Positions 1 through 64,000 of a stretch of DNA of 64,000 bases are shown here, one piece after another; positions within the stretch are counted from its first letter, which is position 1; every line of letters begins with the position of its first letter. The position numbers and the translations under genes are program-made. The stretch is taken from the NCBI GenBank assembly GCA_947179485.1, contig OX359246.1, positions 5,270,001 through 5,334,000 of the forward strand, written 5' to 3'. The notes below the pieces were generated by a model that saw only the letters and a program-made list of their open reading frames with translations, was not told where the DNA came from and did no database searches. Origin of the DNA: Allacma fusca (lineage: Eukaryota > Arthropoda > Collembola > Symphypleona > Sminthuridae).

Positions 1-250
1 TGGTTTTTGTCCACATGTCCCGACTTTCGGGACGGGAAAGGGGACAACGATTTTTGAAGTTTTGGGGGACGGGACGGGGACATGGATTTTGTCACCGCGT
101 CCCGATTGTCGTGACGGGACTGGGGACAAAGGTTTTGAAAAAATATCGGGACGGGGACGGGACAGGAATTTTGTCCCCAACTACTTTGTGGCTGGGAGGT
201 GGGGAATTTGCCGATTAATACCTGTCAGATTCCATGGGACGGGTTCAGTG
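1..250. mobile_element. Truncated hAT-like MITE arm, GGGACGGGGAC repeats, cut by window edge
   Basis: The first 250 bases are dense in degenerate GGGAC/GGGACGGG words, unlike the AT-rich sequence that follows. They end at GACGGGTTCAGTG, which read inward on the other strand is CACTGAACCCGTCCC, the kind of end seen on the other hAT-like elements here. The left end lies outside the window, so target duplications cannot be checked. The two overlapping ORFs of about 70 codons follow from the repeat and are not taken as genes. Confidence 0.45.
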
Positions 251-896
251 AGACACATACATACATACATATGTACATAAATTCCTATCTTAATATTTCA
301 AATTTAATGGCCAGTGTAGTTAAAAATATCAGTGAGAATTTCAAGCCAAGGCTAGGGTATTCCATAATTCAAAGATAGGATGCCGTATACCAATCCCACA
401 TAAAGATACCAATCCGATATTGGTTGTATTAGTTTATTAAAATAAAAATTCCAAGTCCCATTTACTCAAATACTTGGGTGAAATTCCAATTTGATTTAAT
501 TGCCTAGAGAAAATTTGTTTTATACCGAAGCTTAATAATTAACCTAATAATTAGCCCATTAAACTTTAAAACGATTTTCATCGAAAATTTGAAAGAAAGC
601 CCTTGATTTTGCTCAATGTACGTAAGTAACTCCTAACTATATTTCTCCTCTGAAGACGAAGTCACACAAAACCTGGAACGTTTTAATTTTTGCAACCCTT
701 TTTATATGTACATTGATCTTCCTTAAGTTTAATTGCAAAAAAATCTATCACAGGAAGCAGCTCTTCATTTACGTGAATAATAGCAAAATGTTAGGAAATA
801 GTATATTTTCGAATCCGTGAAGTATTGATTACAACTCTAAACGCATAAAAGCTAAAAGGTTGAAAATTTGTAAATTCCCTGCTAATGAGAAGTTAC
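251..896. other. AT-rich sequence with a MITE-end relic at 826-858
   Basis: No gene is seen. At 826-858 the sequence matches the left end of the MITE at 33515 (GATTACA.CTCTAAACGCATA followed by AAAGCTAAA), so it is a solo end or deletion relic of that family. The rest is AT-rich and featureless to me. Confidence 0.4.
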
Positions 897-914
897 TTGA
901 CGATTTTTTAAGAT
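897..914 (-). CDS. Candidate micro-exon of the minus-strand micro-exon gene (downstream of 2912)
   Basis: On the minus strand an 18-bp segment follows a strong acceptor (tcaatttttcag) and precedes a weaker donor (gtaacttc). In the gene's phase it reads L-K-K-S-S and forms a sense junction codon with the exon at 2912-2932. It competes with a stop-containing candidate terminal exon at 2008-2021. If that one is real, this one is not coding. Confidence 0.35.
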
Positions 915-1339
915 CTGAAAAATTGACTTAGGCCAACAAATAAGTACACAAATTTTGAATAAACAAAGCACATGGGAGCTTTGATCTAGCCTCATTTTGC
1001 TATTCATAATAATAATTACTGAACAGTGTTTGTACGCGGTTCGTCGGGAAGAAAACAGCTGCTTCTTTAAGAAACACCTTGATAGTTAAGTTTAGAATAG
1101 AAGAACCTATCCAATTGCGAGCGGTCCAATGATCGGTTCGATATAAAAAGAAACCATAATTTCGACGGCAATCTAAAGTGAACGTTGTTTTTTTTAAATA
1201 CTAATAACTGCAACAAAAGTTATCTAAAGTAATCACACCTTTGCTACATTCATTGTACTGCCGCTGAGCTTCTATGTTGACGTACATACATAGGTCAATT
1301 TTGAAACAAACATTATCGTCAACACTTGCATGTACGCAC

Positions 1340-1790
1340 TAGGATTGCCAATGGTCAGGTCCAGATCATTTATAATGGTCCGCTATTGGTCTGATCCGGG
1401 TTGGTCCAAGATTTTAATGCAATTATTCCAGTATCAGGATCAGACCAGACCGGACCAGACCAAAGGACCATGGTCTTAACCGTTCGCAAAATAAAAATTA
1501 ATTAATTACCGAACTGCCATTTAACATGTTAAGAATGTTCATTTTAGGTGATAAAGTCTAAGTTTTATTTTAAAAAACGTAATTATTTAATTACTCTTAA
1601 TGGTTTCCCAGACTATGGTTTTTATTATGTTTTAATTAGTTAAAGACGCGAAGTGAAATATATATATAATATATTAAATAAGGGTAGAATTATGGTTTTT
1701 ATTATGGTCTGATCAGAAAAACTGAGCAAAACCAAGGGCACCAGACCATTTTCATGAAATGTGGATCAGACCAGACCATCGGGATCACTA
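1340..1790. mobile_element. hAT-like MITE, GGTCCAGACC-type arms, copy 1
   Basis: Ends read TAGGATTGCCAATGGTC on the left and, in reverse complement, TAGTGATCCCGATGGTC on the right, with arms made of GGTC/GACC words (GGTCTGGTCC, GACCAGACCG). It is homologous to the element at 31682-32103. Its target duplication is not recognisable. It carries a 62-bp insertion at 1630-1691 flanked by a 15-bp duplication, which the other copy lacks. Confidence 0.7.
1630..1691 (-). mobile_element. 62-bp 5'-truncated retroelement insertion with 15-bp target duplication
   Basis: The segment is the reverse complement of the 3' end of the retroelement fragment around 62925-62989 (shared core ACTTCGCGTCTTTAACTAAT). 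It is flanked by two copies of atggtttttattatg at 1615-1629 and 1692-1706. The related MITE at 31682-32103 has no such insertion, so this is a very short 5'-truncated target-primed retrocopy. Confidence 0.7.
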
Positions 1791-2007
1791 AGCTGTACAT
1801 AGTATTTACATGTACATATATGCTTATTTCTTATATGTTATCCATTCACAGCAAAGTCATAGCAACTAGGGATGAGGTGTTTTATAATCCACAACAAACT
1901 ACATGAGTACTGAACTAATATTTCAATCGACACGTGACAATTAGATCTAAACTAAAGTAGCAATGATTTAAGATTACACAAATATTTTCGTAAATCATAA
2001 GGTCGCG

Positions 2008-2021
2008 CTAGTTATGTTCAT
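2008..2021 (-). CDS. Candidate terminal exon with stop codon of the micro-exon gene
   Basis: On the minus strand a strong acceptor (gcaaagtatttttcag) is followed by AT GAA CAT AAC TAG. In the gene's phase this completes a Tyr codon with the last base of exon 2912-2932 and then reads E-H-N-stop. It would be a plausible 3' end, but I see no decisive poly(A) signal and the evidence is only the acceptor and phase. Confidence 0.35.
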
Positions 2022-2105
2022 CTGAAAAATACTTTGCAAAATAAAGGTAAGCCAAAATTGGATTGAAAATACCCAATTGGGTCCGGATTTGAATTGCACT
2101 ATTAT

Positions 2106-2788
2106 CAGAGCTGTCCAAATATATGGTATTTTAAATACAAGTATTTCAAGTACGTATTTCAAATAAATTTTGTATTTTTGACGCGTAGTTTGTGTTTGGT
2201 CCTATGTAAAGTAAGAAAAGTATTCTGTAGTTTGTATTTTCGTAGCTGCACATACGTTTTTTGCATTTTGTTTGCTGTATGAGCTGCCCGCCAGTTTTTT
2301 GCCTGTCATACTTTCATTGAGTTTGAAATTTCCGTTTACGCCAAAAACCAATTACAACAACTAAGTAAAATGAAATGCAATCGTAATATTCCATAAAACT
2401 AAATTCAAGATTTGGATTTTTTGTGAAAATCTCTATTAGGAGCAAAAATCCTGAACATTTAGACTACAAGAGTAATATTTCGAAAAAACAGGGAGGACAA
2501 AATTATATTGCAGACGGGATCATGCAAAGAAACATTTCGAAGTTATTTTTCACTTTCTTGAGCATTTTGGATGTCACAAACATTTTCTGCGTTTAAAGTA
2601 TGTGTAATTATAGTATTTCGTAGTTTGTATTTTCTGCGTTACAATTATGCATATATTTTGTAGTTTGTATTTTCAACGTCTGATGCATGGATACATTTGT
2701 ATGCAGTATTTTGTATTTTCGATGCCCGAAGTAAGTATTTTATATTTTGTAATTTGTATTTAGGAAGCATGTATTTTGGACAGCTCTG
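2106..2788. mobile_element. hAT-like MITE, TTTGTATTT-type arms
   Basis: TIRs are CAGAGCTGTCCAAATA at the left and TATTTTGGACAGCTCTG at the right. Both arms are degenerate (T)TTGTATTT/AAATAC words. The termini share CAGAGCTG with the AAGTTC-armed elements at 11778 and 32433. No intact 8-bp target duplication is visible, so the insertion is probably old. Confidence 0.75.
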
Positions 2789-2911
2789 ATTTATGCTTAA
2801 TTTATTACGAATTTGTATTGCTATATTGTTAAAGTGCAACTTCATTTTGGGGTCGCAGATATTCATAACATATATTTTTGTATGTACCTATATTTACAGT
2901 TAATTACTTAC

Positions 2912-2932
2912 AATCTGCGAACAAATCACCAG
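2912..2932 (-). CDS. Micro-exon (21 bp) of the minus-strand micro-exon gene
   Basis: The minus strand shows a long T-rich acceptor (attgtatttgcag), 21 exonic bases and a perfect donor (gtaagtaat). The gene's phase gives G-D-L-F-A-D with split codons at both ends. Phase +1 contains TGA. The length is divisible by three and the junction with exon 3810-3827 encodes Thr. This is the most downstream exon I am confident of. Confidence 0.8.
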
Positions 2933-3809
2933 CTGCAAATACAATTTAAAAAATTTTATATTAGGAATCAAGGGCACGCATAAATTTGACCTGAATAAAT
3001 ACTATAGTTTAACCCATACACTAGTATTCTGGAAGTGTCAATATCCTAAGACAAATAGAAAGACATCCCTTTCTCAGCTAAATTGACTGACTTGATTTTT
3101 ATTTTTATAAGAGCTGTAAATGAATGTCTCATACAAATCCATGTATTTTTAATTCCATAAGAAATGTGAGCCAACTAGACGGCTTCATCTAGTACTTGTA
3201 GCGAAGTACATTTCAGTATAATGGTTGCCTGTATAGGTATTTGTATTTAAGAGGCCGTTTGTACAGGGCACCAAAAAGCGTTTGAATTACTCCTAATCTA
3301 AATAAAATTGCGTAATAAAATCTTTTCCATTTCATATTATATTTGAAATTTTCTTCATATATCTTATCATATATCTTATCTTCTTCTCATAAATTATTTT
3401 CAGAATGCGTTCTTTCTCGCTGGATCAAGATTTTTTTGAAAACTTCTGAAAACTGGTTTATCAAAATTTGGTTTACATAAATTTAGCATGCAGAATTTTA
3501 GCGGTTGAAAGGTGGCCTTTTAATAAGTGGTTGCCAAGAAGTTAGCCGAGATTTAAATAGCTCGAGTTTAATTCTTTTTTAAATACTATTGTACCCTAAT
3601 TAAACTAGTTAAATCCAGATTTTGAAAACTTTTAACCCCACAAAAACGTTATCAGACTAAATCAACAGCAACATCAATAATAATATTGTTTTAACCTAGT
3701 CTTTTCTGAAATTCAAATAATTATGTTTAATATAACTCAAGCAGATCGTTGAAATTATTCTTGTTATATGCTCTTAAAGCTTAAATTCAAAGATGAAAAA
3801 TTCACTTAC
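2933..3809. other. Intron sequence, nothing else recognised
   Basis: AT-rich sequence between two micro-exons with no long ORF, inverted repeat or element boundary that I can see. Confidence 0.5.
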
Positions 3810-3827
3810 TCGATCCTTCAAAGTTGG
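3810..3827 (-). CDS. Micro-exon (18 bp) of the minus-strand micro-exon gene
   Basis: Acceptor aaatcttttttacag and donor gtaagtgaa bracket 18 bases on the minus strand. The shared phase reads N-F-E-G-S with split codons at both ends. One alternative phase contains TGA. The junction with the upstream exon (6782-6799) makes an Ala codon. Confidence 0.85.
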
Positions 3828-4224
3828 CTGTAAAAAAGATTTATTATTATGTAGAAGCTTTTCCTAGGAAGTCATGTTACATAATTATATAAGTATATAT
3901 AAGTATATACATATGTAAGTACGTGCGGATGGAAGTGACGTAAAATATTTGATTCTCCTAATTTGTTGGTTAAAAAACGTGAAGCAAAGTCAGGGTTTTT
4001 TATTAAAAATTTGTGGGCTTTTCTGGGAGCTAACTGATAGGATTTAATGTTCTTCTTTTTATAAGGAAGAACAAACCGTGATAGAATCATTTAAAATCAT
4101 TGGGCTTGTAGCCAATTTTATTGGGATTCAACAGCATCGAATAATTATTAACAACCAATCTACCAAATTGGGGCTACCGCATCCAAAAATATAAGGAAAC
4201 GTTATGAATTATTTCTAACTATTT

Positions 4225-5430
4225 CAGTGGTCGTCATGGGTACAAAAAGTTTGTTCCCGTTCCTGTTCCCACTCAATTGGTACTCCCCGTAAGTGTTCCC
4301 GTACCCGGACCCGTTCCCGTTATGATGGGAACAGTATTTTAGGTACCCGTTCCCATGAATTTATTAAAAATACGTACCCGGACCTGTTCCTGTTCCCGTA
4401 CCCAGATTTTAAAATTTTTTGGACCCGTACCCGTTCCCACAGCTAGTGTTCCCGGTCCCGTTTCCGGGTGCAAGTACCTTGTACTTAAGTGTGGTAAAAT
4501 TATCTTGTAGTTTCCGTAACCACCAAATCCTTCGTGTCAAAGATAAAAAACAGGCAATATGCAGGGCGGCTAAACGCTCCCCCATAGCGAAACGTAACGG
4601 CGTAATAACTGATTGTTTAATACTTCAGAGATTATGTACCGAGTAGACCGAATATCAACACATTAAAATGTTATACTGGGAAAGGATGCAATAATGAATG
4701 GAGTATTGATGATGCTCTTCAAATAATAAAATTGCATGCTGATGAGAGTTCCAAAATGGCACTTAATATTTAAGATCAATTACTGACTCAAAGATAATTA
4801 TTCTGCATTTAAAATATAGGTATCTGAAAAATATAAGCCAGCGCCAGCACCGATCAGTTTACCTTTGTTAGCTTTATTTAAAACCAAAACATTAACTCGA
4901 GCAATCAATTTTTCAAGGGTAAAACTTCCAGTAAAAGTATAAACTAATATTAATTAGTATTTTAATATTTATTAGATTAACTTGTAGAAATATTCTTTAA
5001 AATACCGCAACTGTACTGAAACACTAGTTCTAACATTATTATCTTTAAGGCAAGTGCCTAGAAATTGCAGGAAAAAAGAATGGAATGGAATATGCAAATT
5101 GATTTGTCTACATAAATAAAGTCTTCAAAGATTAATTTTGAGTGCGTTTCTAGAAGATGGTAAAAGTACCCCCTCGGTCCCGGGAACAACAGGTATGGGA
5201 ACGGGATAATGCGTAGACTGTACCCGTTCCTGATGGGAACGGGAACAAAATGAAAATCTCGGTTCCTGTTCCCACTCCTGTTCCTGTTCCCGGTGGCCGG
5301 GTTCACTTGAGTTTGTTCCTGTTCCAGTACCCAAACTGGTTGGGAACAAAATACTTGTTCCCGTACCCGTTCCTGTACCCGTTCCCGTTCCCATGTACCC
5401 TTCTTTTATCCGTTCCCGTGACGACCACTG
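4225..5430. mobile_element. hAT MITE, GTTCCC/GTACCC arms, copy 1, perfect TSD
   Basis: TIR CAGTGGTCGTCATGGGTAC on the left pairs with CCCGTGACGACCACTG on the right. The 8-bp target duplication aactattt is perfect (4217-4224 and 5431-5438). The arms are degenerate GTTCCC/GTACCC repeats and the interior is unique. An inverted second copy lies at 19007-20451 and shares both TIR and interior (around the word GGGCGGCTAAACGCTCCCCC). Confidence 0.92.
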
Positions 5431-5438
5431 AACTATTT

Positions 5439-6781
5439 CGAAAGGTTGTCGTCGGAAATAAATGTTTTCGCTTTATTTAATGTTCGATTTTTATTTTCGA
5501 TAATTCCAAAATTTTGAAGAGTGGCCGAATGTTAGACTGTTAGAACGTATACATAAGTGAATTCCAAATAAAAGTCAATACAGGCACAGTGCTTTGAAAT
5601 CTTTCAAAATTGTCATATCCTCCATGATAAAATAGCAACAACAGAAAGTCCTCGAGCATATACCCTCCGTGCTCATAAATTATGCTCATTAATAATAAAT
5701 TCTCTAATATTGCTCCTTGTCTCTTCCAGATATGCCCATAATCCTTCAGCATGGAATTCTATTGAATAGATAGCTCCCTTGGAAAGCATACAAACGTTAA
5801 TGGAGGCAAGCGTCGAAACATATTTTGACAAGTTTCATCAGTTACTGAGCCTACTGAATACGATAGAGTTGAAAAGCTTAGTACGAAAGAGACTTAAAAT
5901 AAATCCCGTTGTATGGCATTGGCAAGCTATTTAAAAGGATTTATTGCAAGAAATTGATTGTATAAATTAAAAAAACAATCAAATTATTCTTGAAACAAGT
6001 TTTGACATTAGCCTTTATAATATATAATTATTATAACTCAGCTGATCCACCGACCTTTTTGCCAAGAAAACGTTGTGCCCAGGACATGGTACACAAATTG
6101 TATTTTCCTGACTTATGTAACTTATTTTATTTCCCTACAAAAGCATTTCTCTTTAAGGGCCTTTTTCTCTGGGATTATTGCAGGATCTTATAGAGATTAA
6201 ATTGTACACTGCATTTGATAATTGAAATTAAGAATTATCTAGATAATTATTATAGCATGTATACATACATGTTTTTGATTTGTTCTCCAGGATCTCAGAA
6301 TGCTTTAAAATTTTGTAGAAAATATTGTTTTCTTATTTTGGCGTCGTTCTCGGCCTTCAGAATCGGAAGATGATTGACGTTGCATAACGGTTTGCTCCCT
6401 GAAAGAAGTCAACTTACCGCTCTCTTCGTTTGTACGAAAGCAAAAGCGACTCAAGTACTTTCGAGGCAGCAAAATGTTTTCGGGAAATTAGAGCGACATG
6501 TAAACTCTCCTTGCGTAAATTCTTGTTAACTCCTCGGAGCTCACTTGAGATTTAACGTCGATCAACTTCTGATTTAGAAAACTCTCAACGAACCTGCTAA
6601 CAAATTGTGTGGTGGTATTTGCTTTCATCTCCAGCAAAAATTTTGTAGAAAAAATATCTTCTAGAATTGTATAGCATATATATTTTATAGGCATAGCATT
6701 AGCATACTAACCTAGGAAGGAAAGGTTGTTGATTACCCTGTATATCTTAAACTATACAAAATCAATAATATTTTTACTTAC
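5439..6781. other. Intron sequence with an uncertain minus-strand ORF (6488-6694)
   Basis: Mostly AT-rich. A minus-strand ORF at 6488-6694 (68 codons, ending RRVYMSL-stop) looks coding-like, but it has no recognisable domain and no matching splice phase. A donor-like cttac at 6409-6414 has no suitable acceptor nearby. I assign no function. Confidence 0.3.
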
Positions 6782-6799
6782 CGACATCCTTCGCGTGTT
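6782..6799 (-). CDS. Micro-exon (18 bp) of the minus-strand micro-exon gene
   Basis: Minus-strand acceptor taatgtttgtttcag and donor gtaagtaaaaa flank 18 bases. The shared phase reads H-A-K-D-V. It joins to exon 10741-10755 through a Gln codon and to exon 3810-3827 through an Ala codon. Splice signals are among the best in the series. Confidence 0.85.
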
Positions 6800-7568
6800 C
6801 TGAAACAAACATTAACTATTATTAGACCATACTGATATGGAGTTTAGAATGATTTGATTCAAATGCCTTAAAATATGGCGCGTAGATGTAAAACTTTATG
6901 AGTGTATTAATACTGATATATTTATATTCCAAACTTAAGACAAGTATTCCCTTGTGAGAAAAATACCACCCGTTACAACACTGCATTAAAAGTATTTGTA
7001 CTACTGTCAATGAAAAACAGTCATATTTTCAAGATACATTGCTGAACAAGCAGCGGGCAAATTTAGTAGAAGGGGAAAACAAAAATTAAATTTACAACAT
7101 CTGGATTTTGATCTGGTCTATTTCCAATCCGAGATTTGCTATTAATAACACACTTCACTTGCAAGTCAGGATTCGTACAAAAATGTAATTATTTCAAGAT
7201 GAAAGGGTCATTTCCAGATTAATGAACAAACAAACATTTGAAGTTCAAAATTAAAAATTATACAAAAAAAAAATATTATCTGTAACATCAAAAACAATAT
7301 TAATCATGAGAAGGCAATTTATGATCCATGTATTCCTTACATCGATACAAATGGACCATACATTGAATCTAGGGGAAGTGTTTCAAACTTTTTGTCATTT
7401 ATGAAACAGTTTAGGTTGCCAACAAAAAAGAAGGGACACCGCTGTCCAACAAAAATGAAAATTTCTTCCATATCTGATGAACTGTCTTTGACTTCCGGAT
7501 ACTTATCAAAACAACTTTAGAAATATATGGTAATTTCGAAATCATTAACATGCAGAGCTGCTCAAAAT
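6800..7568. other. Intron sequence, nothing else recognised
   Basis: No gene is seen. A 28-bp segment at about 7341-7368 has splice-like flanks, but its length is not divisible by three, so it was not accepted. Confidence 0.4.
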
Positions 7569-8527
7569 ACATGCGTTCAACGTAAGTGGTTCTAATGTTC
7601 AAATACTAACCACTATTATTAACCAATTGTATCTCGGCCTCATGTTGACCAATATTTATCACAGCTGCCTTCTTGACCTTAGATTGGCCAATATTGGTCA
7701 CTGCTGGTTTCTTATCCTCAGATTCATTAATATTTATCACAGATACCTCCTTGACTTCAGAGTTATCAATATTTCTCACAGCTGCCTTGTTGACCTCAGA
7801 TTTAAGAATATTTAACTCGTTTCTTGGCAACAGATTGGCTAAATTATTTGATTCCCCCAGTTTTTGGAAAATTACACAGCAACCTGTGTTATACCTCGCT
7901 GGAATTCCCATAACATGTCATACAGACAATTACTACAATTGCCATCAAAACAATTTATGAAAAAGCTTTCTGCATGTATCCATAATTTAGGCATTGAAAT
8001 ACTGGAACAAATCACTTTGCTTGGGTTTGCATGGGTTTCGTGACCCAACGACCAAGAAGTCATCTGTGTCGAAAACGGACAAATCTGAGGTAAATACATA
8101 AATAATTGAAACAAATTTTGGCCAATCTCAGGCCAAGGTACCATCTACCCATTGTAACCAATATTGATCAATCTTAGACGAAGAAACTAATTGTGAACAA
8201 TATTGGTCAGCCTGGGGTCAATAAACTAATTGTTGCCAATATTGATCAATCTGGGGCCAACAAAATAATTGTAACCAATATTGGTCAATATAAGGTAAAG
8301 AAGGAGCTGTGATAAATATTAAAAAATCTGAGATCAAGAAGGGAGCAGTGATCAATATTAGTCAATTTGAGGCCAAGAAGGTAACTGTGGCAATTATTGA
8401 TTAATCTGAGGTCAAGAAACCAGCACTACCAGCAGTGATCAAATTTGGTCACTTGAGGCTGGGAAACCATTGGTTACTAATATTGACTAGTATTTGAACC
8501 TTAGAACCACTTATGATGAACGCATGT
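7569..8527. mobile_element. Foldback element with inverted arms of 39-bp tandem repeats
   Basis: Ends are inverted: ACATGCGTTCAACGTAAGTG on the left against the reverse complement of CTTATGATGAACGCATGT on the right. The left arm (about 7640-7810) holds four units of a 39-bp repeat containing CCAATATTGGTCA and TTCTTGACCTCAGATT. The right arm (about 8150-8480) holds eight or so degenerate units in opposite orientation. On the minus strand of the left arm the unit reads as a 13-codon repeat (N-I-G-Q-S-x-V-K-K-A-A-V-x). No target duplication is visible. Confidence 0.75.
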
Positions 8528-8753
8528 CATAAATGCGTCATTCGTCTAATATAGCACCGATTTTCGAAAACGAAAATCTCTTATGGGATTCAACGTTGAA
8601 AAATTTCAATTGGACAGGGACCATGTGCCGATGAGTTAGAATTTAAAACGTTTGCGCTATTTCGCGGGTAAACCAGGGCGAGATGGCCCAAACTTTTGAT
8701 CTCGCTGGGACATTGGGTCAGGTACCTAAGCTCACATACAATTTCATTCCGAT

Positions 8754-9736
8754 TAGTGTTTCCTGTCAATTGCAAGTTAACCGCAATTACTAATTGAACT
8801 TGCAAGTTCGGTTCAATTGCAGTTATTTTACACCTGGGAATTGTAATTGTCGGTGCAAGTGCAATTTCTGTGCACTTAAATTGCAATTACAAAAGCATTA
8901 AATACTCGCAGTTATCGGTCAAGCACACCTGAAATTGCAAGAGAATCAATTGCAATTACAAGTGCTTGCACTGCAAAAAGTTGCAATTTAAAAAAATACT
9001 TATCAAGTTAATTGCAACTTGCTACCGTTTTGAATTTGAGCGCAAAATTTCACAAAATGCCTCAATAAGTCATTCCGCTGTAATAACTAATGCACATAAA
9101 ATAATCACGAGTATTGTCTCAACAAGTGTAATTACTGTACTGGCTACAATTTGATCTGTGAGGAGGCAAATTGTTCTAACTGAATTTTTGATTAGCATCA
9201 AAATGTTCCCAATTGCACAAAATTATAGAAAAATAGGCCAAATATTTTAAGGATTGTAAAGATATGTCGAAGGATGCAATTTTACAATATTTTAGCCTTG
9301 GAAGGCTTAAAGAAAGGCTATTTCATTTGTACATCTCTGTTTCATTATGCATTCCATGTAGGTCATTTGATTTAATACACTTTGTTCAATTTAGTGAAAC
9401 AGCATGTATATCATCTTGCTACCAATAAAAAATGCACAGAACATTTTGCCTCTTCGCCGACGATTTATATTGTATATCAGTTAACTTGCAATTACAAATT
9501 GCAATTGCACTTGAAATTGTACTTATCGGTGCAATTACATCCACATGATTTTGCAATTGCCTTACCAACTGCAAGTAAATTGTCAACTAATTGCAAGTTC
9601 AACTTCGGTTATTTGCGCGATTTAATTGCCGCATTTTAGCAAGTACCAGTTATGGCATTACTGGTACTTGCATTATCAATTACAATTGTAATTGCAAGTT
9701 CGATTATTCCCAATACTTGCACCGACAGAAACACTA
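8754..9736. mobile_element. hAT-like MITE, TTGCAATTGCAAGT arms
   Basis: Termini TAGTGTTTCCTGTC and GACAGAAACACTA are inverted. The flanks carry attccgat on the left (8746-8753) and atttccgat on the right (9738-9746), a target duplication with a one-base change in length. Arms are TTGCAA/CAAGT words. The terminal TAGTGTTTC is shared with the element at 57265-59038, whose arms are entirely different. Confidence 0.8.
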
Positions 9737-9746
9737 AATTTCCGAT

Positions 9747-10468
9747 TGGGCATGTGGCAAGGGTTACTTTGTAAGCATGAAATATACTTATTGTAAACGC
9801 TGTATACATAAAAATAACCTTAAAACTCCTTCCGAGAAACAACAGGGCGTCTCCAAACAATCTAGTTCAATATACTTACATAGGTGTTAACCTATGATTA
9901 GAAGAACTAATTGCAATTGAATCAGAATAATTATTGTGACAAATTTTAATCGAGACAAAATATACGTTGGGATTATATACAAGTATTATCGGACATAAAA
10001 TATACTTATAAGTAAATTAAAAACCTAGCGGAAAACTATACTACCGAATTAAAGAATATATAAATAACAAATATTGTAATAAACAGTTTAATACCTTCGG
10101 ATTATTGTAATATATACTGTCGTAAAGATGATATTGATTTTGTCAATATACACTCATAGTGTATTAATTTCAGTGATTCATTCAAAATTAAATGCGAGTT
10201 AACATTTTCAAAGTGAGATGACAAAGTCTGTCATCAGCTCCGTAATGTTTGGCCGGGTGTGAGATTATTGAATATTACACGCACATGTCTTTGAATGCAA
10301 CCTGTAATTAGCTAGAAAATCTGCTTTTAAATGCGTATTGGGTAAGGTACAAAGTTACAGTTAACAGCTTTAGTGTTCCAGCTTTATCCATTACTTACAT
10401 TGTTTGCAAACATTTCTTTGTTGTCCAAGTAAAAACTTTTTCTACATTAAAAATTGGATGCATATATA
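9747..10468. other. AT-rich intron sequence
   Basis: No gene or repeat boundary recognised. Two exon-like segments here (9880-9891 and 10274-10306) were tested and rejected on phase. Confidence 0.4.
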
Positions 10469-10712
10469 AAGGGTGCCAAGAAACTGTAGCTCCACACACA
10501 ATCCACATAAGGGGTTGCTAAAAACAATGTTCCTTTTTGATTTGGCAGATCCTTTCAAAATATGTTTCATTCCAAGAGAGCACATATGCCGGAATTAAGT
10601 TAGTTTGTGGCCATGTTTTCGTGAAATATTCGCTAAATCATTAGGGAATTAAATGTTTTTTTAGTTGTTCCTTTTGTGAGCAAGTTGGGAGTAATCGTAC
10701 CTTGGCACCCTG
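10469..10712. mobile_element. Short Tc1/mariner-like MITE with TA duplication
   Basis: Inverted ends AAGGGTGCCAAG and CTTGGCACCCTG bracket about 244 bp, and TA dinucleotides sit directly outside both ends (10467-10468 and 10713-10714). The family assignment rests on the TIR and TA only. Confidence 0.55.
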
Positions 10713-10740
10713 TAGTTACAATACATTCTTTGCTACTTAC

Positions 10741-10755
10741 GTGAAAACTCTGGAT
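10741..10755 (-). CDS. Micro-exon (15 bp) of the minus-strand micro-exon gene
   Basis: Minus-strand acceptor catgttttttcag and donor gtaagtagc flank 15 bases reading P-E-F-S in the shared phase. It forms a tight cluster with the exons at 10890 and 11028 (introns of 134 and 123 bp), which suggests the ancestral intron size before transposons expanded other introns. Confidence 0.87.
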
Positions 10756-10889
10756 CTGAAAAAACATGAGTAAAACCATCATTAAATTCTAAATTTGAAC
10801 AAATCTTCTCACAAATTTACTACATATAACTTTAAGTACGTTAGATAATGGAATCAACCACATATTAGAAATACTGAATAATTACTTAC

Positions 10890-10904
10890 TCTTTTGGATC
10901 TCGT
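10890..10904 (-). CDS. Micro-exon (15 bp) of the minus-strand micro-exon gene
   Basis: Acceptor gcgtttatagttatag and donor gtaagtaat flank 15 bases reading E-I-Q-K in the shared phase. Junction codons are Asp with the upstream exon and Asn with the downstream one. Confidence 0.82.
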
Positions 10905-11027
10905 CTATAACTATAAACGCACGTGCATACATACAAGAAAACATATCAAACACTTTCACTTTTTTTGTAAATAATATGACAATATTCTATGCTATTAATC
11001 GTTTATTGTAATTGAAAATTGTTTTAC

Positions 11028-11042
11028 CTGCTTGACTGTTAA
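11028..11042 (-). CDS. Micro-exon (15 bp) of the minus-strand micro-exon gene
   Basis: Acceptor ctctcttacatgtacgacag and a weaker donor, CAG|gtaaaac, flank 15 bases reading N-S-Q-A. Another phase has TAA at its first codon. Spacing to the next exon is 123 bp. Confidence 0.75.
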
Positions 11043-11769
11043 CTGTCGTACATGTAAGAGAGAAAATAATATCGTTTAGCGGTAATTTAAATCACAATCA
11101 CCTAAAAATATACTAGCAGGCGAGGAAACGGCGACGATTCTTAAACAATAAACACTAGTCGAATTTTGTTAATATTATAGTATATTAATACATGTAAAAT
11201 ATATGCATACTGAATATATGCATGTATCTTTAGATTATTACATTTTGCATTATTTAAATGTATAAATTAACTTTATTTTATTTAGTTTATACATAATTAT
11301 ATACGCTCTAAAAATACTTAGATAGTAGATATATTTATTAATGTAAACTGCATTAGTAAATTACTAATAGTAATACATATCCCTACTATATAGTATACTC
11401 AGGTACGTATGTGTGCATTTATGTCCGTCCGACCGTCCTATTATGGTCTTTGTTTTAACAAATAATTATTACGTTATCATTTTAACGAAACGAAATACCG
11501 TGTATTGCCAGTTAAATACAAGAAATAATTGCGTAATTATTCGTCCCCCAATTTATCTATTTATTAGGGATTTCCCGTCCTACTAATTTTGCGTTTTAAT
11601 TCAGGTCGATTTTCCCTATCCTTTATTTCACCCATTTACTTCGGGACTATTCCGTCCACCTTCTTTTACTTATTAATTTGGGTGTATTCTCGCCGTATTA
11701 TTACTATTCTGTTAGGGGTATTTCCTGTCCTCTTTCGTCGTGCTAAACTATGTATAAACTAAAACAATG
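11043..11769. other. AT-rich intron sequence
   Basis: No gene recognised. Confidence 0.4.
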
Positions 11770-11777
11770 AACTGGAC

Positions 11778-12505
11778 TCAGAGCTGCGTTCAAGTTCAAG
11801 TATAACTTGAACAGTTCAAGTGCGTATCAAGTTCAAGTCAAGTCAAGTGCAGACAATTTTGTAACTTGAAACTTGAACATCAAGTTCAAATGAACTTTTA
11901 ATTTTAACTTGAATTGTCAAGTTCAAGTTCGATCAAGTTCAAGTTAATAATTTATTACTTGATTTCAAAATCAAGTCAAGTTCATGTACAATGAATGCAA
12001 GTTAACGACGACAAATATTCATAAATATAACTGCGAGTGAACAGGCCAATAAAAAGATTGCTAATCTCCTCATTATGGAATTAGTAAATTATACTACAAT
12101 GTTTACAGTTATTTGATCCCTTGTTTGAAAATGTTTTAGCAATTTTAAAGTAAAGAGTATCAACCGCATGCCGTTTAGTTTATCGTAATTACGGTCTAAC
12201 CATCATCAGCTGTAAAAATTTCTGGCATTGTTTATTCAATTACGAAAAAATACTTGAATAATCAAGTTCAACTTCAACTTCAAGTTCACGTTCAAGTCAA
12301 GTTATGTGCCCAACTTGAACGTCAAGTTCTTATCAAGTTCAAGTTCTATTAAATGAACTTGAAAATCGTGTACTTGAATACTCAAGTTGCTTGAGTAACT
12401 TGATTCGTCAAGTACAAGTGCGGATACCTTGTTTGGACATTTTTATCAAGTTCAAGTCAAGTACAAGTCAAGTTGTCCAAAATAACTTACTTAAACGCAG
12501 CTCTG
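11778..12505. mobile_element. hAT MITE, AAGTTC/AACTTG arms, perfect TSD
   Basis: Ends TCAGAGCTGCGTTCAAGT and ACTTAAACGCAGCTCTG are inverted. The 8-bp duplication aactggac is perfect (11770-11777 and 12506-12513). The arms are almost pure CAAGTT/AACTTG words. The element ending at 32433 has the same right TIR and arm word. Confidence 0.92.
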
Positions 12506-12551
12506 AACTGGACAATCAAACAAACTAAAGTTCTAACTTGAAATTGGTTAC

Positions 12552-12572
12552 AACTTTTAATTAAAATTAATT
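12552..12572 (-). CDS. Candidate micro-exon (21 bp) of the micro-exon gene
   Basis: A very good acceptor (cgacttttttacag) and an acceptable donor (gtaaccaa) flank 21 bases on the minus strand. In the shared phase it reads L-I-L-I-K-S with sense junctions (Glu with 13583-13609, Phe with 11028-11042). The sequence is AT-rich and low in complexity, so chance is possible. Confidence 0.4.
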
Positions 12573-13582
12573 CTGTAAAAAAGTCGTTGGGGCATTAAAA
12601 CACCGCTAGGTGCTCTCAAAACGGCTTGCATTCGCTAGTGGTTTTATAAATGTAGTCGTTGATTTTTAAATTCATTATTAAAGCTTATTGATAACAATAG
12701 TATTTTCTTCTTCGTCGTAGATCAATTGCATGTTTAGTTGAAGAGAACTGCTTGCTGGGATCAGTTGTAGGGAAAATCTATTGTATCACCTGATAACAAT
12801 AAATGCGTCCAAAGGCACTATAGTTAGGTTAAATCTTAAGTCCAGGGAAAGAACAGGACCCTAGACGCGCATCATTCTCGCTAGTATCGTACATGTAGTT
12901 GTACCTATGTATGTATATATAATATGTATATCTATATTCACGAAACGTTTAAGGTCTCTAAAATTTCTAAGCAATAGTCTGAAAATTTTGCAATTAATCC
13001 TCCGCGTAGTACACCTCATGATTATAGGTAGTATTGGGGTGTTTGGGTACAGTCCACGCAGAAAATGCGAATTTTAGCACTGCATCAATAAATTGGTTTC
13101 ACCGGTTCAGGTGCCTCACTGTGCATTGAAATGTGATGTGATAACGTTACTAATAATACTTGCAATAAGAAATTAAACTTGGCATTCTACGCTTTGGATA
13201 AAAGTCGAAAATAAAATGTTGCGGGTTTTTAGGGTGGCGTCAGCCCCCTAGTAAAATAGCCTTGTCCGTGTGTCCTTCCACACGATATCTCAAAAACTAC
13301 TGAACCGATTTCAATGAAATTTGTTACGGACATTACACGTGTCTACCATTAGCCTTAGTGTTTTTATTTGGTTGAAATCGACCAGATATTTTTTTAAAAA
13401 ACTATTCTTGAAATTTAACAACTCAGTCGATGAATTACGTAATTGTCATTTGATATTCTTGGTATCCTATAAAGGTCTCTAGTTATCTTAAAAGTCTGCT
13501 ACGAATTATCTAGACTTAAAATAACTTCACAACATCGTCCTGATCATGGATACATTACTTACAAATTGTCAATTAAACTTAC
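12573..13582. other. Intron sequence with a repeat-like motif near 13260-13330
   Basis: At 13260-13325 the words TGTCCGTGTGTCC and ACTGAACCGATTTCAATGAA resemble a sequence common in arthropod transposon remnants. I cannot set boundaries. Nothing else is recognised. Confidence 0.3.
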
Positions 13583-13609
13583 CTAATCCAAGTCGAGTCA
13601 TTGGCCCAT
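13583..13609 (-). CDS. Micro-exon (27 bp) of the minus-strand micro-exon gene
   Basis: Acceptor ctaatgtttttaacag and donor gtaagtttaat flank 27 bases. The shared phase reads G-P-M-T-R-L-G-L, and phase 0 contains TGA. The junction with exon 18104-18142 encodes Tyr. Confidence 0.85.
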
Positions 13610-14059
13610 CTGTTAAAAACATTAGCGCTTGAATGTTAGAATACACTGACACAATGTTTTAAAATATTAAAAAAGTATATTTGACGATGCTGCTACTAGC
13701 TAAATACGACTTAGTTGTAAATGAATATGCTATAGTTGTAAATGATATATACGCAATAGTGATGTAATTTCTTCAAAGAAATGAAAACAAAGTATTATGT
13801 ATAACTGAATTCAAACAAAATAGCTTATATCCATAAGACAAGTGGTTGTGTGTAGTGACAAACTGGTAAAATCTTCCCTAATCCATTGTCATTCACGTTC
13901 ATTGTAATACCGAATAACAAAAATGACTTCAAGACTGCGTATCGCAAACATACCTATCCATACCTACATCGGGATATAAAACTTGTATGGAATAAAAGTG
14001 AGCTTTTATCTCGAAATGTTGTCCCATGTTCAGCATACGAAAACGAATAAGGTTCTTAT

Positions 14060-15785
14060 CAGTGCTCGGACTGGGTACAGAAACCGTGTACCCGTACCCA
14101 TACCCGTACCCGAATATCGGGTACTACAAAATGCTGTACCTATACCCGTACCCATACCCGAGTACCCGGGTAAATTATTTCAGTACCCGTACCCGTACCT
14201 GAAAATACAATGTAGTACCTGTACCCACAATTTACCCGTACCCGTAATGTTCCCAAAACCTGTACCCGTACCCGAGTATCTATTGTGTGTACCCGGGTAT
14301 TACTCGGGTACTGAAAATTTGGCTGATTTAAAATCCTCGACGACATTAGCCTGCCCAGCTGAAAAATTTTAATTTGTCAATTTTTTGACCTTCATTAAAA
14401 GTGTCCGGGATTTTGGGAATTTTACCTAGGCGTTAAAAACATCCTATTTGAATTTTTTGAAAAAATTATTTAAGGCATATTTTGGGATTTTTTTAATAAA
14501 CACTGACGAAATTTAAATCCTACTACCCCAAAATAATAACTTGCTGAATGAAATGAAATGTGTTCTCGCTAATTGGAATTGGGACGGATTCTTTAATACT
14601 AAACTCTTCGTAACTTGCTTTTCAACTTGGAGAACAAGAAACAATTTTTTCCCGGTTAAGCGAACTCTGTGTATAGAAAATGTTATACCGAAAAATTGAG
14701 TTGATCATAATTTTGGAAGTCAAATATTGCGGTTTCAGGAAATAAATGTGGGAGGCAATATTGAATATTCATTTTATATTACAGCTTTATAAAACAAACC
14801 TAAAAAAAGTAAACTGTCTCTCAAATTTATGAAGCCCGAGACGGAGATTTTCGAAAAATGCAGGCAAAATAGGACTAAAATGCAACCCCATGGAAGTTTT
14901 GAACGCCAAGTTCAGACGTCTGTCAAGTTCTTTTAACATCAAAATTATCAAGATTAATCAAAGGGACTGAAATATAAATATTGCGTGCAAGGAATGATAT
15001 TTTTCATTCTAAAATGTTATAAATATTCACCTCAATAAATACTCAAAGTGTAATAAATACCTAGAATTGAAAATGCTCAAATTGCCTGCATAAAATGCCT
15101 TGGCGTTTTCAAATGGGCAACCCTGCGTACTTGTAACGTTAAGAAATGGATCTGCTAATAAATTTATATTTATTCCGATCTTATCTCGTAATACGTCTTC
15201 AAATAATTGTAATGTTACGCTCCCAATGAAGCTAATTAAATTGAATCCCAAGAACTTCCCTCTTGAAATTCTTCGTTGATGAGCTTCACTATTTGAGTCG
15301 ATAAACACATGATTTCACTGACTCTACACTCTATTTCTTTATTAGATTCCTTGGATGAATTATTAGAAGCGTTAGATTGCAACTACCACGTAATCATAAA
15401 TGAGACGAAGCCACTTGGCTCTGCCACTAACGCAAGTATCTGTATACTACGAAATAAGCAACTCCACGGTTGGTAGGTCTTATTGTTAGCCATAATAATC
15501 CATCCCATCAGGAATCCTTGAAGTACCCAAAAATACTCGGGTACAGCACCCACGGGTACAGGCATTTTACAAAGTGATACCCGTACCCATTGGGTACTAC
15601 CCGATTGCCACTGAGTGAGTACCCATACCCGTACCCGTACCTGTACCCACTTTATTGCCTAAAATCAAGAGTACCCGGGTAGAACCCGCGTACTTGCGAG
15701 TACGCAACTTCTGTACCCGGGTAGTACCCATACCTGTACCCGTACCCATTTACCCGAGTATTACCCGTACCCAGTCCGAGCACTG
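14060..15785. mobile_element. hAT MITE, GTACCC arms, perfect TSD
   Basis: TIR CAGTGCTCGGACTGGGTAC on the left is matched by GTACCCAGTCCGAGCACTG on the right, a perfect 19-bp inverted repeat. The duplication gttcttat is perfect (14052-14059 and 15786-15793). Both arms are GTACCC/GGGTAC words. The 1.2-kb interior is AT-rich and noncoding, so the element is non-autonomous and recent. Confidence 0.95.
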
Positions 15786-15793
15786 GTTCTTAT

Positions 15794-16860
15794 GCAATCT
15801 GAATATTTTATTATTTGAGTTTAGTCCTCGCCTTTGCTACAAGCGGTAATGCTCAATTCTCATAAATGATGTCGTGAATAAAGAAAATAACCTTGCTGGA
15901 AAAATATCCCTCCGATTATTCGATAATTAAATGATATTAGGCATATCAAATAGAATCATTCTTGTTGTTGGGACATAATTCAAACTTTAAAAATATTAGG
16001 TCAGTGTGATACCCTACAGAAAGCATTTTCCAGCTTTTTGTTAGTCAATATCCTTAAAACGTGTACTATATTGTCCGGTTCAGTAAGAACAACTGTTACA
16101 AATCAGCTGCATAATTTATGCAAACGGAATTTGCGCGAGTTTTGGCAATCCAAATTTTTGAATTTATACAGGCATTTTATTCGTGTCACATGGCCCTCGT
16201 CTAAGTGTTGCAAAGGTCGTGGTGTATTTCGGACTGACTGAGATGGCAGAACGGATTTCGTCTACGTGATAACCTATTTTATTTTTCACCAATAAAGTGT
16301 TATGTAACATGATTACCACTAGCATGTTGAAATGAGTTTGTGTACCAATGCAACATCCATAGTAATTTAGTTACTAAATCAGAATTGAGAAAGCATTTAA
16401 AACCTTCCGGGATACTAAATATTTATAGACCGAATTTTACAGGGACAGGATTCAAATTTGTGATACATAATTTAAATACACAGAAAATTCTTTTGAAATA
16501 CTAGATTGTCACGCCTGACATTTATGGATCGTGCAGCAGCATTTCCGAGGGCGTTGAAACTAATTTCTGAAACCAGATTTGTTGAATTGAAGCTACGAAC
16601 TGGGAAATTAGATGTTTTATCTCGTACTATACGAGTTTTACCCTGGATAAGAATGAGTATTGTCATTTTAATAGTGCGTTTATCTCTTCCTCTCTAGTGA
16701 CTGCTCTCTTCTGCTGCCTAGTTAAAACTGCCTAACATTCTTCACATAACTGTCCTTGAGCCATGCTCTGCATCTGTGCACAAGGAATCCAGGCTTTCAA
16801 GGGTTCGTCGGAGGCGATATTCCAGTGTAATGTTTTGTTATATTGGCGGAGGTTACATGC
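15794..16860. other. Intron sequence, nothing recognised
   Basis: Short ORFs on both strands only, with no domain signal, inverted repeat or splice-flanked segment that fits the gene. Confidence 0.4.
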
Positions 16861-16868
16861 TGACCATG

Positions 16869-17610
16869 CAGGGTTGAAAATTGGAATTGGAATTGGAATC
16901 GGAATCGAAAAAGAATCCGAAAATTTAAAGTATTAGAATCGGAATCGGAATTAAAAATACTGTAAAATTAGGTATTGGAATTCTAATCGGAATTGGAAAG
17001 TAAGTATCGGTATTGGTATTAGAATTTAATGATATTCCAATGAATTCCGATTCCATTTCTGATATTGCATTATACAGCCATACAGACACCTTTATGACCT
17101 TTTATATAGCACCTTTACATTTTACACTTCTACATGGTTTTTTTGCGCAAATAGTTCTTTATCGTAGTAATGAAAATGGAAAGAAAGGCAGAATCATTTG
17201 TTTATAATTACTACGGCTACAATAGAAATCTAGAAATACTACAAAAAATGAAAAACATGTTCCAACGTATTCTGTGGAACTATGGACCGCACAAAGGACA
17301 AATTAATTAATTTGTTCAAGTAGTGGAATGATTCCGAATTTTTTGAAATTCTCCCACAAGTAACATTTGTAATCTTGAGAATTCCAGCAACTTACAATTA
17401 GGTTACTGTGGGAAGACTTTTCTCTGCATTACGTTTAATTTAAAATTGACGTAGGTCGACTACCGGAGTAATCCCTGCAAAACATGTATTGTATCGGAAT
17501 TCAAAATTAATTATTTGGATACATCGGAATCGGAATCTAAATCGAAAATAGATTTCAGCAGGTATTGTAATTGGAATCGGAATTTTTATTTTTCCGATAT
17601 TTCATCCCTG
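16869..17610. mobile_element. hAT element remnant, GGAATT/GGAATCGG arms, perfect TSD
   Basis: Ends CAGGGTTGAAAATTGGAATT and TTTCCGATATTTCATCCCTG are inverted. The duplication tgaccatg is perfect (16861-16868 and 17611-17618). GGAATTGGAATCGG words fill both flanks but, unlike in most elements here, partly in the same orientation. The interior retains a decayed transposase C-terminus (17381-17466), which ties the whole group to hAT. Confidence 0.93.
17381..17466 (+). pseudogene. Decayed hAT transposase C-terminal dimerisation region
   Basis: Frame +1 from 17381 reads I-P-A-T, then after one stop V-T-V-G-R-L-F-S-A-L-R-L-I, then after two more stops R-R-S-T-T-G. This matches the order and spacing of the hAT dimerisation block (IPAT ... 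RxFSxLRxIKxxLRSTMG). Three in-frame stops in under 30 codons show it is dead. It sits inside the element bounded by tgaccatg duplications. Confidence 0.7.
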
Positions 17611-17799
17611 TGACCATGTAATCCTTAACGGCTAATATTGGTTCTCACGCTGTGCCTTCAGAATGGAATTTCGATCTGTGATGGAATACTTTGGATTCTA
17701 AGTTTCAAAAATATGTACATTTTTATATTAGTGTAGCAGCTATCTAATTTATTTCTGTAAACGTAGCTCTGTGGATACTGGTATTTGTTTGGTGTTAGA

Positions 17800-18050
17800 G
17801 TTTCTTAACGGTATCGGTTACGGTATCGGAGTGGGACTTTACCAGTACAACGAAAATGTTCCGTTTGCACTACCGGGAAAGAAATGTGAAAACTGAAACA
17901 GATCCAAAAAAATTGGAGCATAATCGGTTTGGGTTTCGGTACCGAAAATGAAACCGGTAATTTAGTACCGATCGGGAGTCTGACAAGCTAAATTTCCCGA
18001 AACCGAAGTGTTCGTACCGATAGTCCCGAAAACGGAACATAGCCTGGCGG
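17800..18050. repeat. Degenerate GGTATCGG/ACCGAAACCGG repeat block
   Basis: Dense GGTATCGG, GGTACCGAAA and CCCGAAACCG words, the same style as the MITE arms. It begins TTAACGGTATCGG, and the block at 18525 begins TTAACGGTACCG. A micro-exon lies between the two blocks, so I read them as two separate short elements. Exact ends and target duplications were not found. Confidence 0.5.
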
Positions 18051-18103
18051 AAGCAATGTGCAGAAAATACGAAACCAGAATGTACACGGTCCTAATTACT
18101 TAC

Positions 18104-18142
18104 AATGTGCGGTTTGCAGGCAGCACAAATTTGCACTATCCC
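18104..18142 (-). CDS. Micro-exon (39 bp) of the minus-strand micro-exon gene, Cys-containing
   Basis: The longest core exon. Donor gtaagtaatt is perfect, and the acceptor (aagaagagttcacag) is weaker. The shared phase reads D-S-A-N-L-C-C-L-Q-T-A-H, and phase +1 has TAG. It carries two adjacent Cys residues, the only Cys in the core set. Junctions encode Arg upstream and Tyr downstream. Confidence 0.68.
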
Positions 18143-18524
18143 CTGTGAACTCTTCTTTATTCCACTTGTCTAGTAGTTTTTTGCATGGCTCATAAATTAG
18201 GATTTAGTTAAGATGAAGCGAATTCTATTTTCTCATCGAAATCCAGGAACCAACGAAAGAATATTAGAGGTTGAAAGTCAGGATACCAATTACGAAACCA
18301 AGTCTAAGATGTTGTTGGTACCAACGTGTTACTTGAAAGCATGGCTGGGTCGAAAAACAAGGATTCGAGCGAGTAAAAAAAGTTTCTTAGAACACATATG
18401 AATTGTAAATTAGAATAGTGTGTGGAAAGTGCAATATTGCTTTGTTTACGTGCAATGTGTACTGTATAAACCATTGAATATACAGAATATGAACCTATAC
18501 TTGTGGATTAAATATTTTAAACTA
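18143..18524. other. AT-rich sequence between two repeat blocks
   Basis: No gene recognised. The plus-strand 62-codon ORF at 18213-18401 has no domain signal. Confidence 0.4.
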
Positions 18525-18740
18525 TTAACGGTACCGATTCGGAACGGTTCGGGATAAAACAATATGAGTCATTCGGTTTCGGGATAGTATCGATACAGGG
18601 AGAAAAAAATATTTTACCCCGTTTCGGGACAATAATTTCCCGAACCGAAATTTCGGGTACCGGAACGGTACCGGTTTCTGATTTACAAGCGTTCCTTCGG
18701 TTCGGAAAGGTACGGTGGTCGGGACGGGTTTTTGTCTTAT
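18525..18740. repeat. Degenerate GGTTCGGGA/CCCGAACCG repeat block
   Basis: Words GGAACGGTTCGGG, TTCGGTTTCGGG and CCCGAACCGAAA fill the block. It starts like the block at 17800 and is probably a related short element. Ends were not resolved. Confidence 0.5.
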
Positions 18741-19006
18741 TGGTAAACATTAGTTGGTATAAGGCTAGGCAAGAAGTTGGTATTATCATAAGTAAGTATA
18801 ATTGCTAGTAAGTTGTTCCAATATCTTAATTAACGTTATTCAGAGAGTACACGTAATTTTATTTGCATTTGGACGTCACCAGTAAATTTATAAGGTTTTC
18901 CCAAGCTTCCAATGATTAAAAGCCGCAAAGTCGGTATACACGAAGCCAAATAATTTTAGTTTACTCCCTTTAATAAACTGCATGCGGTACAAACGTTTTG
19001 CGCAAC

Positions 19007-20451
19007 AAGTGGTCGTCACGGGAATAGGTAACACTCGGGTACATGGGAATGAGTACAGGTGCGGGTACGGGAACAAGTATTTTGTTCCCAACCAGTTTGG
19101 GTACGGGAACAGGAACACACTTAAGTGGACCCGACCACGGGGAACAGGAACCGAGATTTTCATTTTGTTTTCATTTGTTGTTTCATTTTCCCCGTTCCAA
19201 TCGAGAACGGTAGTCTACGCATGGTCTCGTTCCCATTTTTGTTGTTCCCGGGATCGAGTGGGTACTTTTACCCAGGGGTCGCATTTTTGTAGGAAGACGG
19301 GAAGAATCTTCCCAGGGAAAAAGTATTTCTGGCAGGGAAAATCTCGAAGGGAAGGGATTTATTTTTACGAACAGGGATTTTTAAGATCGTTGACCTTTTC
19401 TTGGCAGGGATTACAGGGATTTTTGAAATCGTTGAGGACCTACCAGCAGGGAGATAATAGTCAGCAGGGAAATTCAGAACTAATCTTCCAGGGAGATTTA
19501 AAAAAATCCGACCCCTGCTTTTACCATCTACTGGAAACGCAATCAAAATTGATCTTAGAAAACTTGTTAGTACTTTATGTATGTAGACAACTCAATTTGC
19601 ATATTCCATTCCATTCTTTTTTCCTGCAATTTCTACACACATATCCTGGTCTTAAAGATAATAATGCTAGAACTCGTGTTCGGTAAAACTTAGAATATTT
19701 CTACAAGCTATTGCAATAAACATTAAAACAATTATTTTTAGTTTATATTTTTTCCTTAAGTTTTGTCCTTGAAAAATTGATTACTCGAGTTATTATTATG
19801 TTTTTAAATAAAATTAACAAAGGGAAACGAGTCCATGCTGGCGCTGGCATACATTTTTAATATTTATTTTATATGCAGAATAATATCTTTGTGCCAGCAA
19901 CTGATCTCAAATATTAAGTACCATTTTGAAACCAACATGCAATTTTATTATTGGAAGAGCATCATCAATACTCGAATCATTATTGCATCCTTTCGCAGTA
20001 TGACATTTTAAAGTGTTGATATTCGGTGTATTCGGGAAATAATCTCTGACGAATTTAAATCAGTTATTACGCCGTTACGTTTTGCTATGGGGGAGCGTTT
20101 AGCCGCCCTGCATATTGCCTGTTTTTTATCTTTGAAACGAAGGGTTTGGTGGTTACGGAAACTATAAGATATTAATTTTTACTACAGTTAAGTACAAGGT
20201 ACTTGTACCCGGAAACGGGAATGGGAACACTAGCTGTGGGAACGGGTACGGGTCCAAAAAATTTTAAAATCTGGGTACGGGAACAGGAACAGGTCCGGGT
20301 ACGTATTTTTAATAAATTCATGGGAACGGGTACCTAAAATACTGTTCCCATCATAACGGGAACGGGTCCGGGTACGGGAACACTTACGGGGAGTACCCAT
20401 TGAGTGGGAACAGGAACGGGAACAAACTTTTTGTACCCATGACGACCGTTG
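19007..20451. mobile_element. hAT MITE, GGGAAC/GGGTAC arms, copy 2 (inverted relative to 4225)
   Basis: Left end AAGTGGTCGTCACGGG and right end CCCATGACGACCGTTG are slightly mutated versions of the CAGTGGTCGTCA TIR. Flanks tgcgcaac (18999-19006) and tgtgcaac (20452-20459) match at 7 of 8. The interior is the reverse complement of copy 1, including the word GGGGGAGCGTTTAGCCGCCC. The 234-codon ORF from 18982 follows from arm periodicity and is not a gene. Confidence 0.9.
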
Positions 20452-20459
20452 TGTGCAAC

Positions 20460-21229
20460 CATGTAGTTGAATGCCGTCACAATCTATTTCACCAAAACCG
20501 CGTTTCCCAATACCAGGCTTACAAACATCAAAAACGCATGATAAGCAGGCGATTATTATACTTTTCAGTGTTATCTGTACGTTATCCGCTGTTTGGGGCT
20601 AATTTTGTCCGACTGAAAACGTTTTACTATGGAACGTCGCCGTTACACCAACCACCACAAATTCTCCAGAAAGTCATTCCTAAAGACAAATCCAGGTCCG
20701 ATTTGTGAACTCATTTGGGAGATACCACCATTTTACATTCGTATACACGGCTAAACATACCATACGCTCCAACAGAAAGGTAAACAACACTATTAAGGGA
20801 CACATGATTTTATTGGATGTACGTTACATTACTTATTGGATGACACAACCACATTAAGCCTGCCGCTTCGCTCCATTGGTCACCGGCTATGAAGGTTATT
20901 TTCTATATTTTCCGGATTTTACGTCTGCCAGGCAATGTTTTAATATATGTATGTCTACTGTCAAAATGAATGGGCTCTACTGGTGTCTAAATGAAAATGA
21001 GAGGCTCCTTCAAATCTTGTTATTATCGGTAACCTTACGCATCCTAAATAATGTGTATGTAATTTTAGCCTCACCCATATCTACATCCTGGAAATATCCC
21101 TACATGTAACTATTATAGATGATACGCGACGAAATCTCCAAATATCTAGCGTTCAATATCCCTGCTAGTCTGCACTCTTTCGATAATTAAGTTAAAAGTA
21201 AAACGTCTACAAAATTAACATCAACTTAC
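20460..21229. other. Intron sequence, nothing recognised
   Basis: No exon, TIR or long ORF that I can support. Confidence 0.4.
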
Positions 21230-21256
21230 TCAGTTGCGGGAACCATCTGATTATAT
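21230..21256 (-). CDS. Micro-exon (27 bp) of the minus-strand micro-exon gene
   Basis: Acceptor acaaattaaatttttgcag and donor gtaagttga flank 27 bases. The shared phase reads I-I-R-W-F-P-Q-L, and phase 0 has TAA. It lies 165 bp from the next exon upstream. Confidence 0.88.
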
Positions 21257-21421
21257 CTGCAAAAATTTAATTTGTTGTGTAATTTGGTTTATCCTAATTT
21301 AATTTGCTTGGAAAAATAACTATTTACTACTAAAAATATTAAAATAGCACGCAATATGTTGTATCGGTTTTTATAATTGTCAATACAAGTCAAAACGTGA
21401 ACAAGGCAATTGATGTCTTAC

Positions 21422-21442
21422 CCACAAAGGTTACTAATGCTT
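21422..21442 (-). CDS. Micro-exon (21 bp) of the minus-strand micro-exon gene
   Basis: Acceptor caaattttttattgcag and donor gtaagacatc flank 21 bases. The shared phase reads A-L-V-T-F-V, and phase 0 has TAG. Junction codons are Lys upstream and Asp downstream. Confidence 0.87.
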
Positions 21443-22186
21443 CTGCAATAAAAAATTTGTTAATGTTTTATTAAAACGATTCGATGAAAAATACTAAGAG
21501 ACTACGAAATTTGATATTTACATTACGTTATACCGGAATAAATTAAAACGCAGCACAAAAATATCTGCCTTTTCCGGAATCAGACAATCATTATTTTATT
21601 TTGTATCGGCAAAAAATTAAAAATACCATCTTGTTAACACCAGTTTAAATCAGATGTTAAATGTTTGCACGCCATTTAGAATTTGATCTATTTCTGTAAA
21701 AATCTTAGCACGCAAAAACAAAACATATTTTTGAAACCACGAACTCTACTTTCAAGACAAATTATAATGATCAAATTGTTACATATTGTAACTATGCTTG
21801 ATCTCGTTTGTGTACGAGTTCCATTGGAAACGAAAAAAGTGTAAAATATTATAATATCGTGTGAATTTGGTTTGAAACAAATCCCTGCGAAGTGAAATAA
21901 TTTGTTTGTGGACACCTCAACCTACTGAACCATGTTACATCCAATTTAGAGTCTATCAATTTACGTGAACATTTGTGCTTAAATTTAGCTGTACAGCAGT
22001 GATCAGGAGGGTTGATTGTGGAAATATAATCGCGATGTTATGTGCTTAAACTGTAGAAAATCCGGAAACAGGAGTATTGCACCATGTGCTCTGACGATAA
22101 AGATGTAGTTGGAGTTGGTAATAATTAATAATGATTATCTTAAAATGATTTTCATCATATTATATAACGAAATTTCAAATTCTTAC
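21443..22186. other. Intron sequence, nothing recognised
   Basis: AT-rich. The minus-strand 75-codon ORF at 21688-21915 has no domain signal or splice support. Confidence 0.4.
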
Positions 22187-22204
22187 TTTCATCTCGGTCT
22201 GGAA
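22187..22204 (-). CDS. Micro-exon (18 bp) of the minus-strand micro-exon gene
   Basis: Acceptor gtcccttttttatag and donor gtaagaattt flank 18 bases. The shared phase reads P-D-R-D-E, and phase +1 ends in TGA. It joins exon 25537-25557 through a Phe codon and exon 21422-21442 through a Lys codon. Confidence 0.85.
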
Positions 22205-22549
22205 CTATAAAAAAGGGACACAACCATACTTTTATTAGAACCAAACATACAGAGGCTGTCAAATAATTAAGCTCGGAGAGAAATTATATCAAAATCAAAT
22301 GCACTGAAGGTCAATTATCTGCAGTTAATTTACTGTTACCATCCTTAATATAATCCGAATTTGGTACTTCAATTGCAGAAAAATAATAATGACTCAGTAA
22401 CATTGGTTTAATAATGTCACCAGTTTAGCCAAATTACAGAGGGTGGTTCTATTTTTAACACTTTTCTCATTAGGTTATCCTTTGTTATGCAAATCAATAA
22501 AATCGCTATAAAATGATTCAAATCAAAAGGCGGTATTTACCGGCTTTGC

Positions 22550-23560
22550 AATGAGCTACCGTTCTTTCCAATCGCCCAACCCAAACTTAAGAAACTCACT
22601 ACGGAGGTTTTCGGGTTTTCATAGGCTGGATTACGCTCACGGGTGATACGTAAAAAACTGAAAGCCCACTTTGTGACCATTTTTTACGTCTAAGTGAAAA
22701 ACATTTATGGTTTTTAAGCGTCATGGTTAGGCGTAAGGACTTCCATCGCCGAAGAAACAAATTTAGTTTACGGTAGGCCAGGTTTATGACCTCGTAAGAG
22801 AACCAACGCTCACAAAAAGATATGGCAATCCACGCAGAAATGTTAAGGACCACCATGCAGCGTAATATTAAAACGCCGAGGAAGGAAATCGGTCACAAAT
22901 GTAGAGTGGATAAGCTGACTCCAAGCCATACGACGAACCGGATGTGAACTTTCCCGAAATTCTATGAGCGCTATCTAGGCGGTGAAAATTCGGAGATTAT
23001 AGTTTTATTCCACGGGGCAATATGGGTAGTACGACGTCAGAGGGGCAAGAGCAAGATCTGTTAAGTAGAGCGCGCTAAAAAACGTAGTTCGTGGATACAT
23101 ACAACTTTGTGAAGACCTTCATGGCGGTGCAGGTAAATAGTAGCAGGGGGGAAATACCAAGGTTAACGTTAAATATTATATTGGCCACATTTTGAAGGTC
23201 ATGGTTTAGACTCATCTCCCCCGTCTCTACGGCAATGAAATCTCGGAGGTTACCATTAACCATTATGCCGCTAACTTACATACCACCCGAATGAATCAAG
23301 CCTACGCTGAAACCGTGCAGGCCACAGTGGGTTTAAATATCATCCGTAATAGTGAAATCCCTGTTAAATCGCCCAATGGGAGCTTTATGGACGTCTTCGG
23401 ATTTGGACACTTAAAACAGCGTGTCAACCGACGGGGAAAACCAATATGGGTATTTGGAAGGTCTTTCAACAGGAGTGGAGAGATGTGGACCAGTCTCTGG
23501 TTAACAGGGTGTACTATTCTTGAAAATTGTGGCTGAGGCTAGTAGCCAGTAAAGGTGGCA
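22550..23560. other. GC-richer segment, possibly a decayed coding region
   Basis: About 1 kb is visibly less AT-rich than its surroundings. It contains broken open stretches on both strands (minus 22599-22856, plus 23291-23536 with P-V-K-S-P-N-G-S-F-M-D-V and R-R-G-K-P-I-W-V-F-G-R-S). I do not recognise the product. It may be an old mobile-element gene or a host relic. Confidence 0.3.
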
Positions 23561-25536
23561 AGCACATCAAGCAGACTAAATCTATCCACCATAAGTGCAA
23601 ATTATGAAATTTTCACATAGAAGTGTTAAAAATAGAACGTTTAACCCTCTGTGAATGCCAGAGAATTCTCTAGGTAACGGTAAATATGAATATGCAGGAA
23701 TTTTATTATATAAACTGGCCATTAAAGGCTCATCAAAACGTAATCTGAAGTAGTGTACATAACATGTACATACATGTGTACATACTGGACGCATAATGTC
23801 ACATGATAATCATTTAATTATACGGTGTCAAACGTATTTCAAAATCCTCTGCCACGTCGAATTTACGTTTCATTTGGAAAACCTTGACCACAAATTATAA
23901 AAGGGATCATGGAAGGAAACCGTAGAATAATAATCTACGATTGCATCAAATATTGTCTTTCAAAGAGTAACATTTTCATATATATATTTCATATACATGC
24001 TTGCCTGAGTCCCTTACTTGGACCATGGTGACACATGGTTTCTATCTCAAACGGCATATTGAAAAGAAATTATAAACCACCAGTCCATATGTTTCACACG
24101 ACCGGGTAAACAACCACAATTTCAACATTTTCTGCTTTAAACAAACAGTTCGTCACATTGAGAAAATAGCCAATCAGATTATCTTTGAAAGACAATGTTG
24201 ATTACAGCGTCATTAAAAATATAGTTTGACATTAAATAGTAAAATTTAAGGGTTTTACGACAAGATATGGACCCTTTCAAGTTGGAAAAATGCTTCATTT
24301 TCCAATTTTGTAATACAATTAAAGAGGCAGATACACGGAAATACATCCCATAATGTTAACCCAATATTTAACAAATTTTACTTTCTTTTATAGTTCAACA
24401 TTATTTTAAAATCCACTGCCCAATTGCGGCTAATATTTTCAGTAAAATTGGCCCGGCTGTGTTTTCTATTTCTGGGTAATTTAACTGTGGTAACGTTTAT
24501 TACTTCATAGTGTATACTAAAAACTTGTGGAATCGTCCAAAATTTGAAATGATTAAAATCCCTGAATTATTCACGCTACTCACATTCTAAGAAGCTGTTA
24601 ACCTACGCGCCATTTATTTTTATTTAAAAATAAATGGCAGATAATAAATTTATGTACAGTAAAAAATGTGTACCCGTAGGCTTGGATTTTTAATGATGCC
24701 TAAATTAAAATGTTACATGACTACACTAATTCGATATACTAGATGCAGGATTGGTGCTTGTTATATGGAAATGCCAAGAAAATATTGAAAAAACCGGGCC
24801 TTGTTTACTTTTGTAAGTGCAATGTTTACGTAAGTTCCGAAAATTGAAAATGACTAGTAAAAAATGTACAACGAAAATTTCTACCAAAAATAATGGTTCA
24901 CTAGTACAATTTCGGATTATCTAATTTCATAGCAAGCGGCGGTTATGAATTATTTCAAAACTTGGAAATGTATGGAATATTTTGTCTACTTTGAAAACTG
25001 TATTTCACTAGCCCAATAAAACAAGGAATCGCAGGCGTCAAAAAATAGTGGCAATGCAAAAAAACGTTTTTTGCTAATAGCAAACTTGGAAAACCAAACA
25101 AGTTGCTCCTGTCCGTTTTTGTGCTGTATTTTTGCATGATAATGTTTTTTTGCAAAGTCCAATAATTATATGATGCGTACAAACGAATTTTTGCTACAAA
25201 GTAAAATTTTAAAATTATTAAAGTTGGCAGTGGCAACTTGCAACATACTGTTTTCGAATTTAGTATACAAAAAATACGTTGCTACAACTACAAAACAGAA
25301 AAAAAGTAACTACAAAAATAGTAAATATGCTAAATGCTTGATCTAGCCTGAATATGTCTAAAGTGCCATAAATGCCTAAACTGCCATAAAATGAAAAAGA
25401 CGAAAATGCAGTGCCATAATCAAGTGTACAATCCTGATCACATATCATATTGTTGCATTAGACTAATTATTACTACATACATTCGCTGATAAACATACAT
25501 ACATGTTCCATTAAAAATTTAAAGTTTTGTACTTAC
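23561..25536. other. Intron sequence, nothing recognised
   Basis: AT-rich. A 24-bp splice-flanked segment at 24018-24041 was tested and rejected because it would create a stop at the junction. Confidence 0.4.
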
Positions 25537-25557
25537 AATACGATTCGGAGGTTTCCG
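25537..25557 (-). CDS. Micro-exon (21 bp) of the minus-strand micro-exon gene
   Basis: Acceptor attcaaacattacag and donor gtaagtacaaa flank 21 bases reading E-T-S-E-S-Y in the shared phase. Junctions encode Pro upstream (28848-28862) and Phe downstream (22187-22204). Confidence 0.86.
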
Positions 25558-25914
25558 CTGTAATGTTTGAATACAATATTAAAACACCAGAAATATTTAA
25601 ACATTAATACGTGCTAAGTAACTAAAAAACGAAGCACCTCTGTGCGGCATAACGGGTTAAGCAGTAAGTAATTATATATACACATAACTATAAATTCCCT
25701 AAAACATTTATATACAAGTCAATTTTCTATATAAATAATATATAGAAGCATCTCCATACATATATTAGCAGTAATGTAATTCCTTGGGAACCACTATACA
25801 GGAAATTCACTGTGCATCGCTAACCATTGGTCATTAACATACAATATACATAGGATCGCATTAAAAGGTTTGTGGGTAAACTCACCTACATATGTATGTA
25901 CATATACATATTTA

Positions 25915-25976
25915 TTTACACTATTGACGCTTTGTAGTATACATTTCGGTATAGTATACAGCGTCAATAGTGTAAA
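25915..25976. other. 62-bp near-perfect hairpin
   Basis: Arms TTTACACTATTGACGCT (25915-25931) and AGCGTCAATAGTGTAAA (25960-25976) pair over 17 bp. A further GTATAC/GTATAC pairing follows after a 5-nt bulge, leaving an 11-nt loop. It is followed by a TA run and a second CAGCGTATAC fragment. It could be a tiny MITE or an intronic pre-miRNA-like stem. Confidence 0.6.
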
Positions 25977-28847
25977 AAAAGATATATATATATATATACA
26001 GCGTATACTATGCTTATGACCATTAAATAATTCAATTTCCCGCGTATAAATGTCTGGAAATGTCATAAATTCATAACTGAAAAGCAGGTTTCTGTACGTA
26101 TATTTGTATTTGCGTGTGTTTATACGTGACCTCATTTAATTTTTCTGAGGTCCAGCGGAAGATCCGAAGTCCTTGAAAAACAATACACCTAGACATACAC
26201 AATAGACTTTAAGCTTCCGTCCACCGGTAAATATATATATATATCAGGTACGTGTAATATGTCGATGAGGAAGTAAAATATGTAATGAGCACGTAGCCCA
26301 ACTGGTCCACACGTAGTTTTAGTCAAAGTAAAACAACCTAATTGCATGAACCTCCTGCAGTGTAACTAGACCATTTTTTTAATGTCAGCTCAAAAAAGAA
26401 TTTACCCTCAATGCTGGACATGGTTATACATGTATACGTATCCGTACCGAATGTTCAGGTATTTATAAACCTGAAACCTTTGTATGTACCCAGTGGCTCA
26501 ACCACTAGGGGCGCAGGGGTACGCTGTACCCCCCGTCACCACAGATTTTACTCCCCAGAAAAGAATTGATTTAACATAGATGACAGAAATGTCATACGCA
26601 CTAATAAACCGGAAACTGCAGATGGAGCTAACGTTGAACCAAATCCAGAATTTTTTTATTCTGGCAAATATAAAAAAAAAACTTGAAGATCCATCGGGGG
26701 TAAAATTTCCAATTTACCCAAATTGCAATGTCGAATTAGGGTATACTGTTTATTTGAATGCGTATCTATAGTAACCTAATTATTTCCACGGAAATTACCT
26801 GAAATCATGGATTGCATATATTATGTGCAATTAAACTTTATATAACAGTCCCTACACAGCGGATGTTAAAATGCAAAAAAAGTAAAATCTTAACACATCA
26901 AAATTTTAACGAATTCACTTTTGATTTACGATTAGTCACAATTACAATTAATTTTCTTGGCGACGTTTCGACCATGGGTCATCTTGGCACTGTATTGAAA
27001 GTTATGAGTGACTTTTACCGTGATCACTAATGATACTGATAGTGATGACAGGACTTAGTAAGGAAGTTTATAGTATGCCTAATACGATGGTTTTGAGACA
27101 ATATATCTGCCTTGTGGTGATCAATATCTATAATTAGTTTAAACAAAATTTTGTATTTAAACCCGATTCAAATTTTGAGTTGAATATAAATGTGCTACAA
27201 TTCTCTGATTTTTCAGTTGGGCGAAGTAAGGAGCGGAAATTTTAGTGTCGTCAAAAGAGTGGTTCGGGGACTGGAAATGTAAATTTGCTAAAGGAGTTAT
27301 TAACAGGTGGTTTTCTAACACAATTATGACGTTTCCTAAATCTGCCTGGCTGTTTGTTGTCAAACAAATAATATTGGGGCAATGCTAGCAGGTAATTGCA
27401 CAAATTACATGCTCGGAAGTACATTTGGCCGGTGGATTTATTTCCGTAGTCAAACTTGTATACGTGGTAGTTTAATAATCGGTCATAATGGATTAAGAAT
27501 ATAAAAGAAGCCTACTCTTTTAAAAGAAGATTGGGTCATCCATTTGTAAGTTTCCCTCCGTTTTAATTCGACAATAATATTTTATTTATTACACGATTAT
27601 TACAACGAAAATTAAATGAATAGAAGATTTCATTCCGCCGAATATATTGTAATTATTATTAATTATTATTATTTAGAATAATTGCAACTAAACAAAATTA
27701 ACTGGTACTTGAAAAGGATATTGGAAATCTGGTACGGTACAAGTAAGCGTTCTAGGACGGGTCAGTCCAGTTATTTTTAACTTGAAAATTCGGGTACGAG
27801 TACGCCGTCAATGAACATTAGAAGTATTTGTTCCCGTAAGCAGAGTATCGGATTTTCGTACTCATACTTGAAGTAGTAAGTCCGAAACTTATTCCAGTTT
27901 TATCCGAAAATTCGAGTATGGATCCGATTCAAGTTCGCTATCAAAAATTATTCAATATGTGCGGAGCTCTAGGCAGAAACATTGCTCCAGAAAACATTAG
28001 GGATGTGCAGTATATATAAGTGTAGCACAGGTTTTATAAATTATCCGCTATTGAATTAAAATACAATAATATATCTTTGAACTTGATCGTTTTAAAACTT
28101 TTAGACGATTACTTATCAAAACAGTGTTCAATTTAATAAACGTTCCAGATATTATCTAGAGAATCATATTATGTTATAATACGTTTGGAGGAAAATAAAC
28201 TCCTGCTCGCTATAATGCCAAATTTTAACCCCATTATAACATATTATTACACAAAACGTTTCCGCCCCAAACACAAAAAAAGAATCAACTGATAAAATAT
28301 TCGGTTCCGGAAAAATTCGGGGCAAGGGTAGAAATAAAACGCAAATTGTTCTCTCTGAAGAAAATATTTTGAAACATTAAATAAACTTGCTTCAAAATTA
28401 TTTGATCCTGCAGCCTCGATGCTTGACTAGGAATGTTCATATTGGACAAATGAATCCCAATGTATATCGTTACAAACCCATTGGTTCGAATTTTTTCCCC
28501 TGGACAGATTCGCCATTAAAAATTATGCCGATCAGAGATATTCTACCATCTTCCGGTCTTCCTCCGTTTCACCCTTAATTTGTCTCAATCTTCGTGTCTT
28601 TGGTTAAAGTTCATAACAACAATTCTCATGGAAGAGACCTATCAAATAGCTCAGAGAGCATACAATTTACTACCCACATGCGTTTAAGGATATCCATGAA
28701 GAAATTTTATTAAGGAATAAGTACCGTTTTGTGACATCATGCATATAATTAGAGTAAAATCTTCAAAGCATTTTTGAATTTCAGCGGTCTATTTACCATT
28801 TATGCTTGCTTTACACATGTAATGATTCTGTAGTAAAATATACTCAC
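25977..28847. other. Intron sequence with small repeat remnants
   Basis: Contains TA microsatellites (about 25982 and 26230) and a probable hAT-end remnant near 26491 (CAGTGGCTCAACCACTAGGGG) without a matched partner. A degenerate GTACGAGT/CGGGTACGAGTACG block lies at about 27710-27930 in the style of the MITE arms. No gene is recognised. Confidence 0.4.
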
Positions 28848-28862
28848 GTTTATTCAAGTGCT
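28848..28862 (-). CDS. Micro-exon (15 bp) of the minus-strand micro-exon gene
   Basis: Acceptor tgtttaatttacag and donor gtgagtata flank 15 bases. The shared phase H-L-N-K is the only open phase: the other two contain TGA and TAA. This is strong support for phase-1 introns throughout. Confidence 0.87.
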
Positions 28863-29226
28863 CTGTAAATTAAACAAACATTCGATCATTTGTAATCAAT
28901 TTCAAATGCACTCATGTGTGAATTCAAAGCTCGTGAAAGTATTATCTGGAATATTAATTTCCTGCTCGTTTTCTGTAGTATCAAAAATACCTCAATGCAG
29001 TAAATAAACTAGACGCATCCCAATGGGAAGCATTGGAACGAGACAAATAGTAAATATATTGTAGATACTATAGTCACTTTAAAACACTTTAAACTCAAAA
29101 TAATAATTTGTGGGTAAAGAAGCAATTTTGATATATCTAACGATTATACGATAACGAATGTATCGATTTTATAGTGTCATAGTTAATAAAAAGTATAAAA
29201 AATGTTAGAAGTTAACAACAACTCAC

Positions 29227-29238
29227 CTTTAACTGACT
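29227..29238 (-). CDS. Micro-exon (12 bp) of the minus-strand micro-exon gene
   Basis: Acceptor ttgcttactttccag and donor AAG|gtgagttgt flank only 12 bases reading S-V-K in the shared phase. Both junction codons are Glu. It is the smallest exon I consider reliable. Confidence 0.8.
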
Positions 29239-29745
29239 CTGGAAAGTAAGCAAAATATATATACACATTAAAATCAATACACTAATAAAAAGCACTAACA
29301 AATAAAACAAGTTTAACAAAATATTTTTGTCAAAGTTTGTCTTCATGATAATTTCAATTCACGACTTCAATCACGTCCATCTCCATACATACATATAAGC
29401 ATTTATTAATTTCCATCAAAAATGATTAAAGTCAATAAATTACGTCAATAAAGATTTCAAACCTTTAAATAATTGCATAAAATAAATTGTACAAACATAA
29501 TTTTAGAATTCAAATATTATTATGAAGGCTCAAATCGTAACTAGTTGGGGAGATAACTAAACTTTTCAGCTGTATAAATATCTTCCTACAACTAGTGTCT
29601 TATAATCATTATGACAGCTGCAAATGAAAGCAAGTTTTAAGCACTACTAACAATACTCAGGATTTATGTACGAATACCAAAAGGGCAGGGTATCTGTGGG
29701 TTAAATAAGGCAAAATAATTTTTGTTAAAACCAAAAATCTCATAC

Positions 29746-29766
29746 CTACATCTGTGGATTTGAATT
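29746..29766 (-). CDS. Micro-exon (21 bp) of the minus-strand micro-exon gene
   Basis: Acceptor cgtttttatttgcag and donor gtatgagat flank 21 bases. The shared phase reads F-K-S-T-D-V, and phase 0 ends in TAG. It is the most upstream exon of the uninterrupted core series. Confidence 0.82.
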   Translation of the reverse strand, partial: NSNPQM

Positions 29767-31138
29767 CTGCAAATAAAAACGAACGTAATTATTTGTAGCA
29801 TGAGGTTTGATTTGTAAATATTTAATTACTGTTGAGGCTTGTCGACATCACATTATTACTGTAAGTTCATTAAATCCTAAACTATAAGCATATAAAGTAA
29901 ATACTCTTGTCACGCCAAGACCGCAGATTACCTAATGTTAATGCATTTAATTTCATTTATTGGATTGTGACTTGTTTTTGCTTTGATTTTGATTATTGTG
30001 TATCCTTGATGAAAATCAGTATACATATTTGTATTGAATCCTTGTTATGTTTGTAAATGATTTATTAAGGGTTGATTAACTCAGAACTGATATTTACTGT
30101 AAGGGATGTCCCATACTATTTTTCTCCCTCTAGCACAAATAATGAACAACAGCACAAAATAAATGATTCTCCCGTTTTGTAGAAAAATCCTTTTCCAGAT
30201 TTTTCAAAATTTATTTTGTAATCCCAGGTCCAAAATTTACGTCACGGTTCTAAAGAGCGTAAAGCAAAGTTGGGGTTTTATTGCGATTTTTTAAAATAAT
30301 TCTTCACCTTTAACTCACATTGTTAGGAGAGACAATTTTAGACCCAAGACGACAATTGTAATTAAAAAAATATATATCCATTATATCTATGAAAATTTTC
30401 ACATAAATTTCATTTTGAAATATTTTTTTAATCGCAGACCGCAAGGGAAAAAATGGAAACTCTTCTTCCGTATCTTTGCAAGAATAAGAAGAATTTCCTA
30501 AATCAATTAAAAGATTCAAGAAAAATTCCCCCCAACCCTGATCTCTGCCATCAAGGAGCATGTCTACAAAAGGGAAAGACCATAAACGTTTGTACAAAGG
30601 ATCGTCCAAGCAAATTTCAAAAAATAGCTTGTCATAGAACAAAAAATTGTAGGGCTGACAAATATAAAACATTTAATGTGCTTCTTATTCTTAAGTTTTT
30701 ACACAGAAAAATGAAAACCGAATTGACACGTCTGGCCGAGAATTTGATTCAAAATGGGGAATCTTATATTTTGCATTGTTGTCGATTATATGGGCTCAGG
30801 ACAGAAATGATATGGGATACGCTGCTCATGGAAATTCTATGCAAATTTGGGTTATTATATAAAATCATGGTTATTCAAAATCATTTGGTGGATTAAAATT
30901 TGGCGGTGACAATATTAGCATGAACTATTATAGTCTAATTGGTAATATGATTACCTACAATTTAAGACACATGTTAATGGCGTGCCAATTGAAACTTATA
31001 TGTATATTGTTAAAGATAGAGCCACCCTGGGGAGGATGAATATATTGTTCCCACTGTATCAGATAACTCGCTGGAAATTCAACATAATCTATTGTAAAAC
31101 AAATATACAAACTCTTTTCTTAAATCTGTGACGTCACG
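29767..31138. other. Intron sequence with an unassigned 120-codon minus ORF
   Basis: A minus-strand ORF (30310-30672) is open for 120 codons and ends at an AAT|gtgagt donor-like site, but its frame is incompatible with the micro-exon phase. The overlapping plus ORF (30453-30896) is equally plausible or implausible. Neither has a recognised domain. Confidence 0.3.
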
Positions 31139-31146
31139 ACTGCAGC

Positions 31147-32433
31147 TAAACCTTCGTTCGGGTCAAGTATTTTGAGGATCCGAACTTGAACTTGACCTGC
31201 ACTTGAACTTTCAAGTAGATATTTGTCTGAACCCGAACTTGGCGTTTCGGGTCCCAGGAATTACTTGTCACCAAGTCATATCTTGCAAGTAATCTTTCCT
31301 AAACCCGAACTTGATCTGATACTTGAATGTCGGCTCCTTAAATATTGCGATCCGAACTTGGAATTGACTTGAACCCGAACTTGGATTTCAAGTAATTACT
31401 TGAACCTTACAACTTTGTAGTATGAAGTCGCAAAACCACTCCAACAGTTGGAGCTAAGATTTTCGATTTCCGTCGTCTTTATTAAATTCAGATTCGGGTT
31501 CACTCATGGGTTTTTCCTTGTGTTACAGTCTCACCGGACAATTTACTTCAATAGTTTTACAAAAATGATAAAAAATGAGAAGAATAGTTTTAAGCACGAC
31601 GATTTACAGAATACACAACAGTCGCTAAAAATGAAAGTGAGTTCCAGCTTCTTTGCATATGTCCGCAGGCACAGTTTCATTCAGGGATGCCAATGGTCTG
31701 GTCCGAACAATTTATAATGGTCCGTTATTGGTCTGGTCCGGTCTGGTTCCAGATTTGTATGATCTGGTCCGTTCTGATTCAACATTTGGACCAGAACAGA
31801 TACAATTGATCCAGCTTCAGGACCAGACCAGACCTGACCACAGGATCACTGTCTCAAAAGTACGCAAAACAATAATTTATGAGTTAACGAAATCCCATGG
31901 AACAAATTAAAACTGACATTTCTGGGGATAAAAAAAAAATTTGTCGGGATAAAATGTGATTATTTAATTGCTCTCAATGGTTTTCTGGACCATGGTCCGG
32001 ACTCCGGAGCATGGTCTTTGGTCTGGTCCGATAAACTGAACCAGACCAATGGACCAGACCAGTTTCATAAAATCTGGATCAGACCAGACCATTGGCATCA
32101 ATAGTTTCTAGAAGTGCGAACAACCGTGGGGGAAGAACGAACTAAGGAAGCATACGTTGGAACTAGGATACTTGAATCGGTACTTGAAAGTGCAAGTTCG
32201 GGTTCAAGTAAAATCCATGCCCAGACCCCAACTTGAACTTGATCCTTAGTTCAAGTCAATTCTATGGGCTTGAACTTGGACCAGAACCGAATTGAAGATC
32301 CAAGTTCGGATCCAACAAATACTTGAACTTGACCCGCTTCAACCAAGTAGAAACGCTCATGATCCCGAACTTGCTCCGAACTTGACCTGACTTGATACTT
32401 GTCAAGTACTACTTGAACTTGAGCGCAGCTCTG
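31147..32433. mobile_element. hAT-like MITE, CAAGTTC/GAACTTG arms, host of a nested MITE
   Basis: Arms at 31150-31420 and 32160-32430 are inverted CAAGTTC/GAACTTG words. The right end GCGCAGCTCTG matches the element at 11778-12505. Flanks actgcagc (31139-31146) and actgaagc (32434-32441) match at 7 of 8. The left TIR is damaged (TAAACCTTCG instead of CAGAGCTGCG). A second MITE (31682-32103) is inserted inside. Confidence 0.7.
31682..32103. mobile_element. hAT-like MITE, GGTCTGGTCC arms, copy 2 (nested)
   Basis: Ends CAGGGATGCCAATGGTCTGG and CCAGACCATTGGCATCAATA are inverted apart from the outermost bases. The whole is homologous to 1340-1790. Flanks gtttcatt and gtttctag agree only in the first five bases. 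It lies between the arms of the CAAGTTC element, so it inserted later. Confidence 0.78.
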
Positions 32434-32441
32434 ACTGAAGC

Positions 32442-33506
32442 TGATAGGCATGGAGAAGCAATCCGACAAATACGTAAACATAAAACTGAAATCAAGTCTG
32501 AATACGTATTATCCTACTTAAATATTAAAAATAGAAAAAAACAAACTTATCGCTCTTAAACAAATGAAGAATGTTTTCACTGCTGCAATAGATACAAAGA
32601 ATACACAAGATTTAAATGAAGCTTTTAAAATAAATAAATTTAAGGAAGCCACACAATCCCTCCAAAAAATAAGAGTCCATGAAGTGATGTTAAAGCCACT
32701 GAATCTGTCAACACGGTTAGGATCCGTGTTAATGGCTTATATAAAAGCAATTTCAAATAATCCTATGATTGCAATAATGAGTTTGAGAAAATGATCTACA
32801 TGCTGTATATAAAGCATAGCATGTAGACCATTTTACCTCATCAACAACGATATGAGAGATGTCTATACATAACGTTAAAATTTTTCGGGGTCGGAAAAAC
32901 ATTCCATGTAATTGTAAACAATGAAAAAAACAATAAGAAAAACAATCAAACGGTCAATGTGCTCATTTGCAGCAAATGCAAATGCATCAAAAATACAAAT
33001 GAAACATTTTGCAAATAGGATTCCTTCTTGGAAATATATTCATATACATATCTATATATAACTATCAATGACTGCTAAGCATGCAAACGCATCAAACCGA
33101 TCTGGATATTGCTACATTCACTCAAACAGCACATTCCAAGGAAATAAAAGACTTATTGTGTATAATAGTGTTTGAGGATAGACCATGGCACGGGCTACTC
33201 CCTATTTAGATTGCACATTCAGTATGTATGTGCATGCCATATTTTGAAGCACAAATAAGTAACCACGTTGCATAATTCAATGGTGGAACACAATGTTTCT
33301 GATTGAGAGAGTTAATGTAGCTTGTTAATTTTCTGTAGTGGGTAGTTTGTTCTTGTATTTTAGTTTGGTTGATATTGACAGCAATATTATTGTTTTTTAA
33401 ATAACGATTTTACGTAGTAACGGAAATGTTAGAAAATTACTAGCGTATCTTTCAAATACTAACTTTGTCTAACGGATTTTGACTGCTGTATGTATATTAT
33501 AGGGTA
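32442..33506. other. Intron sequence, nothing recognised
   Basis: AT-rich with one short plus ORF (32564-32794) of no recognised family. No element boundary seen. Confidence 0.4.
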
Positions 33507-33826
33507 GTTGTAATGATTACACCTCTAAACGCATAAAAGCTAAACGTATAAGCCCAATACGCATAATCAGCTAAACGTATAAGGTATCTAAACGTATAAT
33601 CATCTATACGTATAAGGTATCTAAACGCATAATCGTGTAAACGTATAGAGTATCTAAACGCATAAGGTACAAAATGTATAATAATGTACATGTATATATT
33701 GACATTCCTTTGAATAAGGCTAGTATTTTAATTTTAATATTTAGCGTTCTACACATTCCCTTGCAGCAGCATCGTCGTTAAAGGGATCAAATTGTCTATT
33801 GTATATTAAACCCACGTCTACATGTA

Positions 33827-33882
33827 ATTTAAATAAAAGGAATACATACTAATATAATAGTGTATATTCCTTTTATTTAAAT
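33827..33882. other. 56-bp hairpin with 18-bp perfect arms
   Basis: ATTTAAATAAAAGGAATA (33827-33844) is the exact reverse complement of 33865-33882, with a 20-nt loop. It lies inside the MITE at 33515-35020 and may be a smaller foldback insertion. Confidence 0.7.
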
Positions 33883-34317
33883 AATAATATATAGTCCAAG
33901 TACAGGCAAGTCCTCTAACTCTAATAGTCCCAAGTAAGTAGCATTCTAACATTCTGTCAGTCCACTCAGTCGTGTAGTATCCATGCATTAGTCCTTATCA
34001 GTCTCAGTCAGTCCATTATGTATTTCGTATGCATTTAAGTCCAGAAGAGTACCACGTGTTGAGCATACACGTCTTCATGGACTCAATGTCGACAATTTTA
34101 TTAATTCTCGAACTCACCATTTGCTACAAGAATTAAGTTAATAATGATGATCTTATTTATTTATTATCCTGCTTCAATGAGGTCACCGGAGCCAAAAATT
34201 TAACGCATGGTTTAATTTTTTTATATTCAATTTTACTTACTAACTAAACTTAAGTATTTCAGCGGAAATCCTACAAGATTTCCAGCAAACATGTTAATTT
34301 TGAGTTCTAGAAAAATT

Positions 34318-34481
34318 CAGGGGTGGATTTACGGGGTGGCCCACCCTGTAAAACATTTAGGGCCAGAGTAACAAAAATGTTGACTAAGGCCCTCAGATTA
34401 CATACATGCAAATGCAAAGGCCCACAAATCCTTTTTGGGGGTTAGGGCCAGGGTAAAAATTATTTTATTAGTCCACCCCTG
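34318..34481. mobile_element. 164-bp hAT MITE nested in the 33515-35020 element
   Basis: Ends CAGGGGTGGATTTACGGGGT and TTAGTCCACCCCTG are inverted, with GGCCC/GGGCC words inside. Flanks gaaaaatt (34310-34317) and gaacaatc (34482-34489) match at 6 of 8. Confidence 0.75.
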
Positions 34482-35252
34482 GAACAATCCATACGTGTAC
34501 CCTTTTTGTGGCTCAAATTACCCAAACGTTGACGCAGTTCAATGACTTAAATATTGGAAAAACTTGACAAGATCGGTCCAAGAAAATCAAATATATTATA
34601 AGCCACTCCCGGAAATATAGTCAGGCAAATATCAGTAACTGGCGTAAATACTGATTTTTACGGGGTCATCAACGGCTCCTGATAAACAGTGGGATTCAAA
34701 CTATTTGCGTGGGTTTTACCTATACGCATTGCCTGTACGTAGACTATTTTCCTTTTATTGAAATTACATGTAGACGTTGGTTGAATATGCATGAGACAAT
34801 TTGGTCTCTTTAGCGACGATAGTCTTGCAAGGACATGTATTAAATGTACATGTAAATGCTTTTAAATACCTTATACGTTTGGCCGATTATACGTTTTTAA
34901 AGCCTATACGTTTAGACGATTATATGTTTAGATACCTTATACGTTTAGCTGATTATGCGTATAACTCTATGCGTTTAGCTGTTATACGTTTAGCTCTTTA
35001 TGCGTTTAGCTAGGATACCAGTTGTAATAGCGAACGAATTTTTATGGGGTCCCCAACGAATCTATTAAATCCAGAGTTGCCTACACTTTTAACCAAATTA
35101 ATTGATACGAAAAACTTAATTAAGGTTCAAGGCCATCATGCACCACAAGGAACTCTTCATGAATACTTGACTGTTTGGAGTTAATGTTGGGTTCCCCTTA
35201 TAGGTACTTTAACATTACACATGTATGTATGTAAATGTGCAGAGTAACTCAC

Positions 35253-35288
35253 CTGCCAGTATTTGATCATGTGAGAGCAGTCCCTTCA
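35253..35288 (-). CDS. Candidate micro-exon (36 bp, or 38 with alternative acceptor)
   Basis: The donor CAG|gtgagttac is excellent. With the acceptor aaaacagag| the exon is 36 bp and open in the shared phase (K-G-L-L-S-H-D-Q-I-L-A), joining 29746-29766 through Glu. With the more usual aaaacag| it is 38 bp and would need a phase-2 intron upstream. It lies between two MITEs, not inside either. Confidence 0.6.
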
Positions 35289-35481
35289 CTCTGTTTTAAA
35301 TAAATAGAAGACAGTTTAATAAAATATTCCATTTCAATAATAATTCAACTTTGTACACTTGTATTTTTTGAAACGTTTTATCACCCAAATTAAATTCATA
35401 GGATGAGGAATTTTTAGAGTTTTGGGGGGATTTCCTAAACTGTGAAAATACATACAAGACAATTAATTATTATACATGGGA

Positions 35482-36313
35482 TAGAGCTACTTTTGGGATC
35501 GGGATACACCCAGGAATTGGGTTCAGGATCGGGAACGGGTTCGAGTTCGGGTGTCTAATTAATGTTCCCAAATACTTTGGGACCAGGTTCAATAACATGC
35601 TCAGCAGACCCGGGATCGGGACCTGGTTTGGGAACGGGTTCAAGCTTGATGAAGGTATTTGTGTTCCCGTTGGGAACCGAGAACATCTTCGTTCCCACAC
35701 CCGTTACACGCTTAACGTTCCCGGCAACTACGCATCCATCTAGCGGAGAAAAAAATACCCTCGGCTTCCCTCGTTAAAGTGTTGAGATAATAATTTTACA
35801 TAAGCGACTTGAGCTGTTTCGCATATTGTCAGTTGGGATCGCATAGTAGTGATTTCCGCCTACTCTAACTTGCAAGATGAAAGTCATTGCAAAACTCATA
35901 GTGGGAATCGTTTAAGCAGTCTTCCTGCTTTTTCGGCAACAGACGTTTAGTTTGATGACCATTTTTAATAGTGCCTAAATCTATTGTTGCATGGTGAGCA
36001 TGCATAAGTATTGCTAAATCAATAAAAATGTGAAGAAAAAAATTTATTTACACTAACTGCACTGGTCCCGGGAACGAGTCCGGGTTCAAGGGTTTCGGGA
36101 TCGGGATTGGGAGCAAATTTTATCTGATTTCGGGTTCGGGATCGGGTTTGAGATCAACGATTGAAGCATATTTAATATCTGGTTTTTGTGCTCCCGATCC
36201 CAGTATTTCGGGAACGGGTTATGGTTTGAGTCCGAAAATATTGATGACCCGATTTTCGGGATCGGGTTCGGGAATGGGATCAAACTTTTCATTCCCACAA
36301 GTAATTAGCTCTA
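35482..36313. mobile_element. hAT-like MITE, GGGATCGGGTTCGGG arms, perfect TSD
   Basis: Ends TAGAGCTACTTTTGGGATC and AATTAGCTCTA are inverted. The duplication acatggga is perfect (35474-35481 and 36314-36321). Arms are GGGATCGGG/GGGTTCGGG words. Confidence 0.9.
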
Positions 36314-36321
36314 ACATGGGA

Positions 36322-37967
36322 TAGTCATTTGGAGGCGCAGGCCCCGAAATAGTGGTGCACCCCAAGTTTGTGTTCTTACAGAAGAGAGTGAGAAGAAATG
36401 AATTATCTATAATTATTATAAATCTGAATTCAAAATTAACTACCCCTACGCTTTTGCAAATATTTTTGCCATTTTCTCACAAACCTCAGAACTCTCGACT
36501 CAGCTTTTAGCTGGAATTAGAGCAAAGTAAGTTTAAGTCTAGTCCAATTTTCCCAAGTCAAATATTGGGGTCTAGGAGTTGACAATATATGACTAATATA
36601 TGATTAATATGTGAGGTTTATGAAGTGCTTAAAACAGTAAATATGTCTTTATAACTTCCCTCACATTTTCAGTTCCTGAAACCATAATTTTTGTATCAGG
36701 AAGACGATACTAGGATCAAATGAACCCCTTTTCAATTTGTCTTCGAAAATGGCAAAGCATTTCACAAAAATGCTTTAGAATATTTTAGAAAATATTTGAA
36801 AACTACATTGCCGTTTTCCGAAAAATCACTGATCCTACTCCAATTTTATGACAGCTGTAAGAAGAGTTTTTCTTCAGGTAATGGGATAAAACAAACATGA
36901 AAAATTCTGAAAAATATCTGGTACATCTCAAAAAATAGTAAGCTATTTAGCAGGATTTACTGGGAACTCCTTTCGTGGTATCCAAATATTGGGCAGATTT
37001 TAGCGGTCCTCAGACCTGACCTGTTAAAGGACCCGGGTGTACGATCGAAGGTACATAAAATATGGCAATTTGTTGGGGCTGTTTTATTCTTCTCGAAAAC
37101 TAACGTAAGTAATGTCTATAAAGGGAAATCTTGTGAAATAACGTTGTTGAGCTTATCAAGAATAATTATTAATATATTTTGCCTGACTTACGCTCCAAGA
37201 TTCAGGGGACGGGAAATGCTGGGTGAAATAGTGAGACAAAATATTGCCAGGATCGTAACTAAACCCGACATTTTTCAGCTCGATTTTTGTCTTGGTGAAC
37301 TTGAATTTATTATTGAACTACTTTTTAGAATTCAATTAGAAAATAGCCGTTGCACTGAATCGAAGGTATAGTAGTTGTACGCTTGAATGAAAAAAACTAA
37401 ATAGAGATAAAGCAGACGTGAGGGTGGATCTATATGCTATAACACCGTGAAGCACAATGAAGAATGGATAACAGAATGGATAACATACTTTGGTGGATAC
37501 AGTATTGTTGGATGTTTTATTTACACGTCATCGGTGAAGGGACAAAATGAACATATAACATTTTCCCTGCCGTTGCAAAATAAGTTAGATGTCTATTTAG
37601 CAAAATTTTGCAAAATTAAAGTAAAATATTTTTATAACGGACGCCATTAAAACGGAATTCTCATTATACCCCACACATTCGTCCATCCCCGCTAAAACTT
37701 CCTATAAAAGCATGTAATGTCCGTTATATTCAGATAATGGAAAAATGATTATATCTGATAAAAATCCGCACTTCCGTTCGTTCCAATGATAAGAAGATTT
37801 TTCTGGCACATATGTATGGTTGTCAATAGCAAAACAATCCACTGCTGACTTAGTATTTAATCGAGAGAGCATCAACTTTATTTTGCCTTTTCACCGACTA
37901 CTCATAACATTTATCTATCTCGTTTTAAAATATCTGCATATTAAGTCCAGGAACTTTGTACTTCGAC
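36322..37967. other. Intron sequence with two out-of-phase exon-like segments
   Basis: Segments at 36481-36510 (30 bp) and 37192-37218 (27 bp) have good minus-strand splice sites but contain stops in the gene's phase. They are not accepted. No other gene is seen. Confidence 0.35.
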
Positions 37968-38010
37968 AGATGTTAAACAATATATATCCACGTATTCCAA
38001 TTATTTCAAC

Positions 38011-40560
38011 ATGGTTGATATTATTCCAAATCGTGCATGGAAAGGATTTAAACATTACATAAAAATCCATTTTGGAGTGGAATTTATGTTAGCTATAATT
38101 AGATTACAAAAGTACTCACGAAAATTAGCACATATTAAGAACAACATACATTTTCTAAAGAAGTGCAAAATCCATGAAATTTTACCTACTTTCGTTCGTA
38201 TTCCAAAATCATACAACAAAATTCAATCACGGAAATCAAGACAGCTGATTCAAAAACTTGAATTTGATCTTCTAAACGAATCAATTAAATGTCAATACAA
38301 AAATGAAAAAGATACAGAATTTTACATGCATAAGTGCAACAATCAACTATCAACACTCCCAACTTCAATTCAAGATTGGATTACCACACTTATTGACATT
38401 GATTTTCAACAAATATTCCAAAACATTAAGGAAAAGCAAACAATGAAATACAACCTACTACTGAAATCATCAAACAATATAATCTCAACAATTCAACAAC
38501 TATCGGAAAATATAGTGGGAGACAAAAGGAATGTAATCAATCTAAGTAATTACAAACCAACAGATGAAGAAATAAAGATTCTTACTTTAGGAATGAATTA
38601 TGCGCTCCCCCCTAACAAGCACATTTTAAAGAATATAAGATTGAAATTCATAGCCACAATGGAATCTCATCTCAAAAATGAAAACATTCCAGAAATTGAA
38701 AAAGAAAGCATACGACGCAATATAACCAAAATAGTACAAGATGGACAGTTAATTAAACCTAATAATGAAATCATCAGAATACTTAAGAATTTACAGAAAA
38801 ATGAAAACATCTTAATAATGAAAGCAGACAAAGGTAATGCCACTGTCATAATGAATAAATTAGATTACCACCAAAAAATTATTCAGCTCATTCAAGATGG
38901 CCCATATTCTAAATTATCTAATGATCCCACTGAAACCAATTTAAGTACTTTGAAACAAAAATGCAAGGAATTACTTAATACCAGAAGAATAACCAAGGAA
39001 CTTTACAACAGCATTATTACAAATCAACCCAGGATTTCAAAATTTTTTGGCCTTCCTAAAATTCATAAAGACAACACTCCATTCCGACCAATCAATGACT
39101 ATAGAGGATCAGTTAACTACAAACTAGCCAGAATATTAAACAGATTAATTTCTCTAACGAATCAATATCCACAAACAACGGTAAGGAATTCTTTCGAATT
39201 AATGGATATGATCAAAGATATCAAAATTCCTCCGGAATCCATTCTAGTATCTTTTGATGTAAAAAGCTTATATACAAATTTACCATTAACTGAAAGTATC
39301 CAAGCAGTAGAAGAAAGACTAAAAACATCTTCAGATTGGAAAATTCGAGAATTTGAGCTACTTACAATTGAAGACATTATATCTCTCTTGAGAATCTGTC
39401 TCAATAATACTTATTTCCAATATAACCATGAAATCTACTCACAAGACGATGGCTGTCCAATGGGATCACCTATTTCAGGAACAATTGCTGACATATTTTT
39501 ACAAAAACTAGAAACTGATGTAGTGGTAAGTAACTCCAAAATCTTATTCTGGAAACGGTATGTTGACGACGTAATTGCTATTGTTGATAAGTCCAACAAG
39601 AATGAAATTCTTAACTATTTAAACTCATATCATCCACAAATCCAATTTACAATTGAAGAAGAGCAGCATAACGAGATTCCTTTCTTAGATGTTCTTATAA
39701 TACGCAATGCAGATGGCAACATTGAAACCAAAGTCTACAGAAAGAATACACACACAGATAGATATCTAAATTTTAAATCTTTTCATCACACCTCCCAAAA
39801 AATTTCAGTCGTAGATGCTTTAGTTCACAGAGCTTTTAAAATCTGCCACCCAAAATATTTGGAAGCTGAATTATTACACATCAGAAAAGTACTTGCAAGA
39901 AATGCATACCCGATAAAATTCATAGAAAAAAGAATCAACCGAATGAGAAACAAGTTACATCCGAGGAGAACCATAGTCGCACAACCAACAATGATAAAAA
40001 ATCATACAACACCTTTATCTGCACCAGACACATCAATTTTGCTCTCATCAATCATAGAAACAGAAAACAAGATTGAACCATGGATTCCAATTCCATACAT
40101 AGGCAATATTTCTAATAGGATCGCAGGATACTTGAGAAGAGTCTTGAAATGGAAACCTACTTTCTTACCCGGTATAAAAATCCAAAACTTAATGAAAAGT
40201 TTAAAAGATGGAGAAAATTCTGAAAATGCTGGAGTATACATCATACCTTGTAATACTTGCAATTCAATATACGTTGGGGAAACCTATAGGCACCTAAACA
40301 CAAGAGTACAAGAACATAAAGATAATGTCAGAAGAAAAGAATATAAAAAATCAGCTATTGCAAGACACATAATAAGAAACAGAAGTCATCATATTGCATG
40401 GGACGATGCAAAGATTGTTGTTCCCGAACATAATCATTTCCTACGACAAATAAAGGAAGGTTTAGTTATCCAACAATCAAAACAGTCATTGATGAACGTC
40501 AACCAAGGTTTTATTTTAAGCAACGCATGGAAGCCAATAATCCCGAATTTAATAGATTGA
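38011..40560 (+). CDS. Penelope-like reverse transcriptase with C-terminal GIY-YIG endonuclease
   Basis: 849 codons starting at the ATG inside the 5' terminal repeat. The N-terminal region has the Penelope-type K-C-K-x-H-x(4)-P-x-F block (about residues 50-60). RT signatures are A-D-K-G-N-A, G-L-P-K-I-H-K (347), S-F-D-V-K-S-L-Y-T-N-L-P (about 414), G-C-P-M-G-S-P (481) and R-Y-V-D-D (516-520, the catalytic aspartates). The C-terminus has the GIY-YIG nuclease: G-V-Y at 741, C-x-x-C at 747/750, Y-V-G-E-T at 754, followed by the expected R and E-H. It would nick the target and prime reverse transcription at the break. Length and domain order match canonical Penelope. No frameshift or missing catalytic residue is seen. 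Confidence 0.95.
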   Translation: MVDIIPNRAWKGFKHYIKIHFGVEFMLAIIRLQKYSRKLAHIKNNIHFLKKCKIHEILPTFVRIPKSYNKIQSRKSRQLIQKLEFDLLNESIKCQYKNEKDTEFYMHKCNNQLSTLPTSIQDWITTLIDIDFQQIFQNIKEKQTMKYNLLLKSSNNIISTIQQLSENIVGDKRNVINLSNYKPTDEEIKILTLGMNYALPPNKHILKNIRLKFIATMESHLKNENIPEIEKESIRRNITKIVQDGQLIKPNNEIIRILKNLQKNENILIMKADKGNATVIMNKLDYHQKIIQLIQDGPYSKLSNDPTETNLSTLKQKCKELLNTRRITKELYNSIITNQPRISKFFGLPKIHKDNTPFRPINDYRGSVNYKLARILNRLISLTNQYPQTTVRNSFELMDMIKDIKIPPESILVSFDVKSLYTNLPLTESIQAVEERLKTSSDWKIREFELLTIEDIISLLRICLNNTYFQYNHEIYSQDDGCPMGSPISGTIADIFLQKLETDVVVSNSKILFWKRYVDDVIAIVDKSNKNEILNYLNSYHPQIQFTIEEEQHNEIPFLDVLIIRNADGNIETKVYRKNTHTDRYLNFKSFHHTSQKISVVDALVHRAFKICHPKYLEAELLHIRKVLARNAYPIKFIEKRINRMRNKLHPRRTIVAQPTMIKNHTTPLSAPDTSILLSSIIETENKIEPWIPIPYIGNISNRIAGYLRRVLKWKPTFLPGIKIQNLMKSLKDGENSENAGVYIIPCNTCNSIYVGETYRHLNTRVQEHKDNVRRKEYKKSAIARHIIRNRSHHIAWDDAKIVVPEHNHFLRQIKEGLVIQQSKQSLMNVNQGFILSNAWKPIIPNLID

Positions 40561-40701
40561 TCTTGTTTTTAATTTAAATTGTTGAAAAAATAATTATTTT
40601 TTGCAAAATATTCACAACTCAATAATTTTAAATTAGAATAATGTAAAATTTTTATAAATACTACATCAAACAAGGATAGCATAGTTAGTCATAATTAAGC
40701 C

Positions 40702-40744
40702 CTGAAGATGAACACTGTTTGAGTTCGAAAGCTTGGCAAATAAA
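40702..40744 (+). ncRNA. Hammerhead-like motif and poly(A) signal near the 3' end of element A
   Basis: CTGAAGA (40702) is followed by a GAAC/GTTC stem-capable segment, GAAA (40727) and AATAAA (40739). This order resembles the CUGANGA-stem II-GAAA core of the type I hammerhead ribozymes reported in Penelope-like elements. The cleavage-site side (stems I and III) is not clear by eye. Confidence 0.4.
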
Positions 40745-40803
40745 TTGATTCTAAGCAATATCCACGTATTCCAATTATTTCAACATGGTAGATGTTAAAC
40801 AAT

Positions 40804-41475
40804 TTTATTGCACACACAAAGAATTTCCTTGCCTTCCACACATATCAATTTATAGCAAACTTAGCAAAAACTAATGCCTCGATGATATATAGTTGAGCAA
40901 AAAACTATTTGAGAGTCAATTTAATCTCTTCATCGGTGTTTTTATAAAAAGTTAATAAATACGTACTGAACTGCAATGTGGCCAAATGAGCTCATATTTA
41001 TATGTATTTATGATGAAGCAGATGGAAATCCACCCACCAATAATTAAAGAAAACCACATGAAAAATTGCTCTTCAGGATATCAGTGCCATTCAGAGTGGG
41101 CAAAATACCATATTTACAAAAAAAAACACGTTTTACAGAGTATAGTCAGTAACGTTTGCACATCTGGGTTAACCAGGATCGAATCATAATATGCTACAAA
41201 ATTTAGGAAGAAATATTTTTGCTCTTTTTGTTTTATTGCGGATCTACTGATATTTTTGCAAAGCAATCGGCTCATAGACGCACAAGTTATAAACCCTTTC
41301 CTAAACAGAATCCGAAAAAGGATTTTATACCTGCTTAGCTCAAACCGGATAAGATATCTTTTCGGATGAAGATCTATAATATTTCGGATATCTCTCTCTC
41401 GGATCTCGACGAAACAAAAAATTCATTGCGAGTCAATTATACGACTTCAGGAAGTACTTTAATCCTCTCTATACC
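40804..41475. other. Sequence between element A and the 1.6-kb repeat
   Basis: AT-rich, no gene recognised. Confidence 0.4.
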
Positions 41476-43099
41476 AAAGGGCGGATTATTGCATACAAAG
41501 GCGTTTATCCCGTCCTATGCCTCCTGTACCATTTGTGCCTCGAAACCCTTGTCTTATTAACTGAAATTCCAAATTTCAATAATAATATAATAATAAGCAA
41601 AATATTAGCTGAGACAGTGAGGGCTCCCACAATTCATGTTGGAACATTCAAATTTTGCGACCTCTACCGGCCGAATCTAGAAAAACTGAGAAGAAACTTT
41701 TGTGCTGGTTTCGGCATTGAACCTGAACACTCTGCAATAAATTTTTTATTCCGATATCAATTTTACATTCCGCGAGGGCTCCTTGTCAGTCATACATGTG
41801 TCTGACCCAAGCCTCATGTTTAAGTGCGTGCATCCATTACTGTGTGTGTACAGAATGTACATGCATATAATTATATGTGCACATATGTAATTACTACTAG
41901 AATTATAAGTATTTACACTAAAGATGTTAATTGAAGAGTAAACATGATTTCCTTGCTGTGCTCAAGTGACTAACAATAAGACAGACACAGGACTCATTCT
42001 AAGCGAATTTTTATCGCTGGCTAAGAAGCAAATTTCCATGTTTTTAAATTCCCCCTGCTTCACATAAACATTTCCACAAAGTATTTGCAAAAGTACCTCT
42101 AAAAGTTTCTACAATAATGGAAAGGTCCTAAAGGTCCATTAATGCATCAAATCCGATCATACACAAGAAGTACTTTTATTGTTCATTAAATTAAATTGGA
42201 AATGCTTATATCTTAATGGACAATGGGAGGTCTGATGCCAGTGATAGGGATTTGCAATATCTTGTGTTAATCTTGCGTAGAAATTCTATTCTTGGAAATT
42301 CAGATTGGGTTCGTTTTTATATCTTAGCTACAACAATTTTATTATTATACTGGATTACGTGGTTTGATTTATTTCACAATTATATTACATTATTACTCCA
42401 TATGTGCATCTTACATTTACTTCAAGTCTTCTCCCTTTCAAAACTTCCACCTAACCATTTTTGCATCTTAAACCCCACATGCGTATAAAATAGGTTCCGT
42501 AGGATTTACTTTTAGCATTCAAGACAGCCAGGCTTGAAGACACTAATGACACAATTATGTGAGAAGCGTACAGTTCATGTTGTTTATATTAGCAGCCTTA
42601 AAAGACTCAAAAAGACTTTCCAGTACCTACCCAAAAAAACATTATCATACATGAGAATGTGTCCAAATATTTTTGAACCAGTCCATTGAAGCAGCTCTCT
42701 TATATACTGTATAGGGTGTCATTTATAATAATTATCATGATAATTATAATGTTCTCTAGGACATACATATATGTATGTGAAAGAGGAGAGGAGTGAGCTG
42801 ACTTTAAATTGGAAGCCTATACTAGTACATGTCGACATAATTGTTTATAGTTAAAATGCTGGGCTCTTGTGATAATAAGCGCTGATTAATCTGTATTTGC
42901 CACTTATGAGGCCCTTGTAATAATATAATAGGAAAAAATTCATTCCTCTCGTAATAAGTTCCAGACGCGCTCCTTCTCCTTCACATGCAATCCTCGGGGT
43001 AATAATAATTATGAATTTGAGCCGAAGACAGCTCCCTAATGGGCTATTTATAGCTCTGAAGTAATACACACAGTGATGACATGTGCTCTAAGCCTTCCA
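41476..43099 (+). repeat. 1624-bp flanking direct repeat X, left copy
   Basis: Identical in phase to 51880-53503 (constant offset 10404, all short ORFs at matching positions). It begins AAAGGGCGGATTATTGC and ends TCTAAGCCTTCCA. It directly abuts, through 11 filler bases (43100-43110), the first pseudo-LTR of element B. Contents are non-coding as far as I can tell. It includes a 20-bp perfect palindrome at 42728-42747 (centre TCATGA). Confidence 0.93.
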
Positions 43100-43160
43100 G
43101 AGACAACAATTGTGGACAATTACTCACTCACTTATTTTTCACCATTACTAATTATTCAAA

Positions 43161-43368
43161 GTAAGATTTTGAGCCGCCATTATGTATGAATATAATTTTA
43201 TATAATCAGACCTACACAGATATAACTATAACTAAAATAAGTCTCCATTCACTTATGACTATGAATATTTAATTCTCCATTCCTAACAAAAACAAAATTA
43301 ACTTTTTGTAAATTAATTAATTTTTTAATATTTTTTAATTTCTTTGATTAATTTTTTGATTAATACAG
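43161..43368 (+). promoter_or_regulatory. Putative intron in the pseudo-LTR / 5' leader of element B
   Basis: GTAAGA follows TTCAAA, and 208 bp later a T-rich tract with ATTAAT branch-like words ends in TACAG. Removal would join the start of the pseudo-LTR to CCTGATGATGAAAA. Repeated at 47358-47565 and 51555-51762. Penelope-like elements are known to retain introns. Here this is inferred from sequence only. Confidence 0.45.
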
Positions 43369-43369
43369 C

Positions 43370-43411
43370 CTGATGATGAAAATTTGACTCGAAACATGTC
43401 GTTTGAATAAA
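43370..43411 (+). ncRNA. Hammerhead-like motif in the pseudo-LTR (repeated at 47567 and 51764)
   Basis: CTGATGA, a short variable segment, CGAAAC and AATAAA occur in the same order as in element A and in the fragment at 62847. Stem II is weak (2 bp obvious). A hammerhead is plausible but unproven. Confidence 0.4.
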
Positions 43412-43524
43412 CCAAAATCAAAATTACCAGAGTTCAAACTACATATTATTGACAACGGTGGCTGCAGGATATTTACCCCTTACATAGATATCTCCTTACC
43501 TGCGGCAAGTATCATTTGATCCCG

Positions 43525-44829
43525 ATGTCTCTCCTTGGAAAAAGAAGAACTCCGGTACAGGCTACTAATAATAATATCAAAATCCGTAGAATGGACCCGA
43601 CATTTACAAGAGGAAATGCTAATGATTTTTACAACGGGAATCAAGAAAGATTTACAGACATTTTAAAGGCTCTGGACCCAAGAAATAAACTCTCCATCCA
43701 TAATTACGTAAGCGCAGATAAGATGGACTGTCAAGTACTTAACTATTTACGCGCACTCGATAAAGTCAAAATCAGTCCCACATTTGACGAAGACAAATTA
43801 AAACACTGGCTGAATTATTGCGGAGAACATCAGTTACGTTTCAAACTTGACAGAGCAGAAGTCTCTACAAATATATTGACGCAATTCTCTGCAGCAGTCC
43901 AAACCAGGTACTGCGGAGAAAATTTAAACTCTGCAACTACAGCTAACAAAGCGGTAACTGACTTCAAACCAAATATTATTGTTCCACAATACTCTCACAT
44001 GCCCAGAATTACATATGTATACATGGCTCAACTGAAAAAAGAATTTGCTTTAAAATCACAGAAAGTCTTATCAGATGGACAACATTTCTCTTCAGAGTTG
44101 AGATTTTTAAATGGTATGGAAATCATTTACGATCATCTTTCCAATACAGAGGATTCGCAATTCTTCGACGAAGATACAGAACGAGAAGCGAAAACAACGG
44201 CTGTTAAATTTTACACAGCTGAATTTTTCTTGCTAGCAAAAACCACTGTCCTCAAACATACAAACCAGAAGAAAATCGACTGGGATAGTTACTCGTGCAA
44301 AACGAAAGTCAACTTTCCGAGATATTTAAAAGAAGTCACTGAAATTCCACAAGTGTTTACAAGATATAAAGAAGATTTTCAAAAAATTTCTGCATTCCCT
44401 GATGCATGCACTATTCTTCAGAATCTAGACAAGATGTATGCCCAACAAGATTTAAAAGCTCAAAAATCTGGAGAACGTACAAATAAACAGCCTACTCAAC
44501 AGCATAGCTCCTCCAATTCTTCATCATTCATTATCCAACCAAATAGAGGAAACCCCTACAATGCTCTCAAGAAATATTCAAATGGACCCTCATCTCGTAA
44601 TTTTAACCGTTCAGGGAATTACCAGCGCTACAACCAGCATGCTAATAGTCATCATAACAACGGATTCCGAAATCCTCGAAGACCTCCTCGAAACAATTCT
44701 CGAAATTTTCACCACCAACAACAACAGTTGGAAGATCAGTTTCCACATTCTCATGACAAGAATCAATCACGAATTCCCATCAGCAATATTAGATTAGCTG
44801 ATCTAGAACTTTCCACCACCAATAAATGA
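43525..44829 (+). CDS. Element B ORF1 (434 aa), basic nucleic-acid-binding-like protein, unit 1
   Basis: Starts at ATG 43525 (M-S-L-L-G-K-R-R-T-P). The open frame extends upstream without an ATG. The first 320 residues look globular, with no recognised fold. The last 110 are rich in N, Q, R, S and H with R-R-P-P-R-N-N motifs and a Q-Q-Q-Q run, typical of a gag-like RNA-binding tail. No zinc knuckle and no GIY-YIG are present. It ends A-A-A-TGA in the same reading frame as the RT ORF, so it may be the N-terminal part of a readthrough fusion. Unknown family; probably the particle or RNA-binding protein of the element. Confidence 0.85.
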   Translation: MSLLGKRRTPVQATNNNIKIRRMDPTFTRGNANDFYNGNQERFTDILKALDPRNKLSIHNYVSADKMDCQVLNYLRALDKVKISPTFDEDKLKHWLNYCGEHQLRFKLDRAEVSTNILTQFSAAVQTRYCGENLNSATTANKAVTDFKPNIIVPQYSHMPRITYVYMAQLKKEFALKSQKVLSDGQHFSSELRFLNGMEIIYDHLSNTEDSQFFDEDTEREAKTTAVKFYTAEFFLLAKTTVLKHTNQKKIDWDSYSCKTKVNFPRYLKEVTEIPQVFTRYKEDFQKISAFPDACTILQNLDKMYAQQDLKAQKSGERTNKQPTQQHSSSNSSSFIIQPNRGNPYNALKKYSNGPSSRNFNRSGNYQRYNQHANSHHNNGFRNPRRPPRNNSRNFHHQQQQLEDQFPHSHDKNQSRIPISNIRLADLELSTTNK

Positions 44830-46803
44830 GATGAAGATGGCTCAAACTCTAAGAATAATAAGTACAACCGAAGATTTATAAGCATCAACAAAATCACGCC
44901 ACCAGAACTAAAATCATTCAACAAACAAATTAAGAAGATAATAGCACTTACAAAAAACAGTGACTCGATTTTGCATAACCTGACAACAAATAAAATTCCA
45001 GCTCTTTTAGATTTAATATGTAAACTTGGCCCTAAATTTTGCCCACATACTATATTTAATAAGAATATTTTAAGAAATGAACTCAAGGAAGGAATTAGGA
45101 AAATTAGCTGGAAGTTATTTTTTAATGACAACGTTAGTAATAACTTCACGAAACTTAAACAACTCTTACACAAAGCTAAAGTGGAAAATAACGGTAAAAC
45201 ACACTGTGAATTAGAAGAAACCTTTTTCAATGTAAACGCCATTAGTAACGCAACAGATGATTTTGTGACAAATAATAATTACTGTACAAATTCATTCCCA
45301 AACCCTTTAATAATTAACTGGTGCAAAGAATTTCTTCACACGAACCAATTATTATTAATTTCTGCGGATAAAAATGCAGGTTTGGTAATTTGTAACACTG
45401 TTGACTATAATAATGAAGTATTTAAGCAATTATACAACACAAATAACTATAGGGTTGTTAGCAAAGACGAATTCTCAGACAGCATATTTTTAATACGAAA
45501 TGAAATAATTAATTATGAATCTCTATTTAAAAATATTTGTAAGCTTACATCCCTAATACCTGATAAATTCTCCCCAGCTAAATTTTATGTGCTACCAAAG
45601 GTTCATAAATTACAAACAAATGAGAATAAGTTTCCACCGGGAAGACCAATTAGTGCCAACTGTAACACGTTTAATAGACATGTTAGCAAATTACTAGATA
45701 TAATCCTACAACCAATAATGCTTAATGTACCCCATATTATTTTAGATACCAATCATTTTTTATTATTACTGACTACAATCCAATTAAATCCAAATAGAAA
45801 GTACATGCTAACTACTTCGGACGTGGATTCCTTATATCCTTCATTACCCCCAAAAGTATGCATTAATAATATCGTCGCCATTTTTAATGAATACAATATA
45901 AATCCGTATAATTTGACTGAATTTATGCTTAAATTAATGCTTAAATGGACACTCTACAAAAACTATGTAATGTTTCAAGACATTATTCTGGAACAAATCT
46001 CAGGAATAGCAATGGGAAATACAGCAAGTGTAGCTATTGCTAACATAACTGTATTCAAAGAACTAATTAGTATTCTTTCACACAAACTAATTGTATTCCA
46101 CGGTAGATATATTGATGATATATTTTTTATTGTTGACGTAACAGAAATGACCAACTTTGATTTATGGCTACATGATAACTTTCAACATAAATTTCTCAAG
46201 TTTACACATAAATTTAGTACTGATTCAGTTGAATTTCTGGATGTTATGGTCATATTGAAGCAAGGAAATATTTTAGAAACTTCACTTTTTAAAAAGCCAA
46301 TGGTGAAACAACTTTACCTTCACTTCAATAGCAACCATTCTAAGAAAACCCTGCAAAGCCTACCTTACTCTCAAGGACTACGCATTATTAAACTGTGTTC
46401 AAGTTTGACTGATAGATTGGTGAAGTTACATAATCTAATGCTGGAATTCCTTAAACGTGAATATCCATTAGAATTATTAATGGATACTGTTAATAGACTA
46501 CTAACATTAGAAAGGGACTCATTACTGTTACCCAGGAAGCCTTTAATAATTAATTATATCTCCAAATTTAATCCAAGTTTAATTAGAGACACCAGACCCA
46601 TTACCATCAATAATGATGTCAACACAATTTACCTGGCTTTAACATACAATAGTAATATCAGTAATATGAAAAACTTTGTACAGAATTTATTTGTCAATAA
46701 CCTAAATGCTATTACACATCCGGACTACACAGCAGTAGCAAAGCAAATCATAGTAAAAACTGCTTTTAAGAGAAGCAACAATATTATAGAATTGCTCAAG
46801 TAA
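44830..46803 (+). CDS. Element B reverse transcriptase, endonuclease-less, read through from ORF1, unit 1
   Basis: 657 codons from the base after the ORF1 TGA to TAA, in frame with ORF1. The first in-frame ATG is at 45718, already inside the RT domain, so an independent start would lose essential motifs. RT signatures: S-A-D-K-N-A-G, K-F-Y-V-L-P-K-V-H-K (45580), P-P-G-R-P-I-S, T-S-D-V-D-S-L-Y-P (D at 45820), G-I-A-M-G-N (46003), Y-I-D-D (46108), then F-L-D-V and the Penelope-type thumb with Y-S-Q-G-L-R. It stops at K-R-S-N-N-I-I-E-L-L-K, where related proteins continue through a linker into GIY-YIG. Likely an RNA-dependent DNA polymerase priming on pre-existing 3' ends. Confidence 0.9.
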   Translation, partial: DEDGSNSKNNKYNRRFISINKITPPELKSFNKQIKKIIALTKNSDSILHNLTTNKIPALLDLICKLGPKFCPHTIFNKNILRNELKEGIRKISWKLFFNDNVSNNFTKLKQLLHKAKVENNGKTHCELEETFFNVNAISNATDDFVTNNNYCTNSFPNPLIINWCKEFLHTNQLLLISADKNAGLVICNTVDYNNEVFKQLYNTNNYRVVSKDEFSDSIFLIRNEIINYESLFKNICKLTSLIPDKFSPAKFYVLPKVHKLQTNENKFPPGRPISANCNTFNRHVSKLLDIILQPIMLNVPHIILDTNHFLLLLTTIQLNPNRKYMLTTSDVDSLYPSLPPKVCINNIVAIFNEYNINPYNLTEFMLKLMLKWTLYKNYVMFQDIILEQISGIAMGNTASVAIANITVFKELISILSHKLIVFHGRYIDDIFFIVDVTEMTNFDLWLHDNFQHKFLKFTHKFSTDSVEFLDVMVILKQGNILETSLFKKPMVKQLYLHFNSNHSKKTLQSLPYSQGLRIIKLCSSLTDRLVKLHNLMLEFLKREYPLELLMDTVNRLLTLERDSLLLPRKPLIINYISKFNPSLIRDTRPITINNDVNTIYLALTYNSNISNMKNFVQNLFVNNLNAITHPDYTAVAKQIIVKTAFKRSNNIIELLK

Positions 46804-47307
46804 TACTTGCTTTAGTACTAAATATGCCCGCGAAATGTATAATTTTAAAGTGTATAATATGTACTCACACTCAGCTATCAAGTTGTAAGCCACACAGTCA
46901 CAGCCTCCAACTCAAACCTGTGAAAGAGTGCAGTTCTGAATTACTTTAATTTTTCATAATTGTGTATTTTCCATAAAAATATTGCGAAACCCTAAAAGGA
47001 TTTTGTCATGTAAGCATTTTTATATTTATATTTACTATTTCTATTGGAAATTGCAATATTCTACTATAAGGATTGAATTTGTTTTTATTTTATTTTTATT
47101 ATGTATCTCTAATACGAACCAATGTGTTTTTATCATGTCTCTATTACGAACCAATGTTTTATGCGTAAGGCAATGATTTATGTTTAGCTACATACTACCA
47201 ATCAGAATAGCGTCACCTGTCACATTATTATAATCGTTTGGACTTACTCATTACCTGTGATTTTCTCCTTGTTTTCCAGTACACATTCTATCTGAAGAAC
47301 TCACTGC
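46804..47307 (+). other. Element B 3' region, unit 1
   Basis: Noncoding. It contains a near-duplicate pair around 47103-47120 and 47134-47156 (shared CTCTAxTACGAACCAATGT). It ends GAACTCACTGC before the second pseudo-LTR. Repeated at 51001-51504. Confidence 0.6.
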
Positions 47308-47683
47308 TGTGGACAATTACTCACTCACTTATTTTTCACCATTACTAATTATTCAAAGTAAGATTTTGAGCCGCCATTATGTATGAATATAATTTTATAT
47401 AATCAGACCTACACAGATATAACTATAACTAAAATAAGTCTCCATTCACTTATGACTATGAATATTTAATTCTCCATTCCTAACAAAAACAAAATTAACT
47501 TTTTGTAAATTAATTAATTTTTTAATATTTTTTAATTTCTTTGATTAATTTTTTGATTAATACAGCCTGATGATGAAAATTTGACTCGAAACATGTCGTT
47601 TGAATAAACCAAAATCAAAATTACCAGAGTTCAAACTACATATTATTGACAACGGTGGCTGCAGGATATTTACCCCTTACATA
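47308..47683 (+). repeat. Pseudo-LTR, copy 2 (element B, between units)
   Basis: Exact positional equivalent of 43111-43486 (offset 4197). It joins the two units and could supply promoter and 5' leader for the second and the 3' end for the first. Confidence 0.9.
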
Positions 47684-47721
47684 GATATCTCCTTACCTGC
47701 GGCAAGTATCATTTGATCCCG

Positions 47722-49026
47722 ATGTCTCTCCTTGGAAAAAGAAGAACTCCGGTACAGGCTACTAATAATAATATCAAAATCCGTAGAATGGACCCGACAT
47801 TTACAAGAGGAAATGCTAATGATTTTTACAACGGGAATCAAGAAAGATTTACAGACATTTTAAAGGCTCTGGACCCAAGAAATAAACTCTCCATCCATAA
47901 TTACGTAAGCGCAGATAAGATGGACTGTCAAGTACTTAACTATTTACGCGCACTCGATAAAGTCAAAATCAGTCCCACATTTGACGAAGACAAATTAAAA
48001 CACTGGCTGAATTATTGCGGAGAACATCAGTTACGTTTCAAACTTGACAGAGCAGAAGTCTCTACAAATATATTGACGCAATTCTCTGCAGCAGTCCAAA
48101 CCAGGTACTGCGGAGAAAATTTAAACTCTGCAACTACAGCTAACAAAGCGGTAACTGACTTCAAACCAAATATTATTGTTCCACAATACTCTCACATGCC
48201 CAGAATTACATATGTATACATGGCTCAACTGAAAAAAGAATTTGCTTTAAAATCACAGAAAGTCTTATCAGATGGACAACATTTCTCTTCAGAGTTGAGA
48301 TTTTTAAATGGTATGGAAATCATTTACGATCATCTTTCCAATACAGAGGATTCGCAATTCTTCGACGAAGATACAGAACGAGAAGCGAAAACAACGGCTG
48401 TTAAATTTTACACAGCTGAATTTTTCTTGCTAGCAAAAACCACTGTCCTCAAACATACAAACCAGAAGAAAATCGACTGGGATAGTTACTCGTGCAAAAC
48501 GAAAGTCAACTTTCCGAGATATTTAAAAGAAGTCACTGAAATTCCACAAGTGTTTACAAGATATAAAGAAGATTTTCAAAAAATTTCTGCATTCCCTGAT
48601 GCATGCACTATTCTTCAGAATCTAGACAAGATGTATGCCCAACAAGATTTAAAAGCTCAAAAATCTGGAGAACGTACAAATAAACAGCCTACTCAACAGC
48701 ATAGCTCCTCCAATTCTTCATCATTCATTATCCAACCAAATAGAGGAAACCCCTACAATGCTCTCAAGAAATATTCAAATGGACCCTCATCTCGTAATTT
48801 TAACCGTTCAGGGAATTACCAGCGCTACAACCAGCATGCTAATAGTCATCATAACAACGGATTCCGAAATCCTCGAAGACCTCCTCGAAACAATTCTCGA
48901 AATTTTCACCACCAACAACAACAGTTGGAAGATCAGTTTCCACATTCTCATGACAAGAATCAATCACGAATTCCCATCAGCAATATTAGATTAGCTGATC
49001 TAGAACTTTCCACCACCAATAAATGA
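47722..49026 (+). CDS. Element B ORF1 (434 aa), unit 2
   Basis: Identical in predicted protein to the unit 1 ORF1, with the same TGA end. The identity of both units argues for a single recent insertion of a dimer, recent tandem duplication, or an assembly duplication. Confidence 0.85.
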   Translation: MSLLGKRRTPVQATNNNIKIRRMDPTFTRGNANDFYNGNQERFTDILKALDPRNKLSIHNYVSADKMDCQVLNYLRALDKVKISPTFDEDKLKHWLNYCGEHQLRFKLDRAEVSTNILTQFSAAVQTRYCGENLNSATTANKAVTDFKPNIIVPQYSHMPRITYVYMAQLKKEFALKSQKVLSDGQHFSSELRFLNGMEIIYDHLSNTEDSQFFDEDTEREAKTTAVKFYTAEFFLLAKTTVLKHTNQKKIDWDSYSCKTKVNFPRYLKEVTEIPQVFTRYKEDFQKISAFPDACTILQNLDKMYAQQDLKAQKSGERTNKQPTQQHSSSNSSSFIIQPNRGNPYNALKKYSNGPSSRNFNRSGNYQRYNQHANSHHNNGFRNPRRPPRNNSRNFHHQQQQLEDQFPHSHDKNQSRIPISNIRLADLELSTTNK

Positions 49027-51000
49027 GATGAAGATGGCTCAAACTCTAAGAATAATAAGTACAACCGAAGATTTATAAGCATCAACAAAATCACGCCACC
49101 AGAACTAAAATCATTCAACAAACAAATTAAGAAGATAATAGCACTTACAAAAAACAGTGACTCGATTTTGCATAACCTGACAACAAATAAAATTCCAGCT
49201 CTTTTAGATTTAATATGTAAACTTGGCCCTAAATTTTGCCCACATACTATATTTAATAAGAATATTTTAAGAAATGAACTCAAGGAAGGAATTAGGAAAA
49301 TTAGCTGGAAGTTATTTTTTAATGACAACGTTAGTAATAACTTCACGAAACTTAAACAACTCTTACACAAAGCTAAAGTGGAAAATAACGGTAAAACACA
49401 CTGTGAATTAGAAGAAACCTTTTTCAATGTAAACGCCATTAGTAACGCAACAGATGATTTTGTGACAAATAATAATTACTGTACAAATTCATTCCCAAAC
49501 CCTTTAATAATTAACTGGTGCAAAGAATTTCTTCACACGAACCAATTATTATTAATTTCTGCGGATAAAAATGCAGGTTTGGTAATTTGTAACACTGTTG
49601 ACTATAATAATGAAGTATTTAAGCAATTATACAACACAAATAACTATAGGGTTGTTAGCAAAGACGAATTCTCAGACAGCATATTTTTAATACGAAATGA
49701 AATAATTAATTATGAATCTCTATTTAAAAATATTTGTAAGCTTACATCCCTAATACCTGATAAATTCTCCCCAGCTAAATTTTATGTGCTACCAAAGGTT
49801 CATAAATTACAAACAAATGAGAATAAGTTTCCACCGGGAAGACCAATTAGTGCCAACTGTAACACGTTTAATAGACATGTTAGCAAATTACTAGATATAA
49901 TCCTACAACCAATAATGCTTAATGTACCCCATATTATTTTAGATACCAATCATTTTTTATTATTACTGACTACAATCCAATTAAATCCAAATAGAAAGTA
50001 CATGCTAACTACTTCGGACGTGGATTCCTTATATCCTTCATTACCCCCAAAAGTATGCATTAATAATATCGTCGCCATTTTTAATGAATACAATATAAAT
50101 CCGTATAATTTGACTGAATTTATGCTTAAATTAATGCTTAAATGGACACTCTACAAAAACTATGTAATGTTTCAAGACATTATTCTGGAACAAATCTCAG
50201 GAATAGCAATGGGAAATACAGCAAGTGTAGCTATTGCTAACATAACTGTATTCAAAGAACTAATTAGTATTCTTTCACACAAACTAATTGTATTCCACGG
50301 TAGATATATTGATGATATATTTTTTATTGTTGACGTAACAGAAATGACCAACTTTGATTTATGGCTACATGATAACTTTCAACATAAATTTCTCAAGTTT
50401 ACACATAAATTTAGTACTGATTCAGTTGAATTTCTGGATGTTATGGTCATATTGAAGCAAGGAAATATTTTAGAAACTTCACTTTTTAAAAAGCCAATGG
50501 TGAAACAACTTTACCTTCACTTCAATAGCAACCATTCTAAGAAAACCCTGCAAAGCCTACCTTACTCTCAAGGACTACGCATTATTAAACTGTGTTCAAG
50601 TTTGACTGATAGATTGGTGAAGTTACATAATCTAATGCTGGAATTCCTTAAACGTGAATATCCATTAGAATTATTAATGGATACTGTTAATAGACTACTA
50701 ACATTAGAAAGGGACTCATTACTGTTACCCAGGAAGCCTTTAATAATTAATTATATCTCCAAATTTAATCCAAGTTTAATTAGAGACACCAGACCCATTA
50801 CCATCAATAATGATGTCAACACAATTTACCTGGCTTTAACATACAATAGTAATATCAGTAATATGAAAAACTTTGTACAGAATTTATTTGTCAATAACCT
50901 AAATGCTATTACACATCCGGACTACACAGCAGTAGCAAAGCAAATCATAGTAAAAACTGCTTTTAAGAGAAGCAACAATATTATAGAATTGCTCAAGTAA
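49027..51000 (+). CDS. Element B reverse transcriptase, endonuclease-less, unit 2
   Basis: Identical in predicted protein to unit 1, again in frame with ORF1 across a single TGA (49024-49026). All RT catalytic residues are present (Y-I-D-D at 50305), the endonuclease is absent, and the end is at TAA 50998-51000. Confidence 0.9.
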   Translation, partial: DEDGSNSKNNKYNRRFISINKITPPELKSFNKQIKKIIALTKNSDSILHNLTTNKIPALLDLICKLGPKFCPHTIFNKNILRNELKEGIRKISWKLFFNDNVSNNFTKLKQLLHKAKVENNGKTHCELEETFFNVNAISNATDDFVTNNNYCTNSFPNPLIINWCKEFLHTNQLLLISADKNAGLVICNTVDYNNEVFKQLYNTNNYRVVSKDEFSDSIFLIRNEIINYESLFKNICKLTSLIPDKFSPAKFYVLPKVHKLQTNENKFPPGRPISANCNTFNRHVSKLLDIILQPIMLNVPHIILDTNHFLLLLTTIQLNPNRKYMLTTSDVDSLYPSLPPKVCINNIVAIFNEYNINPYNLTEFMLKLMLKWTLYKNYVMFQDIILEQISGIAMGNTASVAIANITVFKELISILSHKLIVFHGRYIDDIFFIVDVTEMTNFDLWLHDNFQHKFLKFTHKFSTDSVEFLDVMVILKQGNILETSLFKKPMVKQLYLHFNSNHSKKTLQSLPYSQGLRIIKLCSSLTDRLVKLHNLMLEFLKREYPLELLMDTVNRLLTLERDSLLLPRKPLIINYISKFNPSLIRDTRPITINNDVNTIYLALTYNSNISNMKNFVQNLFVNNLNAITHPDYTAVAKQIIVKTAFKRSNNIIELLK

Positions 51001-51504
51001 TACTTGCTTTAGTACTAAATATGCCCGCGAAATGTATAATTTTAAAGTGTATAATATGTACTCACACTCAGCTATCAAGTTGTAAGCCACACAGTCACAG
51101 CCTCCAACTCAAACCTGTGAAAGAGTGCAGTTCTGAATTACTTTAATTTTTCATAATTGTGTATTTTCCATAAAAATATTGCGAAACCCTAAAAGGATTT
51201 TGTCATGTAAGCATTTTTATATTTATATTTACTATTTCTATTGGAAATTGCAATATTCTACTATAAGGATTGAATTTGTTTTTATTTTATTTTTATTATG
51301 TATCTCTAATACGAACCAATGTGTTTTTATCATGTCTCTATTACGAACCAATGTTTTATGCGTAAGGCAATGATTTATGTTTAGCTACATACTACCAATC
51401 AGAATAGCGTCACCTGTCACATTATTATAATCGTTTGGACTTACTCATTACCTGTGATTTTCTCCTTGTTTTCCAGTACACATTCTATCTGAAGAACTCA
51501 CTGC

Positions 51505-51880
51505 TGTGGACAATTACTCACTCACTTATTTTTCACCATTACTAATTATTCAAAGTAAGATTTTGAGCCGCCATTATGTATGAATATAATTTTATATAAT
51601 CAGACCTACACAGATATAACTATAACTAAAATAAGTCTCCATTCACTTATGACTATGAATATTTAATTCTCCATTCCTAACAAAAACAAAATTAACTTTT
51701 TGTAAATTAATTAATTTTTTAATATTTTTTAATTTCTTTGATTAATTTTTTGATTAATACAGCCTGATGATGAAAATTTGACTCGAAACATGTCGTTTGA
51801 ATAAACCAAAATCAAAATTACCAGAGTTCAAACTACATATTATTGACAACGGTGGCTGCAGGATATTTACCCCTTACATA
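51505..51880 (+). repeat. Pseudo-LTR, copy 3 (3' end of element B)
   Basis: Full 376-bp copy. It stops at CCCCTTACATA, exactly where the unit-specific sequence would begin, and passes directly into the second copy of X (AAAGGGCGG). The terminal A is shared by both. Confidence 0.9.
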
Positions 51881-53503
51881 AAGGGCGGATTATTGCATAC
51901 AAAGGCGTTTATCCCGTCCTATGCCTCCTGTACCATTTGTGCCTCGAAACCCTTGTCTTATTAACTGAAATTCCAAATTTCAATAATAATATAATAATAA
52001 GCAAAATATTAGCTGAGACAGTGAGGGCTCCCACAATTCATGTTGGAACATTCAAATTTTGCGACCTCTACCGGCCGAATCTAGAAAAACTGAGAAGAAA
52101 CTTTTGTGCTGGTTTCGGCATTGAACCTGAACACTCTGCAATAAATTTTTTATTCCGATATCAATTTTACATTCCGCGAGGGCTCCTTGTCAGTCATACA
52201 TGTGTCTGACCCAAGCCTCATGTTTAAGTGCGTGCATCCATTACTGTGTGTGTACAGAATGTACATGCATATAATTATATGTGCACATATGTAATTACTA
52301 CTAGAATTATAAGTATTTACACTAAAGATGTTAATTGAAGAGTAAACATGATTTCCTTGCTGTGCTCAAGTGACTAACAATAAGACAGACACAGGACTCA
52401 TTCTAAGCGAATTTTTATCGCTGGCTAAGAAGCAAATTTCCATGTTTTTAAATTCCCCCTGCTTCACATAAACATTTCCACAAAGTATTTGCAAAAGTAC
52501 CTCTAAAAGTTTCTACAATAATGGAAAGGTCCTAAAGGTCCATTAATGCATCAAATCCGATCATACACAAGAAGTACTTTTATTGTTCATTAAATTAAAT
52601 TGGAAATGCTTATATCTTAATGGACAATGGGAGGTCTGATGCCAGTGATAGGGATTTGCAATATCTTGTGTTAATCTTGCGTAGAAATTCTATTCTTGGA
52701 AATTCAGATTGGGTTCGTTTTTATATCTTAGCTACAACAATTTTATTATTATACTGGATTACGTGGTTTGATTTATTTCACAATTATATTACATTATTAC
52801 TCCATATGTGCATCTTACATTTACTTCAAGTCTTCTCCCTTTCAAAACTTCCACCTAACCATTTTTGCATCTTAAACCCCACATGCGTATAAAATAGGTT
52901 CCGTAGGATTTACTTTTAGCATTCAAGACAGCCAGGCTTGAAGACACTAATGACACAATTATGTGAGAAGCGTACAGTTCATGTTGTTTATATTAGCAGC
53001 CTTAAAAGACTCAAAAAGACTTTCCAGTACCTACCCAAAAAAACATTATCATACATGAGAATGTGTCCAAATATTTTTGAACCAGTCCATTGAAGCAGCT
53101 CTCTTATATACTGTATAGGGTGTCATTTATAATAATTATCATGATAATTATAATGTTCTCTAGGACATACATATATGTATGTGAAAGAGGAGAGGAGTGA
53201 GCTGACTTTAAATTGGAAGCCTATACTAGTACATGTCGACATAATTGTTTATAGTTAAAATGCTGGGCTCTTGTGATAATAAGCGCTGATTAATCTGTAT
53301 TTGCCACTTATGAGGCCCTTGTAATAATATAATAGGAAAAAATTCATTCCTCTCGTAATAAGTTCCAGACGCGCTCCTTCTCCTTCACATGCAATCCTCG
53401 GGGTAATAATAATTATGAATTTGAGCCGAAGACAGCTCCCTAATGGGCTATTTATAGCTCTGAAGTAATACACACAGTGATGACATGTGCTCTAAGCCTT
53501 CCA
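51880..53503 (+). repeat. 1624-bp flanking direct repeat X, right copy
   Basis: Collinear copy of 41476-43099. Beyond TCTAAGCCTTCCA the sequence diverges (TGAGTGTTAG here, GAGACAACAA on the left), and to the left of AAAGGGCGG it also diverges. The order X-element-X has the geometry of a target-site duplication. Confidence 0.93.
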
Positions 53504-54579
53504 TGAGTGTTAGATGAAGAGACGGAGGCTCCTTGAGACTGATAACAAATATTTGAATATTACTGAAATTGAAGAAAGCTAACACGCCAAAGGGTAAAAG
53601 AGCTGTAATATAATATACGTAGATATCTCTTCTCTTATCAAATTTTGTACATAATAATTTACTAGGGTAAAATTCTCAATTTGGTGCATGCTCTTTGAGC
53701 CCACAGTCAACTACCTATTAAATTATTCCTCTAAATATACATATTTACAAATATTCACGTAACAATTCAGGCTTATAACAGCAAACAAAACTATTGTCAT
53801 TATGGAGTGTTTGTTGAAGAAGTAAATTCAGCAAAATTCAGATTGATCTAGCTTTAAGTTTCCTGTGAATTTTTCAGGAAAACTCAAAATTTGTCGGTAT
53901 AAAATGTCTGTATTACTGTAACCATTTAGTTCACTGAAATTCTGGAGACAACAACTTATTTTCACGGCAAATATTATCCATTTAATTTGAAAGCATCATC
54001 TATTGAAATAAAATTTTGTTTTCAAACAATCAATCCTATTTTCGTAAATTTAAACAGTTTCCCTCCAAAATATTTTTGTTACAACTTTCTCCCCTACAGC
54101 ATTTTTTTTAAATATTTTCTCTCCGTCGAATAACTGTCGTCCCATTTTTTAAGTTATTCATATTATCTGAGGGATGTCACAATTCTGTTTAATAACCCTG
54201 TGGAGTATCATAGGAAATATATCTGAAATGGTGTTTATTTAAATTCCAACTGATTATGTTAAGGATGAACCGAATGCAGGAAGACGTAAATCGAACGAAT
54301 ATGGATGAATGACCATGACACACTTTGCGGGCTGCTCGGAAGTTGTACATGTACAATAAAAAACAGTGACAAAGCATCTTAACTATAGTGATACGCCTAA
54401 AACTATCTAAATTTATTTACTTTGATATAAACGGATGCTCGTACAATATACGGAGATAAATTGCAAATTGGGGTGCAATGAGAAAATGCCCGATATTTTT
54501 TACCGATACAGAAACGACTATTTACATGAGAGAGGGTCTTTGAACACATAGTATTGTAATAATTTTTTCATACTTACAC
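53504..54579. other. Intron sequence, nothing recognised
   Basis: AT-rich, no ORF or element boundary that can be supported. Confidence 0.4.
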
Positions 54580-54591
54580 AGAAGAGTAGCC
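54580..54591 (-). CDS. Candidate micro-exon (12 bp)
   Basis: Acceptor ttttaattttcag is good. The donor is either gtgtaagtatg (12-bp exon, L-L-F in phase) or gtaagtatg (14 bp, out of phase). Junctions are sense (Arg upstream, Leu downstream). Weaker than the core exons. Confidence 0.4.
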
Positions 54592-56092
54592 CTGAAAATT
54601 AAAAGGAACAAAATATATCATATGCCATGTAGTGTACCAATCACAAAGAAAAATCAGATTCTCTTTTATATATACGCTCCAAAAAGCTAACGCAAACATT
54701 TCCACCACATGAGTAAGAGCTCTTTTGTAAAGGGAAGTCATATTACAAGCAAGTGTATTGAGCGGCTCCAATCTTGCAGAGCAAAACCCTCCCGCCTTGT
54801 TTCACGTATGTTGATCTTTATTATAGTACACCTGCTGAATACACAAAATGAGTCATACGTAATTAGTAATAATTGTAAGCAACAACAAAATTGGAAAAGA
54901 AAAAATAAACAAAATCAACGGGCCAAAATTAACCAATAGCCTAAAAATTAATAGTTGGATGTTGGATCCCGATATCGTAAATTAATTATCAGAAATAATA
55001 TTGCAAATTATAAAAAAATATGTCAAATATTAATGAGAAATGTTAAATCTACAATTAGTGAAAGCGAAATACGAAATCGTATGATATCAGCCAGCACAGA
55101 AGAGCCATTGTCAAGTCGCCAAATATAAATGATTACTTCCAAATTTTGCAAACATACCCGATACAAATCATTACCACACAAGTGAAATGATGATCAAAAT
55201 CGATTACGGGAAGCAGCGTTTAATATAGCACACTGAAATGTACAAGTATTAAGCGCCAGTCCTTAAAAACGTTTAGGCGGCGTGGAAAATTGGTAAAATG
55301 TGAAATTTGGTGACTAAAGTTAATAAATTGGAGAAATCATTTAGCATTGGACATGAAATTAAGGCACGGCGCCTCCACCAGATTGCGTGCAAACCAAAAA
55401 CTAAACTACAAACTTAAACTAATCCTTATTATGTGCAAATGCTAATTGTAAGCAAATGTCGACTTTGAAATGAAATATGTGGGCAAATCCAATATGAAGA
55501 GCCAATAAATTCCAGCAGGTAGTTATGTTCAAAGTTTCAAGTTTTAAATCATTTATTAATTATTAACAAAGATGGAGAAAAGTGGGTTCGTACTAGTCAC
55601 GTGTGTTCCAACACACCCTAATCTTAGTTTCGTACATATCTGTAGTTTAGAAAACATAGTTTATGTTCAAGTACTTAAGAGACTGAGAATCCAGTCTCAC
55701 ACATGTGTACAAACCGCATGTTTTCAAAATATGTTTGCATATTTGCTGCGGCACGTGAAAAGAGTTTATTGTAAGATCACAAGCAACGTAGTATAATTAT
55801 TAAAATAGTAAACTGATAATAACAAGAATGTTTTACAATGTTAGTGTTTGATTCTCTGAATGTTTCATAGAATTAGGAAAAAAATCCAAAAATGTTAATA
55901 AATTTAAAATGCACATCATTTTAGAGCTACAATTGTTTTCCGTATAGTCAATATTCATTTGAATAATGATATAGTGTCTTACTACACAGAAAGCAATTGT
56001 AACTCCAATGATGTGCATTCTTTTGATAATTCCGTGTACGAGCTTCTATTGATGCAGTTGCATATATATCCTTCAAATGGCCATAGGTTTAC
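54592..56092. other. Intron sequence, nothing recognised
   Basis: Short ORFs only, no recognised repeat ends. Confidence 0.4.
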
Positions 56093-56113
56093 TGGTTTGG
56101 GTTGTGCAAAATC
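56093..56113 (-). CDS. Candidate micro-exon (21 bp), Cys-containing
   Basis: Acceptor aactattatttttgcag is strong. The donor gtaaacctat is moderate. The shared phase reads F-C-T-T-Q-T. It fits the series in length and phase and lies just outside the nested MITE complex. Confidence 0.65.
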
Positions 56114-57264
56114 CTGCAAAAATAATAGTTAGAACATAAATAACAAACTACACTGCTTCCCCTATCCTATTGCTATTCCTATGCGACTCTATTTTTATTC
56201 AAATTATTTTATTCTAATCCTAGTTTAACAACAAGGACAAATTCCCAGTCTAAAATTTCGGATTAGAATTTGTCTTACCCGGAGGTTATGGGACGCAAAT
56301 CCTGAACGTTTACCTTAAGGCCTTGACCACTGGTGCTCTAGTCTAGTCCGACTTGACTAGGAAAACAGGGAATAGACTAGACTAGTGGTTAAAGCGGAGC
56401 GAAATGAATAGATTAGAATAGACTAGCGATTCGCGAGGTTTAGAAAGACTAGACTAGACTAGACTAGTTAGATAATGAAAGCTCATAGAATAGAATAGAC
56501 TTGAGTAGGAAAATAGACCTATTCCTGCTCACAGTTTTCGCTCAAATTAGGCTGCATAGTGTACGCTCAAGCACTCGTTTTCATAAAATACTCCCTATTC
56601 TTTTGCGGTAAATATGTACATAACACTCACGCATGGAAACAAAAAGGTATTCTTGTTTTTTTGCACTGCAGTAAGTAGCATCTCTCGTCGTTGAAGAGGT
56701 TAAGTAAACTATATTCATTTTCCATTAAAAGCAAACGCTATACAAATACATTTGCATGTATAGAGTATAATGCTTTTGATGAAACCGGTTGAAGCTAATT
56801 TTGGTTTTGATCGAGAACGCATATAATTCATTTACCTCTTCATAGTCGTGTTGCTCACCCCATTTATAAATTTTTACAAGAATTGTATAGCTCTTTAAGT
56901 AAAAATGAAAATATGGCCGCATGAAGGAATGATTTTTTACGTTTATCATTTAGAAACAAGTTTACTTTAGTAGCTCCTCACTTTTTTTAACAAAAGTTGA
57001 TTCACATGCAATATTCCGAACTGGATTACGAAACTGGGAAATGTTTTGTCAGCAAATCTCTAGTTTCCGAAATATGTGAGCTCAAATGTCGCATTCGCTA
57101 CTAAAGCGTAATTTTGGGATTTAGTTTATAAAACCTAACCTGACCGTCAAAAATTGAATATCAACGTGGTTTGATCGGTGATTAAAAAACTAAGCAGAAA
57201 TACGAGAACTTTGAATCGAATATTCAGTGAAAAAGGCATTAATAGATATTCTTATATCTGGTAC

Positions 57265-59038
57265 TAGTGTTTCTATCGGTTACAAATAGTTGGGCTCGAC
57301 TCGACTCGAAACAAAAACCCGGTGTAAATTCCACTTTTGGTCTCGAACTCGAACTCGGGACATTCGAGTCGGGAATTTTTTTTGTTCCCGAAACCGAGAC
57401 CGTTAAGAAATGTTATACCCGAAACCGACTCGAACCAAAAGCAGACACAAAATTTACGTAAAATACAACATCACACAGTCCTAGGGAAGCTCATGGGAAC
57501 AGGACCAACCCGGGTATTTGGGTACAGGAACAGGAACAGGTCCAAAATGGGTGCAGTTTAAAAGTTCCCAATTGTAACAGGAACAATACAGGTACTTTTA
57601 TTTTGTACCCAGAAACCCGTGACCACAGTCACAAACAGGTACAGGAACGAAAGTCGTTCCTATTTGTGTGTTCCCAATAGGAACAGGTCCACACTCTTGA
57701 ATGACCCATATTTAAACGTGTGGACCCGGGTACTTTGACGTTTTTGAACTTCAATCATTTCCAAAGCACCAATGAACGCTCGAAATGAATTTTGAGCATT
57801 CCAGTGCAATTACTGCAGGTAGGTTTTATTGTAATATAAAAGTAGTAATAAAAATTATTTATTTATTTCCACTGGAAACATTCGGAAGCATTTACGAAAA
57901 TAAACTTAGCAGCAAAAAAGCTTAAAAGTAATGTAAATTTTCCGCCCTTAAAAGTAATAAACAAGTTACGGTACAATAATTATTTTATAGTACAAAAATA
58001 TGCAGAAACAATGAAATTATTTATTGAAAAAGCAAAAAAATAGTAAAAAAAAACGTTTAGCTTAAATTCATATGTTTAAACTAAAGTACCCGGGGACGCA
58101 CCCGGGTACTTGCATAACTTTTGGGAATGGGTACACGTTTTGGGTACTTTTCAGGAACGGGTACAATTTCAGGAACAGGTACAAGATTTTGGATGTGTAA
58201 ACAGGTACAGGAACGGAAAATTTGTACCTGCAAAAGTTTAGCATAGGTACAGGAACATAAATTGTGTACCTGTATTTATGGGTTCGTGTTCAGGAACAGG
58301 AACAGGAACCAAGTTTTTGTACCTTTGCGCTTCCCTACACAGTCCCGAAAAATGAGCATCAAACAAAGCATTTTTTTGTAAAAGCAAAATAATGCAGCAA
58401 TCACTGTCGTTTTCAATTTTTTTCAATATAATTTCAAATTTTCATTATAATTTGGTACAACCGACAATCCCTCCGTAACGCTCTTCATTGTTACTTCGAT
58501 AAACTTGTTATATGACAACTTTAACCACGATATTAAAAGCGGTAACTTCCATATCGTATCTCCTTGAGTAGCCAAACATTTCAGTGTCAAAATGTTGGAG
58601 CCAACAAAAAAGCACGCTCGATAGGAATGCCAGGAATATCCAAGAATTCACGCGCCATCCTTGCCATATTAGGGTACTTAGCGTCGTGCGCAAATAAAAC
58701 TTAGGTATGAGGAGTGTTATACGGTCATGTACTAATACTTGATGCGTACAGAGACTGTTTTGTTTTCTTCTTTCCACAAAAACTGCATATTTTTTAAATC
58801 AGAGGTGGCAGGAAGGCCAATTTTTATTGCTAAGGTAACATGAATCAATAATTCCAAAATAAGTTTTTACTTTCGAGTTTTGGTAGGGACAGGTAGATTT
58901 AGCAAACTCGACCCGATTTTTCGGGTCGAAAACTTTATACCCGAAACCGACTCGAAAGGAAACGGTACCAAAAATATTAGGCTCGAACTCGACTCGAACT
59001 CGAAACCTCGAGTTTCCCGAACTCGATCAGAAACACTA
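57265..59038. mobile_element. hAT-like MITE, CTCGAACTCG arms, perfect TSD, middle of the nest
   Basis: Ends TAGTGTTTCTATCGG and CGATCAGAAACACTA are inverted. The duplication tctggtac is perfect (57257-57264 and 59039-59046). Arms are CTCGAACTCG/CCCGAAACCG words. The terminus TAGTGTTTC is shared with the TTGCAA-armed element at 8754-9736. Confidence 0.92.
57482..58337. mobile_element. hAT-like MITE, GGTACAGGAAC arms, perfect TSD, innermost of the nest
   Basis: Ends TAGGGAAGCTCATGGGAAC and TACCTTTGCGCTTCCCTA are inverted. The duplication cacagtcc is perfect (57474-57481 and 58338-58345). Arms are GGTACAGGAACAGG words on both sides. Confidence 0.92.
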
Positions 59039-59666
59039 TCTGGTACTAGATGCTTGCTGACAAAAACTCCAGTTTTTAATCTACCACTGAAATATTTTGT
59101 GTACCAATTAAAAATAATAGTGCGATCCTTCTTTGGGTAGGTGCTGGGGGTTACTGGTAGGTGCATTGATTCTGGAAGTATTCCCAGCAGTACTGAAGAA
59201 ATCTATTGTTTTATTTATGAGAATTTGTAATTAGTTTGGTTCATTTAATATTGGAGAATATTTTTTGCTACAAATTACAATGATTAACTCCAAGCATATA
59301 CCGTCTTCCCGTCCTTGATTATATCGCCTCATTCAGCAATCTGGCAGCTCCCTCATTTTATCTCCTCATCCCGACCTCCCTGACTTTATCCATGAACTTC
59401 TGAGTCCAAGACAACGATCAGGGCATTCCCTCGTCCATTACATTTGAGCGATTCCAGGAATTTTTGTAGTTTTAGTCTTGAATAGGAATGGACTAGGAAT
59501 TGACTAGGAATAGACTAGGAGTTTGAAGAAAATGTGTGAATAGGACTAGACTAGACTAGTGCGAGGAAATTCGTATAATAGACTAGAATTGAATAGGCAA
59601 TGACAATCCTGCGAAAGAATAGAATAGACTAGACTAGTCGAGCTCGTGGGCACCAGTGGCCTTGAC

Positions 59667-61002
59667 TATAGGTATTCACATTATTTGAGTACAGTCATGT
59701 AAATTAAGATAAGAAAACGAAAATAAAAACTTTGCATTTTCAATTAATCATTCAGACTGAAAACTTGAAAACAAATAACGTTCAGAATGTTTGTTACCCT
59801 ACGAAATTCGGATTCTGGATGGAAACTTTCCACCCTTGGGTTCAACCGAATATCTAGCTTGAAAATTTAAAATTCAAATTCATTCCGAAACTTTCTCACA
59901 CTTTCGTATCTCGAATGTGTAATTAGTCAAACATACGACATTTTTCTATTTTATTATTTATTCACGCATGTTTCAAAGTTTTGCTCATTGTCAGATGTAA
60001 AAATAACAACTAAACTAAATTATGCGAAGTATGTCATTGATGCCTTTAAAAATTATATTTGAGATTATTTACATCTTAAAGCACTTGGGAAAATCATTGT
60101 AGGCTTACCTTACAATTAGTTGTTCTGGACACCTACAGGAAAATAAATTAAAACATTTATTAAGCGTGTTTAGCAACATAAACCGCTCATAAATTGTGGC
60201 AATTAAAAGTAAGATAATGCTTTCTGCAAGCAAAATTTGAATTATTACAGCATTATCTGTATTTTTATCAATTTCAAGTAAAGTGATAAAAACGCTTTGG
60301 AGTTACGCAAGTTATGACATATTATACAGAGTGTTCCGTTTTCTCCCCTCTAGCCCACAAAAATACCTAAGAGAGTAACTCATCAATGGTTTCGGTAAAT
60401 CTTTGCAGTCACAGGGGTCATGGGAGTAAACAACAGTCGGAATTGTTTACAAATATCGAATTCAGTACTGGTTTACTATTTCAGCAATTTCGATTCAATT
60501 CAATCAGAATCGGTTTTCCACCATGTATCTGAAGATAAATTTCCCAAATCTAGCTTTTTATTTTTACAGGTCATACCAACTATTCATTGAGACATGTTGG
60601 ATAGCTTTTCTGAAAATAAATAAAGTGTGATAAATATGTGACAAGCAGCTTTCCTGAAATGACTAATGTTCATTTTTTATTCGCCTTCTTGACGGTTATG
60701 ACTGATTTTTTAATCTGAAAAAGTTCAGAAAAACTGGAGAAAAACTTTTTGAAAAAGGAGGTATCTCATAATTTCTGCAATGTTCCTTACATGAGCTTGT
60801 GGGAGATAATAGTTATTAAACACCCCGTGCAGTCAATAGTTTCAAAGTATTTTCATATGGTTTCAAATAATATCAGTGTTTACAATAATCAATACAATTA
60901 GAAATGTATTTAAAACAATTCAAAACAATTCTAAAGCAAAAACGTTTTAAACAAAACTGCATTTAACAAAATTAGCATAGATATAATAAATTATTCTCTA
61001 AC
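59667..61002. other. Intron or upstream sequence with a retroelement 3'-end relic and a MITE-like segment
   Basis: On the minus strand, 59957-59997 reads CTGACAATGAGC, then GAAACATGCG and TGAATAAA. This is the same motif order as the 3' ends of the Penelope-like elements, so it is probably an old fragment. Between about 60331 and 60830 loosely inverted ends (ACAGAGTGTTCCG and AAACACCCCGTGC) suggest another MITE. A 24-bp exon-like segment at 60109-60132 was rejected on phase. Confidence 0.4.
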
Positions 61003-61029
61003 CTTTCAAGTGGGTTCCTAGATACGCAT
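61003..61029 (-). CDS. Candidate micro-exon (27 bp), most upstream
   Basis: Acceptor ttttaataaattcag is good, and the donor AAG|gttagagaa is weak. The shared phase reads A-Y-L-G-T-H-L-K, and phase 0 has TAG. It may belong to the same gene, but a 5-kb gap and the weak donor leave this open. Confidence 0.4.
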
Positions 61030-61840
61030 CTGAATTTATTAAAATAAAAATATTTTAAATTAGTATAATGGTCATTTCATGGCTAATTTAATGTAAAATA
61101 CATATTTGGAAACAGTTATCAACTTTGTTTGACTACACTTGAGTTCAAAAGGTTGGCACGATTAATGGAATTGTTCATAATTTTCAAATGACCAAGTCCA
61201 AAAACAGTGGTGTAACTTAATTACGGATTTGGGTGCCAGTCAAAAAATCAGCTGAAAAACGCCGACCCATGACTTTCATTGAAATAAACAATCCTTGCGT
61301 TACTATCTGGCCGTACATCACTCCATTGAAACAGGCTAAGCTAATGGTACCCACATTTATAGTAAACGAACTGCTAAAACAAGAACCATACAAAGGTACG
61401 GTATGACCAAATCGGAAATTGACTTTGAACCAATCGTTGGTGTTGATTAGTGTTTCAAAAACATCATGAGCTTCACAAGAAGTCTACACATGGCTTTTGA
61501 TGAAGGGAAGAGAGAGCCATTTTTTAAAAAAATTCCATTGTAAATATTAAAACAATCTATCTTTTACTTCGCAATTAAACATTAATTCAAAGCAATCGTC
61601 CCCGGTTATTTCTCCATTATCAGGACACCTGCAAATTACTGTCCAGTGGGGAGGCGAAACAATTCTTGCTGTCAGGAAATCATTCCAAATCTAAATAATT
61701 CGAGAATAATTAATCGAATTTCCAAATATTTAGTGGATGTTGCTCCTACTCCTGAGAAACGAATTATTTATATATCGGCGGTAATAAGTTGCTTTGCAGC
61801 GTTTATGCAGACGTATTATGCAGTATACATGAGCCAGGCA
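61030..61840. other. AT-rich sequence, nothing certain
   Basis: A hAT-end-like CAGTGGTGTAACTTAATTAC at about 61206 has no clear partner. No gene recognised. Confidence 0.35.
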
Positions 61841-62180
61841 CTGGTGGCTCAGTAGTCAGAGCGTCCCGTTCACTGCGGCTGGAGTCGGTTTTCGATTCCA
61901 CTAAAGCTCTGATACTTTCAAATAATTTCCACTGCTCTTTTTATCTTCTACTGTAGCTTTGTGTGAGGTTTGGAGGGGCGTGCAAACATACTTACACTCT
62001 GAAGACTGAAACCATGGCCTTCGCCCTTCGCATCTGCATTGCTCGCTAGACATTCCAGACAAATGAGTGTCCATTAATCTCTTTCAAACCTTACTCCTCT
62101 CCTTCCCAATTGCCTCCGACTCTACGTTTCCTCAGCTTGAGCAAAGACTCGGGATATACACCCTAATGGGAGGAATGGAC
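61841..62180 (+). mobile_element. tRNA-derived SINE
   Basis: An RNA polymerase III type promoter is visible: A box TGGCTCAGTAGTCAGAGC (61845-61862) and B box GGTTTTCGATTCC (61887-61899, two extra T relative to the tRNA consensus), about 40 bp apart. The downstream 280 bp is less AT-rich, is unrelated to tRNA and has no ORF. The 3' end is approximate and no target duplication was found. Confidence 0.65.
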
Positions 62181-62196
62181 TGATGGGTATTTGTCC

Positions 62197-63373
62197 CATA
62201 CTTGCAACTTCACGGTAAAATTCAATTCAAGCTCAAATTCGCAATCCATGAGTCGAAAATTCATTTATTCTAACTCAGTTCGCCGTGCAAACACAAATAT
62301 CACGTTCACTCAAGTTTACTGTAATTTACGGTACCGTTCATTCAGTTCAGTTCAAATTAATTTTGCAGCTATATCAGTTCAGTTTAAGTTCAGATAAATC
62401 AGTTTATCGTTCAATTCAGCTGATGTTCAATAATTTGTTCTTTATTTTATTTTGAATTTAAATTATTTGTTTATTGGTTATCAAATACCGGGTTTTGGCA
62501 GCAAAAGGATCATTTGTGAATATTTAAGAATATTAAGGGGCAAGGAGGAGTACAAATCCCGGTGTCGGCATTGAAAAATTGATTTCATGGTCTGGTTTAT
62601 TTTTTTTTGTCTTTTTTTAGTTGTATTTCTAAGTAAGCTAAATACAAAATATAAGTTTGAGCCAGTTTTAGTAATTATTAAAAAAAAAAAAAAAAATTTT
62701 TTTAAATAGCTTAACTAATTCATATTTTTAAAAAATAGTTTATTATGATTATTTTAAATAATCGAAAAATCAATAATTTCAATTTTTCAATTTTTATTGA
62801 TTGTAGTATGCATTATATTGAATGTTACTACTAGTATATCATTTGCCTGACGAAGAGTAAAAGCTCGAAACGTTGCTGCGAATAAAATATAAGCCTTGTG
62901 TTAAAAAGTGAACTTCTACCCTTATTTAATATATTATATATATTTCACTTCGCGTCTTTAACTAATTAAAACTATTAGTAATTATTGCAGGACCATTTAG
63001 CTGCTCCGTTTTGAAATACTAGTCTTGATAAAAACTGGTTGTTTTCAAAAATTACTTCGATGTGGAATTTTCTAGGACATTTCAAACTTAACAAAATACG
63101 TTGTGCAACGAATACCAAATTACGAAATTTATTGTTTCTGTTGGCAAACAAAATTTATACATGCGTGGCCAGTTTAACTTAGTTCAGTTTATCGATTAAC
63201 TATACTTCTTATCGTTAATTCAAGTTCATTCAAAATGAGAAATAATTCAATTCACTTTCAGGCATTTATTCTGTAAATAATTTTACGTTCATTCAAGTTC
63301 ACTCAAAATGCTAAATAGTTTTGAGAAGTTCAGTTCAAGAACTAGTTCAATGGACGAACTTGTTGCAAGCATG
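62197..63373. mobile_element. hAT-like MITE, TTCAAGTTCA/TTCAGTTCA arms
   Basis: Ends CATACTTGCAACTTCACGG and CGAACTTGTTGCAAGCATG are inverted. Flanks atttgtcc (62189-62196) and atttgtct (63374-63381) match at 7 of 8. The interior holds a Penelope-like 3' fragment (about 62840-62990). Confidence 0.85.
62840..62990 (+). mobile_element. 3' fragment of a third Penelope-like family, with hammerhead-like motif
   Basis: CTGACGA (62847), a GAG/CTC stem II with loop TAAAAG, GAAAC (62867) and AATAAA (62881) follow the order seen in elements A and B. The last 60 bases (CCCTTATTTAATATATTATA to ACTAATTAAAAC) are what inserted, in reverse, at 1630-1691 with a 15-bp duplication, which fixes this as a retroelement 3' end. 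Its 5' boundary is not resolved. Confidence 0.6.
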
Positions 63374-63381
63374 ATTTGTCT

Positions 63382-64000
63382 CACTCGTCTATAGCTCTGT
63401 GCCAAAACTAAGGGTTTGCAGAAATTTTTGAGAGCTATTTAATTTCTAGCTAAATGGGGAACTGTGTCCATGACCAAGACAAATAGGATAAACGGTTGTG
63501 GTAGCCTCACGAACCAAGGCGAGGAAGTAATAGAGGTACAGGACCTGTCACAGTTGTAATGTAACTGTTACTACTACAGCATACATTGCTAATTGTTTGT
63601 GCTGACCTATTTATTTTTGCTATTGAGGTTAAAATTAGAAACGGTCGTCACCCTTTTTCTATTTTGTAGTTTCACTAAATTCCATTAGAATCTTCAGTAG
63701 GAAAACGACTGTTTTTTTAACTTAAGCGAGTCAGTTCCTCAGCACTCAACTGGGTTGAGGCTGAGTACAGTAGATGCAGTGAGGTCATTTTCATTATAGA
63801 AATTATTTATTTAAAACTTAGACTTTCTAGAAACTTTTCTAATTATTCTTAATTTAATATTAATAATACTTATTAATTTCTTTAAAATCCGTTGAGTTTT
63901 TTGTAAATACTTTAATAATATGCTTCAATCGTTTTTGGACTATCAAGTCATTTGAGTCGACCAGCAGATTTTACTCATGTTTATCAAATATAAAAAGGTT
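63382..64000. other. AT-rich sequence at the window end, nothing recognised
   Basis: No ORF, repeat end or splice-flanked segment that can be supported. Confidence 0.4.

What the first reader, a model, noticed from the sequence alone, without database searches (positions are those of the whole stretch)
2912..29766. Symmetric micro-exon gene on the minus strand
Fifteen segments of 12-39 bp, each with a good acceptor and donor, all have lengths divisible by three. All are open in the one shared phase, and several have that phase as the only open one or one of two. All 14 junction codons are sense. Extra candidates extend the series up to 56-61 kb. This is the architecture of aphid/coccid bicycle effector genes and schistosome MEGs. 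The product is unrecognised and would be invisible to ORF-based annotation.
Basis: partly seen in the sequence, partly recalled or inferred. Interest (0 to 1): 0.92.

Follow-up and report, generated by a model that had tools for sequence, protein, structure and literature searches.

The report
Springtail micro-exon secreted-protein gene pair
A springtail chromosome carries two neighbouring genes, each built from 17 small coding pieces, most of which differ more between the two copies than the DNA beside them, a layout otherwise known from aphid gall proteins and blood-fluke secretions.

Summary
The genome's total, four of its six chromosome lengths and its mitochondrion fit Allacma fusca, a globular springtail, so it is no aphid, coccid or schistosome. 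Over 13 micro-exons the copies are 50% identical, in nearby intron 76%. The published bicycle-gene classifier scores both above 0.999, but there is no CYC motif, no significant Pfam match and no PDB match for the one product searched. Best reading: a small secreted, fast-diverging protein with bicycle-type gene structure. Function is inferred; no RNA was examined.

The parts
37192..37271 (-). exon 1, coding part: ATG, hydrophobic leader (signal-peptide-like), 26 codons + 2 nt, donor gtaagtca
   Evidence: paralogue ATG at 86545 (window coordinates) has a similar leader, the same donor and the same remainder; first 66 nt 56/66 identical
35253..35290 (-). exon 2, 38 nt (32 in the paralogue), enters in phase 1 and leaves in phase 2
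   Evidence: conserved AG/GT, phase 1 the only phase open in both copies
29746..29766 (-). micro-exon 3, 21 nt, phase 2
   Evidence: conserved AG/GT, 21 nt in the paralogue
29227..29238 (-). micro-exon 4, 12 nt, phase 2
   Evidence: leave-one-out expectation 0.013 per 27 kb; conserved
28848..28862 (-). micro-exon 5, 15 nt, phase 2 the only phase open in both copies
   Evidence: leave-one-out 0.087; conserved
25537..25557 (-). micro-exon 6, 21 nt; 18 nt in the paralogue (one codon less)
   Evidence: conserved AG/GT; weak alone, leave-one-out 0.5
25249..25287 (-). candidate extra exon, 39 nt, phase 2 only; undecided
   Evidence: good sites, expectation 0.075, but no match in the paralogue
22187..22198 (-). 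micro-exon 7, 12 nt, phase 2; a second acceptor 6 nt upstream is also conserved (18 nt)
21422..21442 (-). micro-exon 8, 21 nt, phase 2
21230..21256 (-). micro-exon 9, 27 nt, phase 2
   Evidence: conserved AG/GT and length; weak alone
13583..13609 (-). micro-exon 10, 27 nt, phase 2 the only phase open in both copies
   Evidence: weak alone
10741..10755 (-). micro-exon 11, 15 nt, phase 2
   Evidence: weak alone
6782..6799 (-). micro-exon 12, 18 nt, phase 2
3810..3827 (-). micro-exon 13, 18 nt, phase 2
2912..2932 (-). micro-exon 14, 21 nt, phase 2. Exons 15-17 lie outside the window at -708..-688, -931..-914 (a second conserved acceptor at -922) and -4199..-4183 (chromosome position = 5,270,000 + window position)
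   Evidence: leave-one-out expectation 0.000; conserved
60116..60132 (-). last coding exon of the tandem paralogue, in-frame stop; the paralogue's other 16 exons lie beyond the window, up to 86545
   Evidence: both copies stop at the same codon of this exon in phase 2

Best explanation
This is an intact 17-exon gene of the springtail Allacma fusca (chromosome 2, about 5,265,801-5,307,271, minus strand) with a tandem paralogue at about 5,330,116-5,356,545. Exon 1 encodes a signal-peptide-like leader. Fourteen phase-2 micro-exons of 12-27 nt encode most of a small acidic mature protein of about 12.3-12.5 kDa, and the last exon adds four codons and a stop. Shown by sequence comparison: exon borders, phases, frame and stop are kept in both copies while micro-exon sequence is not. 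Inferred: the product is secreted; it belongs to the fast-changing secreted proteins that meet another organism or a mate (gland secretion, defence or mating); because nearly every internal exon is a whole number of codons in one phase, single exons can be changed, lost or skipped without breaking the frame. My confidence is about 0.95 for the gene structure, 0.85 for secretion and 0.35 for the conflict role.
For: Chain not matched in 4,831 simulations. All 15 internal exon pairs keep AG and GT and an open frame in both copies. Both copies give one open frame, 402 and 399 nt, all junction codons sense, stop at the same codon of the last exon. Leader 16/22 residues identical, the rest 30 of 112 aligned columns. 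Over 13 of the 14 micro-exons (those of equal length) 123/246 nt identical; intron +7..+26 197/260, donor +1..+6 73/78, acceptor -8..-1 97/104. Pfam at E up to 1: no family for the gene-1 product, one match at E 0.15 (below its cut-off) for the paralogue's. No PDB match for the paralogue's product; gene 1's was not searched.
Against: No RNA evidence. Secretion rests on a hydrophobicity scan, not a signal-peptide predictor. pN/pS over 69 codons is 0.81 (bootstrap 0.59-1.15), so dN/dS above 1 is not shown; synonymous sites are also far apart, and exons were located through alignable flanks, which favours conserved flanks. Only two family members were found, with searches of limited sensitivity. 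Five of the twelve in-window micro-exons are weak on splice score alone.
Confidence: 0.85

Rival explanations
1. It is a true homologue of bicycle genes, descended from a gene older than the split of springtails and insects.
For: 17 exons, small, 14 of 15 internal exons in phase 2, leader in exon 1; the published classifier gives 0.9999 for both copies; non-aphid bicycle homologues also lack obvious CYC motifs (PMC9168663).
Against: No CYC motif in either product. The source paper detected none in Psylloidea, Aleyrodoidea or Fulgoroidea. The classifier was trained in one aphid. Intron concordance and fold were not tested.
Confidence: 0.2
2. The series is chance: AG and GT are common in AT-rich DNA and a reader will find chains.
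For: Loose thresholds do give chains in several phases; two of the 15 rebuilt segments are false.
Against: 0 of 4,831 simulations; collinear paralogue with kept splice sites, leader and stop.
Confidence: 0.02
3. An ordinary conserved gene that happens to have many micro-exons (muscle or neuronal type).
For: Micro-exons occur in conserved genes of many animals (general knowledge; several listings).
Against: No significant Pfam match for either product and no PDB match for the one searched; mature parts of the tandem copies only 30 of 112 columns identical.
Confidence: 0.04
4. A dying or dead duplicate.
For: Repeats and transposon copies in the introns of gene 1.
Against: Both copies are open from ATG to stop with AG/GT intact.
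Confidence: 0.04

Closest known systems
bicycle genes of aphids, phylloxerids and coccids (PMC9168663, passages and one section)
   Same: Many very small internal exons, almost all phase 2, about 17 exons, divergent proteins; classifier score above 0.999
   Different: Springtail host; no CYC motif; only two copies found; expression and fold unknown
schistosome micro-exon genes (MEGs; PMC4671649, passages)
   Same: Leader in the 5' exon, central, mostly symmetric micro-exons, small product
   Different: Flatworm genes flanked by two long exons; here the last coding exon has 17 coding nt and almost all internal exons share phase 2
Hessian fly SSSGP genes (PMC2955719, abstract)
   Same: Leader and non-coding parts more conserved than the mature coding part, tandem copies
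   Different: The Hessian fly effector gene described in the passages I saw has two exons (PMC4071006), no micro-exons; positive selection is reported there, not shown here

Membership tests
bicycle genes | internal exons small and almost all phase 2 | tested here: met
   14 of 15 internal exons phase 2, mean length 20.3 and 19.7 nt
bicycle genes | many exons (average about 17, minimum 5) | tested here: met
   17 in both copies
bicycle genes | score above 0.72 in the published gene-structure classifier | tested here: met
   0.99992 and 0.99997 with the printed coefficients, on predicted gene models
bicycle genes | CYC motifs | tested here: not met
   no C-Y-C in either product; no obvious CYC reported in non-aphid homologues either
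bicycle genes | host in Aphidomorpha or Coccoidea | tested here: not met
   Allacma fusca, Collembola
bicycle genes | shared intron positions with H. cornu bicycle genes | not tested
   no bicycle sequences were fetched
bicycle genes | saposin-like fold (PMC13041983, abstract) | not testable with these tools
bicycle genes | salivary-gland expression | not testable with these tools
   no RNA data
schistosome MEGs | leader in 5' exon, mostly symmetric micro-exons under 36 bp | tested here: met
   14 of 15 internal exons symmetric, 12-27 nt; leader in exon 1 by hydrophobicity
schistosome MEGs | flatworm gene flanked by long 5' and 3' exons | tested here: not met
   springtail host; last coding exon 17 coding nt, UTR length unknown

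The most novel reading that the evidence does not exclude
Phase-2 micro-exon genes for fast-evolving secreted proteins are a hexapod-wide class, older than the split of springtails and insects (or invented again in springtails), missed because no exon is long enough to annotate; bicycle effectors would then be one plant-feeding branch of it.
Probability: 0.25. Interest if true: 0.93.

Novelty: new variant of a known kind. Interest (0 to 1): 0.8.

Why it matters
Bicycle-type structure was reported from aphids, phylloxerids and coccids and not detected in three other groups tested (PMC9168663). A complete gene pair with that structure in a wingless, free-living non-insect hexapod (general knowledge) means either a much older origin or a repeated invention, and makes the question why such proteins use one-phase micro-exons testable outside plant parasites. 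It also shows that two tandem paralogues can identify exons far too short for normal annotation.

Tried and rejected
Exon candidates dropped: 8929-8970 (its surroundings recur as an 88% repeat about 31 kb below the window), 17843-17869 (no match in the paralogue; leave-one-out expectation 17), a last exon at 1194-1207 (strong acceptor, but AG not kept in the paralogue), a first exon at 29750-29801 (junction with the next exon gives a stop), and 35701-35739 and 55701-55745 (expectations 17 and 1.9 under the fitted weights).

Host by transposon: the Penelope-like ORF's nearest named relatives are two sciarid flies (58% over 197 aa, 51% over 202 aa; that they are sciarids is recalled), and for a while I took the host for a fly. 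The assembly lengths overruled that. My reading of mitochondrial COX1 as springtail-like was from recall; the identification rests on the genome total, four of six chromosome lengths and the mitochondrion. TTAGG repeats in ten fetched contig ends were 0; some ends are rDNA or masked, so this says nothing. Rfam and tRNA scans of the window: 0. Pfam on 20 window ORFs: only the Penelope RT and GIY-YIG domains reached their cut-offs; one ORF (15030-15314) gave Emr1 at E 5e-5, below its cut-off, not followed. Literature: ten searches. For Collembola with microexon or micro-exon, 119 papers held two of the three terms; none of the 15 listed holds the word Collembola, the other 104 were not seen, so I claim no absence from print.

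Full report
Is it there? I scored acceptors and donors with general weights from recall, not fitted to this sequence. In 2912-29766 the minus strand has 15 segments of 12-39 nt at score 6 or more, 13 with length divisible by three, overlapping variants included; the plus strand has none, and order-2 Markov sequence gives 1.8 symmetric segments on average. Without overlaps and with slightly different weights the counts are 12, of which 10 symmetric and 9 open in phase 2, against 2 and 1 on plus. The longest phase-2 chain in 2.8-30 kb was 11, 9 and 8 exons at three thresholds; 4,831 order-3 Markov sequences, taking the best of both strands and all phases, never reached these (maxima 9, 6, 4). 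25.3 kb of the rest of the window, with the duplicated transposon block left out, gave minus-strand chains of at most 3, 1 and 1. Against this, over the whole 64 kb at the loosest thresholds a phase-0 chain is longer than the phase-2 one, and five of the exons later confirmed are weak on splice score alone.

Where is it? The genome search placed the window at G000:C8:5,270,001-5,334,000 in a 392.74-Mb assembly. Contig lengths 81,893,619, 75,608,127, 55,591,601 and 48,059,808 and a 14,936-base mitochondrial contig (GC 0.286 over the 12.5 kb read) agree with the published table of Allacma fusca qeAllFusc8.1: 81.9, 75.61, 55.59 and 48.07 Mb, total 392.8 Mb, mitochondrion 14.94 kb, GC 28.5% (PMC10427803, passages; abstract start). 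The other two chromosomes (66.08 and 58.81 Mb) were not compared. The paper counts 95 scaffolds, the held copy 91 contigs. Allacma fusca is a globular springtail (Collembola, Symphypleona).

The paralogue. A query with window 2880-4000 matched, besides itself, a place 2.3 kb beyond the window around exon 2912-2932 (76%) and a 40-base piece on another chromosome. With 80 kb fetched above and 40 kb below the window, 13 of 16 tested segments with 70-nt flanks found a collinear match on the minus strand at 66-79 kb. Alignment shows the AG and GT kept at 12 of them. The 13th (1194-1207) does not keep its AG. 8929-8970 lies in a repeat, and 17843-17869 and 25249-25287 have no partner. Blocks of similarity run from about 41.4 to -4.3 kb in gene 1 and 87.2 to 60.0 kb in gene 2.

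The complete gene. Scanning the aligned blocks for conserved splice sites added exon 2 (38/32 nt, open only in phase 1 in both copies, so that it leaves in phase 2), two more phase-2 micro-exons at -688..-708 and -914..-931, and a last exon whose phase-2 frame stops in both copies. Upstream, both copies have an ATG followed by a hydrophobic leader and a gtaagtca donor with the same remainder of two bases (all three remainders were scanned), which is the phase exon 2 needs. The two 17-exon models are open from ATG to stop, 402 and 399 nt, all junction codons sense. Two earlier guesses at end exons had failed (29750-29801 and 1194-1207). All 15 internal pairs keep AG, GT and an open frame. Two exons have a second conserved acceptor (22204 and -922), so their exact starts are not certain.

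How it changes. Over 13 equal-length phase-2 micro-exons (of 14) 123 of 246 nt are identical between copies, against 197 of 260 in intron +7..+26, 73 of 78 in the donor hexamer, 97 of 104 in the acceptor octamer and 56 of 66 in the leader. In 69 whole codons 50 differ in amino acid, 7 differ synonymously and 12 are the same. pN is 0.474 and pS 0.582, so pN/pS is 0.81 (0.59-1.15): micro-exons diverge faster than the aligned intron next to them, but dN/dS above 1 is not shown. Exons were found through alignable flanks, which biases flanks upward. The products share 16 of 22 leader residues and 30 of 112 other columns; taken from residue 23 the mature parts are acidic (pI 4.6 and 5.5), 12.5 and 12.3 kDa, with one and two cysteines. 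Pfam gives nothing for one product and one sub-threshold match (E 0.15) for the other; no solved structure matches the paralogue's product. In the own genome the DNA search with 28740-29900 found only the paralogue besides itself; the promoter and exon-1 search found the paralogue and otherwise only a dispersed repeat (40 of 160 candidates scored); a protein search found only the two leader exons. More divergent relatives may exist.

Comparison with known kinds. In bicycle genes almost all internal exons are phase 2, with about 17 exons on average; a linear classifier with printed coefficients has a cut-off of 0.72 (PMC9168663, passages and one section). Both springtail copies score above 0.999. 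They lack CYC motifs and the host lies outside the groups where such genes were reported, so I do not file them as bicycle genes; they are built like them. Schistosome MEGs share the leader exon and mostly symmetric micro-exons (26 of 33 in MEGs 26-32; PMC4671649, passages). The pattern of conserved leader and non-coding parts with variable mature coding parts is reported for Hessian fly salivary genes (PMC2955719, abstract).

Mechanism. Shown by comparison: exon borders, phase, frame, leader and stop are maintained while micro-exon content changes. Inferred: secretion, and a role in a conflict with another organism or a mate. One-phase symmetric exons let single exons be altered, lost or skipped without frame damage; exon 25537-25557 is one codon shorter in the paralogue, and 25249-25287 may be an exon of one copy only. 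Which tissue and partner are involved cannot be told from DNA.

Noticed in passing
37945-40560 (+): Open Penelope-like reading frame (871 aa stop to stop, RT and GIY-YIG). Its nearest named relatives are two sciarid flies (58% and 51% identity over about 200 aa); in a tree of 37 chosen rows they and four unnamed sequences form a 100/100 clade with it, inside a larger set that holds rows from the springtail Folsomia. The host is a springtail: possible horizontal transfer, or contamination.
   Followed up: partly
41476-53507: About 2.1 head-to-tail copies of a 4,197-bp element with two reading frames (458 and 657 aa; no Pfam family at E 0.001 here, though relatives of the second carry PF28514 and PF26215) between two 1.63-kb direct repeats 99.94% identical.
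   Followed up: partly
4229-5429 and 19008-20447: Two inverted copies of one GTACCC/GTTCCC-rich element, 87% identical over 959 nt and 79% over 276 nt, in introns of gene 1.
   Followed up: no
7569-8527: Inverted-repeat element whose arms contain 39-bp tandem repeats, in an intron of gene 1.
   Followed up: no
37614-37806: Dispersed repeat of about 190 bp just upstream of exon 1 of both copies, with at least 38 further copies genome-wide.
   Followed up: no
15030-15314 (-): 95-aa reading frame with a Pfam Emr1 match at E 5e-5, just below the family's cut-off.
   Followed up: no
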